From positions 1,674,001 through 1,738,000 of the forward strand of contig JAGKQI010000104.1 in the NCBI GenBank assembly GCA_018806915.1: 64,000 bases of DNA, in the 5' to 3' direction. The position numbers and the translations under genes were made by a program. Every line of letters starts with the position of its first letter. Positions within the stretch are counted from its first letter, which is position 1. Source of the stretch: Phytophthora colocasiae (taxonomy: Eukaryota; Oomycota; Peronosporomycetes; Peronosporales; Peronosporaceae). A model generated the notes under the pieces. The model searched no databases, was not told the DNA's origin, and saw only the letters and a list, made by a program, of their open reading frames with translations. Shown piece after piece: positions 1-64,000 of the stretch.

Positions 1-1045
1 CTGCTTCCCAAAGCGCTGCTTCACGGGACGTTATCGCAATTGTCAGCGGATTCCTTCCGCTGACTCGCACAACCAAGCCTCGCTTGAATGCCGCTCATCA
101 CCTGTCACTGCTGCGCGTGGGCGCGCAGGTGCTGGACGTTTGCAACCGCCTGAACCACCTGCCGCACAGTCGGTTCCCAGAACCGCTGCGCCTCCATCAG
201 CTCCCAGAGCTGATGAAGCAACCGCATGGTCGACTCCCTTAGTCGATATGCTCTCGCTAGCGCTCCGTGTTCGCTTGAACACGTATCATCAGCTCCTAGA
301 GCTGATGCACGTTCGCTAGTTCCCGGTACTAGCAGCGAAGCTCCAGGTCCCGGAGCTGACACACGTCTATTGGTTCCCCGAACTTTATTCGATTCGTCAA
401 CTCCCAGAGTTGACGCGACGTTGTCGGCGCAACCCTTGGGGGCTTAAAGTACCTCCAACGATACCGGCAATACCGGTATGTTACTATCACTCAGTGAATA
501 TTATTCACCTGACCATCATTCACGTGACACCTGTTTACGTGATTGCGACCCCTAGGCTCAGATATCTGAGTCCGCACACATTTCTCTCGACCCCCGGAGT
601 CGTTGACGCTCGCTGCTGCCTCAACCAGGGATTCACATGCACCGGCCGGTGCATGCGCAGCACTGACAAGGCCATCGCTCTCTGTCGCGCGTATGTTGTT
701 GAAGCGTACGAGCGTACGTTTCTTCCAGGTAATCACCGGGCCATGCCGTGCAAGCCATGATATGCCTTATACCAAGTCGAACTTATCCTCTAAACCCAAG
801 ACGATAAGATCTACCACGAACGTCCTTCGTTTGTAAGAGAAGCTCACCCGGACCACGAGCATCTCCGTCATCGCGGTGGTACCTGTTGCCAGCTGCACCT
901 CCTACACGCTGCGAGGCTCCACTAAGGCACGAAGAGAGTCAATGTCTTTTCGGCTTTACGTTCCGGATGGCAAGGTTTGTCTTACGGTGAGAAACTTTCT
1001 CGCTGGGGGCAGCAGAGTTCGACACGCGAGACTGCATCACCCACT
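1..1045 (-). mobile_element. Truncated Ty3/Gypsy gag-pol fragment of the same family as element A
   Basis: Read on the minus strand this matches the plus strand of element A from about 8330 to 9635 (end of gag, protease, protease-RT linker). Shared pieces include the peptide MITWKKRTLVRFNN (minus, ending near 736) and the linker peptides with PGAD/PGTS repeats. Both ends are truncated: the left end runs off the window and the right end joins piggyBac-like coding sequence near 1045, inside what would be one reading frame. The TAA that interrupts pol in element A is present here too (767-769 on the minus strand). Several short hairpins of element A survive, others have lost one pair. It is a dead fragment; the copy relationship is direct sequence similarity, the truncation mechanism is unknown. 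Confidence 0.85.
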
Positions 1046-1800
1046 CCCGCTGATTCATTTGATTCGTACCGCAATAATGGAATCCCATCTTTCTGAGCAG
1101 CAGTACGAGCGGGATGGAAGTGTAATATCTGTCCGCAATGATAAATCTTATTCCTTCGAACGGCTTACCTTTCAACAGACACGTCAAGTTTCTCAGGATA
1201 GCGGCTGGACCATTCTTAGTGATACCGGTTGAGCTCCTGGTAGCGTTATTTTGCTTGATGCCTACGTCCAGTTCAGTTCTAAATCATACAAACAATACGG
1301 TAGAGGATAAACTTGGAGAATAAAGTTCACTCGTACACTAAGATAACAAACCAGATACAGTAGCCAAGGACAGGAGACACTTCGTGCCCCACTTGTGGGA
1401 CGTCCTGGTGGGGCTTTGCCGGTACCCAAGACGTTAGCACCCGCTCGACTATTGATATATGTGACACTGGGACATAACCAGCAGAGCATTCCTTCTCCTT
1501 AGTTGCTAAAATAGGGCGGGGCTTTCCTACCCCGTCAAATTTGGCATTTGAATCGATATTGTCTGAGAAATGGATAAAGCGAGTGGTGCGTTCGAACCAC
1601 TCCCGAGCCATGACATCACAAAAGGTCCCGTGCGGAATCCCTACTCGTTCATGCGTTACTAGTGATCGGCAAAATGCTTTTTTTTTGTGCCAGTGTGCAT
1701 CCCATGAGTAGCCCCACCAACCGCAGCAAGTCGTGTGGCCGGACCTTGACAAAGTTCTCCAGCTTACAGCGAATCTTTTCGCGAGTGTAAGGAGGGCAAT
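1045..1800 (-). pseudogene. piggyBac-like transposase fragment (DDE_Tnp_1_7)
   Basis: The minus strand encodes two pieces typical of piggyBac-family transposases. The upstream piece (about 1800 to 1500) has a VRPHDLLRLVGLLMG stretch followed by REWFERTTRFIHFSDN, which corresponds to the segment leading into the catalytic domain. The downstream piece (about 1187 to 1050) has IIADRYYTSIPLVLLL and GFHYCGT, the block around the second catalytic Asp. Frameshifts and stops lie between them, so it is not translatable as one protein. Its N-terminal side is cut by the LTR that begins at 1801, and its C-terminal side by the Gypsy fragment at 1045. Identification rests on motif wording, which is characteristic for this family. 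Confidence 0.75.
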
Positions 1801-2234
1801 TGTAATGGGGTTACACGTACAAGTGGATACACCACTTGTAACGCTAACAGTTGCGATAACTGTTAGAGGTTAGAATGGACCTCAAACCTTGGTGTGCTCT
1901 ACACACCATTGGCTACATGGGCGAACCACATCTTTCGGTGATTCGCGTGTATTAGAAAGTAACGAATTTCTACCAATCAATGCACCACACTGAAGCAGAG
2001 CTTCTGCCAAAAACACGTTGGCAGATCATTTAGAAATTGATTTAACAGTTTTAGGGGGTTCCATAATTTGTTTCGTAGCAAATATAATAACAGTCGGTAT
2101 TTTGCAGTTTTAATTACTTATGTATAATTTATTTAAATAAGTCTATTTTTATTAAGTCTAACCTATTTGCACGCTTCCTCATACGCGTATGCGCACGTTT
2201 ACGCCACCTAGTGGGTCTAAGTAGGCCCATTACA
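1801..2234 (+). repeat. Solo or truncated LTR related to element A, followed by its primer-binding leader
   Basis: Starts TGTAATGGGG and ends CCCATTACA, and aligns along its whole length with the 450/460-bp LTRs of element A at 6826 and 25000. Just after it (2235-2260) comes the same leader as after the 5' LTR of A (CCTGGT, then TGTAGTCCG-CCCACGACCGA), so this is a 5' LTR in plus orientation whose internal region is lost after about 2260. It is diverged enough to show which parts change: the hairpin arms at 1819-1826/1832-1839 and 1844-1852/1858-1866 are identical to those of A while both loops differ. The LTR interrupts a piggyBac-like gene on its left side. Confidence 0.85.
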
Positions 2235-2260
2235 CCTGGTTGTAGTCCGGCCCACGACCG

Positions 2261-2913
2261 AGTCAGTGTCATGGAATAAGAAAAAGCGACCGAAAGGAAT
2301 GAGACGGGGTAGGTTCCAAATGGCAACAGCAAAACGCGACCCAGGGTTAGTGGCTTTGGGTTGGATGGACACAAAGCAGTGTAGTTTCTCGCATCACACA
2401 AGCTAACTATTACTGATCGGTGTGGTGACAAAACGAAAGTCGCACGCCCACAATTGGTGTTGTAGTACTACACGCACACAGGCGGTTTGGATAAGCACGA
2501 CCAGCTGCTACTCCAATTGTCTTCAAGCACTCGGTACTGTATAAATTTGTCTAGTCTGAGAGTTTGGATACTAATAGTACTGATTATTTATGAATTTGGT
2601 ACGTTCTCTGTAAGGTTCAACAATTACTACTTGTCGCGTTTCCTCGGACTCCTCGATTTATGTGCATTGATAATTCATATATTAAGGGGCTTCAGAGTTG
2701 CGCTGATCATGAAAACATTTTCACGTAAAAATATAATTAGCCAATCAGATCGATTTTCTTTTATGTCCAAAAGTTAAGTTTTTTTTAACACTCGCGAGTC
2801 AAAACGACCTGACCACTTTACTTTCGTTTCCTTTGCAGGAAGCGCACTCAGTCCGCACTGGCCTAAGAATCGCGGTGGCGCTAACACCTGCGCACTGATG
2901 GCTCCCAAGGGGT
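2261..2913. other. No recognisable gene
   Basis: AT-rich sequence between the truncated Gypsy leader and the next piggyBac-like gene. I see only short open frames without familiar motifs. Part of 2800-2913 may be decayed transposase coding sequence continuing from the minus-strand gene to its right. Confidence 0.5.
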
Positions 2914-4783
2914 CTAGCAGAAGACGCTCAGTACATGAACGATCTCGTGGGGCTCGATGTCGTCTATCTTGGCCTCACGCACCATGAACCCTTCCCTTGA
3001 TTTTTTGCCCGGTGTCCTTTGCTTCTCATACATCCTGTCGACACGAGCGGCCAGGTTCTGCAGGAAGTACCGGTTCGACCCTTTGGCCACCTGCCGCCAG
3101 AACTTCTTCGGCACGAAAAACAGGAACAAATCCAGCGGAGACTCTGCTAACTGCAAAACTTCAGATGTCGGTCTAAAATCGCCAGAGTACAGGTTCGGAT
3201 ACTTTTCATCCGGCGGAAACTTGGCGGGGTCTACATGTCACCACATACGAGATGATACTGTGAGAATATGTTGTACAATACAGCATTTTCCGCACGTACC
3301 AAGTTCCCAACCGCTTGCTCGCATTGCCTTCATGTTTTCATCATCTTGTGCGAAGCCCACCATCTCATCCTTACGCAGCTCTCTCCATTCCCGGGCCAGA
3401 CCACCGGTATCCGAATCAGCAACAGCTGGATCGATCTCATTTAGATCGGTGCCATCATCACGAACAGCTGCGTTCGTTTCCTCACAGCTGTCTTCATCAC
3501 CTGAACTGCCTTCATCATCTGCGGATTCATCCCCGTGCCTTGCCTTGGGTCGTTGTAGCTCTTCGTCGTCATCGTAGAAGCCAATCTCGGTCTCAGCGTC
3601 TTCACAATCTGAATTGAGCACCTCGAATTCTTGCGACTGCGTTGGGATAGATTCGTCGACTTCGACGTGGTGAGTGCAGGAGTTTGCCGGTGAGCTTGGC
3701 CGTGGAACTTCACTTGATTGCGGAACGGTACTGGGTTGTGCAGCGGTACTCCTATAGTTGCAGCGATACAAATCGGTAAGATCAGCATGTTGTATGGCGC
3801 ACATGTTGTATCCATTTTGAGTAAACATGTTGTACCTGTCGTCATCTCTATAAGTTGTACCATCACGCGGTCGACTAGTTGGATGTTCTTCATGCTGTTC
3901 AATCCTACATGACATACAACATCATCGGTTAGTACATGCTGTATTATGCCACCTGAGCAAAGTTGTACCTTGTTCCGGGTGCAGCAGGTGATGGCGGAAC
4001 CTCAGCATTGGACATTGTTCCAGGAGAAGCTTCTGACGTCGTGCTCTCCACTTGTTGGCTCTTCGTCTTCTCCTTCTTCTTCTTCTTCTTCTTCTTCTTG
4101 GCCTCTTCAATTGTCTTCCTTGAACGCGCGTGCTCCAAAGCGCCATCAACCTCGGCATCTGCAGACGCAATGCAGCGCTGCTCAGCTGCAGCGCGTCGCT
4201 CAATACTCGCCTCTTTGGCAAGCTGTGCGCCAGCTAGCTTGCGAGGCTTATTAGTAGGGGCCTTCTGCTTCGCCTTCTCCTTCGTCTTACCCTTGGTTCT
4301 CGATTTGTTGGACGTCCTTTCTTCCTCAAAGCCGATTTCCTCCTCCTCCCCTAGCACCTCTTCGTCTTCGTAGTCACCGTCGTCTTCATCGTCGTCTTCG
4401 TCTTTTTCGGATACGAACTCTTCGTGAAGCGACTTGGTTATCGACGTCTTCGTCCGTCTTGCTGGGGCCTTCTTGCCGGAACCCGCCACGGTCTTAGCTG
4501 CCACCGCCCGCCTCTGCTGCGCGATGGCGCGCTTCTGCGCCCTTAAGTACGACACGTCCTTGCCCGTTAGGGGTCGCATTTGTGGTCGGGGCGTGCGAGC
4601 TGACGGCAGATCTGCGTCGTCGTCAAAAGCCACGTCGTCCTCCCTGTCCCCAGCCAAAAACGCAGCATGTTCCTGCATCATTCGCTTTTGCTCAGCTGGA
4701 GGCCTCCCCTCCAAACGTCGGACGAACCTCTGGTGCTCGCTGCGAGTCTCGCGCGGTCGCGGGGTCTTCGGTGGCATCCTCAC
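2914..4783 (-). pseudogene. piggyBac-like transposase, N-terminal half only
   Basis: Three minus-strand open pieces follow in order. 4783-3944 (279 codons, probably starting at the second Met, 4777) is basic and acidic low-complexity sequence with a poly-Lys run. 3915-3238 is Ser/Asp/Glu-rich and ends with EWRELRKDEMVGF and MRASGWELGT, wording usual just before the transposase core. 3156-2914 carries SPLDLFLFFVPKKFW and KIDDIEPHEIVHVL, the start of the piggyBac core in oomycete copies. The catalytic DDE part that should follow is absent. The pieces lie in different frames, so there are frameshifts or an unrecognised intron. This is a different copy from the fragment at 1045-1800, because both contain the PHE/PHD block. 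Confidence 0.7.
4071..4100. repeat. TTC/GAA trinucleotide microsatellite
   Basis: About ten TTC units in a row. On the minus strand they encode the poly-Lys tract of the piggyBac-like N-terminal domain. Confidence 0.9.
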
Positions 4784-5059
4784 TTCTTTCTTCTTCGGCG
4801 TTTTTCCAAATGACTACGCACCACTGATTCCGGAAGGGGAGGGGGGCGGGGATGGGACATTTTTACTGAGTCTTCTATGTACTAGAGCTACCTAGCCCTG
4901 TGCATCGGGAAGGTCGCCCTGTTATGCTCGGGATTTGCCTATACTTGACTTTACTATACTGAGGCCGTTTTTCGAGCCAATCCTTATTCAAACATGTTGT
5001 CAGATACAACGTTTGGGCGTTGGGGGGTTAAAGAAGGCTTTCGAGTTACGAGATTGCAG

Positions 5060-5340
5060 TTCACGCAAATTGTGGAGTTGATTCAGAATAATCCGGTCTT
5101 CTACAACTAGTATAACAATCTTCAGACACCGGTATGGTGCCAGTTGTTGGCTGCTCTGTATCCATTTGGATGTGATGGCAACACTTTCACTGTGCAGAAG
5201 GCACAATCGAGGTGTTCACGGATCGCTGCATTTCTGATCTTGTTGATCTCGAATCACGTGCTGTGGGGGGCTTCACGGTAAATGAAAAAGTAGCCAATCG
5301 GAGAGAGACATACTATGTCGAAAAGCGCCCACTGCTGCAA
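5060..5340 (+). pseudogene. Possible decayed Harbinger-like (DDE_Tnp_4) N-terminal fragment
   Basis: Two overlapping plus-strand frames read VWCQLLAALYPFGCDGN and then EGTIEVFTDRCISDLVDLES. Together they resemble the helix-turn-helix region of PIF/Harbinger transposases, which ends in a comparable TIEVFTDRCI stretch. The frame change between them and the absence of any catalytic block mean it cannot be functional. The match is by memory of family wording only. Confidence 0.35.
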
Positions 5341-6825
5341 CTCTGAAGCCCCTTATTCTACTGTGCCTGATTCGTGACAAGCACAAAAAGCGTAAACCGA
5401 TTCATCAAGAATTTATGGCTGCGTTACACGAAGGAGTGGTAGAAATGACAGGGCCAACGCAAAGTGCACGACTTTGTAGAAAAGAAATGCTCAGGTTTAA
5501 TACTCGACCGCAAAAACATATATAAGTGACTGACACATGTGTCAACAGGGGTTTTGTGGGGCATCGCCAACGACAATGCAGAGTCATTGTGGTTTGGCTA
5601 ACGGTAAACACAAACGCAGAGGTTGTTCGACGACTTAGTACTGTATTAAGTGCTCTATCAACCATCGCGGTATGGCGTTCATGAGCAACCCGATTCGCAA
5701 CTACCCATCGAATTCAGGACGAACTGAACTACACATGCTCACAAAACTACCATCACGTCTGAAAAAACGATGAGTTTACGTCATCCGACGTCTATAAAAG
5801 AGATCGAAAGTAAGATAAAATAGTGTAGTGAACACTTCATCTGTTAGATAAGTACTCAACCTGGAGCTTGGAGTTGTACATTTCCGTTCAAGCGACACGC
5901 TTACAGGTCCCTGTTCCAACCTCCTGTCGCATTGACTTAGGATCTTGCATCTAAGAACTCACAAAGTTACCTCTTCAAGTTGGAGATTGAACACACTGTT
6001 TTTGTTCGAAAATATCCCCCGATCTTATCAACAATCGAATGCAAAACCGTCTGTTAATCCTACTCTCGCTGATAAAAGTGCACCTTACATACCAAGGTTA
6101 GTATGGTGTAGTGGAGCGCTTACAAAAGATAACCCATTCAGGAAGGTTTACTACACCCTACATGTCAGGTACCGTCTCCGATGCGGTAAACTTGAGAGAG
6201 AGATCGAAAACATTCACTGTACTCAAATGATGTCCATCGGCTAACCACATATATTGAGGTAGCCTGGTATTGACGAGCAAATTAGCGCGCTTAATAATCT
6301 CATCCTCCTCTTCTGAAACGTTAGCACTTGAACGAAGCACACCATCCTCGTTGTTGGTGCCTCATCTCAGTTATCTCTATCTCCATTTTCGTCTACATCA
6401 CTTGCCGAGAAGGATCATATTTTCAGCAATAGGAGGCGCAGGTGATAGTACGCGCTGTAAAAACAGCTTCAGGGCTGCGTTCAAATTTTCGCAAGGGTTA
6501 CCAGTCATAGCATAACCCCATGGGAATCGAAAATCTGACGTGATGTTTCATGCAGACTCGGCCTTCGAATCTACCTATGCCCTACCATCACGTGTATAAA
6601 TTCTCTAACTTGAAGTCTCCGGTGCTTACACCGCAAGGGCATGTCTCATGAAGAGGATATGAAGTTGCAGTTATGAGGATGCCAGTACTTTAGTAATAGG
6701 CTTATATGTGCTCTCATATCATTATGGCTCAGTAACAGCTCCGATGTACTTCACGAACACAATTCACTTGCAAAGCTGAAGAGCCGAATCATAGGCAAAA
6801 TACTTTCAAAGCGACGTTGTCCAAA
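5341..6825. other. No intact gene; possible transposon scraps
   Basis: Short frames only. The minus-strand piece at 6158-6340 (containing RLPQYMWLADGHHLS) is weakly like a Copia integrase C-terminus, but too short to call. The rest shows no motif that I recognise. The stretch ends at the 5' LTR of element A. Confidence 0.4.
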
Positions 6826-7275
6826 TGTAACGGGGTTACACGTACAAGTGGTTGTACCACTTGTAACTCTAACAGTTAGGATAACTGTTAGAGGTTGGAA
6901 ATGGGCCTCAGACCTTAGTGTGCTGTACACACCAAAGGATACATGGGCGAACCACATTATTGGATGGTTCGTGTGCATTTGTGCATATTATTGGTAGAAA
7001 GTAACGGATTTCTACCAATCACTGAGCAGAGTTTCTGCCAACCACACGTTGGCAGACCAGATAACAAACAGTTTTAGGAGGTCCATAATTGGCTTATGCC
7101 AAATTCAATAACAGTTCTCATTTTACGGTATTTTGCAGTTTAATTTAGTTATATTTGATTTAATTATACTTATTTAAATAAGTATACTTAAATTAAGTCT
7201 ATTCTAATTGCACGCTTCCTCATATACCTAAGCGCGCGTGTACGCCACCTAATAGGTCTAGGTAGACCTATTACA
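6826..7275 (+). repeat. 5' LTR of element A
   Basis: 450 bp, TGTAACGGGG to CCTATTACA, with 5-bp terminal inverted repeats TGTAA/TTACA. Identical to the 3' LTR except for one A/G change and a 10-nt deletion (CTTTAGAAAT present in the 3' LTR; the copy at 1801 also has it, so the deletion happened here). Perfect hairpins at 6843-6851/6857-6865 and 6867-6877/6883-6893, plus others further on. Confidence 0.95.
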
Positions 7276-7300
7276 CCTGGTAGCACTTTGTAGTCCGTCC
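7276..7300 (+). other. Primer-binding leader of element A
   Basis: The bases right after the LTR are CC followed by TGGTAGCAC. TGG is the usual complement of a tRNA 3' CCA end. I cannot name the tRNA. The same leader, with small changes, follows the LTR at 1801-2234. Confidence 0.6.
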
Positions 7301-7324
7301 CACGACCGACTGCTGTTCGTTCGT

Positions 7325-8310
7325 ATGGAGTCATACGAACGCGGGGTAGAGAACTCCCCAATGGATAAGGGATCCACTGGGACCCCTCAAATGTCCGTGA
7401 CGCGCACGGACTGCGCCCACCTGTCTGATCCAGAGTGGGAGGCTCTCCAAAGACTTTCACAAGTCATTGGAGAGGCAGCGGTAGCGACGATGCTTCGTAC
7501 GCTATCGCCGACAGAGCAACATGGTGTTGCTCTGGGGTACGTGTTAAGGAGCAACGAGATGTTGCTGCCTCGGTGGCTTCCCCTAAGCCACGCGTGGAGT
7601 CGTTGAAACTCCACGTGAGTACCTACACGGGGAAGGAGGACGAGACCCTCCTTCGGTGGCTTGTCGAACTCGACACAGCCGTTGCGGCTCGACGTATCGT
7701 CGATCCGATGTCGAAGGTCGCGTTCGCCATGTCATGTCTTGGCGGACGTGCGAGGAGTTGGGCCTATGGGCGCCGACTCTCGGATCCTACGTGCTTCAGC
7801 ACGTACGAGGTGTTCAAGGAGGAACTCAAGCTTGCGTTTGAGCCTCCGAAGAACGAGTTCAGATCGAGAGCAGAGTTTCTCGATCTGCAACAGGGCAAGG
7901 ATGATGTTCACACCTTTGCCCAGCGTGCTCGATACTTGGTATCGAACATGGTAGCCAACCCGATCGACGAGGCGACCAAGGTCGTCACGTTCATGAAGGG
8001 ACTAAGAGATGGTCCCGTCAAAACATATCTCTTCCGAGAGTATCCGAATACTCTCGAGGAGGCGATCAGCCTTGCAATGCAAGAGGAGTTTAGCCGGCAT
8101 CAAGCTAAACTCCATGCGAACGCGCCGAAGCCGGCGCGTCCTGTTGTGAAGACGGGAGGTCCGGAACCTATGGACCTCTCGAGTGCTACGACTGCTGGTC
8201 AACAGCAGCGTAGATACGGCAAGGTTCGATGTTACAAGTGTAGTAACATCGGTCACTATGCACGCGAGTGCACAGCGGGCGGGCGTTCAAAAAACGCCAA
8301 GGACCAGTAG
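7325..8310 (+). pseudogene. gag: gag of element A, frameshifted
   Basis: Encodes the structural polyprotein that forms the retrotransposon particle. The N-terminal part is open from ATG 7325 (an alternative ATG is at 7361) to about 7570; from there the family-like sequence continues in another frame (KLHVSTYTGKEDE, EEAISLAMQEEF) to a stop at 8308-8310. One indel near 7570 therefore splits it. A CCHC zinc knuckle, CYKCSNIGHYAREC, lies at about 8232-8273 and is the nucleic-acid-binding end of Gag. ATG 7325 sits inside a 10-bp hairpin stem (7318-7327/7332-7341). The total length if joined would be about 325 residues, normal for the family. Confidence 0.85.
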
Positions 8311-8705
8311 GCGCGGGGCGTTCTACTGGTGATGCAGTCTCGCGTGTCGAGCTTGGACACGCGACGATGAGGACTGCTGCCCCCAGCGAGAAGGTTTCTC
8401 GCTGTAAGCTGCAAGATGACAAGCCAAACCTTGTCATCCTGAACGTGATGTCGAAGAGAGCGAACTCTCTTCGTGCCCTAGTGGACTCGGGCGCGTCGAA
8501 CAACTTTGTTCGACAGGGAAGTCTTCGAAGGCTTGACTTCGAAGAGGCCGACACGCCTCGCGGCGTGTTGGAGGTGCGGTTGGCAACAGGTGCCACCGTG
8601 ATGACGGAGATGCTCGTGGTCCGGGTGAGCTTCTCTTACAAACGAAGGACGTTCGTGGTAGATCTTATCGTCTTGGGTTTAGAGGATAAGTTCGACTTGG
8701 TATAA
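8268..8705 (+). pseudogene. pol: Protease region of element A pol, ending in a TAA
   Basis: Overlaps the end of gag in a different frame. The retropepsin active-site motif ALVDSGASNNFV lies at about 8475-8510 (DSGA 8484-8495). The frame stops at TAA 8703-8705, but the same frame continues directly with family-like sequence (GISWLARHGPVITWKK), so the TAA is an in-frame nonsense codon rather than the natural end. The same TAA is found in the fragment copy at 767-769 (minus). The protease would cleave Gag-Pol in the particle. Confidence 0.8.
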
Positions 8706-8816
8706 GGCATATCATGGCTTGCACGGCATGGCCCGGTGATTACCTGGAAGAAACGTACGCTCGTACGCTTCAACAACATACGCGCGACAGAGAGCGATGG
8801 CCTTGTCAGTGCTGCG

Positions 8817-8836
8817 CATGCACCGGCCGGTGCATG
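8817..8836. repeat. Perfect 20-nt palindrome in element A
   Basis: CATGCACCGG followed directly by its exact reverse complement. The core CACCGGCCGGTG is kept in the fragment copy near 640-655. Confidence 0.95.
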
Positions 8837-9139
8837 TGGATCCCCAGTTAAGGCAGCAGCGGCCGCCGCTGCCTCCGATCGCCGCCGGCGACCATCAACG
8901 ACTTTGAGAGTCGTTGGGAGAAAATGTGTGTCGACTCAGAAATCTGAGCCGAAGGGTCGCGGTCACATGAGTGATGGTCAGGTGAATGTGAATCACCTGA
9001 CGCATAAACATCTGAATGATGTTTGTCACATGAGTGATGGTCAGGTGAATCGCATTCACCTGAGAAAAGGTAAAATACCGGTATTACCGGTATCCTTGGA
9101 GGTACTTCAAGCCCCCAAGGGTCGCGCCGACGACGTCGT

Positions 9140-9447
9140 GTCAACTCTGGGAGTTGACGAAGCAAATAAAGTTCGGGGAACCGAAAGGCGTGTGTCAGCT
9201 CTGGGAGCTGACGCCACTGGCGCGTCGCTGCTAGTTCTGGGAACTAGCGAACGTGCATCAGCTCCGGGAGCTGATGATGCGTGTACAAGCGAACGTTCGC
9301 TGCTAGTTCCGGGAACTAGCGATCGTGCGTCAGCTCTGGGAGCTGACGATATGTGTACAAGCGAACACTCGCTAGCGCAGGAAGCTAGCGAGAGCACGTC
9401 GACTCCGGGAGTCGACGATGCGGTTGCTTCATCCGCTCCGGGAGTGG
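9140..9447 (+). repeat. Array of hairpins sharing a CYGGG loop
   Basis: Perfect inverted repeats at 9140-9146/9152-9158, 9194-9200/9206-9212, 9230-9236/9242-9248, 9256-9263/9269-9276, 9302-9308/9314-9320, 9328-9335/9341-9348 and 9397-9404/9410-9417 all enclose the same 5-nt loop, CTGGG or CCGGG. A weaker one with the same loop lies at 9433-9447 (TCCGCT/AGTGGA, one mismatch). A further 9-bp hairpin with another loop is at 9368-9376/9384-9392. Arm sequences differ from unit to unit (TCAACT, TCAGCT, CTAGTT, TCGACT) with the partner arm always changed to match. The fragment at 1-450 has the same array in reverse with some broken pairs. Confidence 0.95.
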
Positions 9448-9929
9448 ACGAAGGCGCAGCGGTTCAGGGAACCGACTGCGCGGCAGGAGGTGCTGGCGGT
9501 TGCAAACGCCCAGCACCCGAACAACCTGCGTGCTCACGTGCAGCAGCGCTGCACGCGATGAGCGGCACTCAAGCAGGGCTTGAAAGTGCGAGTCAGCGGA
9601 AGGAATCCGCTGACGATTGCGATAACGTCCCGTCCAAGGTGCGATGCCTTGGACGTGGAGCACCTGGAGCCGGGCTCCACGGTAGATCTTCGCGGCGCAA
9701 GCTCAGGGAGCTGCGCGAGTCTCAGTCCGGGACTGAGACGGGTGTATCTGCAGTGCAGACACCGAGTGTCGAGACGTTGATTGAACGTCTTGACACGTAC
9801 TGGTACTGGGTTACAGTACCAGAGGATGCGGTTGGAGAATCCGCCGACGAGTGCGTCGGCGTTGACCGCACTTCCAACGATGAGTTGGAAGCGCTTCGCA
9901 CGAGACTTGTACGATGGACGCATCGAACA

Positions 9930-11655
9930 AATTTGCATTCTCTCGGATATCGAGAGAGTGGAGCGCGAGGCCGAAGAGCTGAAGCAGCTCGTCGTCGATG
10001 GGATCACTGAGGGTGATGACTCCCTCAGTGCGAAGACTAAGAAGCAGCGCTTCGAAGAGCAGAGTTGGGACTCGTTGAGGTCGAGTCCCTACTACGAAGT
10101 TCTGCGGGAGTACAAGGATGTACTCCCGGACGAGATTCCTTCGGAGCTTCCGAAGGACAAGGGCGTACAGCACGAGATTGATCTCGTGCCGGGCACGAAG
10201 TACTGTGTTACACGGCAGTGGCCACTGCCGCGTGAACAAGTGCAAGCGATCGACGACTTCTTTGAAAGTCGTCGTCTTGCAGGTCAAGTGCGGGAATCAA
10301 AGTCCCCGCACAGTGCTCCAACGTTCTGTGTTAAGAAACCACAGGGCGGCTGGCGCATCGTTCATGCGTATAACAAGCTGAACGATGCGACGATACCGGC
10401 GCAGACGCCGATACCGCGAAAAGATGTTATCATCGATTCGATGGCCTTGAGCACTATCTTCAGTGCTCTAGATCTGCGTGATGGATTCTACCAAATCCTC
10501 ATGCGTGAGAGGGACATCCCTCTCACAGCGGTAAGCACTCCAAGCGGTATGCTTTGGGAGTAGCTCGTCATGCCGCAGGGACTTAAGAACGCCCCTGCGA
10601 CGTTCAATAGATGCGTGACACATCTATTGCGCTCGGTGCGCGACTTCGCACCGAGCTACTTCGACGACGTGTTCGTCCACAGCCGGGCTGTGAACGGGAA
10701 GACGGACATTGAGATGCACAAGGTGCATCTCCGGAAGCTGCTAGAGCTTATGAGGAAACATAAGCTCTATGCGAACCTGAAGAAGTGTATCTTCGGGGCG
10801 AGCGAGATACCCGTGCTGGGGTGTCTCGTGGGGAAAGACGGCGTGCGCCCTGACCCAGAGAAGGTCAGAGTGATCAATGAATGGCCCACGCCATCCAATG
10901 TGAAGGAACTGAGGCAGTTCCTTGGGCTTGCCACGTACTTGTGCAAGTACGTGGACAACTATGCGGGCAAGATTCGCCCGTTGTTACAGCTTCTTAAGAA
11001 AGAAGCTGAGTGGATTTGGACGACCGAGTGCGAGGAGGCATTCGGTGCAGTCAAGCAGGGCTTGACTGAAGCGCCGATCTTGGCCGTGGCGGACCAAGAT
11101 CGTCCATTCCACGTAGTGTGCGATGCATCCGACTTTGCAATCGGATGTGCATTGATGCAACACGATCACGAAGGGCGTGATCGTGTAGTCTACTATCAAT
11201 CGCGTCAGCTGAAGCCAGCTGAGCGTAACTATCCCGTACATGACAAGGAGCTCCTTGCCATGAAGTATGCACTCGCAAAGTTCCGAGTGTATCTACTTGG
11301 GAGTAGACCGTTCGTGGTCTATACAGACCACGCATCATTGCGTACGGCGATTAAGTCGCCGCACATCTCGCAACGTATGGCGAGATGGTTGTCCTTCTTC
11401 GCGGAGTACAACTTCCGGGTGGAGTACAAACCCGGAAGACTCAACGTAGTGGCCGACGCGTTATCGCGTCGACCTGACTATGCGGAGACGGTCGACGCCA
11501 ACGCAGTTGGCGTCGTGAGGACAAGTGTGCCGTCGTCAACGATGATTGACGACGTGAAGAACGCGTATGCAAGGGATGCAGACGCGAAGGGGCTGCAGGA
11601 GTTCCTCGCAGCACCTTCCGACGTGGCACGTCGGAAGCTAACCCCTCATCTTTGA
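9930..11655 (+). pseudogene. pol: Reverse transcriptase and RNase H of element A, with an internal TAG
   Basis: The open piece to 10560 holds the RT start (KSPHSAPTFCVKK, GWRIVHAYNKLNDA, ALDLRDGFYQI) and ends in TAG 10561-10563. The same frame continues at once with LVMPQGLKNAPATF and SYFDDVFVHS, the YxDD polymerase active site (about 10660-10670). A TGG codon turned to TAG is the simplest reading. RNase H follows (VVCDASDFAIGCALMQ, YTDHASLR) and ends near VVADALSRRP at about 11470. The next stop is TGA 11653-11655, also in frame with downstream integrase. The enzyme would copy the element RNA into DNA and remove the RNA strand. Confidence 0.88.
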
Positions 11656-12208
11656 GCTCGTGTACACCGCTACCGTGTACACGAAGGCCTACTGTTGTAC
11701 AGTGCAGTCGACGACAATGCGGATCGCATTGTCGTTCCGAATGATCATGACCTCCGGTTGAGGATCATGTTCGAGTATCACGATGCCCCCACGGCAGGGC
11801 ATCCGGGTCGTGAGAAGACATACACTCTTCTCACGCGTGACTTCTACTGGCACCACCAGTACAAGTAGGTGCGCAAGTACGTCCGTGCTTGCGAGGTTTG
11901 TCAACGCGTGAAGCCTGCGCAGTTCTCGCAGGCTCCTCTTCAATCACTACCGACTCCGTCGGAGTGTTGGCAGTCCATGTCCATGGACTTTGTCTTCGGT
12001 CTTCCGCCTGACAGCAAGAGGAGGACGGGCATCGTTGTCTTTGTGGACAGATTCAGCATGATGGTTCATCTTGCTGCCGTCCCGGTACTGTTACAGCCGC
12101 GCAGACTGCGCGACTGTTTGTTGACATGGTGTACAAACACCATGGCATGCCGCTCGACATTGTGTCGGACCGTGATCCACGCCTTACAGCGCGGTTCTGG
12201 CAAGAAGT
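11656..12208 (+). pseudogene. pol: Integrase N-terminal part of element A, cut by element B
   Basis: In the RT frame after TGA 11653-11655 comes a zinc-binding HHCC region (HDAPTAGHPG to CEVCQRVK, about 11779-11910), interrupted by TAG 11866-11868. Then the catalytic core begins with SMDFVFGLPP and VFVDRFSMMVHLA. A frameshift near 12080 moves the sequence to another frame (VYKHHGMPLDIVSDRDP, second catalytic Asp). Coding stops at 12208, where the LTR of element B begins, and resumes at 22540. Confidence 0.85.
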
Positions 12209-13139
12209 TGTAACAGGTTTATTCTCTCACTGCCAGTCAGTGGTTCGTCGCTCGTGTGCTGCGCTGGGTGGTGTGCCCAAGGATCGGGTGTCGAAGGACA
12301 CTCTTCAACGTCAACTGGTCGTCTCCTGGCTCGGTTCACCGCGCCGGCTCGTTCGTCGTTCGTCAACGAAGAACTTGCCTACTTATATTAACGTATGTGA
12401 ATATACACTACGCTCGTCTCTTTCGTTCGTCTCTTTCGTTCGTCTCTTTCGTTCGTGCCTGCGCTTTCAGACGTAAACGTATACAGCTTCCCTGGTTGTC
12501 CCTCAGTCCCGTGACACCTGCTTCGGGCGTACCAATCGAACCGTTGTCCGCTATTGGCTGCCACAGACGCCACCGCCTGAGAACCCAACTAGTTCTACTG
12601 ATCCGCCTGGTCGCTCAGCTATGCAGCAGCTCGCTCGCTACTGACTTTGTTCGTCGTTTAGAGCGGGTCCTCGGACTCCACTCGTGGTTGTCTCCACTTC
12701 GTTCGTCGTTTAGAGCGGTCCCGTTGGACGCCACTCGTTGTTGTCTCAACCTTCAGTAGCTCTTAGCCACTGGCTTCGTTCGTCGTTTGTAAGCAGTTCC
12801 CTCAGGTTCCACTTGTGGTTGTCTCCACCTTCAGCTACACTTCACTGGTCGTTCGTCGTTTGGAGTGTGTCTCGCGACTCCTTCCTACTTGGTCAATTCG
12901 CAACTGCTTCCCACCCGGTCGATTCGAGACTGACTGTCCAGTCCGCCATTGCGTTCGTCTGGCATCCCAGTCAGTCGTAGCTTCAACGTAGGCCTGTCTG
13001 CCTGCATGTTCGCGAGCGTCTCTCTCATTGGTGCTCCAGCGAGCCACTTCGAAGTCACTGGTAGGATTCTTCCATGCCTTGGCTGCTGTGGGACGGTAGA
13101 TCCCAGATCCGCGCCCTTCTGCAAGTCAGGCATATTACA
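12209..13139 (-). repeat. 3' LTR of element B (left copy)
   Basis: Reads TGTAACAGG to CATATTACA on the plus strand. It contains three copies of a TCTCTTTCGTTCG unit near 12416-12456, and about four degenerate longer units starting with TTCGTTCGTCGTTT between 12648 and 12880. Confidence 0.95.
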
Positions 13140-13370
13140 CGCCTCCATCCACTCCAAGGTCTTCCACGACCTTGCCGCGGTTAAACAAGTCTTCGTACTC
13201 AGCGACAGAATACCATCGTCCTCCACCGTCATTTGATTCGTGTCGGCCACTGCCGTGTCCAGTTCCGTGTTGCTGCTGCGTTCGTGTACCGGCGGGCCGT
13301 AACTGGTACTCCAACACGTATTGCTCCAGCTCTGTTTCTTCTTCGTCGTCGGCAAACTTCCACCAAGAGT
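13135..13370 (-). pseudogene. pol: Probable C-terminal tail of element B pol in another frame
   Basis: An acidic piece, FADDEEETELEQYVLEYQ, then RWYSVAEYEDLFNRGK, ends with a stop at the edge of the 3' LTR (13135-13139). It sits in a different frame from the integrase and takes over near 13365. The composition and the stop at the LTR edge suggest that it is the real end of pol. Confidence 0.55.
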
Positions 13371-16024
13371 TCGTCGTTGGTGTTGGCCACGCCCTCGTTT
13401 GCCACTGCCGTCGCATTTCGTTTCTCACCTCGTCTCGGAATCGCTGTGTTAACAAGAGCCGTCGCTGCTCGTGCAGTCGGTTCTGTCGCCTCGTCATCGT
13501 TTTTCCGTGAGCACTCATCTTCATACTCAAGCTGCTCCTCCAGATCTCGAGCTGCTGCTTCCAAAAGCACCGTCGGTCGCCGATACGTCGCAAGAAACGA
13601 CACGTGAGCTATAAATTGCTCGTGTTCTGGGCCGTCATCCTCCCGTTCAACCAAGAAATTCTCGTAACCGGCCGATTCTACTACTCGTAGAGGTCCTATC
13701 CATTGATGTACGAACTTGGAAGCTTTAGGGCCTCTCGGAGGTCGGAACATCCAAACTCGATCACCTGGCGAAAATTCTCGTTTCACGCGCACTTTCCTAT
13801 CGTAGTAACGAGCTTGCCGTTGCTGCTCTCGTATTCTCGCTCGTTCTGCACATTCGTGAGCAACTTTCAACGTATCCAAGAGCTTCTGATGATGTTTAAC
13901 CAGATCACCAGCCTCCGTAACTCGTGTAGCGCGTAGAAGTTCGTTGGGAGCTCGTAGCCGTCGTCCCATCATCAGTTCATTTGGCGAAAGTAACACAGTG
14001 GAGTGACGTCCCGAGTTATACGCGTACACGGCGTAGCCCACCCACGTGTCCCAGTCTCGTTGTCGTTCATCGCTCATGTAGGTTGTCACACAGTCCTTCC
14101 ACGTCCTGTGAAATCTCTCTACAAGTCCTATCATTTGTGGCCTGTAGGGAACCGGGTTGATCTGCTGTGCCTGTAGCAGTATCACCAATTCTTCGATCAC
14201 TTTCCCCACTAACTCGGGTGCACCGTCCGTTAAAATCTCTCGAAATGGTCCAAACCGAAGCACTACCTGCTTCATCAGAAACTCGGCAATGTTTTCTGCT
14301 GCATGGTCTTTCACTGCAATCGCAACTGCATAACGCGTCACATATTCCACTGCGGCGATCACGTATCGTTCTCCTCCGTCAGTAGCTGGTAGCGGGCCTG
14401 CTACATCAAGTGCCCATCGGTCACCGACATCACCTCCTCGAATACTTCGTAATGGCGGCACTACTTCACGTGGGCGCGCCTTTCGGCTTCCGCATTCCTG
14501 GCATCCGAGTACCCATCGTCGCACTTCGTCTCTCAACTTCGGCCACCAATACTGCTGCGCAATCCTCGCATACGTGTGAGCTGCACGGAGATGTCCTGAC
14601 CATACGCTGTCGTGGCACTCCTTGAACACCGTTGCCCATAATGCTGGTGGAAGTACAATCCTTCGTTGATTCGGCGTCTCTATCACAACCAGGCCAAACA
14701 CCTTACTGATAGCCCGTCCGTGAAAAGTTCCAGCTCGTAACATTTGCTGTACCATCTTACTTTTCGACTGTTCATCCATGATCTCTGCATCGGTTAGTTG
14801 TAGCGTTGGTTCCTTCATTCGTTGGCGTCGTACGGCTGCTACATCACGTTCTCGATGTGAATCTCCACTCGAAGGTCTTGCACGTGGCTGCAAGGTGTCA
14901 TCCGTTTCGTCTTCAATGGGGTTCCGCCGTACTGCGTCGAGTTCGTAGCTTCTTGCATCATCATCCGTAGCTGGACGTGGTGAATCACTCACACCTTCTC
15001 CCGATTCTCGTGTCATCCTCCCGTCATCACGGGCAATCCCGGAACGCGTCGCTTTCGTACTCGTCTTTGGGTCCGTTCGTACTTCGCCTGACTTATCACC
15101 GCCACTTGACATGCCGTCGGCCCAAGTCACCGTCTTTCGTTGCTTCCGTTTCCTATTGGTGCTGTCACTCGTCGTTGCTGCTATCGCTCTATTCGCCGTT
15201 GGTTCCGTGGCTGGAGTGGTTCCCGTCGTTGCTGATGGTGTTTCCGACGTTCTCGTAGTAGTCGCTGATCTCGACGTCACCGTTGATACTGCCAATGGTG
15301 CTGGTGCCGTCGTGTCCGTCGCTGCTGAACCCACCGTTGCACGTTCCGTCACTTCAGCCACTCCCGTCATTAATGCTCTCTTCGTTGCCGGTCTGACTGC
15401 TGAAGTTACCATAGTCGTCGTCGGTCCCGGTGCTGGAATCATTGTGACGGCTACTTCATCTGTTCTTATGGTAGTTGCGTCATTACCGTCGCCGGGTTTT
15501 CTCGCGTCAGGCTCCCCTTCGTCCGACACCAACGATTCTTTGATCGCCGCCTGTTCTCTCCTACGTTTTTCACCTCTCGTCATCGGGCGTTCAGCGTTGT
15601 TCGTTGCGGACTTCGCTGGTCGTTTGCCTTTTGGTCGCCCTGCTCGACGTCTCCTTTCCTCGTTACGCTTTGGCTCTGTTGAACCCGGAGGTTCCACAGT
15701 GGCATCCACGATCGTGCTGACTAATTGCTCGATTACCGCGCTTACTTCTTCGTCCGGCGTACTCGCTTCCTTGCTCTGGTCGTTCGTCACCGGTTCTAGA
15801 GTACCCGTCGTGTGTTCGTCGTGCGTTGCAACTTCCATCCGCGTAACCTCGCCCGTGTTCATGACGGTTCGTTGGGTCGTTCGTGATGGCTTCTCTCGTC
15901 GCGCTCGTCGTTGCCTTCCTATCGCTGCTCGTACCGTAGCTGCTACTGGCGCCCTCGATAATGCATCGGCGACCACATTCGTGGGGCCCGGTCGATAGTG
16001 CACTTCGAAATCAAATTCTTGCAA
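13365..16024 (-). pseudogene. pol: RNase H end, long disordered insert and integrase of element B
   Basis: Begins with QEFDFEVHYRPGPTNVVADA, the usual end of RNase H. A Thr/Ala/Arg-rich disordered stretch of roughly 380 residues follows, which is rare at this place. The integrase then has HDSVWSGHLRAAHTY and LGCQECGSRK (zinc HHCC, about 14500-14620), WALDVAGPL and LTDGAPELV (catalytic Asp residues) and GLVERFHRTWKD (catalytic Glu). The C-terminal part has GDRVWMFRPPRGPK and KFVHQWIGPLRVV, the GPY/F module. After about 13365 the continuous frame becomes Arg-rich nonsense to 13229, and the plausible C-terminus lies in another frame. Confidence 0.87.
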
Positions 16025-16499
16025 AGGTAAGTGCCCATCGATGCAGTTTTCCAGTTAAGTGTGGACTCGTCATCAGCCATTTTAACGCAGCATGATCCGT
16101 GATGATCTCGAACTTGCGTCCATACAGGTAAGGCCTGAAGAGCTTAATGGCCCACACGACAGCAAAACATTCCAACTCCGTGATCCCGTACTTTCCTTCT
16201 GTCTCACTGTTCACTTTACTGGCGAACGCTACTGGTTGCCAACCTTCACCTTGATCCTGCATCAGACATGCACCCAATCCAACCTTACTCGCGTCTGTCA
16301 CTACTCGAAATGGTAGCCGAAAGTCTGGGTAAATGAGCAGAGGCTTCGCAGTTAATATGTCCTTCACGCGTTCGAAAGCTGTCTTCTGTGCATCTCCCCA
16401 TTCCCAGGCAACGCTTTTCCGTAACAGCTTCGTGATAGGCGCCATGATCGTACCAAATCCACTCAACGAATCGTCGATAATAACCAGCCAAGTGAGCAA
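16011..16499 (-). pseudogene. pol: RNase H of element B in a separate frame
   Basis: Encodes SFGTIMAPITKLL... replaced in frame by WEWGDAQKTAFERVK, FRVVTDASKVGLGACL, FAVVWAIKLFRPYLYG and ITDHAALKWLM, the tether and RNase H blocks of a Ty3/Gypsy pol. It is joined on both sides to other frames: to RT near 16470 and to the integrase frame near 16020, where one extra T in an ACCTTTGCA context would explain the shift. Catalytic Asp residues of VTDAS and ITDH are present. Confidence 0.85.
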
Positions 16500-18606
16500 A
16501 CCTCTTCGCTTCTACAGCATCGCTAGGCGTCGGGAAGTCTCGTACCGCAGAAACTAACCGGTCCAATGGTCTAACTCCGTCGCTGCTGAGTTCGTGGCCC
16601 AAGTACTCCATTGTTTGGGTCGCGAATTTGCACTTCTTCAGTTTGAGTGTAAGCCCCGCTCTCTCCAACCGTTCTAACACCGCAGCTAATTCTACAATGT
16701 GTCGCTCGATGCCACCTCGCGTAAAAACTACGATGTCGTCTAGATACACCAAACAAGTAGACCAAGTGAGGCCCCTTAACACTCCATTCATTAGTCGTTG
16801 AAATGTCGATGGTGCATTCGTTAATCCGAAGGGCATTCGTACAAACCGGTACAGCCCTCTCTTAGTGGTGAAAGCTGTCTTGTCACGATCTTCAGGTGCT
16901 ACTAGGATCTGCCAATACCCTGCTCGAAGATCCAACGTTGTGAACAACAAGGCACCACCTAATGCCTCCAAAGTTTCGTCAATTCGCGGAAGAGGGTAAA
17001 CATCCTTCTTAGTGATCTTGTTGAGAGCTCTGTAATCGACACAAAAACGTACTTCTCCGTCCTTCTTCCGTACCAGAACCACTGGGAATCCCCATCCGCC
17101 ATTGCCTTCTTCAATTACGCCAGCCTTCAGCATCTTTTCTACGTTGTCGTCAATGATACCGTCATCCGTTTGTGCCTGGCGTCTTCGTTTGAGCATAATT
17201 GGTGAAGCTGTCCCTGTGTCAATGTGATGGTGAACATCTAACGTCGTTGCAGGTGGGCACTCACTAGTGTTCGTCATCAATGATCGGTAAGCCCGTAATA
17301 AATTCAAAACCAACTCTTTCGACTTCGGGTCATCGCTGCCAATATCCACTTCGTTCTCATTCAGGAGTGGCGTCTCACAGTCTCCAAGTTCGCTCAGCCA
17401 GTTTTCTACTCGTTCCGTATCTAGTTGCCCATTCATCGTGAGGATCTCTACATCATCGTCAACGGGTATCCACGTTCCGAGCTGTTTCTTGTTTGGGATC
17501 TTCGCGGACTTGGCATTCGTATTGATAGCGGGTATCCACGCCCTTCCATTTCTCGCGGTTGTCACCGTCGCGGCTAACAGTACCGATCCAATGTGCTTCG
17601 TCGGTAGGAACACACCTCGTTCACCATTCTCAGCAGGAACGGCTACCTCCACTGGCATCACCGTATTTCCAGCGATCTCCGTGCGACTAATCATCCTTAC
17701 TGTTGCAACTCTACCGGCTCCGTCGCCATCATGAGTTTTGAACGGAATTACCACTGTTCGTTCTCCTTCGGCATATCGTACTTCTTGTCGCTGAAAGTCC
17801 ATAGTTGCCCCTCGTGCTTGCATGAAATCCACTCCCAGTAGGAATTCGTTTCCACAGCCAGCAATAATGCATGCATCGGTCGTTAATTCTTCGTCGAACA
17901 CCGTTTTGAAGGTAAACCGCCACACACCAATAACATCCAGCAGAAATCCTCCAATGACTTCTACGTAATCAACGGGAGCTTTGTTAGATACTCGATCACC
18001 GTACTTCATCCAGTCTGTGCCTGCCACGGTGTATCGCGCACCACTATCGAGCTTCACTTGCCGAAATTCGCCATTCACGTTCATTAAAGCTGTCGGCAGT
18101 CCATCGTCGGCTCCAACGTATTCCACCAGATCTTCACGCCGTTCACTGGTAGGTACTTGTGTTGACCGTCGTTGTTTCACTAAACTTACACGTGCAGTGT
18201 CCAGAGATCGCACGTTTCTTTCTGTGAGGTCTTCGCCTTCCAATTGCCGTCGTTGTTTGCGTAATTCGAACGCTTCCCATGCTGCATTCGCTTCTTCACG
18301 CCTCTTACTGTTTAGCGCCGCTGCTACAACTGTTCGTTCGGCTTCAACTTCTTGTTTATCGCGTCGTTGCCGAGCCAATCGCGCCTTCGCTTTCAGTCGT
18401 TTAGCGATCTTCCTTGCAGTTTTCCGTGTCTTCCGAAGACTAGCTACGTCCAGACCTTGCGCCGGATCATTCACTGCGCTAGTGGCTTCCGTACTACCAC
18501 TCGTCAACGACTGGCCACTCCTCATGTGTTCATTCTGTTCATCAGTACTGTTACTCGAGTTCACCTCCGTCGCCACGCTCGTATCTGGTGCCGTCACTAC
18601 ACCCAT
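16285..18606 (-). pseudogene. pol: Protease and reverse transcriptase of element B, frameshifted at the end
   Basis: The frame is open from about 18712; first ATG at 18606. Retropepsin-like motif VKLDSGARYTVAG at about 18030-18060 and LLGVDFMQARGATMDF after it. RT motifs are complete: FCVDYRALNKITKKD, TTLDLRAGYWQI, FVRMPFGLTNAPSTF and VYLDDIVVF with YLDD at 16735-16746. Near 16470 the family-like sequence leaves this frame after HLAGYYRRFV and continues in the next frame, consistent with one extra base. The remaining residues of this frame down to 16285 are therefore out of phase. Confidence 0.88.
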
Positions 18607-19103
18607 GTTAGTCTTCTCGTCATTTGGGTCACTCGTAACTCCGTCGCCATCAGAACGCTCTTTCGCGCCCCCTCCAGTTCTCCTTTTGTGCTCGCCCCTC
18701 CAGTTCCGTCCTCACAAACGTTGCTGTTGGCGGTGTTGGCACTCCATTCTCGTTCTTCATCTTCACGATTGGCACGTAGGTATCGCACAGCTACCATTGT
18801 CGGGCGCGTAGTCGACACATATCGGGCAGATCGCTCGACATCCTCTTCCGTCGCGTCCTTCAGTAGTTCGTCCGTCACTTTCTTGACCGGTGTCTTGTCA
18901 TTCCCATTCAGAGTCGACCAATTTCGTGTCGTCTGGCCGCCCGTCAATTCATTGTTCGTCATCGTGCCATCATTCATCTTGCACTTCTTCCGTTCATGCT
19001 CCTCGTCATTCTTCGTTCGCTCGTCCATACTCGACTCGGTGCTCGGTAGGCTTATGGTGTCCGTGATTGCTGTCGTCGTTGCTTTCCAGTTCACGTCTGC
19101 CAC
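18597..19103 (-). CDS. ORF between gag and pol of element B
   Basis: 168 residues in a frame different from both gag and pol. Lys-, Glu- and Thr-rich with no motif I know (DELLKDATEEDVERSARYVS, TMVAVRYLRANREDEE). The pol frame is open upstream only to about 18712, so this ORF fills the gap between gag and pol. It may be a linker reached by frameshifting, or part of a pol whose frame is broken by an indel. Its end overlaps the pol frame by about 115 bases. Confidence 0.5.
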   Translation of the reverse strand: MADVNWKATTTAITDTISLPSTESSMDERTKNDEEHERKKCKMNDGTMTNNELTGGQTTRNWSTLNGNDKTPVKKVTDELLKDATEEDVERSARYVSTTRPTMVAVRYLRANREDEEREWSANTANSNVCEDGTGGASTKGELEGARKSVLMATELRVTQMTRRLTWV

Positions 19104-19144
19104 TTGCTGGGGATCCCGGGCATTTCTCGGACATCGTACTCCCC

Positions 19145-21547
19145 CTACGACGTCCCGTTCCCGTTTTCCGCTGACTTTAGTGCCTCCTTCCGCTTAGCCA
19201 TGTACTCGTCATTCCTGGCCTTGGCTTTGGGGTCTGGACAGTCTCGCGCCATGTGCCCATGCTTGCTACACGCATAACACTTTGGTCCGACGGTCCAGTA
19301 TGAAGCCCAATGACCGCTCTGCCCACAGATCCGACAACTGGTCTCTCTCGGTGGCGACTTCTTCGAGGTTCGTTGTTTCTGGCCTTCTTCTGCTAACACT
19401 TGCCGTACTGCCGCCTTCAACTTCTTCTGGGGCTTCGCATCTCCTTCTTCGTCACTAGAATGCACTGTACGCTTCGGTTTTGCTTTCTTCCGGGACTTCA
19501 GCTCGTACTCCTCCTCGCTGGTGTCCGTCGTACGCCGTTGCTTGCTCGCTTTGCGAGACTGTGTGTCCCGTTCCTCGTCGTCCGAAGATTCTACGTCTCG
19601 CCGCGCTCGCTGCTTCCGTTCGTCGCGCCGGTTGTCCGCCTTCCTCGCTTTCGTACGTTTCTGAACCGTAGGCTCTGCCCAGTATCGCGAATTCCACTTC
19701 CTTCCTGCCGGCAACTCGTACTTCCCGGTTATGATGTTCCACGCCCCTTTCGGATTCGTATAGAGGACGAGGCCATCTGGATCCACAGCTGCGTAATTTT
19801 TGATTCCTTCTACGGTACCAGATACCGGGACATACACACTACCCACGCCTGGCAAAGTCACCGTCCTCGCCGCGATACCATCCGTGGCTGCCGTTTCAGT
19901 CGTCGCCGTCGTCGTCGTTTGTCCAGTTGGTGCCAGTTGCGAAAGGTTTTCCATCGGGTCATCGATTTCCGTTGCTTTGATCACCGCTTCTTCCAGATTT
20001 TCTGGTTCCTGCTGCTTCACCAACTGACGCGTAGTTTTGTCCATGCCGCGGTAGAATTGTGCCATCAATACGCGTTCACTTACACGGCTTCGTCCTGCTG
20101 CTTTCCGTAGAGCGGCTGCGTAATCAGCATGTGATTCCTTTGCACCTCTTGACCTGGTGTTCACTCGATATTCCGCTAGTGAGATATCCTCCTTCGGTCC
20201 ATACCGCCGTAATAGAGCCTGCTTCAGATGTGTCCACGTGCGTTGATTGTCTGTCAGTCTGCGATTGAAGTCTACCCACCAACATGCGGCTTCGCCCATG
20301 AGCTTGTTCCCCAGGATAAAGTAAAGCGCATGATCACTCCACTCTCCACGTCCTGATTCCTTAGCGCCCTGCAACGCCAAATCGATGCGGTCCGTCCAAG
20401 TGGATACCGTCGCTCCAGTCGTAGGGGTGAACGTTGGCAGTTCCAGATCCTTGACATTACCTCTTCGTCGCCCACGTGCTTCATGACGCTCTCGGCGTCG
20501 CTCGCGTCGTGGTGATCCGCGTTGGTCTCGTCGTCTTCCCCCTCGCGGTTCTCGTTGCTCGTGACGTTCCCGGCGCTGTTCAATCCGTGCGTCTCTTTCT
20601 GATTCGTCAGTGGAACTGTCTTCAGAGCTGCTTCGTCGGCGTTGTCTCCGTCCTGCGTCGTGCCTTCCATTATCGTCAGAGTCGCTTTCACTGCTGGAGG
20701 AGGATGGCTGCCCGTCACCTCCTGGTTGTTCTCGTCGTTGCCGTTCAGGTTGTCGTCTAGGAGGCGCTTCTCGCCGGCCTTGCGATCGCTCTCTCCGTTC
20801 CCGCCCTCGTGACCTACGTCGGTTCACTCGCCGTGCATCTTCATCGGAATCTCGCCGTACATTCTGGTGAGGAGGTCGCTGTGCTTGCTGGTCACGATAT
20901 TCATCTTCTGCAGCCTGTCGGAGTTCACTCCGAGGCCCAGGTTCACGCCGCAACCGTAACTGCCGAACTTCTTCACGGAGCTCGTGAAGTGCTGTCGCCA
21001 TAGTTTCCATTTCGGAGGGTTGATGTACGGGAACGTCGTCATCAGGTTCATCTTCGGCTGCATGTGGCGCGCCTTCACGTACTGGCTCGTTGCCGTCGTG
21101 TTCCTCGGCTACGTCGTTAGCGGTCTCTTGTTGTCCAGAGCCTGGGGCGGCATCCAGTCTCACCACTCGTGGCTGCTCGTCTTCCGTGCGTATCGGGAGT
21201 TCCCCAAGTACAGCGCTAATTAGCTCTCGTCCACTGCGAAAAGCTGTCTGTCCTTCTCCCGAGGCTGCAGCGGTAGCCAAGAAGCGTTCGGCTTCTTCCC
21301 ATTCCTTTCGAGCTTGACTCCTCGTCATGACTGCTGACTCTTCTTCTTCCTCAGCGGGTATAGCGCGTTTGTCTTCATACTCATCAGGACTGATCGTCGC
21401 TTCGTCACTACTGTTCCGGTCGCCTACGGCACCTTCATTAATAGCCTCATCACGGCGTCGAGACTGTCCTCTTCTCGAGCTTTGCGATCGCGTCGCTTTC
21501 TTCCTCGTGACTCGTGTCCGTGCTGTCTCTCGCGTTTTAGTTGGCAT
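19145..21547 (-). CDS. gag: gag polyprotein of element B
   Basis: The frame is open from 21604, but that first ATG overlaps the LTR edge and the primer-binding site, so I prefer the Met at 21547 (MPTKTRETARTRV), giving about 800 residues. The first half is a highly charged, Arg- and Glu-rich disordered region. A capsid-like part follows (WTHLKQALLRRYGP, SRVSERVLMAQFYRGM). Two zinc-knuckle-like motifs are near the end: CRICGQSGHWASYW, which lacks the last Cys, and CYACSKHGHMARDC, a normal CCHC (about 19235-19280). This Gag is longer than usual for Ty3/Gypsy (commonly 300-500 residues). It is intact in one frame. Confidence 0.85.
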   Translation of the reverse strand: MPTKTRETARTRVTRKKATRSQSSRRGQSRRRDEAINEGAVGDRNSSDEATISPDEYEDKRAIPAEEEEESAVMTRSQARKEWEEAERFLATAAASGEGQTAFRSGRELISAVLGELPIRTEDEQPRVVRLDAAPGSGQQETANDVAEEHDGNEPVREGAPHAAEDEPDDDVPVHQPSEMETMATALHELREEVRQLRLRREPGPRSELRQAAEDEYRDQQAQRPPHQNVRRDSDEDARRVNRRRSRGRERRERSQGRREAPPRRQPERQRREQPGGDGQPSSSSSESDSDDNGRHDAGRRQRRRSSSEDSSTDESERDARIEQRRERHEQREPRGGRRRDQRGSPRRERRRERHEARGRRRGNVKDLELPTFTPTTGATVSTWTDRIDLALQGAKESGRGEWSDHALYFILGNKLMGEAACWWVDFNRRLTDNQRTWTHLKQALLRRYGPKEDISLAEYRVNTRSRGAKESHADYAAALRKAAGRSRVSERVLMAQFYRGMDKTTRQLVKQQEPENLEEAVIKATEIDDPMENLSQLAPTGQTTTTATTETAATDGIAARTVTLPGVGSVYVPVSGTVEGIKNYAAVDPDGLVLYTNPKGAWNIITGKYELPAGRKWNSRYWAEPTVQKRTKARKADNRRDERKQRARRDVESSDDEERDTQSRKASKQRRTTDTSEEEYELKSRKKAKPKRTVHSSDEEGDAKPQKKLKAAVRQVLAEEGQKQRTSKKSPPRETSCRICGQSGHWASYWTVGPKCYACSKHGHMARDCPDPKAKARNDEYMAKRKEALKSAENGNGTS

Positions 21548-21584
21548 CCTCGTGCGTTTCGGCTGACGTGAGACAATAAGAGAA

Positions 21585-21603
21585 GGCCCCTGTATCACCA
21601 CCA
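21585..21603 (-). other. Primer-binding site of element B
   Basis: On the minus strand the bases directly after the 5' LTR are TGGTGGTGATACAGGGGCC, starting with the TGG complement of a tRNA CCA end. The tRNA is not identified. Confidence 0.75.
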
Positions 21604-22535
21604 TGTAACAGGTTTATTCTCTCACTGCCAGTCAGTGGGTCGTCGCTCGTGTGCTGCGCTGGGTGGTGTGCCCAAGGATCGGGTGTCGAAGGACACTCTT
21701 CAACGTCAACTGGTCGTCTCCTGGCTCGGTTCACCGCGCCGGCTCGTTCGTCGTTCGTCAACGAAGAACTTGCCTACTTATATTAACGTATGTGAATATA
21801 CACTACGCTCGTCTCTTTCGTTCGTCTCTTTCGTTCGTCTCTTTCGTTCGTGCCTGCGCTTTCAGACGTAAACGTATACAGCTTCCCTGGTTGTCCCTCA
21901 GTCCCGTGACACCTGCTTCGGGCCGTACCAATCGAACCGTTGTCCGCTATTGGCTGCCACAGACGCCACCGCCTGAGAACCCAACTAGTTCTACTGATCC
22001 GCCTGGTCGCTCAGCTATGCAGCAGCTCGCTCGCTACTGACTTCGTTCGTCGTTTAGAGCGGGTCCTCGGACTCCACTCGTGGTTGTCTCCACTTCGTTC
22101 GTCGTTTAGAGCGGTCCCGTTGGACGCCACTCGTTGTTGTCTCAACCTTCAGTAGCTCTTAGCCACTGGCTTCGTTCGTCGTTTGTAAGCAGTTCCCTCA
22201 GGTTCCACTTGTGGTTGTCTCCACCTTCAGCTACACTTCACTGGTCGTTCGTCGTTTGGAGTGTGTCTCGCGACTCCTTCCTACTTGGTCAATTCGCAAC
22301 TGCTTCCCACCCGGTCGATTCGAGACTGACTGTCCAGTCCGCCATTGCGTTCGTCTGGCATCCCAGTCAGTCGTAGCTTCAACGTAGGCCTGTCTGCCTG
22401 CATGTTCGCGAGCGTCTCTCTCATTGGTGCTCCAGCGAGCCACTTCGAAGTCACTGGTAGGATTCTTCCATGCCTTGGCTGCTGTGGGACGGTAGATCCC
22501 AGATCCGCGCCCTTCTGCAAGTCAGGCATATTACA
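21604..22535 (-). repeat. 5' LTR of element B (right copy)
   Basis: Same sequence as 12209-13139 except GTGGG for GTGGT, one extra C in TCGGGCC, and ACTTCG for ACTTTG. Because the element runs on the minus strand, this is the promoter-bearing upstream LTR. Confidence 0.95.
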
Positions 22536-22539
22536 AAGT

Positions 22540-23275
22540 GTTTACACTTCTTGGTTCACAATTGTCAATGTCGACTGCGGATCATGCGCAGACGGACGGA
22601 CAGACCGAACGTGTCAACTGCGTACTGGGTGACACGCTGAAGAGCTACGCTCACTCGTTCCCGCATTGGAGCGAGTGCTTGCCGATGGCAGAGTTTGCCA
22701 TCAACAACTCGGTGCATGCCTCGACAGGGCATACACCGTTCTACGTGAATGCCATGAGGCATCCGCGATTGCCGAGCATGCTCGGCGGGGTAGCTTCCTC
22801 CTTAAGTGGGGGAGGATCTACGGTTGCGTCCGAACAACCGCAGAATGCAACTGATAGCAGCACACTATCAGCTGCGGTGACGCGTGCGACGTCTCGGTCG
22901 AGCAGGAACGAGCGCGCGATGTCTGTGCCGGGCACAGACATGAGAGATGATAGCGAGCAGGCAGGGCCTGCTGCTGACAAGGGCGACAAGCTGAAAGGAT
23001 TCAGCTCGGGTGCGCTAGACTTTGTCCAGCGAAGACAAGCCGTCATACGGTTTGTCCAGGATGCTATCGCAGCTTCTGTCGATCGACAGAAGCTGAACGC
23101 TGATACTGTTGGTAGAGGCAACACAAATGAATTCGAAAAGGGTTCATTAGTTTTGTTAGCTACACAAAACCTACCTAGACATGCAGTGTCTGACTTTGGA
23201 GCAAGCAAGCTTGCTCCAAGATTCATTGGGCCGTTCAAAGTACTTGAACGGCACAGCAACTGCAATACCGGCTGG
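22540..23275 (+). pseudogene. pol: Integrase C-terminal part of element A
   Basis: Continues the integrase across the nested element: LLGSQLSMSTADHAQ, then TDGQTERVN, whose Glu is the third catalytic residue, then SECLPMAEFAINN and GHTPFYVNAMRHPRLP, standard wording for this enzyme. The frame runs through a variable linker (22800-23120) into LAPRFIGPFKVLERH and is then lost by an indel near 23255, just before the next block. The 4 bases 22536-22539 repeat those before element B (12205-12208). Confidence 0.88.
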
Positions 23276-23289
23276 ACATACCGTCCAGC

Positions 23290-23844
23290 ATGAGGCTCCA
23301 CCCGACCTTCTACGTCGGGCGGTTGAAGCCGTACGTGCAGCACGGACTACCTAGGGTTGGTAGTCCGACTGAGGAGTGCGAGAGGCCTGGAAGGCCTTCT
23401 CGAGACCGTCGACACGGTCGATCAACCGGTTCACTCTCGTCCCAAGACCGGACGAGAGGTTCGAGGCAGTCTGAGCCGCCTCGCAGACCTCAGCACGGAG
23501 GACACGAACCTCCTGCTTCAGAGCAGCTATCTCAGCGCTCTGTGTCTGCTCCAGCGCAGCAACTCGATCGTGCAGGGCACGATCGTCATGGTCATAGCGT
23601 TGATCATGCGGAGGGAGTGTTCCCACCCCCTCCGCCGCCGTTGCGCGACGCGCGTGGAGCGATCCGCTGGATTGTTGAGCGGATTGTGGCTCATAAGAGA
23701 ACGAACTCTCAAGGGGTTCGTTTTCGTATTCGTTGGAGAGGATTTCCTCCCCATCGAGATACATGGGAGCCGCGGAACGTCCTGATGGAGGACGTTCCGG
23801 AAATGGTGAGAGCGTACGAAGCCCACCATAACTTGCAGGGGTAA
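23290..23844 (+). pseudogene. pol: Chromodomain end of element A pol
   Basis: Starts with RLHPTFYVGRLKPYV, the usual segment after the integrase core, and ends with a chromodomain (WIVERIVAHKR, FRIRWRGFPPHRDTWEP, about 23665-23800). Chromodomains guide chromovirus integrases to modified histone tails. The key aromatic positions appear to be W, W and W in IRW, IRWRG and DTWEP. The region is shifted in frame relative to the integrase part. Its 3' half overlaps the antisense ORF 24898-23351, so both strands are coding-like over about 490 bases. Confidence 0.85.
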
Positions 23845-24898
23845 GCCCTGCACGAGGAGTGCTGCGGTTAGCCACAGCACTCGGAGCCTCGCGTGGCACA
23901 ATACGACCACGGAGCTCCTTGATGTGATCGGGTACACGGACGACCGTGTACCCCAGGAGATCACTTTCGGTGAGACGTGTTGCCAAGGGTTGGCAACACG
24001 GGCAGGGTGTGCCAAAGGGAACGGCACATGGGATCCCCGCTTCCATGGACTGATCATGGAGGCGTTCACACTTACCACGCGTAGTGTAAGTGTAGTAGCG
24101 ATCGCGAGCCGCAGCAACGCGCTCGCGATATGCCTTCGGGCCTTTGTTGAAGTTTTCAACAAAGGCGTTCCACGACTGACAAAGTGCCTGCCACTCTGGC
24201 ACTTTGCTCTTGCGCGAAGTCTTCTTCGCTGCATAGTATCGGAGCTCGTGGAAGAGTCCGATATAGTAGTCGCGTCTTTGAGTCTCGGACTCAAAGACAA
24301 CCTTAGCGGCGACGTCGTCGTCGTTGATACTGTTGCATGAGTACAACAGTATCGGGTTCGGTGGTGAACTAGCACCGAACCGGTCATGGATTTCTGCCTC
24401 AGTAGGCATCCATGGTGTGCGCACTGGCGGATCAGTGCGCGGGGCAGTGAGCGCCCTCGACATGGGGGACGCTTCATCATCACTGCGCGGACGCTTCGAG
24501 CTTGAAGCGTCCGAGGCCTCATCACGAGGTCGTCGAGATCCCACGGGTGGGTCTGACGTGTCTTCAGACAAAGACACAGGAGCGGGAGCCTTGACATCAA
24601 CCTCCCCCTCCTCGACATCCTCCTCATAGTCGAGGATGTCTTCGTAGTCCTCTCCAAAGAGTTCTTTGAGAGGGACAGCAGGATTCTTAATCTCTGCTAG
24701 AGAAGAAGACTTCTTCTTCTTCTCATGCTTCTCCTTATGGAGAGCATGGTACTTAGTGACAGAGAGCTTCTCTGTCGGACCGCTGGAAGCAGCAGTGCTA
24801 GTGAGCACTGCTGAGGTCGTTGTTCCTGCTGCAGAGGCAGCAGGTGAGGCTTGCGCGTCCGCAGTAGCGGACGGAGACGTGGGCGTTGGCGAGTCCAT
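23351..24898 (-). CDS. Antisense ORF of element A, 515 residues, function unknown
   Basis: An uninterrupted minus-strand frame between the chromodomain and the 3' LTR, starting at ATG 24898 and overlapping the chromodomain at its end. The first 170 residues are disordered (Ser, Thr, Ala, then Lys-rich and Asp/Glu-rich). A more ordered central part (about 180-330) contains QRRDYYIGLFHELRYYA, SWNAFVENFNKGPKAYRERV and a Cys cluster PCAVPFGTPCPCCQP. The C-terminus has a predicted coiled coil (RVAALEQTQSAEIAALKQEV) and ends near 23351. I recognise no family. Antisense ORFs before the 3' LTR are known in some plant Tat-lineage Gypsy elements, but this protein does not look like those to me. It is the only long intact frame in element A. 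Confidence 0.65.
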   Translation of the reverse strand: MDSPTPTSPSATADAQASPAASAAGTTTSAVLTSTAASSGPTEKLSVTKYHALHKEKHEKKKKSSSLAEIKNPAVPLKELFGEDYEDILDYEEDVEEGEVDVKAPAPVSLSEDTSDPPVGSRRPRDEASDASSSKRPRSDDEASPMSRALTAPRTDPPVRTPWMPTEAEIHDRFGASSPPNPILLYSCNSINDDDVAAKVVFESETQRRDYYIGLFHELRYYAAKKTSRKSKVPEWQALCQSWNAFVENFNKGPKAYRERVAAARDRYYTYTTRGKCERLHDQSMEAGIPCAVPFGTPCPCCQPLATRLTESDLLGYTVVRVPDHIKELRGRIVPREAPSAVANRSTPRAGLTPASYGGLRTLSPFPERPPSGRSAAPMYLDGEEILSNEYENEPLESSFSYEPQSAQQSSGSLHARRATAAEGVGTLPPHDQRYDHDDRALHDRVAALEQTQSAEIAALKQEVRVLRAEVCEAAQTASNLSSGLGTRVNRLIDRVDGLEKAFQASRTPQSDYQP

Positions 24899-24989
24899 TG
24901 CGAAATGAACTCGGATTTCTCTCGGGAACTTGACGGTCTTTTTAAGTTCTGTTGATTGACGTATCGAGACCGATACGTCGAATCTTAAC

Positions 24990-24999
24990 GGGGGGATGG
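24990..24999 (+). other. Polypurine tract of element A
   Basis: GGGGGGATGG immediately before the 3' LTR, where second-strand synthesis would be primed. One T interrupts the purines. Confidence 0.75.
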
Positions 25000-25459
25000 T
25001 GTAACGGGGTTACACGTACAAGTGGTTGTACCACTTGTAACTCTAACAGTTAGGATAACTGTTAGAGGTTGGAAATGGGCCTCAGACCTTGGTGTGCTGT
25101 ACACACCAAAGGATACATGGGCGAACCACATTATTGGATGGTTCGTGTGCATTTGTGCATATTATTGGTAGAAAGTAACGGATTTCTACCAATCACTGAG
25201 CAGAGTTTCTGCCAACCACACGTTGGCAGACCCTTTAGAAATAGATAACAAACAGTTTTAGGAGGTCCATAATTGGCTTATGCCAAATTCAATAACAGTT
25301 CTCATTTTACGGTATTTTGCAGTTTAATTTAGTTATATTTGATTTAATTATACTTATTTAAATAAGTATACTTAAATTAAGTCTATTCTAATTGCACGCT
25401 TCCTCATATACCTAAGCGCGCGTGTACGCCACCTAATAGGTCTAGGTAGACCTATTACA
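25000..25459 (+). repeat. 3' LTR of element A
   Basis: 460 bp, the same limits as the 5' LTR. It carries the 10 bases that the 5' LTR lacks and one substitution that restores a perfect GGTGTG/CACACC hairpin. Confidence 0.95.
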
Positions 25460-25706
25460 GTAAAGATGCTGTACGAAACGTGTTGATGTCTCATTCTGCT
25501 ACAAAACCAGCAAAAAAAATGGTCGGAAAGAAAGCTAAACGAACAAAACGCATGGCTCGCCAAGTTTTTCGACTGGCCACCGTAAAGAGGTTTTCCTCCA
25601 AACGCGTGTCGGTGGAGCTCGAGGGCGTTCTACGAACAAGTTGAATTCGTAAACTACTCAACTCGTCTAAACTGGCCAGGTGGATCTCAATATTGCACTT
25701 CACTAT

Positions 25707-25917
25707 AAGATGATGGTGGGATTCACATGCGACATAGACGGGCCATTCATCCAGTATTCAAAACTTTCTCAATATTGCGCTTCACTATACGAAAACTTGT
25801 GAGGTGGGGTATTTTGATATGGGGAAGATGATGGTGGGATTCACATGCGACATAGACGGGCCATTCAGCCAGTATTCAAAACTTTCTCAATATTGCGCTT
25901 CACTATACGAAAACTTG
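25707..25917. repeat. Tandem duplication of a 93-bp unit
   Basis: 25707-25799 and 25825-25917 are the same apart from one T/G difference, separated by 25 bases. Part of the unit (TCAATATTGC, CTTCACTATA) appears a third time just before it at 25687-25706. Confidence 0.9.
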
Positions 25918-26460
25918 CAAACCGGCGCCGTCCATCTAACAGCATGACAAAGTTGCCCGAGCAGCTTTTGCTGCAAACTTTACTTTTTCAAAGTAAAACC
26001 AGATTTTGGCGCCGTATCGTTTTAGTGACGAAAATTATTTTAATTTGGACGGTCCTGACGGCTACCAGTACTACTGGCACGACGTCAGGAACGATCATGA
26101 ACTTTTCTCGAAGCAAGCGATTGGGGGAGGAAGCGTGATGGTGTGGGCGGGCATGAACTATTTTGGCAAAAAGAGATCGCTTTTCTGGAGGGGAAACAAA
26201 ACTCTAAATGCTACACCTTTTCTCGATAATCTTCGTGAAAATCATGGCGTTTCTAGACCGATTGTCAACAAGACAACGCATCTATTCACGAACCACGATA
26301 TACTAAGGCTCACATTGAGGAGGATCCGTAAGCTGAAGTAGCCTTCGAAAAGCCCAGATTTGAACCCGATAGAAAATGTTTGGGGGCAGTTGGCATGGTC
26401 TGTGTATGAAGGCGAGCGAGCGGCAGTTTGATTCTGAAGATGAATTAAAGCCTCAGACCA
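25918..26460 (+). pseudogene. Tc1/mariner transposase remnant
   Basis: Plus-strand frames contain FSDENYFNLDGPDGYQYY, then GGGSVMVWAGMNYFGK, the block around the first catalytic Asp of Tc1-like transposases. Further on, in shifted frames, come a decayed version of the HIHT-like block near 26270-26320 and SPDLNPIENVWG-like sequence near 26355-26385. The N-terminal DNA-binding half is missing. Stops and shifts make it non-functional. Confidence 0.75.
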
Positions 26461-27084
26461 CTCGTAGCTGAAACAGCATCAAGCAAAGCTACAAACGGCA
26501 CCTCGTGGATCGTATATGCCGTCACTGCCTATAACCATAGCCACGTTGGCGATGCTGCAGTACTTACGGCCCCATCTACGACAAAAATAAGACAGAACGT
26601 AAGCCGATTTCGTCTGCAAACGGCGGATCCAGTTCTAAGAAATTAATTGTCAGTTCGTTGTCTTGAAGTGGATGTCGGTAGGGATTCCGGGGGGTTGCCT
26701 AACCTAACGTTAAAACGAACCTTCTTAGCAAACGAATCTTCTGTGCATGGACTATTGTATATTAAAAGCAGATGTCAAGGTAATTCCGTATAAAACCGTG
26801 AGCAAACAACAAGATAAAACTACCGGAAATGTTTTTAGAGGGAAGTCATGTATGCTTCTTATAGTTGTGTTTTCAGTACATTTCTATGATGAATGATCCG
26901 GTCAAGCTTTCAGGGATCTTATACTGAGCTTGGACCTGAGTTCTCGGAACTAATGCCTGTGTCAAAAGCTTTAGCGAAGATGCCAACTATAACCTCTTTT
27001 GCATTGTAGTAGGTAACTTTAATTTAAAGTCTTTAAATCTATTCTGCTCTACTTAATATAATTCGAAATAGTATTGAACATGTG
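26461..27084. other. No recognisable gene
   Basis: AT-rich sequence with only short frames, between two Tc1/mariner remnants. I see nothing to annotate. Confidence 0.5.
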
Positions 27085-27086
27085 TA

Positions 27087-27257
27087 CAGTGCGGGCGGAA
27101 AATATACGGCCACCCACGTTTTTCGATGTGTTTTAGCCAATAAGAAGCAATGAATCGAAAGACATTGACCAATAGAAACTAGATAGCAAAGCGAATCGAA
27201 TAGCGGTCGATTCACGCCAATCCTAAAAATACTCGCTGCACAGCAATCGAAAACAGC
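27087..27257 (+). repeat. Left terminal inverted repeat of the Tc1/mariner element
   Basis: Aligns with the reverse complement of 28471-28640 with scattered mismatches; similarity fades after about 165 bases. Confidence 0.88.
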
Positions 27258-27354
27258 AACTTCAACATGACTGAGGTAGGCGAAACCTATACAGCCTTTG
27301 CACCGTTTGTCAGCTATTGAAGCGCTAAGAAGCTTTAAACACATCCTAATACTT

Positions 27355-28306
27355 GGACTTGGCTCCACGTAGCTCCAGCAAGCTGACACAACGTTTGGGC
27401 ATCGAATTAAGCAGTTTATCGATATAATCTGTGCCGATTTCCTCCCAGCACCTTTGGATAGTTGCCATTAGCGAGTCTCTCGTCTGAAACTGCCGTCCAT
27501 TACCGTATGCAGCTCACTCCAGCACGCCCCACATATTTTCAATGGGGTTTGAGTCTGGGAACTTAGCTGGCCAGTCCATCAGCTCCACATTTTTCTCTGT
27601 GAAGAACTCCTTTGTCTTGCGCGCTGAGTGAATGGATGCATTATACTGTTGGAAGATGCACTCACGCCTGTATGCACGATCGATAAAAGTCAGTAGATGC
27701 CTGGACAGGGTTCATATTTAGCTCTCGCTAGTTTGTGTCCCTTCTAGGATCACGAGTTCGCTTTTACCTCTTGAACAAAATGCCCCCCATACCATCACAC
27801 TGCCACCACCACTTTGACGACTTGAGTAGACCTGGCGCTCAAACCTCAAATCGTGCCAGTAATATTGCAGGCAATCGGGACCGACAAGATTAAACTTCTT
27901 CTCAGGCCCCATTTCCTGGCGTCCCATGTCAGCTTTTACCTCGCCCACACAAGCCGAGCTTCTTTATGCTTTTTGGTGAGCACAGGGGATGACTTGCGCT
28001 CGCACGGAGGAGCTCCCGAACCCTGCGAACACTAATGGGGAGTTGGAGGTGCTGCTGGAGGCCCTGGGCGCTCAGCTTCCCTTTCGATGCCTCTCGATAG
28101 AGACGTCGCTCGGCAGCCAGGGTCAGCTTCTTGGGTCGTCCAGGGCGCTTAGTGGTGTTGTAGTGGTCGGGGTCGGCCAGAAATGAATGCACAACACCTC
28201 TAGAGCGTCCTAAGCCCTTTGCGATTGCACGTTCGCTTAAACCACACTTCCGCAAGGCAAGAATTTGACCTCTTTCGTTTTCTATCAGACTCGTCCCTCT
28301 TGGCAT
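27355..28306 (-). pseudogene. Tc1-like transposase, inactive
   Basis: The N-terminus from ATG 28306 (MPRGTSLIENERGQIL) has the paired helix-turn-helix DNA-binding region, including KCGLSERAIAKGLGRSR and KRPGRPKKLT. After a frameshift near 27945 come EKKFNLVGPDCLQYYWHDL and GGGSVMVWGAF, but the FSDE segment with the first catalytic Asp is deleted. In the next block the codon for the second Asp is TAT, so QYNASIH stands where QDNASIH is usual. SNPIENMWGVLE and a C-terminal LLNSMPKRC stretch follow, with stops between. It therefore lacks two of three catalytic acids. Confidence 0.85.
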
Positions 28307-28470
28307 TCGAAATAGTGTTGTTCCTAGTCGATAGAACACAAAATCATATCAATCGACACGTATTAGAACAGTGATTGGGCTGAATCCAGGGGGAGCTGGT
28401 TGAACACGACGTACTTTGAAAAATGTAACTCGCCTATATAGTTATCGCTCTGGGAAAATGGAAGCCAAAC

Positions 28471-28640
28471 CGTTTTTGAGGTGTTGTGGAGCGAGTATTT
28501 TGAGGATTGGCGTGAATCGACCGACATTCGATTGGTTTTGCTATCTAGTTTCTATTGGTCAATGTCTCTCGATTCATTGCTGCTTATTGGCTAAAACACA
28601 TCGAAAAACGTGGGTGGCCGTATATTTTCCGCCCGCACTA
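28471..28640 (-). repeat. Right terminal inverted repeat of the Tc1/mariner element
   Basis: Reverse complement of the left repeat. The differences include AAGCAGC for AAGAAGC and ACCAATCGAATG for CGAATCGAATAG. Confidence 0.88.
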
Positions 28641-28642
28641 TA

Positions 28643-30512
28643 CTTCATATATCCAGGACAAGGCACTATGACAGTTCGATACAAAACATCACGTGTTGCA
28701 AAAATGATATATGTAAAGGGAATACGTGAGGTGGTCCCAGCACTGTAAAGCTACCCCGAACTTTTTCTCTTATGAGTAAAACGCTCGGGCATACGAAACG
28801 TCGTTGCATGTCAACTAATTATTTTATTTTTTGTTGTTCTTGTACACGTGTGGAAAAATGTAGCTGTTACTGCCATTAACTTCAAACAAAGTACGACTTG
28901 GTGCTGAGCTTGGACGATGTGTTCGTGTAGAATGCGCTCCTGATGATCGCATATGAACTCCTTTAATGTCTGGAACCGCTGGACAGTGAATAGATACAGG
29001 AATAGCAGCGAAACTTAGGTTTGATAAATGACGATAAGTGGTTGTGAAGAAGGTAGGGCAGCCAAATTTCTTTGACGCTTGTCACGTGAAAGAAACCTGC
29101 GAACTGGAGGTTTAAAACCTGGACATGGAAGACCTATCAGCATGGTAGCTTCGATATGGTAAATTGTACTTGCTGTGGAAGCGGACTGGCACGCCCTGGT
29201 CGTCGCATCAACCTCCTCCGGTATTCCCTCCCATGTTGTGTACACTATCTACATGAAGAAGAGAGGTGCAACGTGGGTCTTGCTGCACATTAGCATAAGT
29301 GTCCAGTAGTGAATAGCACGTGAGACCTATTCTGAAAGGCAACTCGTCTGACGCATCTCCAAGGTTTGGAACGAGAGTACCAATTCCCCTAAAGAGTCGC
29401 AAAATACTAGTAAGCCTTCTCTGGCTTAAACAGGATTTCGTTTGAGCTCGAACACTTATCGTGCATAGATCCCGTTTACGGGTTGCATTAAGTCATCTCG
29501 ATGTTTTGCACGCCAATGATTCATGGTCCGTTCAAACGGGAACAAAATCTAATAAATACGTCGTGAGGAGTCACACCAGAATACATGTTAGTTTTATTCT
29601 GTACAAAACTTTTCATCTCTGCTGTCAATTCTACCCCCTCCCCCCGGAGAGTTTTCGCTTTCGTCCAACATAGCATGTTGTCTGTTTTGAAATACGAACA
29701 CAAGGCCACTAAAGTCACACATATTCATCTTGTAGTGGCATCCACAAGAGGTGTCAACAAGGGGACAGCGGACAGAGGTACACTTCGTCAGAATTGTGCG
29801 TATCGTGTTGCGTTCTTGAGGTTCGACGTCTTTACCACGACTGTTACCCATGTACAATGGGTAACAGTCGTTTTTCCTTGTAGCCCGACTTGGTAATGGT
29901 TCCATAAATTCTTCTAACCTTTCGGCAGTAATTCACTAGAGTCAAATTAGTTGCCAGACAGGCAGTCTTCTCGAAGGTTTAGCTGTCGAGACAGTACTTT
30001 CGCTTGACTAGATTACGTATTGTTAGCCACAATACATGGAGGTGTTGAACCTCGCTTAAGCTATTTCCTGAGGCGCTATCGTGCAAACTGGCCTGGCTAC
30101 GTGAGCTGACCATGGCCTCCCTGACATTACCGACTACCGCAGTCTTTTGTTTCACCAGCGCGTGGTGTTTACTACGATAAAGTGATCCGAGCAAAAAAAA
30201 GACAGCTCCTGAACAACACGATTAACCACCTTCTCGTTCGTCAACGGCTTTTATTTCATGTACTTGAAAACGGATTACCCGTGTAGCCCAGAAGTCGCTG
30301 TATTTCTGTCTGCAAGGCCACATCAAGGTTTGGTGCCGTGTGCCCTCGCCTTTTTCAATGCCCTTAGGCGGAGATCAGGTAACATAGAGACCTGAGAGGA
30401 CCCGCCTATTCCATGTTGGGTCGTTGTCTTGTCTCTAGCGGTAGCCCATTTCATATTGCTCGTTTGGACAGGCTCTGGAAACTAGATAGTCTTTTTCAGA
30501 GTGCAAGTTTGA
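28643..30512. other. No recognisable gene
   Basis: Short frames only. The minus-strand pieces at 29015-29245 and 29208-29402 look coding-like in composition (EVDATTRACQSAS) but I know no family for them. One strong hairpin is listed separately. Confidence 0.45.
29837..29871. repeat. Perfect 15-bp hairpin with 5-nt loop
   Basis: Arms 29837-29851 and 29857-29871 (ACGACTGTTACCCAT and its complement) enclose GTACA; TTTTT follows directly at 29871-29875. It stands alone in a gene-free stretch. Confidence 0.95.
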
Positions 30513-30743
30513 GTGTTGAATATAGCCGATTGTATTGAATTATATTTCCCTCTATATTAGAGGGTGGTGCGCGAACGTGACAGGGATACCAGACAGACCA
30601 GGTGTCTGGTAACAAGTGAAGTATTAGCCCACCATTCAAGGGCCCAGAAAGAATAAGAACAGCTATATATTCCTGAACTCTGTATATTTGTTGTTTATCT
30701 CTGAAGTCAAGTGTCTCGGTTCTGAATTTGTGATATTCAGACA
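30513..30743 (+). repeat. Possible Copia-type LTR
   Basis: Starts TGTTGAATATAGCC and ends CAGACA, followed by CCGATATCAGG, which is like the ATATCAG-type primer site of Copia elements. It contains two short hairpins (CCCTCT/AGAGGG and ACCAGACA/TGTCTGGT). No second LTR and no Copia coding region are visible nearby, so this is tentative. Confidence 0.3.
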
Positions 30744-31154
30744 CCGATATCAGGTTTTCTCTGGTGACAAATCTCTCTCCGTGTATCGACTTCCTATTTG
30801 GTTTCCAGAGATTCCGACTCCCGAACGCTCCTGGCTAGGTTTCCTGAATTTCGACTCAATACTCCTCAAGGACACCCCAACTTCTCTTCACCTGGACTCC
30901 GGCGAGTGTCATATTCTTAAGACAACGAACCCACGGGGATACCGCAAGGTACCACACGCACGCCTACGTTACACGACTCTGAAAGCCACTTTTCAGTAGT
31001 CGTATAACCGGGTTCACTACGCCACCTGCTCCGCGACCAAAGTTTTCACCGACTTCGCGACAACTGGTGTGCGTGCCCGGATCTTTGTATCGTGATATCA
31101 CCGGCTTTGAAAATACAAGAAGACAAAGTTTCCTGTCAAGCGTCAATATTCAAG

Positions 31155-32370
31155 ATGGCTACACCAGGATCTATGAGAGGAGGACGCCGTGGTCCCGGTC
31201 GAAGTGCCCCGACACGTCAGTCTAAGCGTCTACAAGGTTTGTCGCCTGAGGAGCAACCAGACCTGGATGCTATCCAGAAGGCGGCTCGCGAGAAGAGGCT
31301 GCGTGAGAGAAGAAGGCAGCCGAGAGTGTGAACGTCGAGAACCGGCGGTCGAAGACCAGCCTGCTGCGGAACCAGAAGCCCAGGAGACACCCGCTGTCTC
31401 TCGTGAACAAGGTTCTGAAGGCCCGTCAGAAGTCGAAGTTTCTGGTGACGAGGTGACCACTGCCCGTGAGGGTGGTGATGCGGCGTCTGAGGGAGGCGCC
31501 AATATGGTTTAGTCCCCGTTTCCAACATTTTCTCCAACATAGGTTTGAACTTTACATCGGGACGAAGACCCAGTTAGCTGTCCTCCCCTGTGCAGACAAT
31601 TCGTGTGGCGTGGCCGCAGTTATCAGGAATATGGATGCACACGTGCCGCGGAGTACCTCTTCACCATTCCACTTGGTGATCACGGATAGGTACTACTCGT
31701 CTGTTGTCCTAGCGCAGGAGCTACTGCGCAGGCGTTTGTACTTCACTAGGACTATACAGACTCGCCGTGCTGGACACGCTGTAGGGGTTATCACCAAGAA
31801 AAAGTTTCCAAGAAGATACCGAGTGGTCCAGCGCAGCGAACCGTGAAACTTGCTGAGAACAAGACGTTTCCGCAAATTAAAGCGACCATGTGGATGGATA
31901 ATATTCCTGTTCACATGCTCTCCACAGGAGGCTGTCGTGCTTTAGTTCCAGTGTGTAAGTTGATTATGTTGAATATTATGCTGGATAGTGATGCACTAAG
32001 GGATTGATATGTTGGATATACTGAATATCCAGATCGCAAAGTTGGTGCAGAAAGGCAAAACTTTCCAGCCCCAGGACAATTGCGCGACTATCAGAAGTGG
32101 ATGGGGAGAGTCGATATCCACGACCCGCTTCGCATGCAGCGATAAAGTATCCAGCTCGTGTATAAGCCCAAGAAATACTACCGTTCGATCATTTTTTGCA
32201 TGACGGACATGGCGGGTAGTCAATGCGTTCATTGTCCATCGCTACTACATGAAGCTGCCAAACCAGAAAGCACCAGATCACTACAAGTTCATGGAGACTC
32301 TGCACGAGCAACTTCTTGCAATTGATGATGCGAAATGCATCGCACGGGGGTCTCAAAATTGAACGCTGTA
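31155..32370 (+). pseudogene. piggyBac-like transposase, internally deleted
   Basis: Starts MATPGSMRGGRRGPGRS with a basic N-terminal region, then an acidic one in another frame (to about 31510). The catalytic part follows: FELYIGTKTQL, then HLVITDRYYSSVVLAQELL with the second Asp, and GHAVGVITKKKFPRRY. Further pieces are MWMDNIPVHMLSTGG (about 31889), KWMGRVDIHDPLRMQ (about 32095) and FIVHRYYMKLPNQKAPDHYK. Between the N-terminal region and FELYIG the segment with the first catalytic Asp is missing, so there is an internal deletion. Frames change at least four times. Confidence 0.75.
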
Positions 32371-32547
32371 GTCTCTGCCCAAGCTGCAGTCCCCACTATC
32401 ACAAATTGGTAAAACACAAAGCGAACATCACTCCAACGCGTCGAGTGTCATGTTTGAATCGATTTCACCCTCTTCCAAACCAAAACTAGTTAGGCGTTGA
32501 TTTGCGTCTAGAGTGTTCTTGTAACGTGTGCGCCAGTAACTCTGCAT

Positions 32548-33489
32548 TTGCCACTCTGTCTGCTGCTGAGACGGCTTGCATACCCAAGCCGACTTGAGGA
32601 CCTCAGAACAGAGTTCATGCGTCAAGCCACCGTACTTTCGTCTGCGGTGAACACCACAGCAACTTTGATATACAATAAAGTTAAGGGGAAAATGGACTTT
32701 GATAATAGGATGATTGCGCGATACAAAGAGACGCCATTTTTGCGAAGGCCGGTCGGCTGACGAGATGCGTGGGATTTGTTGACGGGACTGTAAGGCGTAT
32801 CTGTCGTCCAACTCTCTTTTAGAAGCAAGCCTATAGTGGTCACAAGAAGTGCCATGGAATTAAATTCCAGAGCGTTACCATGGCAAACGGCTTGTTCGTG
32901 TCTTTCGCTAGTCCGTACGAGGGCCGTCGACATGATGGTTTTATGCTGAGAGCTAGCCAAACGGAAGAGCACATGGCTGTGCATCCTGGTTTCGTGCTTT
33001 ATGGAGACCTTGGTTATCCGCTTCGCAGTTGGCTGATAACTCCGTACGCCGATGCAGAGCTTACAGAAGACCAGCGATCTTTTAATCGCGATTTATGTGA
33101 GGCTCGCGTTGCTGTGGAATGGAATTTTGGCTGGGTCGTACGCTACTGGAATTTTTTTGATCTCCTCAACAACATGAAAGTTTACAAGTCTCCAATTGCG
33201 GTGCTGTATGTCGTAGCTGCGTTCTTCACCAACGGTTTGTCCTGTGTAAACCAGACAAGCAAGTATTTTCGATGCCGAGTACCGACGCTGTTGACTTACG
33301 TAGCAGATTTACATCACGAAATCGTCAACGAAGCCGATTATCCATCTGATGATGTTTTTCGATGATGAGTCGGACATGTCCGGTGTCTCTGATTTCAGCA
33401 GCAGCGAAAGTGAAAACAGTGATGAAGCTGAAGGCAGCGACTACGAAAGTAGTGATGGCGAACGCGAGATCATTCCAATTGACGCGTAA
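32548..33489 (+). pseudogene. Harbinger (PIF/IS5-like, DDE_Tnp_4) transposase
   Basis: The N-terminal frame from 32548 has RRLAYPSRLEDLRTEF and KVKGKMDFDNRMIARY. The catalytic part then reads CVGFVDGTVRRICRP (first Asp at 32781-32783), YSGHKKCHGIKFQSV, SPYEGRRHDGFML, YGDLGYPLRSWL (second Asp) and EARVAVEWNFGWV (the Glu). All three catalytic acids are present. Lesions are a frameshift near 32755, an in-frame TAG at 32820-32822 where Gln is usual, and a frameshift near 33360. After the last shift an acidic tail (SDFSSSESENSDEAEG) ends with a stop at 33487-33489. With so few lesions it is a fairly young copy. Confidence 0.85.
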
Positions 33490-33599
33490 AATATCGCTCT
33501 AGAAAGAGCGGATAATTGTTATTCGAGTAAATAAACAAATACAATAATGGTAGCGTTGGCGACGACGCTGTACTAGTTGAGTTTTTCAACTGCCTTAGC

Positions 33600-34507
33600 C
33601 ATCGCCCGGACGGCAGAGGCCATCACCTGGGCCACTTGTAGTTGCATTTCAGTCTACTTCTCTTGAAACTGAGTGTTCTGCTGACGAAGCTGCGCTTCGT
33701 GCTGGAGACGCTCGCGATGCTCGGCCTCACGACGAGCCGAGTACTGCTCGTTTATTTCCTTCAAAAACGCAAGCGGATTGCCCCTCGGCTTGGCTTGTTT
33801 CGCCTTCTTTGTCTTTTTTTTCTCCCTCTTCTCACCTTTCATCGCAGCATCCCGAATCGCCTCGCCACCAACACGATCTTCTTCGAGTTTCTTGCCGCGG
33901 ATTTCGGCCTGTTCGGTCTTTTCGACATCTTCAGCTTCGTTGCGTGAAGAGAAGTGCTGCATCAGTCCCTCGAGCTCTGTCTGATCCACCGTCTTCTTGG
34001 GCTCTCGTCCTGCATGTGCAAAGTATTAGATAGTAGTACCAAGCTGTGCATTGAAAGCTGAACCTGACATCTTGGCCTCTTTGGCCATCAGCTTGCGGTG
34101 GTTCTTTAGAAGAAGTTCGACGTGCTTGCGCAGACTTTCGGGCTCTACATCCTTGCCTAGGACATCTTTTACGCGGCCGTAATGGCAACCCACCTCTCCG
34201 TCTTTGATCCCCCTCCTTCTTTATAGAGCCCGTCGTCACCGAGCACCACCTTCATCACGAGGCAATCTGCTTTCGTCTTGTAAGACACGCGCTGCTCCTT
34301 GTTGCTGGCGGGCTTCTTCTTATCAGCAGCAGCTTCAGCGCGAGCCCCTCTCCGTCGTCATCTGACGCGATCACAACTCTCCACGATGACAGGGTCTTTC
34401 TTTAGGCCTTCTTCCGTCTGCTCTTCTGATGCAATCGCACGCGTCTTCTGAGGCGGCCGGAAGGGCGCCACAACGCTGGCTCGCTTGCCTAGCGGGCTCG
34501 CTCGCAT
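33600..34507 (-). pseudogene. Harbinger-associated Myb/SANT-like protein, frameshifted
   Basis: Read from ATG 34507 (MRASPLGKRASVVAPF) through a disordered Lys/Ala-rich part to GLYKEGGSKTERWVAIT and VEPESLRKHVELLLKNHR, then KLMAKEAKMSGSA, and a Lys/Glu-rich C-terminal coiled coil (NPLAFLKEINEQYSARREAE, 33654-33989). PIF/Harbinger elements usually carry a second gene for a Myb-like DNA-binding protein next to the transposase, and the convergent placement here fits that. At least two frameshifts separate the pieces. The DNA-binding assignment is from context and rough wording; I do not see clear Trp triplets. Confidence 0.55.
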
Positions 34508-34925
34508 GTTTCCTTTTCAGAAATTGGAGGCAACCAAGGATACGCATGATAATGAGAAGGTTATCAAAAGATATAGGTTTTGGAGGCACTTACTCCTTGG
34601 AATAACTGGACCTCGCTTTTATTCCAAGGAATTGGCATTTTGGAACAAAGGTTACAGTTTACCGAGATTCTCTTCCTAAGTAAGGGTTTTTGTTCCGTAA
34701 CCCTCCGAGTTTCGTACTTAGAGTAGACACATGAAACGGTCCCCCACCAAAAATTGTCGGTATGGTGAAATTATTATTTTATCACGGAGCAGCTGCAAAC
34801 CTGATCCGAGTCCTTCGACGTGTCTTATCATTCATTCGGTTTTGTGTGTACAATGACACGGTGCCACGGAGGCGGCTCACAGAGCCTGACGCAAAGGCGG
34901 AAACGATAAAAAGCGTCCGTCAGGA

Positions 34926-36288
34926 ATGTGGCAGCATATAAAGAGAAGTGAACAAATACGACAGGAATGGGAAACATGGGACACAAACCAAGGAGGCAAA
35001 GAGTGGCAGCAGTCAGAAGGCGTTTTGCTTCAACTTTTACAGTTGGGCCTGTCGGAGCGAGTGATAAGGGCGATTATTCCGGTTGGTGGGAGTCACATAG
35101 CTAGATTGAGAAAGGTTCTTGAGAATGGCATTGAATCGCTGCACACACGGCGCCTTAAACCGGATCCCTAGCATGCGTTTACGGAGGAGGATATTGCTCG
35201 TTTCAAAGATCACTGCCTAACGTGGAGGATGGATTCCCGTGTGCTCACCGGCGTCCGCGCCTGTATTTCACTGAAGCCAAGTTGACTTGGAAGATCGTGT
35301 ATTCTCGCTATGTTGAAGACACAACGCGACTCAATACAAACACACGTACATTAAGCTACTCTCGGCTTATCCAGTACGTACTGTACTATTTTCCTGGCGT
35401 TCGACTTAAGCGGACAGCGGAGGATTATGTGACTGCTGTGTTCGTCTGGATGTCCTGCTGTTACAGTCAGGTATTTCGGAGAAAGAACGCAAGGCTGTAC
35501 TACTCAAGAAAAAACCGCATCTCGATGAAGCCATTGCTCAGCGCCGATTTGTGCCCAATTTCGTCGGAAATGACACAGCTTTACATGCACCCGAGCAAGT
35601 TTTACCCAGTGAATTGATTCCTGATACGACAGACGATGGGCCCTTTAATAATGACAGTGATTTAGTTGAAGATGGACTCACAACTAGCGAACCCGTTGCC
35701 TGTCGCATCCAAATCCAAACAGAAGATTTTGGAGGTGATATTTCAATGCCGTACTACGGAGATTCTCGCCCTTCAGCAGATTGCTTCAATAGCAATTTGA
35801 TGATTCAAAATTTCGTAGTAGCAGACATCTCGACTGGGCAGAACACCGTGTACTTTTACGACGAACGGGGGCAGGGTAAAAATGCAGACGCTCAATGTAG
35901 CCTCCGGCGTTTGCATCATCTATTGGTAATTCAAAGATATGCAAGTCGTGGAGTACCCGCTGCTGAAATCTGCCTTAGTGTTCTCGACAACTGTGTCGGT
36001 CAGAACAAATCGAAAGTCGTGTTGATGTTCTTTGCGCTATTGCCGGTCATCTTCCCTTTCAAAAAGGTCGTACTGTGCTACTTATTACCCGGGTATTCGC
36101 ACAATGTTTCCGATCGCGTCGTGGCATGGTATCGTCGTGCAATGCGTGGAGAAAACATTTACACCCCCAAGGAGCTTGTCAGTAAGGTCAACACAATCAA
36201 GACTGTGACTGGCAAGTTTCAAGATCACAATGAACCCAACTCCAGAAATATTTTTCTTCGCCACCTTCCGGATACACCTCCAATTTAA
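34926..36288 (+). pseudogene. Transposon-derived gene with DNCVGQNK motif (DUF7869-like)
   Basis: The first piece (34926-35168) holds a helix-turn-helix-like LGLSERVIRAIIPVGGSHI. Then, after shifts, come KLTWKIVYSRYVEDTTRLN (35222-) and a last long frame from 35551 to 36288. That frame contains VAVIDISTG-like FVVADISTGQNTVYFYDE, then SVLDNCVGQNKSKVVLMFF and LLPGYSHNVSDRVVAWYRR. A DNCxGQNK motif followed by a G-x-SHN motif is typical of a repetitive eukaryotic gene family that I associate with DUF7869; the acidic and His residues suggest a nuclease-type fold. It looks like a mobile-element gene rather than a host gene. Stops separate the pieces. Confidence 0.55.
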
Positions 36289-36954
36289 TTCTTTGAGATT
36301 CCTAGCAACTTTGAGCCCATCCGAAAAGCAATATTGGCGGTCCAGATATAAAGAATGTATGGGAAGCGTCAATCTCTAAGAGGATTTTGTTGGTTCAGAT
36401 ACGGAACGGTTCTAGTTTTTGGAACGGACATCAGTTTTGTAATAATGAAGTGCTGGATGGCGATGCCCGTACAGGAGCACTCACTGTTTGGCGATCACTT
36501 CGGAACAAGATGACAGAGGCACAGGGAGTACCGACGTTCGAACGATCTACATGCCATTACCTGGATTTCAAGTATGCTCGTTCGTGGATATCGTCAAAGA
36601 AGATCGTGTATCGCTGTTCTCATTATCGCCGCTGTCTGGGGCGCTGGAGTTTACAATCGATGCTATGGAATAGCGTCCCACTTGCTCTCACTCTTGTCGT
36701 AACAATGTGGTCGCCGGCACGATTGTCGATGTCACGGAGGACATTAGAAGCGCTGCCGATAGTCTTGCGATAGCTAGTGTGGCGCGGCCCGGCTCTTCAA
36801 ATATGGGAAGAGCTACGAAGTCTGTACTACGCCGACCACAACCCCTCCGTTCTCCGCAGCCTTTCCGAAACACAAGATGTGTCGTGCATTTACCGAGCTC
36901 TGAGGCTACACTACAGTGGAAACGTTCATGGTGCCATCGAGATACCACCACTCT
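36289..36954. other. No intact gene
   Basis: Frames at 36387-36773 and 36777-37000 on the plus strand look partly coding (WEELRSLYYADHNPSVL) but match nothing I know. They may be remnants of the neighbouring transposon genes. Confidence 0.4.
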
Positions 36955-37550
36955 CACTGGTTCTCAACGAGCCTGTGTCCTTCTTCCTGTTTCATTCTGT
37001 GACAGCAAACTCTCAAGACGTGAGCAGTCCAAATAGACTGATCGGCTGGGCTCATCCAGCGCTTCTCAATTGCTCCGTTATAACAACACCACTCTCTTTG
37101 TTGACGTTGGATGGAAGTGGCGAACAGTACAGGCTCTTGAGACACGAGACCGATCTGTGAGCGCAGCCACTTCACGTTCAGGGTTTTACATCACGACCGT
37201 CGAGCAGGATGGAGCCTACGTGGGTCGTAGAAGCGTTCAAGCAGGAAAATGAGCGTACTCGTGCCTCCTCCACTGGACCCGACAAATGCTACGGTTTGTC
37301 CAGGCTGAATGGTGACGTTGTAGTCGTATAGGATCTGCACGACTGGACGGCTTGGGTAGGTGAAATAGACACCGACAGCTTGAATCCGTCCTACACAGGG
37401 TTTGTCGCCTTCGTGATCGTTCGAAGCATCAATAGCTGAGGTTGTATCCAGGATCTTGTAGATCTGAGCAGCAGCTCCTTTGGCTTCGGTGATGGCCGAG
37501 ACGTTAGGCTTGATCTGAGCTGCCAGCTGGTCTGGAGGTCGCTACAATGA
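36955..37550 (-). pseudogene. ABC transporter (P-glycoprotein type) nucleotide-binding domain fragment
   Basis: The minus strand encodes SAITEAKGAAAQIYKILD and CVGRIQAVGVYFTYPSRP, then QPGQTVAFVGSSGGGTST, and, after a stop and a frame change, [20 protein letters not shown]. This order (A-loop region, Walker A, Q-loop) is that of the first nucleotide-binding domain of ABCB/multidrug-resistance transporters. In Walker A the invariant Lys is Thr (GGGTST), which alone would abolish ATP binding. The membrane domains, signature motif and Walker B are not visible. It is a captured or decayed fragment with no neighbours of related function. Confidence 0.8.
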
Positions 37551-38255
37551 CCATGTAGAGGCCATGTACACTTTGTAGAACATTGTAGAGAGTTAATTGA
37601 CAGTCAGTGGACGTAGCTGTGACTGCCGATGATAAAAGCCGTCGTGATAACCTAGTTAGACCCTTTAATCCACAACATCTGCTAACAACACATAGTTAGT
37701 CTTTTTGTACAGCACCACCAAGAGCGGCAATCTTGACGAAGCACTTGCCTGCAACGCCCCGTTATATAGAGGCTGGAGCTATAGCTCATGTTCACAAGAC
37801 GCCAACGCACGAAGCAGCCGTAGGCAAATTGCTAGCGGGCACTGTACGAGCTGGGCAAAAATCCCCGTTCCAAAAACCAGAACCGTTCCGTATCTGAACA
37901 CAAAAACAGCTAACCAATCTCTGGTGTTCAATTTCTATAACATCCAGTAAAGGAGCTCCCTGTTAAAAAGATAAAGTCCCTGTCAGCCAAGTACTTCTCT
38001 ATTCTGAAAGAGTATCCGGCTTACTATCCCAACGTTCCTGAGGCGATTGTCAATGCAGCTACTCATGATAGTGCTACTGCAAGTACAAGTCCCTCCCCTT
38101 AGCGGAAACCTGGTCGCCCTAGCAAGAAGAAGACCGCTCAGGAAACAAACCAGCCTTCGATCTTTTCCAAGAAGTAGGCTCTAATTAGATTAGTAGATGG
38201 GGGCCCGTCATCCGTTTCAAATCGAACATAAGACTAATTATGTTGGTGGCTTTGG
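37551..38255. other. No intact gene; one short coding-like remnant
   Basis: A plus-strand frame at about 37985-38178 reads LKEYPAYYPNVPEAIVNAA and, after one stop, RKPGRPSKKKTAQET, similar in style to the tail of a transposon protein with an AT-hook-like GRP. Nothing else is recognisable. Confidence 0.4.
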
Positions 38256-38259
38256 TTAA

Positions 38260-40994
38260 CCCTTTTACTACCAGAGGTTTTTTAGAGGACCGCTCAGTAC
38301 CCGTAACTCGACCAATAGGCTTCCGAGCAACATAAAATTCCGCCAATGACAGGTCTGTTACAAATTCAAAATTTGGACGCCAGTTACGGTACGGTCACTC
38401 TGCAAATTCAAGCCAAGGCCAAGATGATCGCGTGTAATTACTGCGAGAGGCCGTGCGAGTGGGTGCAATACAGGAACGATATCATTGGGAGCAGACTGCG
38501 AATGGTAGCCCGCGGCTACAAGGGTCTTACCGCTCGGCGCGTGAAGGCGACGCTCTCCCAGTTGTACTACTATAAGAGGAACGGCCGCTTGAGCAAGCTG
38601 TCACTGAGATTTACCTGCCACATTGTGTGGAGAATGGCATCCGACATCTCAACGACACTGTCAGGTACACAATGATCTTTATTACGCTACTGTTATGGTA
38701 ACTCTAGCTCACTAAGATGTGTGATGGTTCTGTTTTTCTTTAGTCGTGTGTGCACAAGCCCATCGCCTGACGCCTCAGCACAGACAGCGTCTACGCGGAG
38801 CGGACCCCAAGTGAGTTGGATGTGAGGGCGTCGCGGTAGTGGAAGGCGGTAAAGCACGCTACGTGGAATCCCCTGCTGACAACCAGTGCAGCCATAGACC
38901 GCTTTTTCGAGAAGCGCGCAGCGTACAGGTAACAAGCCAGTTTACCGCTTGAATGCTTCTTTGAGTTTGGTGTAATTGCATGTAAACTTGGATCTGCCCC
39001 ACTCAAATCTTCAAGCGGCTCGTTAGGTTGGGGTTGACGACGGCAGCGTTCCTTCTTCCGCCGAGTACGCTGAACGGCGGTAAGTTTTTCAGCAACACGT
39101 TGTTTGAATTCGCGCAAGTGACGCGTTCTACGGCTGATCCAGCCACCTTTTGAATAGCGCGAAGGCATTGATCAAGGCAAGGTCCAGAGCCCATGTCAGC
39201 AAGCTCATTGACAGCCAGCTTCTCCTTGCGGCGGATCGGGTTGGTACTTCTCAACTGGTCGACTCTATCCACACCATTCATAAAGATGTTGTATGCTACA
39301 ACTGTAGCCGGAGCCTGGAAGGTTTTGCGGTGCATTACTTGGTCGCCTGTCCAGCGCCGAAGGGGGCAAGACCACGACAAAGTCGGACGGCTTCCGTAGA
39401 TGTGCCCCGGCAACATGGGTTCAGTCATTGTACCAGCGAGGTCATTAGTATAGAAGACCACAGTGTTCTTGTCCCGATAGACGACGTAGCCCGCGTTCTC
39501 AGCAAACGACATCGGCGGCTTCTGTATGACGTCCTCAGGTGCGCTGGAAGCTTCTGTTGCTCGCGGTTGCGCTTCTCTTGAAGTTTCTCCCATCCGACTG
39601 GTACATCTATTGCCGCGATGAGCTCCCAGCTTCCACGCTCTGCAGCAGCTACACGCGCTTTAGCCGCATCCAGACCAATAGCATTCCACTTTCCTTGCAA
39701 CGGTATACGTACAGTGCCCAGCATGCGCATTTCCCCATCCGTGAAAGTTAGCGCCTTCGCCAGGTTGTGTCGTGTGTAAAAATTATCAACACAAGAAGGC
39801 GGTGACAGTTAGGCGCCGCGTGGATCTTTGTAAGGTGGCCACTCATAGCAACCATAAAGCACTAGCATCTTTCCGTTTGATCGCGACATCTGAACGCTCC
39901 AACGTCCTAAAGTGCTGTTCGCAGAGCGGGGAATACGCCTACATACCTCTCTGCAGGTGTCGCTCTCGTCCGATTCCCGGAGCCATTATCCCAAATAGAG
40001 TAAGCATACAGGCTCTTCCAGCCCACCACCGCGTAGAACCGCACCCCATACTTGTCAGGCTTCGACGGTAGGTACGTCTCGCTGACGACCGCGCCTTTGT
40101 GCGTACGGTGTTCTCATCGAGACTAATAGCACCTACAGGTACAGCAATCGCTGCGAACTTCTTTCTGGATCTGGGCCATTAGGCGGCGACTGTGCCACAG
40201 CGGATCTTGATCGCACCGCTCAGCAGAGACACTATCAGGAGCGTGAATTTGAAAGGCAGCTCGGATTGTCTCGAAGCGATTTTCTAGCCATCGTCGCTGC
40301 AAAATCAGATTGGCCCATAAAGACCTTTTGGGACCAGAGCTCTTTCATTTCTGTGACAGGGTTGAAGCTCATTGCAATCTCCAAACCCATGTAAGCGTCC
40401 AGTTCATACACTGTAGCCTCGGGTTTTCCTTTTTCTTGAGAATTTGATTTGTCCATGTCCGCAACGAGTCACGAAAGTCCTGCGTGAAGAAGAGAGAAAA
40501 GAGACCCAATTCCCCCGCTCCTTGTAAGCAGCTCTAACTTCTCCCTCGCGCACTACATGCAGCCCACTATCGCGCATAATACCGTCGATGTATGCATTAC
40601 CAGTGGGCAAAGGCTGTGGTGCCAGTCTGTGTCTCTGCTCTCGTCCCCCTCATCATCTGCGGCCAAGACGCCTGATCCCTTCCTCCTCCTCCTTCTGTGT
40701 CAGAGGGCCTGAACGCTGCCCATCCTTCCGTCTGCGTTCAGCAAATGGACGATTTCCATTCCTTCTGCAGAAATTGACAATAAGTAGGGAAAAATGAGTG
40801 TACAACTGAACTTACGAACCTCTGATCACACAGCGGGATGGATGGGATGGGCTGTTAGAGGTCCTCTGAGTTCCTCTAAGCCTTAGTGAGCTCATGAACC
40901 TACCCTCAACGCCCCATTTTGAGCCAATCGGAGGCGTCTTGTAATCGAGTTAGAGGACCGCTGGGTATCTCTAAGACTGCCGGTAGTGAAAGGG
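38260..40994 (-). mobile_element. piggyBac element with both ends preserved
   Basis: Ends start CCCTTTTACTACC (38260, plus strand) and CCCTTTCACTACC (40994, minus strand), and are flanked by TTAA on both sides (38256-38259 and 40995-40998). TTAA is the piggyBac target site. The inverted similarity extends inward, with the GAGGACCGCT block shared, for roughly 45 bases. Length 2,735 bp. The right end lies 117 bp before the start codon of the giant host gene. Confidence 0.88.
38700..40456 (-). pseudogene. piggyBac-like transposase of the 38260-40994 element
   Basis: Minus-strand pieces in order: YELDAYMGLEIAMSFNP and ELWSQKVFMGQSDFAATMA (from 40456), PSKPDKYGVRFYAVVGWKSL (about 40070), CVDNFYTRHNLAKALTF (about 39770, with an Asp of the catalytic set), MLGTVRIPLQGKWNA (39730-), VVYRDKNTVVFYTNDLA (39500-), then VVAYNIFMNGVDRVDQLRS (about 39270) with the last catalytic Asp region. 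The C-terminus has a Cys/His-rich tail (YLYAARFSKKRS, FHVACFTAFHYRDAL) in which one expected Cys is Tyr. Frameshifts separate several pieces, so this copy is inactive, though most motifs survive. Confidence 0.82.
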
Positions 40995-41115
40995 TTAATA
41001 ATATTAACCACTATAAACAAAAAAAAACTATACTATATTATAGTATAGTTTTTTTTTGTTTATAGTGAACTATACATTATTGTGTTTTCAATCCGACTCC
41101 TGAAATAATCAGAAG
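40995..41115 (+). promoter_or_regulatory. Short upstream region of the giant gene
   Basis: Only 117 bases separate the piggyBac end from the start codon at 41116. About half is taken by the palindrome at 41009-41067. The rest (TATACATTATTGTGTTTTCAA and on) has no clear oomycete initiator. If the gene is expressed, either its core promoter is very compact or the transposon end contributes to it. That is inference. Confidence 0.35.
41009..41067. repeat. Perfect 29-bp inverted repeat with 1-nt centre
   Basis: Arms 41009-41037 and 41039-41067 are exact complements (CACTATAAAC, nine A, CTATACTATA), with T at 41038. AAC precedes (41006-41008) and follows (41068-41070), a possible 3-bp duplication. 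It would extrude as a cruciform or fold into a 29-bp RNA stem if transcribed. Confidence 0.97.
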
Positions 41116-44100
41116 ATGCCGCTTCTTCTCTGCCTATTATGTCTTCTTGTTCACGGGTTTACCTCCGTTTGTGCATCGACACACAGTCCGATAGTCACCA
41201 TATCACCGCGCCACCTCGTGGTATTCTATCCGCTGCTGGCAGATTGGAAAGACTATGCTCCAGATGGAAAGATAAATGGCTACACCCTAGACGGCTACTC
41301 TCGATCTAATATATCCTTCGCATCGAAATTCGGGGCAAGACTGGAGCAAGGCAATGGGCTGGAATTCCCTGTTAACATCCATGCTCAGAACTTCCCAGTA
41401 GTGACGATAGGCGCATGGGTACAAGCAGGCCAAGCTATGGCTGTCAACAAAGGGTTAGTCTTCATGCTCGTGATTTATTGTGCCTATACTAACTGTGATG
41501 TGACCCTGCAGGTGTCTATTGTCCCAGAACGGATTGAATACAGGACGCGCATTGTGCGTAGAACGGGGGAAATGGGTGGTGGCGGGTCAATTACTTGACG
41601 AAGCCTCAGTGGAAATCGACCAGTGGTCCTTTGTCGTTGTAGTTTTCGGTGGAAAGTCGACTTATTTTTTTGTGGATGGAAAAATGATGGAGATAGCAAC
41701 TAGAGTGAATCGTGTGGCTAGTCAGAAGCTGGTGGTTGGCGCTGCAGCAGATCAACCACTGGCAGGATTTACAGGATACCTCCGTTCTGTGTTTGTGTTC
41801 GATATCGCTCTGTCCGAGACGGAACTCAGTTACTTGATGATGACGAAAGAGGCTCCTTTGGATATACCTGCGTCACCAACCCCTGCACCTGTGAAGCCTG
41901 TCGAAGTAACTACGTCGAAGCCTCACTTATATCTAAAGGAGAAGGTGGGGAATTTGGTCAATGCAAGACAGGTAATTGATCCGGATGGTGATGAATATAA
42001 TGCCGCACTACCGACACTTGACGACGTAGGTTTGTTATCCGTGGAACTTGTGTATAGCGATATCAACACCACTGTGCGTGATCAACCAGTTCCTACTTCA
42101 ACGCCGTCGCCACAGAGTGACATGGACGTACTTGAGCTCCCATGGATCTTTCGGTTGTCACCACTGCAGGTTTTACGCACTGTGAAGCAACAGACAATTG
42201 ACATATTTGGCATGAATTTCGCCAATCTGACTTCTTTGAGTTGCTCAATCGACCGTTTTACTGGCCCTGCAAAATTTATCTCATCTTCGAGGGTACAGTG
42301 CGCTATAGAACCCATGCGCTTCGATGAAAGCTTGTCAACTGTGGAAATCGGTGTGTCTGTCAATGGAGTAGACTTTACAGACGATCCACGAAAGTTGGGA
42401 TTGGTAAATATACCAACAATTGACGGGTTTTCGCCAGATAACGGACCAAGAACTGGAGGCACAGTGGTTCAGATCTTTGGTCATGGTTTTATCGAAAATG
42501 CGCACTACTCTGTTTCCTATGGACAAAATGAAAGTAATGACGTCGAATATGTGAGTTCCGACCTTCTTTTGTGGAGAACTACGGGATTTGATTTCGTAGG
42601 CGTCGTACGTGTGGAGCTGGTAGTAGCAGACATGCTGATTCCAGAGATTCCAAGTTGGAAATTTACCTCTGCGGAAATACCTAAAATAACGAGAGTATTC
42701 CCTCAACTTCTACCCGTCCGATCCGAGACAACTATGACAATATCAGGCACTGGATTTGGAGATTTTGGAACACTTCTTTGTGCCTTCAGAACACTTTCAG
42801 CTAATGGTAAAGAATCAGATGAGGAGGGCTGGACGTCCCTAGCCACATTTGTGTCCTCTTCGATTGTTCAGTGTCACACTCCGGCGTTTACTGACGCAGA
42901 TACGTACACAGTTTCAGTGTCTAACAACGCCCAAGACTATTCATCTGCATCTGACGCTGGCCAATTTACTGTTCACATGGATATTCTTTTGAAGACGGCA
43001 TCAGCTTTTGCGGGACCTGCCACTGGAGGAACAATTGTTGACATAGCAGGAGAGTACTTTGTCAGGTCGATGGATGTGTCATGTAGATTCGGAATGACTC
43101 GATCTAGGGCATATTTTGTCTCAGACGCTGTGATTCGATGTATTAGTCCGGCTTGGGTTCCAACAACTCTGACGGAAACGATGACCCCCGTGGCGGTTCA
43201 GATTGCATTAAACGGCCTTGACTATTGCACGTCAAGTATTTCGTTTCAGTATTACTCCCCTCCTATCGTCGACGTGATCTTGCCAGCAAATGCTCCGACG
43301 AGTTCATCAGTGTCACTTACTGTTGTTGGGAGGTATCTTGTCGCCTATGGAGGGATTGTGTGTCGTATTGGAGCTACTATACAAGTTCCTGGAGTCGTGA
43401 AAAGTGGTGGCCGAATGATCCAGTGTGATTCCATAGAAACACCTGCAAGTTCTGGTTTGGTACAGATCAGTGTTTCCCTTAATGATGGGCGTGACTTCAC
43501 TCGAAGTCAAACCAGTCTCCTCCTGCACAAACCCGTTATATTACGTGGTGTTGACTTTCCTTATGTGACTAAGAACTCTAATGCTTCTGTTAGCATTAGA
43601 GGACGTGGATTTCTGAGAACCAGTGAAGCGAAATGTGTTTTTGAGGGGACCTTAGCGAACGCTTCATTCGTCAACCCAGAGCTCCTGGTGTGCTCTCTTC
43701 CGAACTCCATTTATTCTGGCCGTGATTATAAACTCCGAATTAGCCTCAATAATGGACTACACGTCTCTAGTGATTTTGCACTCGTGCACGTGTATGACGA
43801 CCCAAAGTTCAATGCCATCATTCCAGCAGTTGAGGAAGGCCGCGCAGTCCTCAAAATCACCGGGACTGGGTTTGTCATTAATGAAACCTTTTCTCTGGCT
43901 CTTGGATGCAATTTGGGAGCCGTCACACGATCTGTGGCTAAAGTGGTAAATTATTCGAGCTTAGAATGTGTTGTTCCAGACTACAAAGTGGTCGAAAATG
44001 TCACGACTTTGTCTGTAAGTATCCAAGTTGGTGCTTCTATCGTTCGCACGGATTTAATGTACAGCTACGCACCGATTCCTCCATTTAAGGCTCAAGATCC

Positions 44101-47100
44101 TGGCCCAGTGCCAGGTAAAATGATGCTCGTGTTTCCGAATACCTCAACCAAACAACTTCATAACACCTTGGCTACTATTAGTAGTAAAGCTACGCCAGTG
44201 ATTCATGTCAATATTTTTGACATTGCGCCAACGTTTGTGGAACGGAACTCACGCGTGAATATTACGGTTCGTGGTGATAATTTCCAGCGAAACACAACGT
44301 TTTGCCATTTTGGCTCGCAGTCAACACCTGTTCTCGCTATAGTTAAGTCGGATGCAGTTGTACTGTGTGAATTTGATGGATCTATTGTCGAACCTGGTCC
44401 AATTAATCTCGCGGTGAGTCTCAGTAGCGTACGCCCCAGTATTAGCACAACAGCATTCACCCTCGTGATTGCACCTATGATCGCGTCAGTTTACCCCAGA
44501 AGAGGACCACTGAAAGGAGGAACCAAGGTGTTTATCACGGGAACGGGGTTCATCGATAACACGGCTTTGTATTGCCATTTCGACGGGTATTCGAAAGTGC
44601 TGGCATCAAGGCTTACTGGTACTATGGTACATTGCAGGACGCCACCCAGTCAGAGGGGACAGACATCTGATCTTCGGCTTTCGATTGACTCCAGTATATT
44701 CTCTTCAAACAGCATTGATTTTCTCTACCAAGACATGCCTGAATTAAACGTAGTGTCACCATCCTACGGTGATGTAGGTGGTGGAGCAACCGTTTATCTT
44801 CATGGTCGATCCTTGAATATTTCTGAGGATTCTATTGAGTGCACGTTTGGGTCGTCCCGAGCTCTTTACGCCTTGATAGTGAACGCTACAAGCGTCATTG
44901 TCAAATCCCCGCCCAGTTTGATAGGAGCTGGGAGTGTTCCTGTGGAATGTACTTCTGGTGGAGATTTACTTACGCCGGCAGATTTTTCTTATCACTACCT
45001 TTTGACACCTTACATCTCTCGAATTACACCACAAATGAGTCTAGCTACTTTTCAGACTACCGTACTAGTGGATGGGACCGGGTTTAGTGACAAATACCCA
45101 ATGACTTGCAATTTTGGCGGAATAAGTTGTCCTGCAAGAGTTAAGTCTGAATCACAATTGGAATGTGTTGCCCCTTCTCGAAGCCCTGCTATTGTCGACG
45201 TGAGTGTCGTTTTCGAGGGTTCTCCAGTAGGAAAATCATTTGTTGTTTTCGAGTATATCGGTAGGTACTTGTAATCATGATTGTAAATTATGGTCGTGTG
45301 CTCATTCGTGGTACGATTTCCAGCGGAGCCAGTACTCCAACAAGTTATACCGCCACTTGGATCGGAGACGGGGTCTACTAGATTACTTATAGTGGGGGAG
45401 CAATTTGCCCGGCATGCAGATCTTAGCTGTGCTTTCAGTCGGGAGGACGACCTTCCACCAGTTGCTACACTTGCGATTTGGGCAAGTGAGCACAGTGTCG
45501 TTTGCGTTACCCCACCATACAACCCTGGGTTAACCGTTCTACAACTCGCAGTGGGTGATACCCTGTCAAGCAGCAAACTACTCTTCAACTTTACCAGTAC
45601 GTATTTGCTTGTGATGAAAGCTTGTGCACAAGTGAAAATCTGACATACATGTCGTTTTTTTGTGAAGTTGAACCGCGAGTATTTTCTGTTATGCCTCAGT
45701 ACAGCTCTGGAGCTAGCAACATTACTGTAGTGATTAATGGTGCGGGGTTTATCGACTCAGATCTTGCTCGATGTAGTCTGGGAACAACAAGTGTGCGTCC
45801 TGTTCGAGTTGTAAGTGATTCGCGCATTGTGTGCGAGTTCCCTCGGCAATTTCATTCTGGAAATTTTCCTGTACGAGTGACTGTCAACAACCAAGATTTT
45901 ACTACCGATACGGTTTTATTTGCTCTTTTCCCTCCTGTTGTTGTGGATTACGCTACTCCCGTGTATGGATTACTGGGTGAAGAGCATACTCGTGTGGATC
46001 TTGTGGGTCACAACTTTAACAAAATGATGAGTTTAAGTTGTCAGATTCACGTAGATGACACCTTCCACACAGTAGCTGTTATTTACACAAGCCCTTCAGT
46101 GAGCACGTGTTTTGTGTCGGCACTAACGGAACTCTACTCGATCAATGCGTCGGTGGCTATATCGGCACAGCTACTGGTGAAAGAAGCGACCCTAGAAGAA
46201 GTGATTTTTGCGACTCCGTTCTTGTATGTTGCGAGACCTATACTGCTAACAGTATTCCCGAACGCTCTACTAAGTACTGGGGGCCAAACCATTTATTTCG
46301 GCAGCATGAACTTTGCTCCAGGGGTGGAAATGGTGTGTCAATTTGAATCATATTTTCCGTACGATCGGGTGCCCTTCGAAGTGATAAACAGCACCTATGG
46401 ATCTTGTGTTGCTCCTGAGCGTGCTCCTGGCCCTGTGGAAGTAAGGATTTGCTTTAAAGGCCAAGATCAGTGCAGCTATGACTCACTTCTTCTTTCCTAT
46501 GTGCGCGTTCCCATAATTCACGCGCTAATACCAAGTGCCAGATTAAAAGCTGAAAAATTGGTGGTTGTGGTTGGAAATGGCTTCTACAATGTTCCGATGC
46601 AGTGCCAGTTCGATGGACTACGGACTCCAGTTACTTTCCTTAATGAATCGACAGTAGTTTGCCCACAGTCTCCACTACACGACAGATGCAAAAGTTTCTC
46701 TCTCTATGTTGACGGCATCAATATTGTAAAAGAGCCGTTGGAATTCTGTACTCGAATGCCCCCAATGGTAAACATGATTCACCCTACTACAGGCCCGGAT
46801 AGGGGTGGGACACGAGTGCTGGTCAGTGGCGGGTCATTCACAGTGAATGGTGGATATTGGTGCCATTTCGGAGGAATCAATGTCCAGGCTGCCTATTTGT
46901 CGAGTACTCAGATATTTTGCGTCTCCCCACCAAGCCAATCTCGTAGTGTGAAGTTTTCTGTTTCTGGAGACAATTTCTCAGAATTTGACATTCCACACCT
47001 CAGATATACTTTTCAGCCCGCTCCAGTGGCAATAGCAATCAGTCCGAGTCGTGGCTCCCAGAGTGGTCAGTATCAGGTAACTATTCAGGGTCTAAACTTT

Positions 47101-50100
47101 GTTCTAAGCTCTGGTCTTCGGTGTCGATTTGGAGATTCTCATATTGTAGCAGGAAAGTGGTTGTCCGACACGTCAATTGCTTGTATGGTTCCCCCGCATA
47201 GTCCAGGTTGGGTCGATATTCAAGTGACAAACAACCTACAGGATTACTCTATTGAAACACTGCGGTTTGAATATGTGGTTAGCCCAATAGTGCTCGACTT
47301 CGAGCCAGCAACAATGTATGCTCAAAACCCAAAAGAGCTCACAGTTTTTGGTCGTGATTTCCAGAACTCAACAAGTCTCCGGTGTATTATTGGTAATGAT
47401 CTTACTACTGCGACTTTCGTGTCAGATTCGCAGATACGATGTGCTCCTGCCAACTTAGTTGAAGCATCAGTAGTCGTTGGAGCTATTGACCTGGCATTGC
47501 CAATGGTCAGGTCGGTTGTTAACTACAGATTGAAGGTTCTCGATGACGGCGTGTGGTCTCTCCGACCTCGTATTTCTTCAGTTCGCGGCATGACTCCTAT
47601 CGTTTTAACTCGAAGCGAAAATGACCATCCGTTGGGCTTTGAAATTTACAACGGGCGATTCTGCTCTCAAAACGATCATGTGTGTTCGGAGCTCACGCCT
47701 ACGGCCTTGAAGGAACCAAACAAGTTCAATTGGTTTCCCCCAAAATGGGCTGGTACCGATCTAATAGGGGTTGTGGAGTTTTTTCGGGGTTCAAATATTT
47801 CGTTAACCTCTTCTGCACCCATAACAACTTTCCCGTTCCGATATTACCGTGAGATAGAACTCTCAAGACTCACACCTCCAATAGGATCAATCGCAGGTGG
47901 CACAATTGTCACTTTAGTGGGCGCGTACTTCCAAGATAGTCTCAACTTGAGCTGCGTTCTGAATGGAGCAACATTTACACCTGCACGTTTTATCACTGAC
48001 ACGATGGTAAACTGCACAATTCCTCCTTTTGTGTCCGGACCACGGGATATTGGTGTTTTTTTGTCGCTAAATGGTCTGGAAGTAAGTGAAACTTCGCTAT
48101 CTTTCCAGTATGAGGAGGACCCCTCGGTTTTCAGTATTTTCCCCGTGGGAGGACCCGTATCTGGTTCAACAATTGTGCGTGTTAAAGGTGCACACTTCCT
48201 TAGCACATCTAGAAGCGTATGTAGTTTCGGGAAACACATTGTCTCTGCAGTTGTTGTGAGCTCTACAGAGGTGACTTGCACTGTCCATCCTTCGAGTTGG
48301 AATTCCAAGGGGTCAGTATTGTTCCGATTCTCGTCAAACGGACAAGAGTTTTCAAAGGAAAAAGTATCGTATTTGTTTTACGAAGACCCTTCTACGATTA
48401 TTTTGAGCCCACAAGTTGGAAGTGTCAATGGTGGAACGATAATCACTGTTTCTTGGCCACAAGTAATACCCGGTGAGATGTTGGAGCATTTGACTTGTGA
48501 AATTGGATCATTTGCTGTTACGTGCAGTTTAATAAGTGGAACATTGGTGATTTTGACTGTGCCACCAGCTCTTGGTGGCCTTGAAGGTCCTGTAAAAACG
48601 CGAGTATCACTAAACGGACAGAATTACGTTGAGGGAGCTCCGTTTTGGTATCTGAATGAGTCAAAAGTGTATACCATATACCCTAGTAGAAGTGGAGAAA
48701 TCTCGATCCCGTCTGATGATGTTCGAGGACCAAACAACTCTGAAAAATATCGATTTGACACAAAGGTTGTAACCTTAACGGAATCTGTGAGTGAATCAAG
48801 CAAGTCACCACCGGTATCACCTGTTTGGACAGTGGCTGTATCTATATCCAAGAACGAGGTAGACTTTGTTGAGGAGACTGGGACGAACTTGATCTTTGAT
48901 TCATCTCCAATAGCACAATCAATAATTCAGGAGGGCGATGAAGGTATCCTGAAATCTCGTAATCAATCAATTTCAGATGGTCTATTGGTAAAATCATTAG
49001 ACCCTATCCAAGTAGTCAACATGATACCAGTCAGCGGGCCTGTAAGGGGAGGGACTGTGGTGGTACTGGAAACCGATCGAGTGTTGAATAGTGGGGAAAA
49101 TCTAATGTGCCATTTTGGAGACAATTCTGTCCATGCAGTTGACACGAAAATCGGCACAATTATCTGTCGATCCCCACCAGCTGCCGTACCGGGTCAGGTA
49201 TTCGTTGGTATCACTTTACAAGACAATTCACCCATGTCAAATGGAACACAAAAGTTTACGTACCTTCTCGATGAATTGATCACCTCGTTTTCTCCTGAAA
49301 TTTTCACGAGTTCCCAGATGAACGCAAACCTGACGATCAGTGGGTTAAATTTCTTCCACAACGATGAGATGGCCACACCCTTATGCCGAGTTGGAGAAGT
49401 CTTTAGGCGTGCATTCGTCGTATCATCAACTCAAATTGTGTGTCCGCCTCCACAGCTCTCAGCTGGTCAGTATTCAGTTTCTGTCGCTTGTGATGGCGTC
49501 AATTTCGTAACTTCAGCCACGAATATCACGTATATTTCATCGGTCTGGATAACGGCAACCAAGCCATCGGTAGTCGCAACCTCTGGGGGGATTCAAATCG
49601 AAGTGGAGGGGGAGGGTTTCGTACAAGGAATTGCTATTGAGTGCAATTTTGGAAGAGGAAAATTTATCAGTGCAGCAGACGTCGTCTCCTCTTCAACTAT
49701 TATCTGCGAGACTCCCTCTGTCGGCAACCACAGTCAAAATTTATCGCTTTCAGTATCAACCAACACCTCTACCAGCAATGTGGTATTGGTATCGTTTGTA
49801 CAGCCGATTACTTTGAATTCTGTAACGCCAAACGTTGGTTTCAGTCGCGGTGGAACGAGAGTGAAAGTAGATGTTAGCCAAGTACCTCCAAGTGATATCT
49901 GGTGTGTCTTTGGTACCATTCGAGTTGGTGCTCAACGTCTAACACCGAACCAGATTGGATGCGAGAGCCCACCCTTTCGTCCAGAGCAAGTTAAACTTGC
50001 AGTTGAAGTAGAGGGCATTGTTAGTTTGTCGTTGTCGTTCACCTTTTTACCTGATTTTGAAGTGGAATCTGTATTCCCAACGAGAGGGTCTTCTGCTGGG

Positions 50101-53100
50101 GGGACTAAGGTGAATTTGACACTTTCAGGAGTCGTTGATGCATCAATTCAAGAGAAAATTATGTGTCGATTTGGGGCTACATATGTTGAGGCCCAGATGA
50201 TTCAGAAGAACAAACTTACCTGCATTTCTCCATTAGGACCTCACAATGAGGGCGTTGTGTTGGCTATCGCTGTGGATGGGGACGATGTAGCTGTTAGTCC
50301 GGTTCGTTTCCAGTATTTCACTAGTCGTGAACTTCTATCTATTGAGCCGCGGGTGGGTTCTCTAGATGGGAATCTGACGATGCTGGCTGTGTTGGAAAAC
50401 ATTGAGGTGGGATTTGGAATTACATATGACTGTAGTTTCGAAGTGACTGGAGATGAAACGATTGTTTCGACTGCTCAGTTGTCGTTTTCAGGAGATATTT
50501 TATGCAGAGTACCCGCTTTCAAGAATTCCCTTCGGGTACTAGTTTCCATCTGGCAGAACGGAGAGCGCTATTCCTCCAATTCATTAACGTTTGAGGCTAT
50601 TTCGGCGCCGAAGATTGAAAGTGTCACTCCTACAACTCTAATCGAACAGGAAGGGAGTCGGATTCGAGTTGTTGGGACGAACTTGTCCCCTTATCATAAC
50701 TTCAAGTGCATATTTGGGGACGCTTTGATAACCCAAGCAGAAATCATTTCAAGTGCTCATTTGGAATGTGAATCGCCTCCACTTTTGCCAGGGAATTATT
50801 CGTTTGGAGTATCATGGAATATGCAAGAAGTAACTCTTTCGGAAACCTTTCTGACTGTAGTAGAAAGACTGGCAATTGAATCTATCCAGCCCAGTGTTGG
50901 GTTCAGAGATCATCTACCTGAAATTCAAGTGGTTGGCTCTGGGTTTTACCGTACGAGCAGTTTGGTTTGTCGCTTTGGTGAAATGAGAACACCTGCTGCC
51001 TATGTAAACCGAACTGAAGTTCGTTGTCAGGTCCCAATTCTGCCAGCGTTACCCGATCAATTATCTCAAAATTTGGAACGCCATGTTGCACTCGTGGAAT
51101 TAAGTCTAGATGGCAAAACATTTGTGAGCTCCGTAAAAGTAGCATTTACGTACTACTCGACGCCGCGTCTTAATGGTATATATCCTAGTTCTGGGAGTGT
51201 ATTGGGTCATACCCGACTCTTGATACGTGGCGTGCTGGATGAAACTCTGCAATACAATTGTTTGGTTGGTGGTGTTGCAGTACTAGGCACTCTTCTCAAC
51301 TCCACAACGCTTTCTTGTGTTACCCCTGCGGTTGAGACTCCAGACAGGGTTCAAGTAGGCGTTGGCGCTCTTGGCATTTCAATTACCGGTGAATTTCCGT
51401 TGTGGTTTACTTATTATGACCCCCCGATGATTTTATCGGTAAGCCCAAATACTTTGAAGACCACAGGAGGCGAGGCGATCCTTCTATCAGGGAAAAACTT
51501 CATTGCTGCTAGCGCAATTCAATGTTTGTTTAGTGACTCAATCACCAGCCCTGCCACATTCATCTCCTCAACTTCGATTATGTGTATAGCACCCCCACGA
51601 AGGAATCCAGGCTACGTATCTCTCGAAATGACAACAAATGGTGTCGACTACACCGAGAATTATCAGTCGCTGTACTATTTCGACTACGTGGACGTGCTGA
51701 GTGTTCTCCCAGAATTAATTTCAACTACAGGTGGTACTGAGTTGTTCATCAAAGTGGCGCCAGAATCCACGCACCGTATTGGATCCATTGAGTGTCTTTT
51801 TGTCCGTCAAGAGAGAACAGTTACGAGGCCTGCGTATACTAACGTTACCTTGCCGAATGAGTTAATGTGCTATACGCCAATGTGGTCAGCCGGAAAGGCT
51901 GCCGTTGGTATTTTACTTGACGGAAAGCAACGATTTATGGCAGACACAACTGTGGAATTTATATCTGAGCCCTGGATTCAATCACTCAAGCCAGACCATG
52001 GACCTACAACAGGCGGAACAATGATCTCTGTGTTGGGAAAAGCACTTGGCGTCCAGTCGATTATGTGTTTATTCGACGAAATGGCAATAGCCCCCCAAAC
52101 AATTTCTGAGGGTGAGGTTATTTGCACTGCTCCTGCTGATACCTTCCAGGCATCTATTGTGGCTGTGAGGATTGCTATTGATAACACCATCCGTTCTAAT
52201 CCAGTCGAATTTACCTACGATTTACCTATCCAGATTTCTGCCGTGTCCATGGAGCATATACCAGAGAGTGAAGTGAGTACATTGACGGTAACTGGCTTGA
52301 ATTTTCTCGATACAACGGAGTTATCCTGTGATATTGGTACAAATACACTAGTTATGGCGATTTTCGTGGATTCGACAGTAATCCGATGCCCTATTGAGGA
52401 GGCTCAAGGCACTCAAATTGCAGTTGGAGTTAGTAATAACGGGTATGACTTCAGTTTCTTTGAAACCCCGCTCGAATACTCAGCATTATTTCCAGTATCT
52501 GGGCCAAAGGAGGGAGGACCATCCGCACAGCTAACACTTGTAAATACCGGTTTGCTGAAGGATGAAAAAGTGATGTTGTTTTGTTCTTTTGGGGATCTGG
52601 ACAGTTATGCACTACTCAGTAACGATACAGTTGCGTGTATGCAGCCGGGTGTGAAAGAAGATTCTGTCAGTCCTGTTGGATTTTACTGGAGAGGGCTCAA
52701 TCTCAATGATAGATCCGATGCTGAAAAACAAGCAGATCGCGAAAAAATTATGGTTCAGGAACCATTCATTGTATACAGCATTTCCCCGGCCTTTGGGGTT
52801 CTAGGAGGGAACACAAAAGTACAAGTCCAGGGCTCAAATCTTCTGAGAAACACCACTAACGAAACAGATCTCGTTTGTGTCTTCGGTACGAAATTCTCTT
52901 CTCTACAGGTAATTAACGCCAGTCTTGCGGAATGCCTCAGTCCAAGTCAACGTAAAACTGGTGATGTAACTTTTACTGTCAGTCACCTGTCTGATGTCAC
53001 ACTGTTCAAGACAGCCAGATTGAGTTTCTTCTACCACAAGATGCCGATAATTACGCGGATTCTCCCATCAGTGATTCGAGCCACTAACACCTCTACACTG

Positions 53101-56100
53101 CGCTTGATTGGATCTAACTTCATAGATTCTTTGTCGCTCTCCTGCTTGATTCAAGGTGTTATGGTACCTGCGCGCTTCGTTTCTTCGACAATTGTGGAAT
53201 GCTTACTGAATGAAGTACCGAGTGGAGCATGGCTTCCGGGTGTTCCTATAAGTGTGGAAGTTTCAAACAACGGTCAAGACGTGTCGAATACTGAATCCCA
53301 AATTCTAGTGCACGCTCCGATCCGACTAATACGCTTAGAACCGTCCCAAGGTCCCATTCGAAGGCGCATTTCGGTCAAAATACTTACCGAGTTCATGTCA
53401 GCAGAATACCAAAATTTAAAGTGTCTCGTTGGCGAAACTCAAGTTGTGCTCGCTACAAATCTAGGAAACAGGTGGGCTGAATGTGTGCTTCCCGTTTCTT
53501 CTCGTGCCGGGACTATTCAGATATCGCTGTCTGTTGACGGTGTTTACTATTCAGAAGAATCGCTTCGATTCACGTACGAAGATGTGCCAGTGGTATACTC
53601 CATCTATCCTACATCGGGTCCGTTCCGAGGAGGCACTATGGTTGACATCCATGGTGAAGGTTTTGATATTTCGAGTGGTATTTTCTGTGTTTTCGGATCG
53701 TCTATCGTCGACGCTCGAGTAACATCACCACTGACTGTGGAATGTATTTCACCTCCGTTCATTCCAGGCACAGATCAGGCTGTGAGTGTGACAGTGGTGA
53801 AGGCTGATGCTCTTGGGATAGTTCCTGCTGTGGATTCACTAGACTCCATGGTATTCTTTTCGTATGTAGCATTACCAGAGGTGGTGGAGATCGCTCCGTC
53901 TGCTGTTTATACAGGAGAACGTCCGTTTATCGTGCTACAAACTACAGGAATCCATTCTGCAGCCTTTGCGTGGTGCAAATTTGATCACGTAGTCGTTAAA
54001 GCGGAGCCTATTGATGCTGCCGTTGGCACTGTAAGTTGTAAAGCACCAGAGCTCCGGGTGGGGAGATACTTGGTGGAAGTATCGGCAAACGAACGAGACT
54101 TTAGTGAATCTAGTATGGGATTTTCCGTTTTCACTCGACCGGAACGCAGAAAACTCAACCCAGAGTTTGAAAGTCTTGCAGATGAGAGCACGATGACAAT
54201 TGAAGACCCGACAGGGCTTGAGGAGATTTCGGGTTTAGCTACAGATCTCCACGCGAGGCGATCCTTGGTGGAAGTATCAGCAAGCGAACGAGACGTTAGC
54301 GAATCGCGTACAGTTTTTTTCGATTCCACTCGACCGGAACGTAGAAAGCTCAACCAAGAGTTTGAAAGTCTAGCAGATGACAACACGATCACAGTTGAAG
54401 ACCCGACGGGGCTTGAGGAGATTTCGGTTTTGGAAACAGAGGAATTTGCTGACGCTGTTCAGGTTGTAGACCTCACAACACTTGAAGCTGTATCGGTGAA
54501 TCCTTTACGAGGTCCGATTAGTGGTGGAACGCCGATAGTGCTGAAGCTTTCATCTGCGTATCCAAGCTCAGTTGTGTTCTGCCAATTTGGAACCGCAGTA
54601 GTCCGTGGGACTGTTAAAGCTACTGAAGTGGAATGCGCTACTCCAGGAGTAGCTACTGCGAAGACAGTTGAGCTCAGAATTGGCGCTAATGGGGTTGACT
54701 TCGAAGTTTTCGGCGCTGATTTTGAGTATTTTGCAGATGTGTCTTACTTACTGCGCCTGGCGCCTCTAAATGGTTTAGTTGGTGGCGGAACTTTACTTAA
54801 TATTTTTGGAATTCCGTTTGACGAAGATGGGAGATACTCTTGCAAAATTGGCGGGCAAATTGTGAAGGCAGAATACACAAATGAGACACACGTTGGCTGT
54901 AGGACACCGGCAGTATCGGAACCTAAGCAAGTGGTCGTCAAGATTTCCAACAACGATGTAGATTACTCAGAGTTCAACTTGGCCTTCGCTTATGTCGACC
55001 CGCTCTTCGTTAGTAGAATTTACCCAGTTAGTGGAGATATTGGAGGAGGGCAATTTGTCAATGTTATTGGTGGGAACTTCACTACTGGAGCTGAGCGTCT
55101 CCAGTGTCGGTTTGGAGATACGGTGGTTCAAGCTACGGTGTTGTCGCCTTCTACTGCACAATGTATTGCGCCAGAGATTCCTGGGATTGGGGTCGGTGGG
55201 GCAAAAGTGGCCGTTGAGATCTCTTCTAATGGTCAAGATTATTCCACAAGCGGCGTGATGTATTACTACACTCCAGCACCCGATGTGCTGTCGCTTGAAC
55301 CGAATCACGGTCCCTTACAAGGCGGAACGGAAGTTGTTGTGACAGGTGTGAACTTCCTAAACTCAAGTAGTTTACGTTGTAAATTTGGAGAACGCGTCAC
55401 AGCAGCTGCAGCGTTTATTGATTCGAAACATTTCACCTGCGTATCTCCTACTGGGTTTAAAGAAGGAGACGTTTACGTGGAAATTGCGATTCATGGGCTT
55501 TTTGGCAAGACGTTGAAGGGTTCGATGTTTACGAGTAGTAAAAAAGTTTTCACGTACGATTCCGACCTGGAAATTCACTCAGTGTTTCCTTCTCTAGGCC
55601 CAACGACTGGGAATTTCTCCGTGCGGATAACGGGTGGGAGATTCAGGAAGACGGATGCTGTACGATGTAAGTTCTCTGAGATTGTTGTAGTGGCCGCTTG
55701 GAGCAGCTACGATGAGATTTTGTGTATGGCTCCACCGCACAGCCCTGGCGTTTTCACTCTTAAAGTGACTCGGAACGCCCAGGATTACACAGATACACTG
55801 GTTCCTTTTACGTACTACACAGAGCAAGGAATCCGCTCTATCTCCCCCACTTTTGGACCAGCTTCTGCTGCTGGAACGCGCATTGATGTCGATGGTGTGG
55901 CATTCGTGAATTCTTCTCTACTCTCTTGTCGATTTGGCTACGTGGTGACTCCGGGTGAGTACGTAAGTCCAACGAGGATGAGATGTACGACGCCTCCCTT
56001 ACCTACACTTAGCGGTGGATTGATTCCTGCTCCATTACCGGAGTATCGCAATCAGTTTCCAGATCCAAACGTTGGGAGCGTCTACTTGTTCCCAGACGCA

Positions 56101-59100
56101 CACTATTATCCGCATTATTTAACTCGGTTGGTATCTGTCGAGGTGTCGAACAACCAGCAGGACTTCTCCCTCACTGGGATCAATTTTCTGTACTTCCAAG
56201 ATGAAACTCTATCTTCAATTGCCCCGACACAAGCATTTGATAGTGACGAACCTCTCTTGATCTTCGCTCATGGACGTAACTTTATCAACACCACAGCATT
56301 GACTTGTCGTTTAGGGCTGCAGGCGTTCCCAGCAACGTTTGTAACCTCACAATTGCTGCTTTGTGAGGTAGCTCACCCGATGATCTACGATGACGCTAGA
56401 CGGGGGTCCCGAAAAATACACGAGCTGAGTCAGCCGAGACACGCACTCTTCGAGGTCTCCAACAATGGCAGGGATTTCACCACAAGTCATGTCGTGTTCG
56501 AGTTCCTCGGAGCCTGTCCGACCGGTTTCTTCTGTCCGAAACAGCTCCAGGGTTCTAGCGGAAAACTCCCCTGCCCTCGAGGTACCTACTGCCCCGGTGT
56601 GGGAAATACAGCCTTCACCCAGTGTCCCAGAGGCACTTACCAGCCCAAAACGACACAAGCAGCGTGTCTCCGATGCCCTATCGGCTATCACTGTCCTCAC
56701 ACGGGTATGCACGTACCCCGCTTGTGTCCAGCCGGCTTTGTCTGCGACGTTACAGGGATCGAAGAAGCCGAGCAGCCCTGTCCTGAAGGTCATTATTGTC
56801 TCGAGGGCACTGCGACAACAGCGACAACGTGCACGCCAACGTCGAGCTTATCAGGGATGCTGATAGTTTCGCCCTCCGCTGGCGAAAGGCCCACGACGCT
56901 ACGTCGTCAGCGAAATACTAGTCCTCTAAGAAGTGTTCAAGCTCGGAAGAGCGGATGCTGGAGAAACGAGACGGAAGACTTTGGGTTACAGCTAAGCACC
57001 CACCCTTCTCGGTTCTGGACGGAGCTTCGGCAGCTTCCGTTGAGTCCAGGCTCGTCATTTCAGGCTACGCGAGGTCGTTTCTGTCTCGACGATTCCTGTA
57101 TGAAACTTGCAGACGCTGACAACCTGCGAGTCGAAGACGTGTACTTCGACTACGACTCAACCGCTTTCGCTCTTAGAAGGCCCGTAGCATGTCCTGCTGG
57201 ATCGTACTGTCACCCAGGAACTGCTGCTAGAGACTCCCTGATGAAGAACTTCTCAACTGCTCAGCCCTGTTTCGAAGCTATGTATTGCCCCGAAGGCAGC
57301 TCCAGTCCACGAGGATTTGGAGAGTGCGCTCCAGGCTTCTACTGTCCATTTGGAACGCGAATTCCGTGTCCTGCAGGCTCGTATTGCCCTTATACAGGTC
57401 ACGTCTCCCCGCTACCGTGCCCTCCAGGTACATTGAACGGTATGACGACACAGTCTAAATGTACATCATGCCCCGTGGGGTTTATCTGTCCTGGTTACGG
57501 TCGAATTATGCCTGCACTGTGCCCGGCCGGATACGTCTGCAGCAAAACAGGACTCGCGTCACCGAATAGCCTCTGTCCGAGAGGGTTTTACTGTCTTGAA
57601 GGTACTGCAACGTCTGATGGATTCCGAAATGACACAAGAATGAGACCATATCCATGTAAACCAGGCACTTACTGTCTCAAAGGCGTCGTGGCAGATGAAG
57701 TTCGCTTTGGAGACTATCGGTACCCGCAAAACTGTACGGCAGGTTTTTACTGTGAGTTGGGCTCTTATTCACCCAAAGGATCTGGTCTGTGCCCGCCTGG
57801 TTTCACCTGTCCAAGTGGAACAGCAGCTCCCATTCCTACCGCGAAAGGCACGTTCGCTCAGCTTGAAGGATCTGTATCTCCGGCTGAATGTGCACCAGGT
57901 TACTACGCCCCCACGATTGAGTCGACCGAGTGTGTACCTTGTCCACCAGGTACGACGTGTGAAAATGATGGCACAGCAGTCGCTACTATTTGCCCGCCCG
58001 GGTCGTACCGTGGAAGTCTAGCGGCCGATGGTTTGGCTTGTCTTGCTTGTCCTCAAGGCACGTGGTCCAAGAACTGGGAGCTGCGCGGAGTCGAAGAATG
58101 TGTCGAATGTGCGCCCGGAACGGTGTGTCCAATCGATGGCATCTCGAACCCGTGTACAATAGACGACTTGCCGTTCGTGTACACACCTTTGAGTGTCAAC
58201 TTGACGTTCGCGCAGTGTCTTGAACGTGGTTCAAACTACTACTTCGGTGTACTTCTGGAGCCTTGGATTGACGAATTGGGGCGCGGTGCTCATTTTCTAC
58301 CTGATCGTGACAACGGACGCTGCTACGAGAACACGCAGCCTCGAGGATCCGATCTGTATCAACGCTTTGCCGATTTCCATGGGCCTTTATACGAGATCGC
58401 CACTGGAACAGGCGTTCCACACCAAGGCTATGGGGACGATGGTCAGTATCCTCCACCCAATATGTTTGCACGGGGCTCGTTAGCGATCGATTTGCCTGTT
58501 TCCAGAGCGTATGATGTTGCTCGCAACTGTACACCAGGCTTCTTCTACAAAAAACAATGGTATCCAGGTACTTGTGAAGCCGACATCTTCTGCTCATCAT
58601 CAGTATGGTCAAAAGTTACATCAGCAGGGGAACTGGTAGGTCAGGCGCAGCCTTGTCCAGAAGGCTACGTCTGTGACTCGTCGACGACAGCCGACACTGC
58701 TTTCTCGCACCTCTGTCCAGCTGGATATGTCTGTGGAGCTGGCACCACACCTGATTTGACCCTTGATTCTCCTCGAGGTCAGCTTCATGAACTCTGTCCA
58801 GCAGGAAAATATTGTGTCGCGGGAACAGCCGAGTCCCAAAAGGAGCGATATGTGTGCCCTGCAGGCTACTTCTGTCCAACCGGAACGGCAAATCCTTTGA
58901 CTGGCGAGATGGCAAACGATGCACTGCGTCGAAGATTGTCGAGTGAGGACAGTAACCCGTTCCTGTATTTAAACTACACGAAATACGTCGGGGAAGGCGA
59001 TATCCGAGCTGTATCCGCACATGATATGCGTTGTTTTGACGGCATCGATAAGGACCTCATCGGGATCTTCAAACTACGACCAGATCCGAAAAATGCAGGC

Positions 59101-62100
59101 AAGAAGCTCGTCGTAAATCGAGCGGAAGAGCAGAACCGCTTGTGTGCCCGCGATCACAAATGGAGAACAGTAGAGCTGGCCTTGCGTCGCAATGAGTGCG
59201 ACTGTGTCGCACAAACGAAGGTGGTGCGTCGAGTTTTCCAGTTGTGGAAGTGCACAACAAAGCCAGGGAGCGTACAGCCCGTTGTCTTTGATCCAACGCG
59301 GTTTGGATGGGCGGATGTCCACAATTCGGCTATTCAGTGCGTTTTCCCAGGCACGCACGGCTCAAAACCGATCGATCTGAGTGAATTGGTAGCGAATACA
59401 AGTACTGGTGTTCGTTTTCAGACGGGATGGACGGAAACAACAAATGTTTACTCGTACATGGAGCTCCGGACACTAGTAGAGACCAAGTACGCGATCGACG
59501 TCCTTCCATTGGACCCATACGTGTACGACTTACACCATGCGATCGAATTGATCGAGTCGTTTGGAGAAGAGGTACCGAACATCGCTGGATTTGTATTAGG
59601 CTCTAGCGAAGAAGGTCACGAAGACTTGATTCGACTCGATGCTTGTGCCTGCTCACAGATGTTTAAGTGTCCGAATGGTACCACTTCCACCACTGGAGCA
59701 GACAACATCTACAACTGCGTCAAGACAGGAAATGAAGTGCTGCAGCGTATAAGTCCGATCCCTCTGTCAAGCGATCGTCTTCTCAATGGATCTAATTTTC
59801 AAGACTTGACTGGCACTCCAGGTCAGGGACTGGGAAGTATCCTTCTGGAACCTTTTGAGGTGGCGGTAGTCACCATCAATACGACTCAACTCCCTCGAAA
59901 CCTCACATACGACGCACATTACCAGATCTCTGTGTACCAGGACTGCAAGCCTTGCCCCGCTCAGTACAAGTGCGACTTATCCGACGAACCTCCGAGCTGT
60001 ACGTATCCAGACAATGACGACACCACAGCTACTAGACTGTACGAGAAATGTCTGTCGGATTACAGCGGTGACATCTTCGTCTGCAACAATATGCCGTTCT
60101 TCTGTGACAGGCGCACGCTTCCTCTTGCCGATATATCTCGAGACGCCTTCTACAGTGGAAGCAACGAGACCACTAACATCGCAGGCTGTTGCTCTTGTGA
60201 ACGGCAACAAATGCCTTACTTTTTCGAGAACGCCGCTACTACTGATAGAGGGTTCCTCGATAATAAGCACGGATATCTGCAGTTCAGTATCTCCGCTCTG
60301 GCACAAACAGAAATCACGGTAGCTGTTGAGTTAGTTCACGGTCTCTACGTTCACGAGTTTAGTGAAGGCTTCTTGGAGGACAAATTCGATCTCACCGTAT
60401 TCACGCCTGGACGCGCTGACTACTCTCCGTCAACACCGTCCACTAACACATTCCTGGCTGTCATGCAACAAGCAGACATGGACCAGTTGATGCTGCCACT
60501 TAATTTGCCTGAAGAGTACGTTCGCGTGGCGGGATCCCTGTCGTACAAGCAGCAGGTCGCAAGTACGGTGCTCCTCAACCGTATGTCCGACATCTTCGTT
60601 GGTGATCCAGAACTGCCATTCAAGCGTGGGTTTGTACGCAACTCGGAGCAGAATAGCATAGGGGAGCTGGTTTCTGTGGACGCCAACTCGAGCAACAACG
60701 GCAGTACAGATACTGACGCTGTGATAGTATCTCCAACGGATTACTTCGGATTGTACCCTGTCCCTGACCGTCTAGATGACAACCTGCGTTCAGACTCGTG
60801 GTGGGCACAGGAGTTAGGTGGAACCGAGTTTCTTGCGCTGCCGTACTTGCCGTACTTCTCGTCCTGTCGTGGGTTTGACTCCAACATCTTCATCTTCAAG
60901 ATGCTAGAGACACATCCTGACTGTACATTCGTAAGCTACGATCAGACTGTGGAGGTGGACCAGTATCCGTGGCGGAAGAAGCTCACGCCAAACGCGGATC
61001 GCTGTTTGATTCAGTACACAGCAGAGGTGGCAGCTTCTTCGTCGCTCATTTCGTCCATCTCTTCGGAGGTCTCGACCCTGACCAAAAGCTCCGATTCATC
61101 CACTTCAACTTCGACATTTGCTACATTCCAACGTGGCGTAAGTTTGTCGTGTCTCTACGAGGAAAATCTCGAGGGAGGCGCTGAGAAACTGCGCTGGTAC
61201 GAGACACCATCAGGTACGACGTTATTCTACATCACACGAGATCCAACAGCAGCAGACGCATTCGTAGCGGAAGGTGACGCAGCGACAGGAACCGGGTGGG
61301 GGCGATCCGATACGATCCAGAATACGCTAGGCACAGACGCGCTTATTCCAGTGAAAGGTACACCCGAAGGCTTGCAGAGATTGTGTGCAGTCATTAACTT
61401 GCTGTGTTTGTGTGTAGTTGGGAATAATGCCGGGCTACCCTTGGCTGTGCCGCAGGAGGTATACCTCAATTTGAGCTACTACCAGGTCACCCCAGGGCAG
61501 AAAAGACTTGTAGAAGCCTCCGTGAACTTCGGCAAACTTTGTGCGGTGACACGCTCTGCTGATTTGTTAGCAACATTAGCCAAGAAAGGGGTTTACCCGT
61601 GCACGATCAGCAAAGCTACGAATCTGATCGCATCCAAGGCCTACACACTGCAGGTTTCGTGGGAGCCCCTGAACTGGTTCGAGTTGATGAACTTGTTCCA
61701 GTTCACTGTAGACGTGTACCTCGGCTTCTTCACACTTGTCGCCATGGCCAGTATGATTCTAGGGGTACGTCTTTCTCACTTTCTCTCCATGTAATCCGGT
61801 TCAGCTCCTTACTCTTGCTTTTCAACTTGCAGTTCGTCATCTGGGTCATCAATCGCCTGTTCACCAAGATGAAGCGGCCACCCAAGTTCCGCATGAAGCT
61901 GCTACTCAAGAATGTGGCGACGCCACCTCCCATTGGCATTTTCATGGCTTTCATCCCGATATTCCTCGCCTGTGTGCTCATTTACATCTGGTGGCATACC
62001 CTGGCGTCAACAGACCCGCTAAATAACCCAAGCGCAGCCTCTTTCGAGGCCACTGCTGGTGACTGGCTCGACCAGATCTCGTTGAATAAAACTCGAGTGC

Positions 62101-64000
62101 TGAACTACAAGCGCGGTCGGGTTGGGCTGAGCCTGGTTATCATCGGAATATATTTGCTGCTTCTTGGCTCGAAGCTACTTGTTCCCGAGACGTTGGATGC
62201 AAAGCCCGAGGACAACGCGTTCAAGGAGATGTCCGTTGTAACCCCTTCAGATCCGTTCTCCGTCGAAGCTGACAAAGAAGAGGAAGAGGAAGAGAACGAG
62301 TTCTGGGACCCACGAGCTTGGAAGCGCGCCAACTTCTTGCTCACAACTATTTGCTTCATGGGCTGCATGCTGGTCTTTTGGGAGTTCTCGTACTCACCCG
62401 CGTTCACAGAAAATATTTATGGCTACCTCATTCTCTTCAAGATCATGCGCGCGGTGGTTGAGTTCGTACTGGAGAGTTTCTTGCACGAGAAGCTTCTAGT
62501 GATGCCGTTTTCAGTGGTGCTGTCCGTTTCTGAGAGTATGATGGCCATGGGCTCTGCTGATTTCATCGGCTTCACTCTGTTTTATTTCGTCAACTTGACT
62601 TTGGTCATGATTGAACACTTGTACACTGCTCCTCTCGTTCGTCGAATGCGTTCTTTGTGGCCAAAGTGGAGGCTATCTCTTCAGCGCAGAATGAAGAAGC
62701 GACGGCGGCGTACACGTGAACAAAAAGCCCAGGAAGAAGCAGAATGGCAGCGCGTTTGTGAGCGGATCGACAATCAAGCATCAGGTGTAGAGGCGGTGCT
62801 TGAAGGTGTGGCTGGTTACAGCGTCGTGTTCACCGAACTCTTCATTGCACCAATCTTGTTGGCCTTCCAGGCTTTCTTCAGTGACTACACAAAGATGCCA
62901 GCGCTGTACGGTGTCCGACAGACGGATTTATTGTACTATGCGCTCTTCTCAGTGTTCATTATCCCCAGTAACTTCGTTCTTGGTGCTCTCCAGCTGAACA
63001 CGATGGAACTAGCACATGGATGGAAGCTTTACGAGTACTCAGCGTACCAGAGACATCGCTTTGCAACACGAGATACCCGCTGGCCGCTGGCTCACACAGC
63101 GCCGGATGAAAGCATTCACCCCAGCTGTCAGAGTTTGGATCTGCTCTGTTTCTCATCGCAGCTCTACTTCTTGCTCATCGTTTACTCAGCAGGTATTCTG
63201 CTTGGCATGCTGGGGATTTCTGTGTGCCTGCGAGCCAGCTACAGTTTCTTTGGAGACCCAATCACTCTTCTCATCATCGGCGTCGTGTGCTGCTTGATGC
63301 GTGCCCTTGAGATTAGCTGCATCAAGCTCGGTGACAAGTTTAACGTCTGGAAGCCACGCAAACTCGCGGATGGCACACTGGACGAAGACCTCGCGGCGAA
63401 GTTGGCTTTGGGTGCTGGCCGACAACGAGAGCTTGAACGGGAGCGGTTGGAGCTGCAAGCACTTAACTCGGAACGGTTCCGACATAGGTTCCTGGAGCGT
63501 AATCGGCCGTGGGTGCTTCAGCATCTTGCAGAGTTGTTCACACCTCGAACTCTGCAGGCAACGGACGGGCCGGCAGGTGACGGTCGCCCGAATTCCGAGT
63601 ACATCCGTGACCTGTATCATGAGCTGGTGAATATGGGCGAAGGGCGGCGACTGAAGGGTGACAGGTCCGACATTTCATCGGACTCTGAAGACGAGCTAGA
63701 GAAAATGCGTCGATCTTGGTCCAATGTCCCGGTGCAGGGTGCGTCACGCGACCTGGCGCTATATTGGTTAGCGAGAGCTCGCAAGCGACGAACATTTGCG
63801 AAGCTGATAGCTGGTATCGTAGCTGCAAGTCGGCAGAGTGAATGCTGTGTCTGTGGGAAAAACGAAGATGGCGGCTACACACTTCATGTCGACTTAGCAG
63901 CAGAGGATGGAGCAAAGGAGCACGATCCACGTGGACTTGACCGACTCATTGACGGCTTCGAAAGCGAACTTGGAGAGCAGGAAATGGACTCGGACCTGTG
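41116..64000 (+). CDS. Giant IPT/TIG-repeat membrane protein (five exons seen, 3' end outside window)
   Basis: Exons 41116-41453, 41512-45260, 45324-45596, 45668-61764 and 61833-64000 join in phase to at least 7,541 codons. ATG 41116 begins a signal peptide (MPLLLCLLCLLVHGFTSVC). A LamG-like region (about 45-235), roughly 48 IPT/TIG immunoglobulin-like repeats (about 320-5067), Cys-rich GCC2/GCC3-like repeats (5068-5870), a unique region, and about ten membrane segments from residue 6789 follow. The last part seen has a CVCGKNEDGGYTL zinc-like motif. It should be a cell-surface protein with a huge rod-like ectodomain. Adhesion, wall or flagellar surface roles are possible but nothing here decides. 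Apart from the introns it has no stops or shifts, so it is under selection. It may be one of the longest single-copy genes in such a genome; I do not know a named homologue. Confidence 0.9.
41454..41511 (+). other. Intron 1 of the giant gene (58 bp)
   Basis: GTTAGT at the start, CTGCAG at the end, with CTAAC (41488-41492 region) as a branch site. Removing it joins the two parts of the LamG-like domain in phase. Confidence 0.9.
45261..45323 (+). other. Intron 2 of the giant gene (63 bp)
   Basis: GTAGGT at the start, TTCCAG at the end. It interrupts a Gly/Ala codon between two IPT repeats, and reading through it would meet a stop at 45272. Confidence 0.9.
45597..45667 (+). other. Intron 3 of the giant gene (71 bp)
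   Basis: GTACGT at the start, GTGAAG at the end. Joining gives the run LLFNFT, then EPRVFSVMP, typical for the boundary between IPT repeats. Confidence 0.88.
54070..54435 (+). repeat. Internal duplication of about 65 codons in the IPT rod
   Basis: The segment from 54070 recurs at 54265, offset 195 bases, in phase. Shared words are RPERRKLN, EFESLAD and EDPTGLEEIS. It forms an acidic spacer between two IPT repeats and is the only recent duplication visible in the gene. Confidence 0.9.
56511..58915 (+). other. Cys-rich GCC2/GCC3-like region of the giant protein
   Basis: Repeated units of the type CPAGSYCPYTG, CPPGTLNGMTTQSKC and CPVGFICPGYG, as in the GCC2/GCC3 or TNFR-like Cys-rich domains of large protist and animal surface proteins. 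A second short cluster is at 58650-58915 (CPAGYVCGAGTT, CPAGYFCPTGTA). Confidence 0.85.
61676..63300 (+). other. Multi-pass membrane region of the giant protein
   Basis: Hydrophobic stretches include LGFFTLVAMASMILG, GIFMAFIPIFLACVLIYIWW, LSLVIIGIYLLLLGSKLL, FLLTTICFMGCMLVFWEF, FIGFTLFYFVNLTLVMI, LFIAPILLAFQAFF, YALFSVFIIPSNFVLGAL, YFLLIVYSAGILLGMLGI and PITLLIIGVVCCLMRA. Arg/Lys-rich loops (RRMKKRRRRTREQK at about 62690) are probably cytoplasmic. About ten spans; the exact topology is not settled. Confidence 0.8.
61765..61832 (+). other. Intron 4 of the giant gene (68 bp)
   Basis: GTACGT at the start, TTGCAG at the end, phase 0. It splits the first membrane-spanning stretch (MASMILG and FVIWVINRLF). 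Confidence 0.92.

What the first reader, a model, noticed from the sequence alone, without database searches (positions are those of the whole stretch)
6826..25459. A retrotransposon made almost entirely of short perfect hairpins
Across both LTRs and every coding part of element A (excluding the nested B), perfect inverted repeats with arms of 7-12 bp and loops of 2-13 nt follow each other roughly every 40-70 bases. More than 60 are visible by eye; coordinates of 23 are in the feature list. A random sequence should give about one 8-bp arm pair with a loop up to 10 nt per 8 kb (8 loop sizes x 4^-8 per position). The pattern ignores domain and strand of coding, since it also covers the antisense ORF. 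It is absent on reading from element B and from the host gene, so it is not a genome-wide composition effect. Possible causes: selected RNA structure (packaging, RNA stability, escape from or supply of small RNAs), or a reverse transcriptase that repeatedly corrects quasi-palindromes to perfect ones by strand switching.
Basis: partly seen in the sequence, partly recalled or inferred. Interest (0 to 1): 0.93.

Follow-up and report, generated by a model that had tools for sequence, protein, structure and literature searches.

The report
Retrotransposon saturated with short perfect hairpins
A jumping gene in a Phytophthora-like genome carries about 150 short perfect hairpins along nearly its whole length, and comparing many copies suggests that natural selection keeps the hairpin stems intact.

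Summary
Confirmed, and stronger than reported. Element A (Ty3/gypsy, 6826-12208 and 22540-25459) holds 150 non-overlapping perfect hairpins (arms 7-13 bp, loops 0-16). Hairpins with arms of 8 or more run at 12-14/kb, against 0 in nested B and 0.17/kb in 41116-64000; codon-preserving shuffles average 0.25-1.1 where A has 5-24. All 25 tested segments of A fold far better than shuffles on either strand; B does not.

In 64 loci from the same genome, outside a repeat-rich stretch, variants shared by copies number 0.015 per site in arms, 0.040 in spacers and 0.106 in loops; singletons differ much less (0.092, 0.110, 0.151). No paired change occurs in 698 stem pairs there; 9 occur in the repeat stretch. 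This supports purifying selection on stems and argues against continual arm-to-arm correction. G.T and A.C breaks are equally rare, so both strands seem to matter. A related family shows a weaker version at other positions.

Best guess, inferred only: self-folding keeps sense and antisense RNAs, and small RNAs cut from them, from pairing. A DNA-level role is not excluded. Nine paper searches listed no precedent.

The parts
6826..7284 (+). 5' LTR of element A, with perfect hairpins
   Evidence: Differs from the 3' LTR by 1 substitution and 19 gap columns; 40 full or nearly full LTR matches scored in the same genome, the window's own two included; hairpins
7435..8310 (+). gag ORF: capsid and zinc knuckle, hairpin-rich
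   Evidence: Pfam Retrotrans_gag 1.7e-13, Ty3_capsid 5.1e-10, zf-CCHC 5.2e-6; 10 hairpins vs 0.25 in codon shuffles
8736..10010 (+). ORF between protease region and RT, no Pfam match, with repeated hairpin units at 9195-9373
9781..10563 (+). 5' part of reverse transcriptase
   Evidence: RVT_1 1.2e-6, just below the Pfam cut-off
10570..11655 (+). Rest of reverse transcriptase and RNase H, hairpin-rich
   Evidence: RVT_1 5.2e-14, RT_RNaseH 8.8e-36; 17 hairpins vs 0.62 in codon shuffles
22538..23293 (+). End of the integrase region, behind nested element B
   Evidence: SH3_Tf2-1 6.8e-6, below the Pfam cut-off; relatives carry PF00665/PF17921
23351..24898 (-). Antisense ORF of 515 aa, hairpin-rich
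   Evidence: 24 hairpins vs 1.14 in codon shuffles; 73 of 91 own-genome matches without an inner stop
25000..25459 (+). 3' LTR of element A
12209..22539 (-). Nested element B (Ty3/gypsy), the hairpin-free control
   Evidence: Pfam gag, RVT_1, rve on the minus strand; LTRs 99.7% alike over 932 bp; 0 hairpins >=8
23..1041 (-). Inner piece of a diverged copy (A') of the same family
   Evidence: 67-82% identical pieces aligned to A 8328-9633
1801..2234 (+). LTR of a diverged copy (A'), with conserved stems and changed loops
   Evidence: 74-76% identical to A's LTRs; stem-by-stem comparison

Best explanation
Element A is a young, high-copy Ty3/gypsy LTR retrotransposon of a Phytophthora-like oomycete whose sequence is under selection to fold into many small local hairpins. 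Shown here: the hairpins are real and family-wide; amino acids in arms are no less conserved than elsewhere; variants shared by copies are rare in stems and common in loops; stem energies are held in a narrow range. Inferred: because breaks that would weaken either strand are about equally rare, the stems work on both strands, most simply as self-folding of both sense and antisense RNA. Stems of about 9 bp fold locally and would keep the two transcripts, and the small RNAs cut from them, from pairing with each other, while staying short of the length that dsRNA sensors need (recalled). The effect would be escape from small-RNA silencing. The selection step I hold at about 0.85, the silencing step is a guess.
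For: Excess far above shuffles and controls. Shared variants outside 8960-9759: arms 21/1398 sites, spacers 109/2761, loops 45/424; singletons 128, 305, 64; third codon positions 5/216, 29/370, 10/66. Stem centre 7/758, first outside base 13/160. Against the diverged copy: arms 34/421 changed, spacers 114/916, loops 33/102. Arm length against GC rho -0.31, p 3e-4; energy spread z -4.3 against permutations. Both strands fold equally well: mean z -6.9 and -7.5, p 0.17. Shared G.T and A.C breaks 8:8. 25-mers folding to -5 kcal/mol or better: 40-45% of A on the sense strand, 39-40% antisense, 13-14% of B, 7-8% of a host ORF. Antisense ORF open in 73 of 91 matches. Phytophthora makes 25-nt small RNAs mainly from transposons (PMC3804510, passages).
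Against: No small-RNA or probing data were seen, so the silencing step is untested. Only about 41% of A lies inside a hairpin and a 25-nt RNA from a spacer would be unaffected. Singletons are also somewhat lower in arms than in loops (p 8e-4), so a lower mutation or recovery rate in arms could contribute. In the LTR alone the arm-loop difference in shared variants is not significant (p 0.22). The hairpins were defined in the window copy, which slightly favours low variation in arms. Paired changes do occur in the repeat stretch (9 in 164 pairs). Most other Ty3 families in the genome sample live without hairpins.
Confidence: 0.4

Rival explanations
1. DNA-level role. Closely spaced inverted repeats fold as single-stranded cDNA during reverse transcription, or as cruciforms in the integrated copy (chromatin, insertion targeting). 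Perfect Watson-Crick stems with short loops are what such folding needs.
For: Strand symmetry and no G.U tolerance; excess almost confined to loops 0-15; folding z is larger with DNA than with RNA parameters (-8.2/-8.4 vs -6.9/-7.5).
Against: RNA folds as well as DNA on both strands, so the data do not single out DNA; neighbouring copies of other families thrive without hairpins.
Confidence: 0.25
2. Hairpins are read by a protein: Gag, or the antisense-ORF product, binds short stems of any sequence and uses them for packaging or compaction of the genomic RNA.
For: Stem sequences differ from hairpin to hairpin while length and stability are kept; the antisense ORF is conserved among Phytophthora relatives.
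Against: Loops are the most variable sites, which argues against loop-read packaging signals; a reader of sense RNA only would tolerate G.U; no domain was found in the ORF and its fold could not be predicted. Whether hairpin-poor families carry the same ORF was not tested.
Confidence: 0.12
3. Mutational origin: a strand-switching reverse transcriptase keeps turning imperfect inverted repeats into perfect ones, without any function.
For: Would give strand-symmetric perfect stems with short loops; 9 paired changes in 164 pairs of the repeat stretch 8960-9759; strand bias of breaks is absent.
Against: 0 paired changes in 698 pairs elsewhere and slower change in arms than in spacers, where neutral correction predicts many paired changes and a normal rate; in A against its relatives changes fall on both arms; amino acids in arms as conserved as in spacers; an older reduction of shared variants exceeds that of singletons.
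Confidence: 0.1

Closest known systems
Ty3/gypsy LTR retrotransposons of Phytophthora
   Same: LTRs, gag with zinc knuckle, RT, RNase H; full-length relatives of the RT segment in P. fragariae, P. cactorum and others at up to 87% amino-acid identity
   Different: 20 other Ty3 RT loci of the same genome have no hairpin with arms >=8; DNA of the relatives in other species could not be examined
[quoted passage not shown]
   Same: Structure spread over the whole coding genome; the abstract links it to weaker recognition by host defences
   Different: Here the structure is a chain of separate, perfect, short hairpins on both strands, with no G.U preference, in an oomycete transposon; contrast with GORS anatomy is partly recalled
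Yeast Ty3 genomic RNA mapped by SHAPE (PMC11381356, abstract and section list)
   Same: Same superfamily; folded genomic RNA with a well-folded core
   Different: The abstract describes a structured core and local functional elements, not a genome-long chain of perfect hairpins
Dispersed packaging-signal stem-loops of RNA viruses (recalled)
   Same: Many stem-loops along a genome
   Different: Those depend on loop motifs (recalled); here loops are the most variable sites

Membership tests
Ty3/gypsy LTR retrotransposon | Two LTRs of common origin | tested here: met
   459 and 460 bp, 1 substitution and 19 gap columns
Ty3/gypsy LTR retrotransposon | Gag, RT and RNase H of Ty3 type | tested here: met
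   Ty3_capsid, Retrotrans_gag, RVT_1, RT_RNaseH
Ty3/gypsy LTR retrotransposon | Integrase downstream of RNase H | tested here: inconclusive
   Only a sub-threshold SH3_Tf2-1 match in 22538-23293; 11656-12208 not scanned; relatives carry integrase domains
Ty3/gypsy LTR retrotransposon | Target-site duplication | tested here: not met
   Flanks ccaaa and gtaaa differ; the copy may be recombinant, so this does not speak against the class
Genome-scale ordered RNA structure | Folding energy well below sequence-order controls along the genome | tested here: met
   25 of 25 segments, RNA z -3.1 to -10.6 sense, -4.2 to -10.5 antisense
Genome-scale ordered RNA structure | Selection acts on the sense RNA, with G.U pairs accepted (recalled) | tested here: not met
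   G.T breaks no commoner than A.C: 8:8 shared, 7:8 against A', 6:12 inside stems
Genome-scale ordered RNA structure | Weaker recognition by host defence | not testable with these tools
   No expression or small-RNA data
Dispersed packaging signals | Conserved loop motif | tested here: not met
   Loops 45 shared variants in 424 sites against 21 in 1398 arm sites
Strand-switch (template-switch) palindromes | Paired changes and one-arm replacement | tested here: inconclusive
   0 of 698 pairs outside 8960-9759, 9 variants in 164 pairs inside; changes against relatives fall on both arms

The most novel reading that the evidence does not exclude
A mobile element whose entire DNA, coding and non-coding, is under a second, strand-symmetric requirement: every few dozen bases must be self-complementary within a span of about 30 nt, so that both transcripts and any small RNA cut from them pair with themselves. 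It would be a whole-genome defence by self-folding, evolved in parallel in at least one related family.
Probability: 0.35. Interest if true: 0.95.

Novelty: new variant of a known kind. Interest (0 to 1): 0.87.

Why it matters
It is a clean natural case in which a protein-coding element has become a chain of hairpins without visible cost to its conserved protein sequence, with a hairpin-free element nested inside it and graded relatives in the same genome as controls. It makes directly testable whether transposons can escape small-RNA silencing by structure alone, and whether folding of both strands can be a selected trait of a whole mobile genome.

Tried and rejected
Composition or codon bias: rejected by codon-preserving shuffles, B and 20 other RT loci. 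Tandem repeats as the cause: only 9195-9373 within A; the density and the constraint hold without 8960-9759. Sense-only RNA folding: not favoured. Codon phase of pairing: 32/23/33, p 0.36, not informative. Inferring hairpins in other species from proteins alone: the score was raised for A's RT-RNase H (68 vs 40 in shuffles), for 8736-10010 (141 vs 88) and for several relatives, but not for gag (32 vs 47) or the antisense ORF (87 vs 84); inconclusive. DNA of relatives elsewhere: none confirmed in viral contigs; one distant contig in genome contigs (L093, 40% identity, 3 hairpins >=8 in 4.6 kb). Known RNA families: none at gathering score in 1-41115. Arms against loops in L091 vs L092: 5/141, 5/62, spacers 42/1060 changed, too few to judge. 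Mismatch counts overlap in part and are not independent; A.C is commoner than G.T (26:11, 39:22, 49:34), driven by the RT region, which I do not interpret. Fold of the antisense ORF: not obtained.
Full report
WHAT IS THERE. The window lies in a 92.5-Mb, 105-contig genome. Its proteins point to Phytophthora: the host ORF 41519-45274 has its best listed matches in P. nicotianae (56%), an unnamed metagenome record, Plasmopara halstedii and P. oleae, and the RT segment has full-length matches in P. fragariae, P. cactorum and others at up to 87% identity, with higher values only over parts. Element A is a Ty3/gypsy element: LTRs at 6826-7284 and 25000-25459 (1 substitution, 19 gap columns), gag, RT and RNase H by Pfam, an integrase region split by nested element B, and an antisense ORF at 23351-24898. 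In the same genome 113 RT-RNase H matches (90-100% identical), 40 gag matches and 40 full or nearly full LTR matches were scored; these are lower bounds.

THE PATTERN. With arms >=8 and loops 2-15 there are 77 hairpins in 6826-12208 and 36 in 22540-25459, against 0 in B and 4 in the 22.9 kb of 41116-64000. Arms >=7 and loops up to 16 without overlap give 150, covering 3418 of 8303 bases, with arm lengths peaking at 9. The excess is almost confined to loops 0-15 (116 vs 1.6 in shuffles); a small excess remains at loops 32-74 (15 vs 4.6) and none beyond. Codon-preserving shuffles do not reach it in four coding stretches. In 25 segments of A of about 300 nt (one of them in the LTR) folding is far better than in dinucleotide shuffles: mean z -6.9 for sense RNA, -7.5 for antisense RNA, -8.2 and -8.4 as DNA, without a significant strand difference (p 0.17 and 0.59); 12 segments of B average 0.6 and 0.1 as RNA. 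Four longer folds of 600 nt agree: A sense -10.0, A antisense -14.5 as RNA and -14.8 as DNA, B 0.0.

WHO ELSE HAS IT. Twenty other Ty3 RT loci, all closer to B, have no hairpin with arms >=8 in 28 kb. Four loci closer to A (60-71% amino-acid identity) are graded: with arms >=7, L090 has 10 against 1.7 in codon shuffles (0 of 200 reach it), L091 10 against 1.5 (0 of 200), L092 7 against 1.8 (0 of 200), L089 3 against 1.8 (55 of 200); with arms >=8 L092 is not significant (20 of 200). L091 and L092 are 96% identical, so they are not independent. Their hairpins do not sit at A's positions as a rule: of 224 alignable A pairs 90 are Watson-Crick in L090, and where pairing is lost the difference is on the left side in 65, on the right in 55 and on both in 14. 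One hairpin shared by L090 and L091 has an A-T to G-C paired change. The trait thus belongs to a group of families, while most single hairpins of A are not shared with them.

SELECTION. I aligned 64 loci (all of L002-L068 except L007, L009 and L039, which come from the window's own element) to 6826-12208 and dropped bases fetched twice. I left out 8960-9759, whose repeats can be misaligned. Outside it, variants seen in two or more copies number 21 in 1398 arm sites, 109 in 2761 spacer sites and 45 in 424 loop sites (arm-spacer p 7.5e-6, arm-loop p 3e-15). Singletons, which I take to be mostly mutations after insertion, are 128, 305 and 64; they too are lower in arms than in loops (p 8e-4; arm-spacer p 0.06). 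With the stretch kept in, shared variants are 48/1726, 158/3165 and 55/492. At third codon positions of gag and RT-RNase H they are 5/216, 29/370 and 10/66. Within a stem the centre is most constrained (7/758), then the end pairs (5/160 outer, 6/160 inner), and the first base outside is free (13/160). In the LTR alone the order is the same but not significant. Of 79 testable hairpins 75 are perfect in at least 80% of copies; two, at 7250 and 10574, are broken by an A.C pair in most copies. Because hairpins were defined in the window copy, arms are slightly favoured; this cannot explain the difference between loops and spacers and is small against the gaps seen.

PAIRED CHANGES. Outside 8960-9759 none of 698 pairs shows a paired change. 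Inside it, 164 pairs show 9 variants with a change to another Watson-Crick pair (4 shared by copies) and 2 with a change to a mismatch. Most lie in the tandem hairpin units at 9195-9373, where exchange between units, misalignment, compensation or arm-to-arm correction cannot be told apart.

OLDER DIVERGENCE. Positions 23-1041 (minus) and 1801-2234 (plus) are pieces of a diverged copy, A'. Arms differ from A at 34 of 421 aligned bases, spacers at 114 of 916, loops at 33 of 102. Of 186 aligned pairs 157 are unchanged, 7 became G.T, 8 A.C, 12 other mismatches after one change, 1 changed on both sides to a Watson-Crick pair and 1 on both sides to a mismatch; 86 further pairs fell in gaps.

WHAT KIND OF CONSTRAINT. 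Longer arms are AT-richer (rho -0.31, p 3e-4), and stem energies spread less than in permutations (z about -4.3), as expected if a hairpin must be stable enough but not more. G.T and A.C breaks are equally frequent among shared variants outside the repeat stretch (8:8) and 7:8 against A'; A.C is commoner inside stems (12:6), in wobble stems (39:22) and at stem boundaries (49:34, p 0.048). There is no sign that the sense RNA alone matters. Loop-closing mismatches that stabilise sense (19) or antisense (21) hairpins are balanced (the stabilising types are recalled). Amino acids in arms are as conserved as in spacers (0.727 each against distant relatives), so the hairpins cost no visible protein change and were probably built mainly by silent changes.

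HOW IT MAY WORK. Neutral strand-switch correction predicts paired changes and a normal rate of change in arms; outside the repeat stretch neither is seen. Loop-read signals are unlikely because loops vary freely. What remains is a need for short stems, good on either strand, within about 30 nt. Phytophthora species make 21- and 25-nt small RNAs, the latter mainly from transposons (PMC3804510, abstract and passages), and in P. infestans small RNAs of both orientations map along Gypsy Pi-1a (PMC3522703, passages). In A 40-45% of sense and 39-40% of antisense 25-mers fold to -5 kcal/mol or better, against 13-14% in B and 7-8% in a host ORF. The antisense ORF has no inner stop in 73 of 91 own-genome matches; among its best 120 of 488 relatives the named ones are from Phytophthora and a few are unnamed records. 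It implies overlapping sense and antisense transcripts, though no expression was seen. Self-folding of both strands would hinder their pairing and the action of small RNAs. This step is inference; a DNA-level role is the main rival.

LITERATURE. Nine searches listed no paper whose title or abstract start describes a retrotransposon filled with hairpins. I saw listings, the abstracts and section lists of PMC3950689 and PMC11381356, and passages of PMC3804510 and PMC3522703; most subscription journals are not in the library.

Noticed in passing
window 8600-8838 and 634-872: A 239-bp tract is identical between A and the diverged copy A', whose flanks are about 80% alike. It covers most of the hairpin-free stretch 8569-8816, which also varies little among copies. 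Recombination or a second constraint are possible.
   Followed up: partly
window 23351-24898 (-): The antisense ORF has many Phytophthora relatives (best 120 of 488 listed) but no Pfam match above cut-off; 73 of 91 own-genome matches have no inner stop.
   Followed up: partly
window 41009-41067: A perfect AT-rich palindrome with 29-bp arms and a 1-nt loop lies just before the ORF at 41116.
   Followed up: no
window 45622-61794: An open frame of 5390 codons, holding a 195-bp tandem repeat at 54065-54431.
   Followed up: no
window 9195-9373: Tandem hairpin units inside A, the most variable part of the element among copies and the place of most paired changes.
   Followed up: partly
window 6821-6825 and 25460-25464: The bases that flank A (ccaaa and gtaaa) are no target-site duplication; the copy may be recombinant.
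   Followed up: no
window 29837-29871 and 34594-34630: Single strong hairpins (arms 15 and 12 bp) outside A.
   Followed up: no
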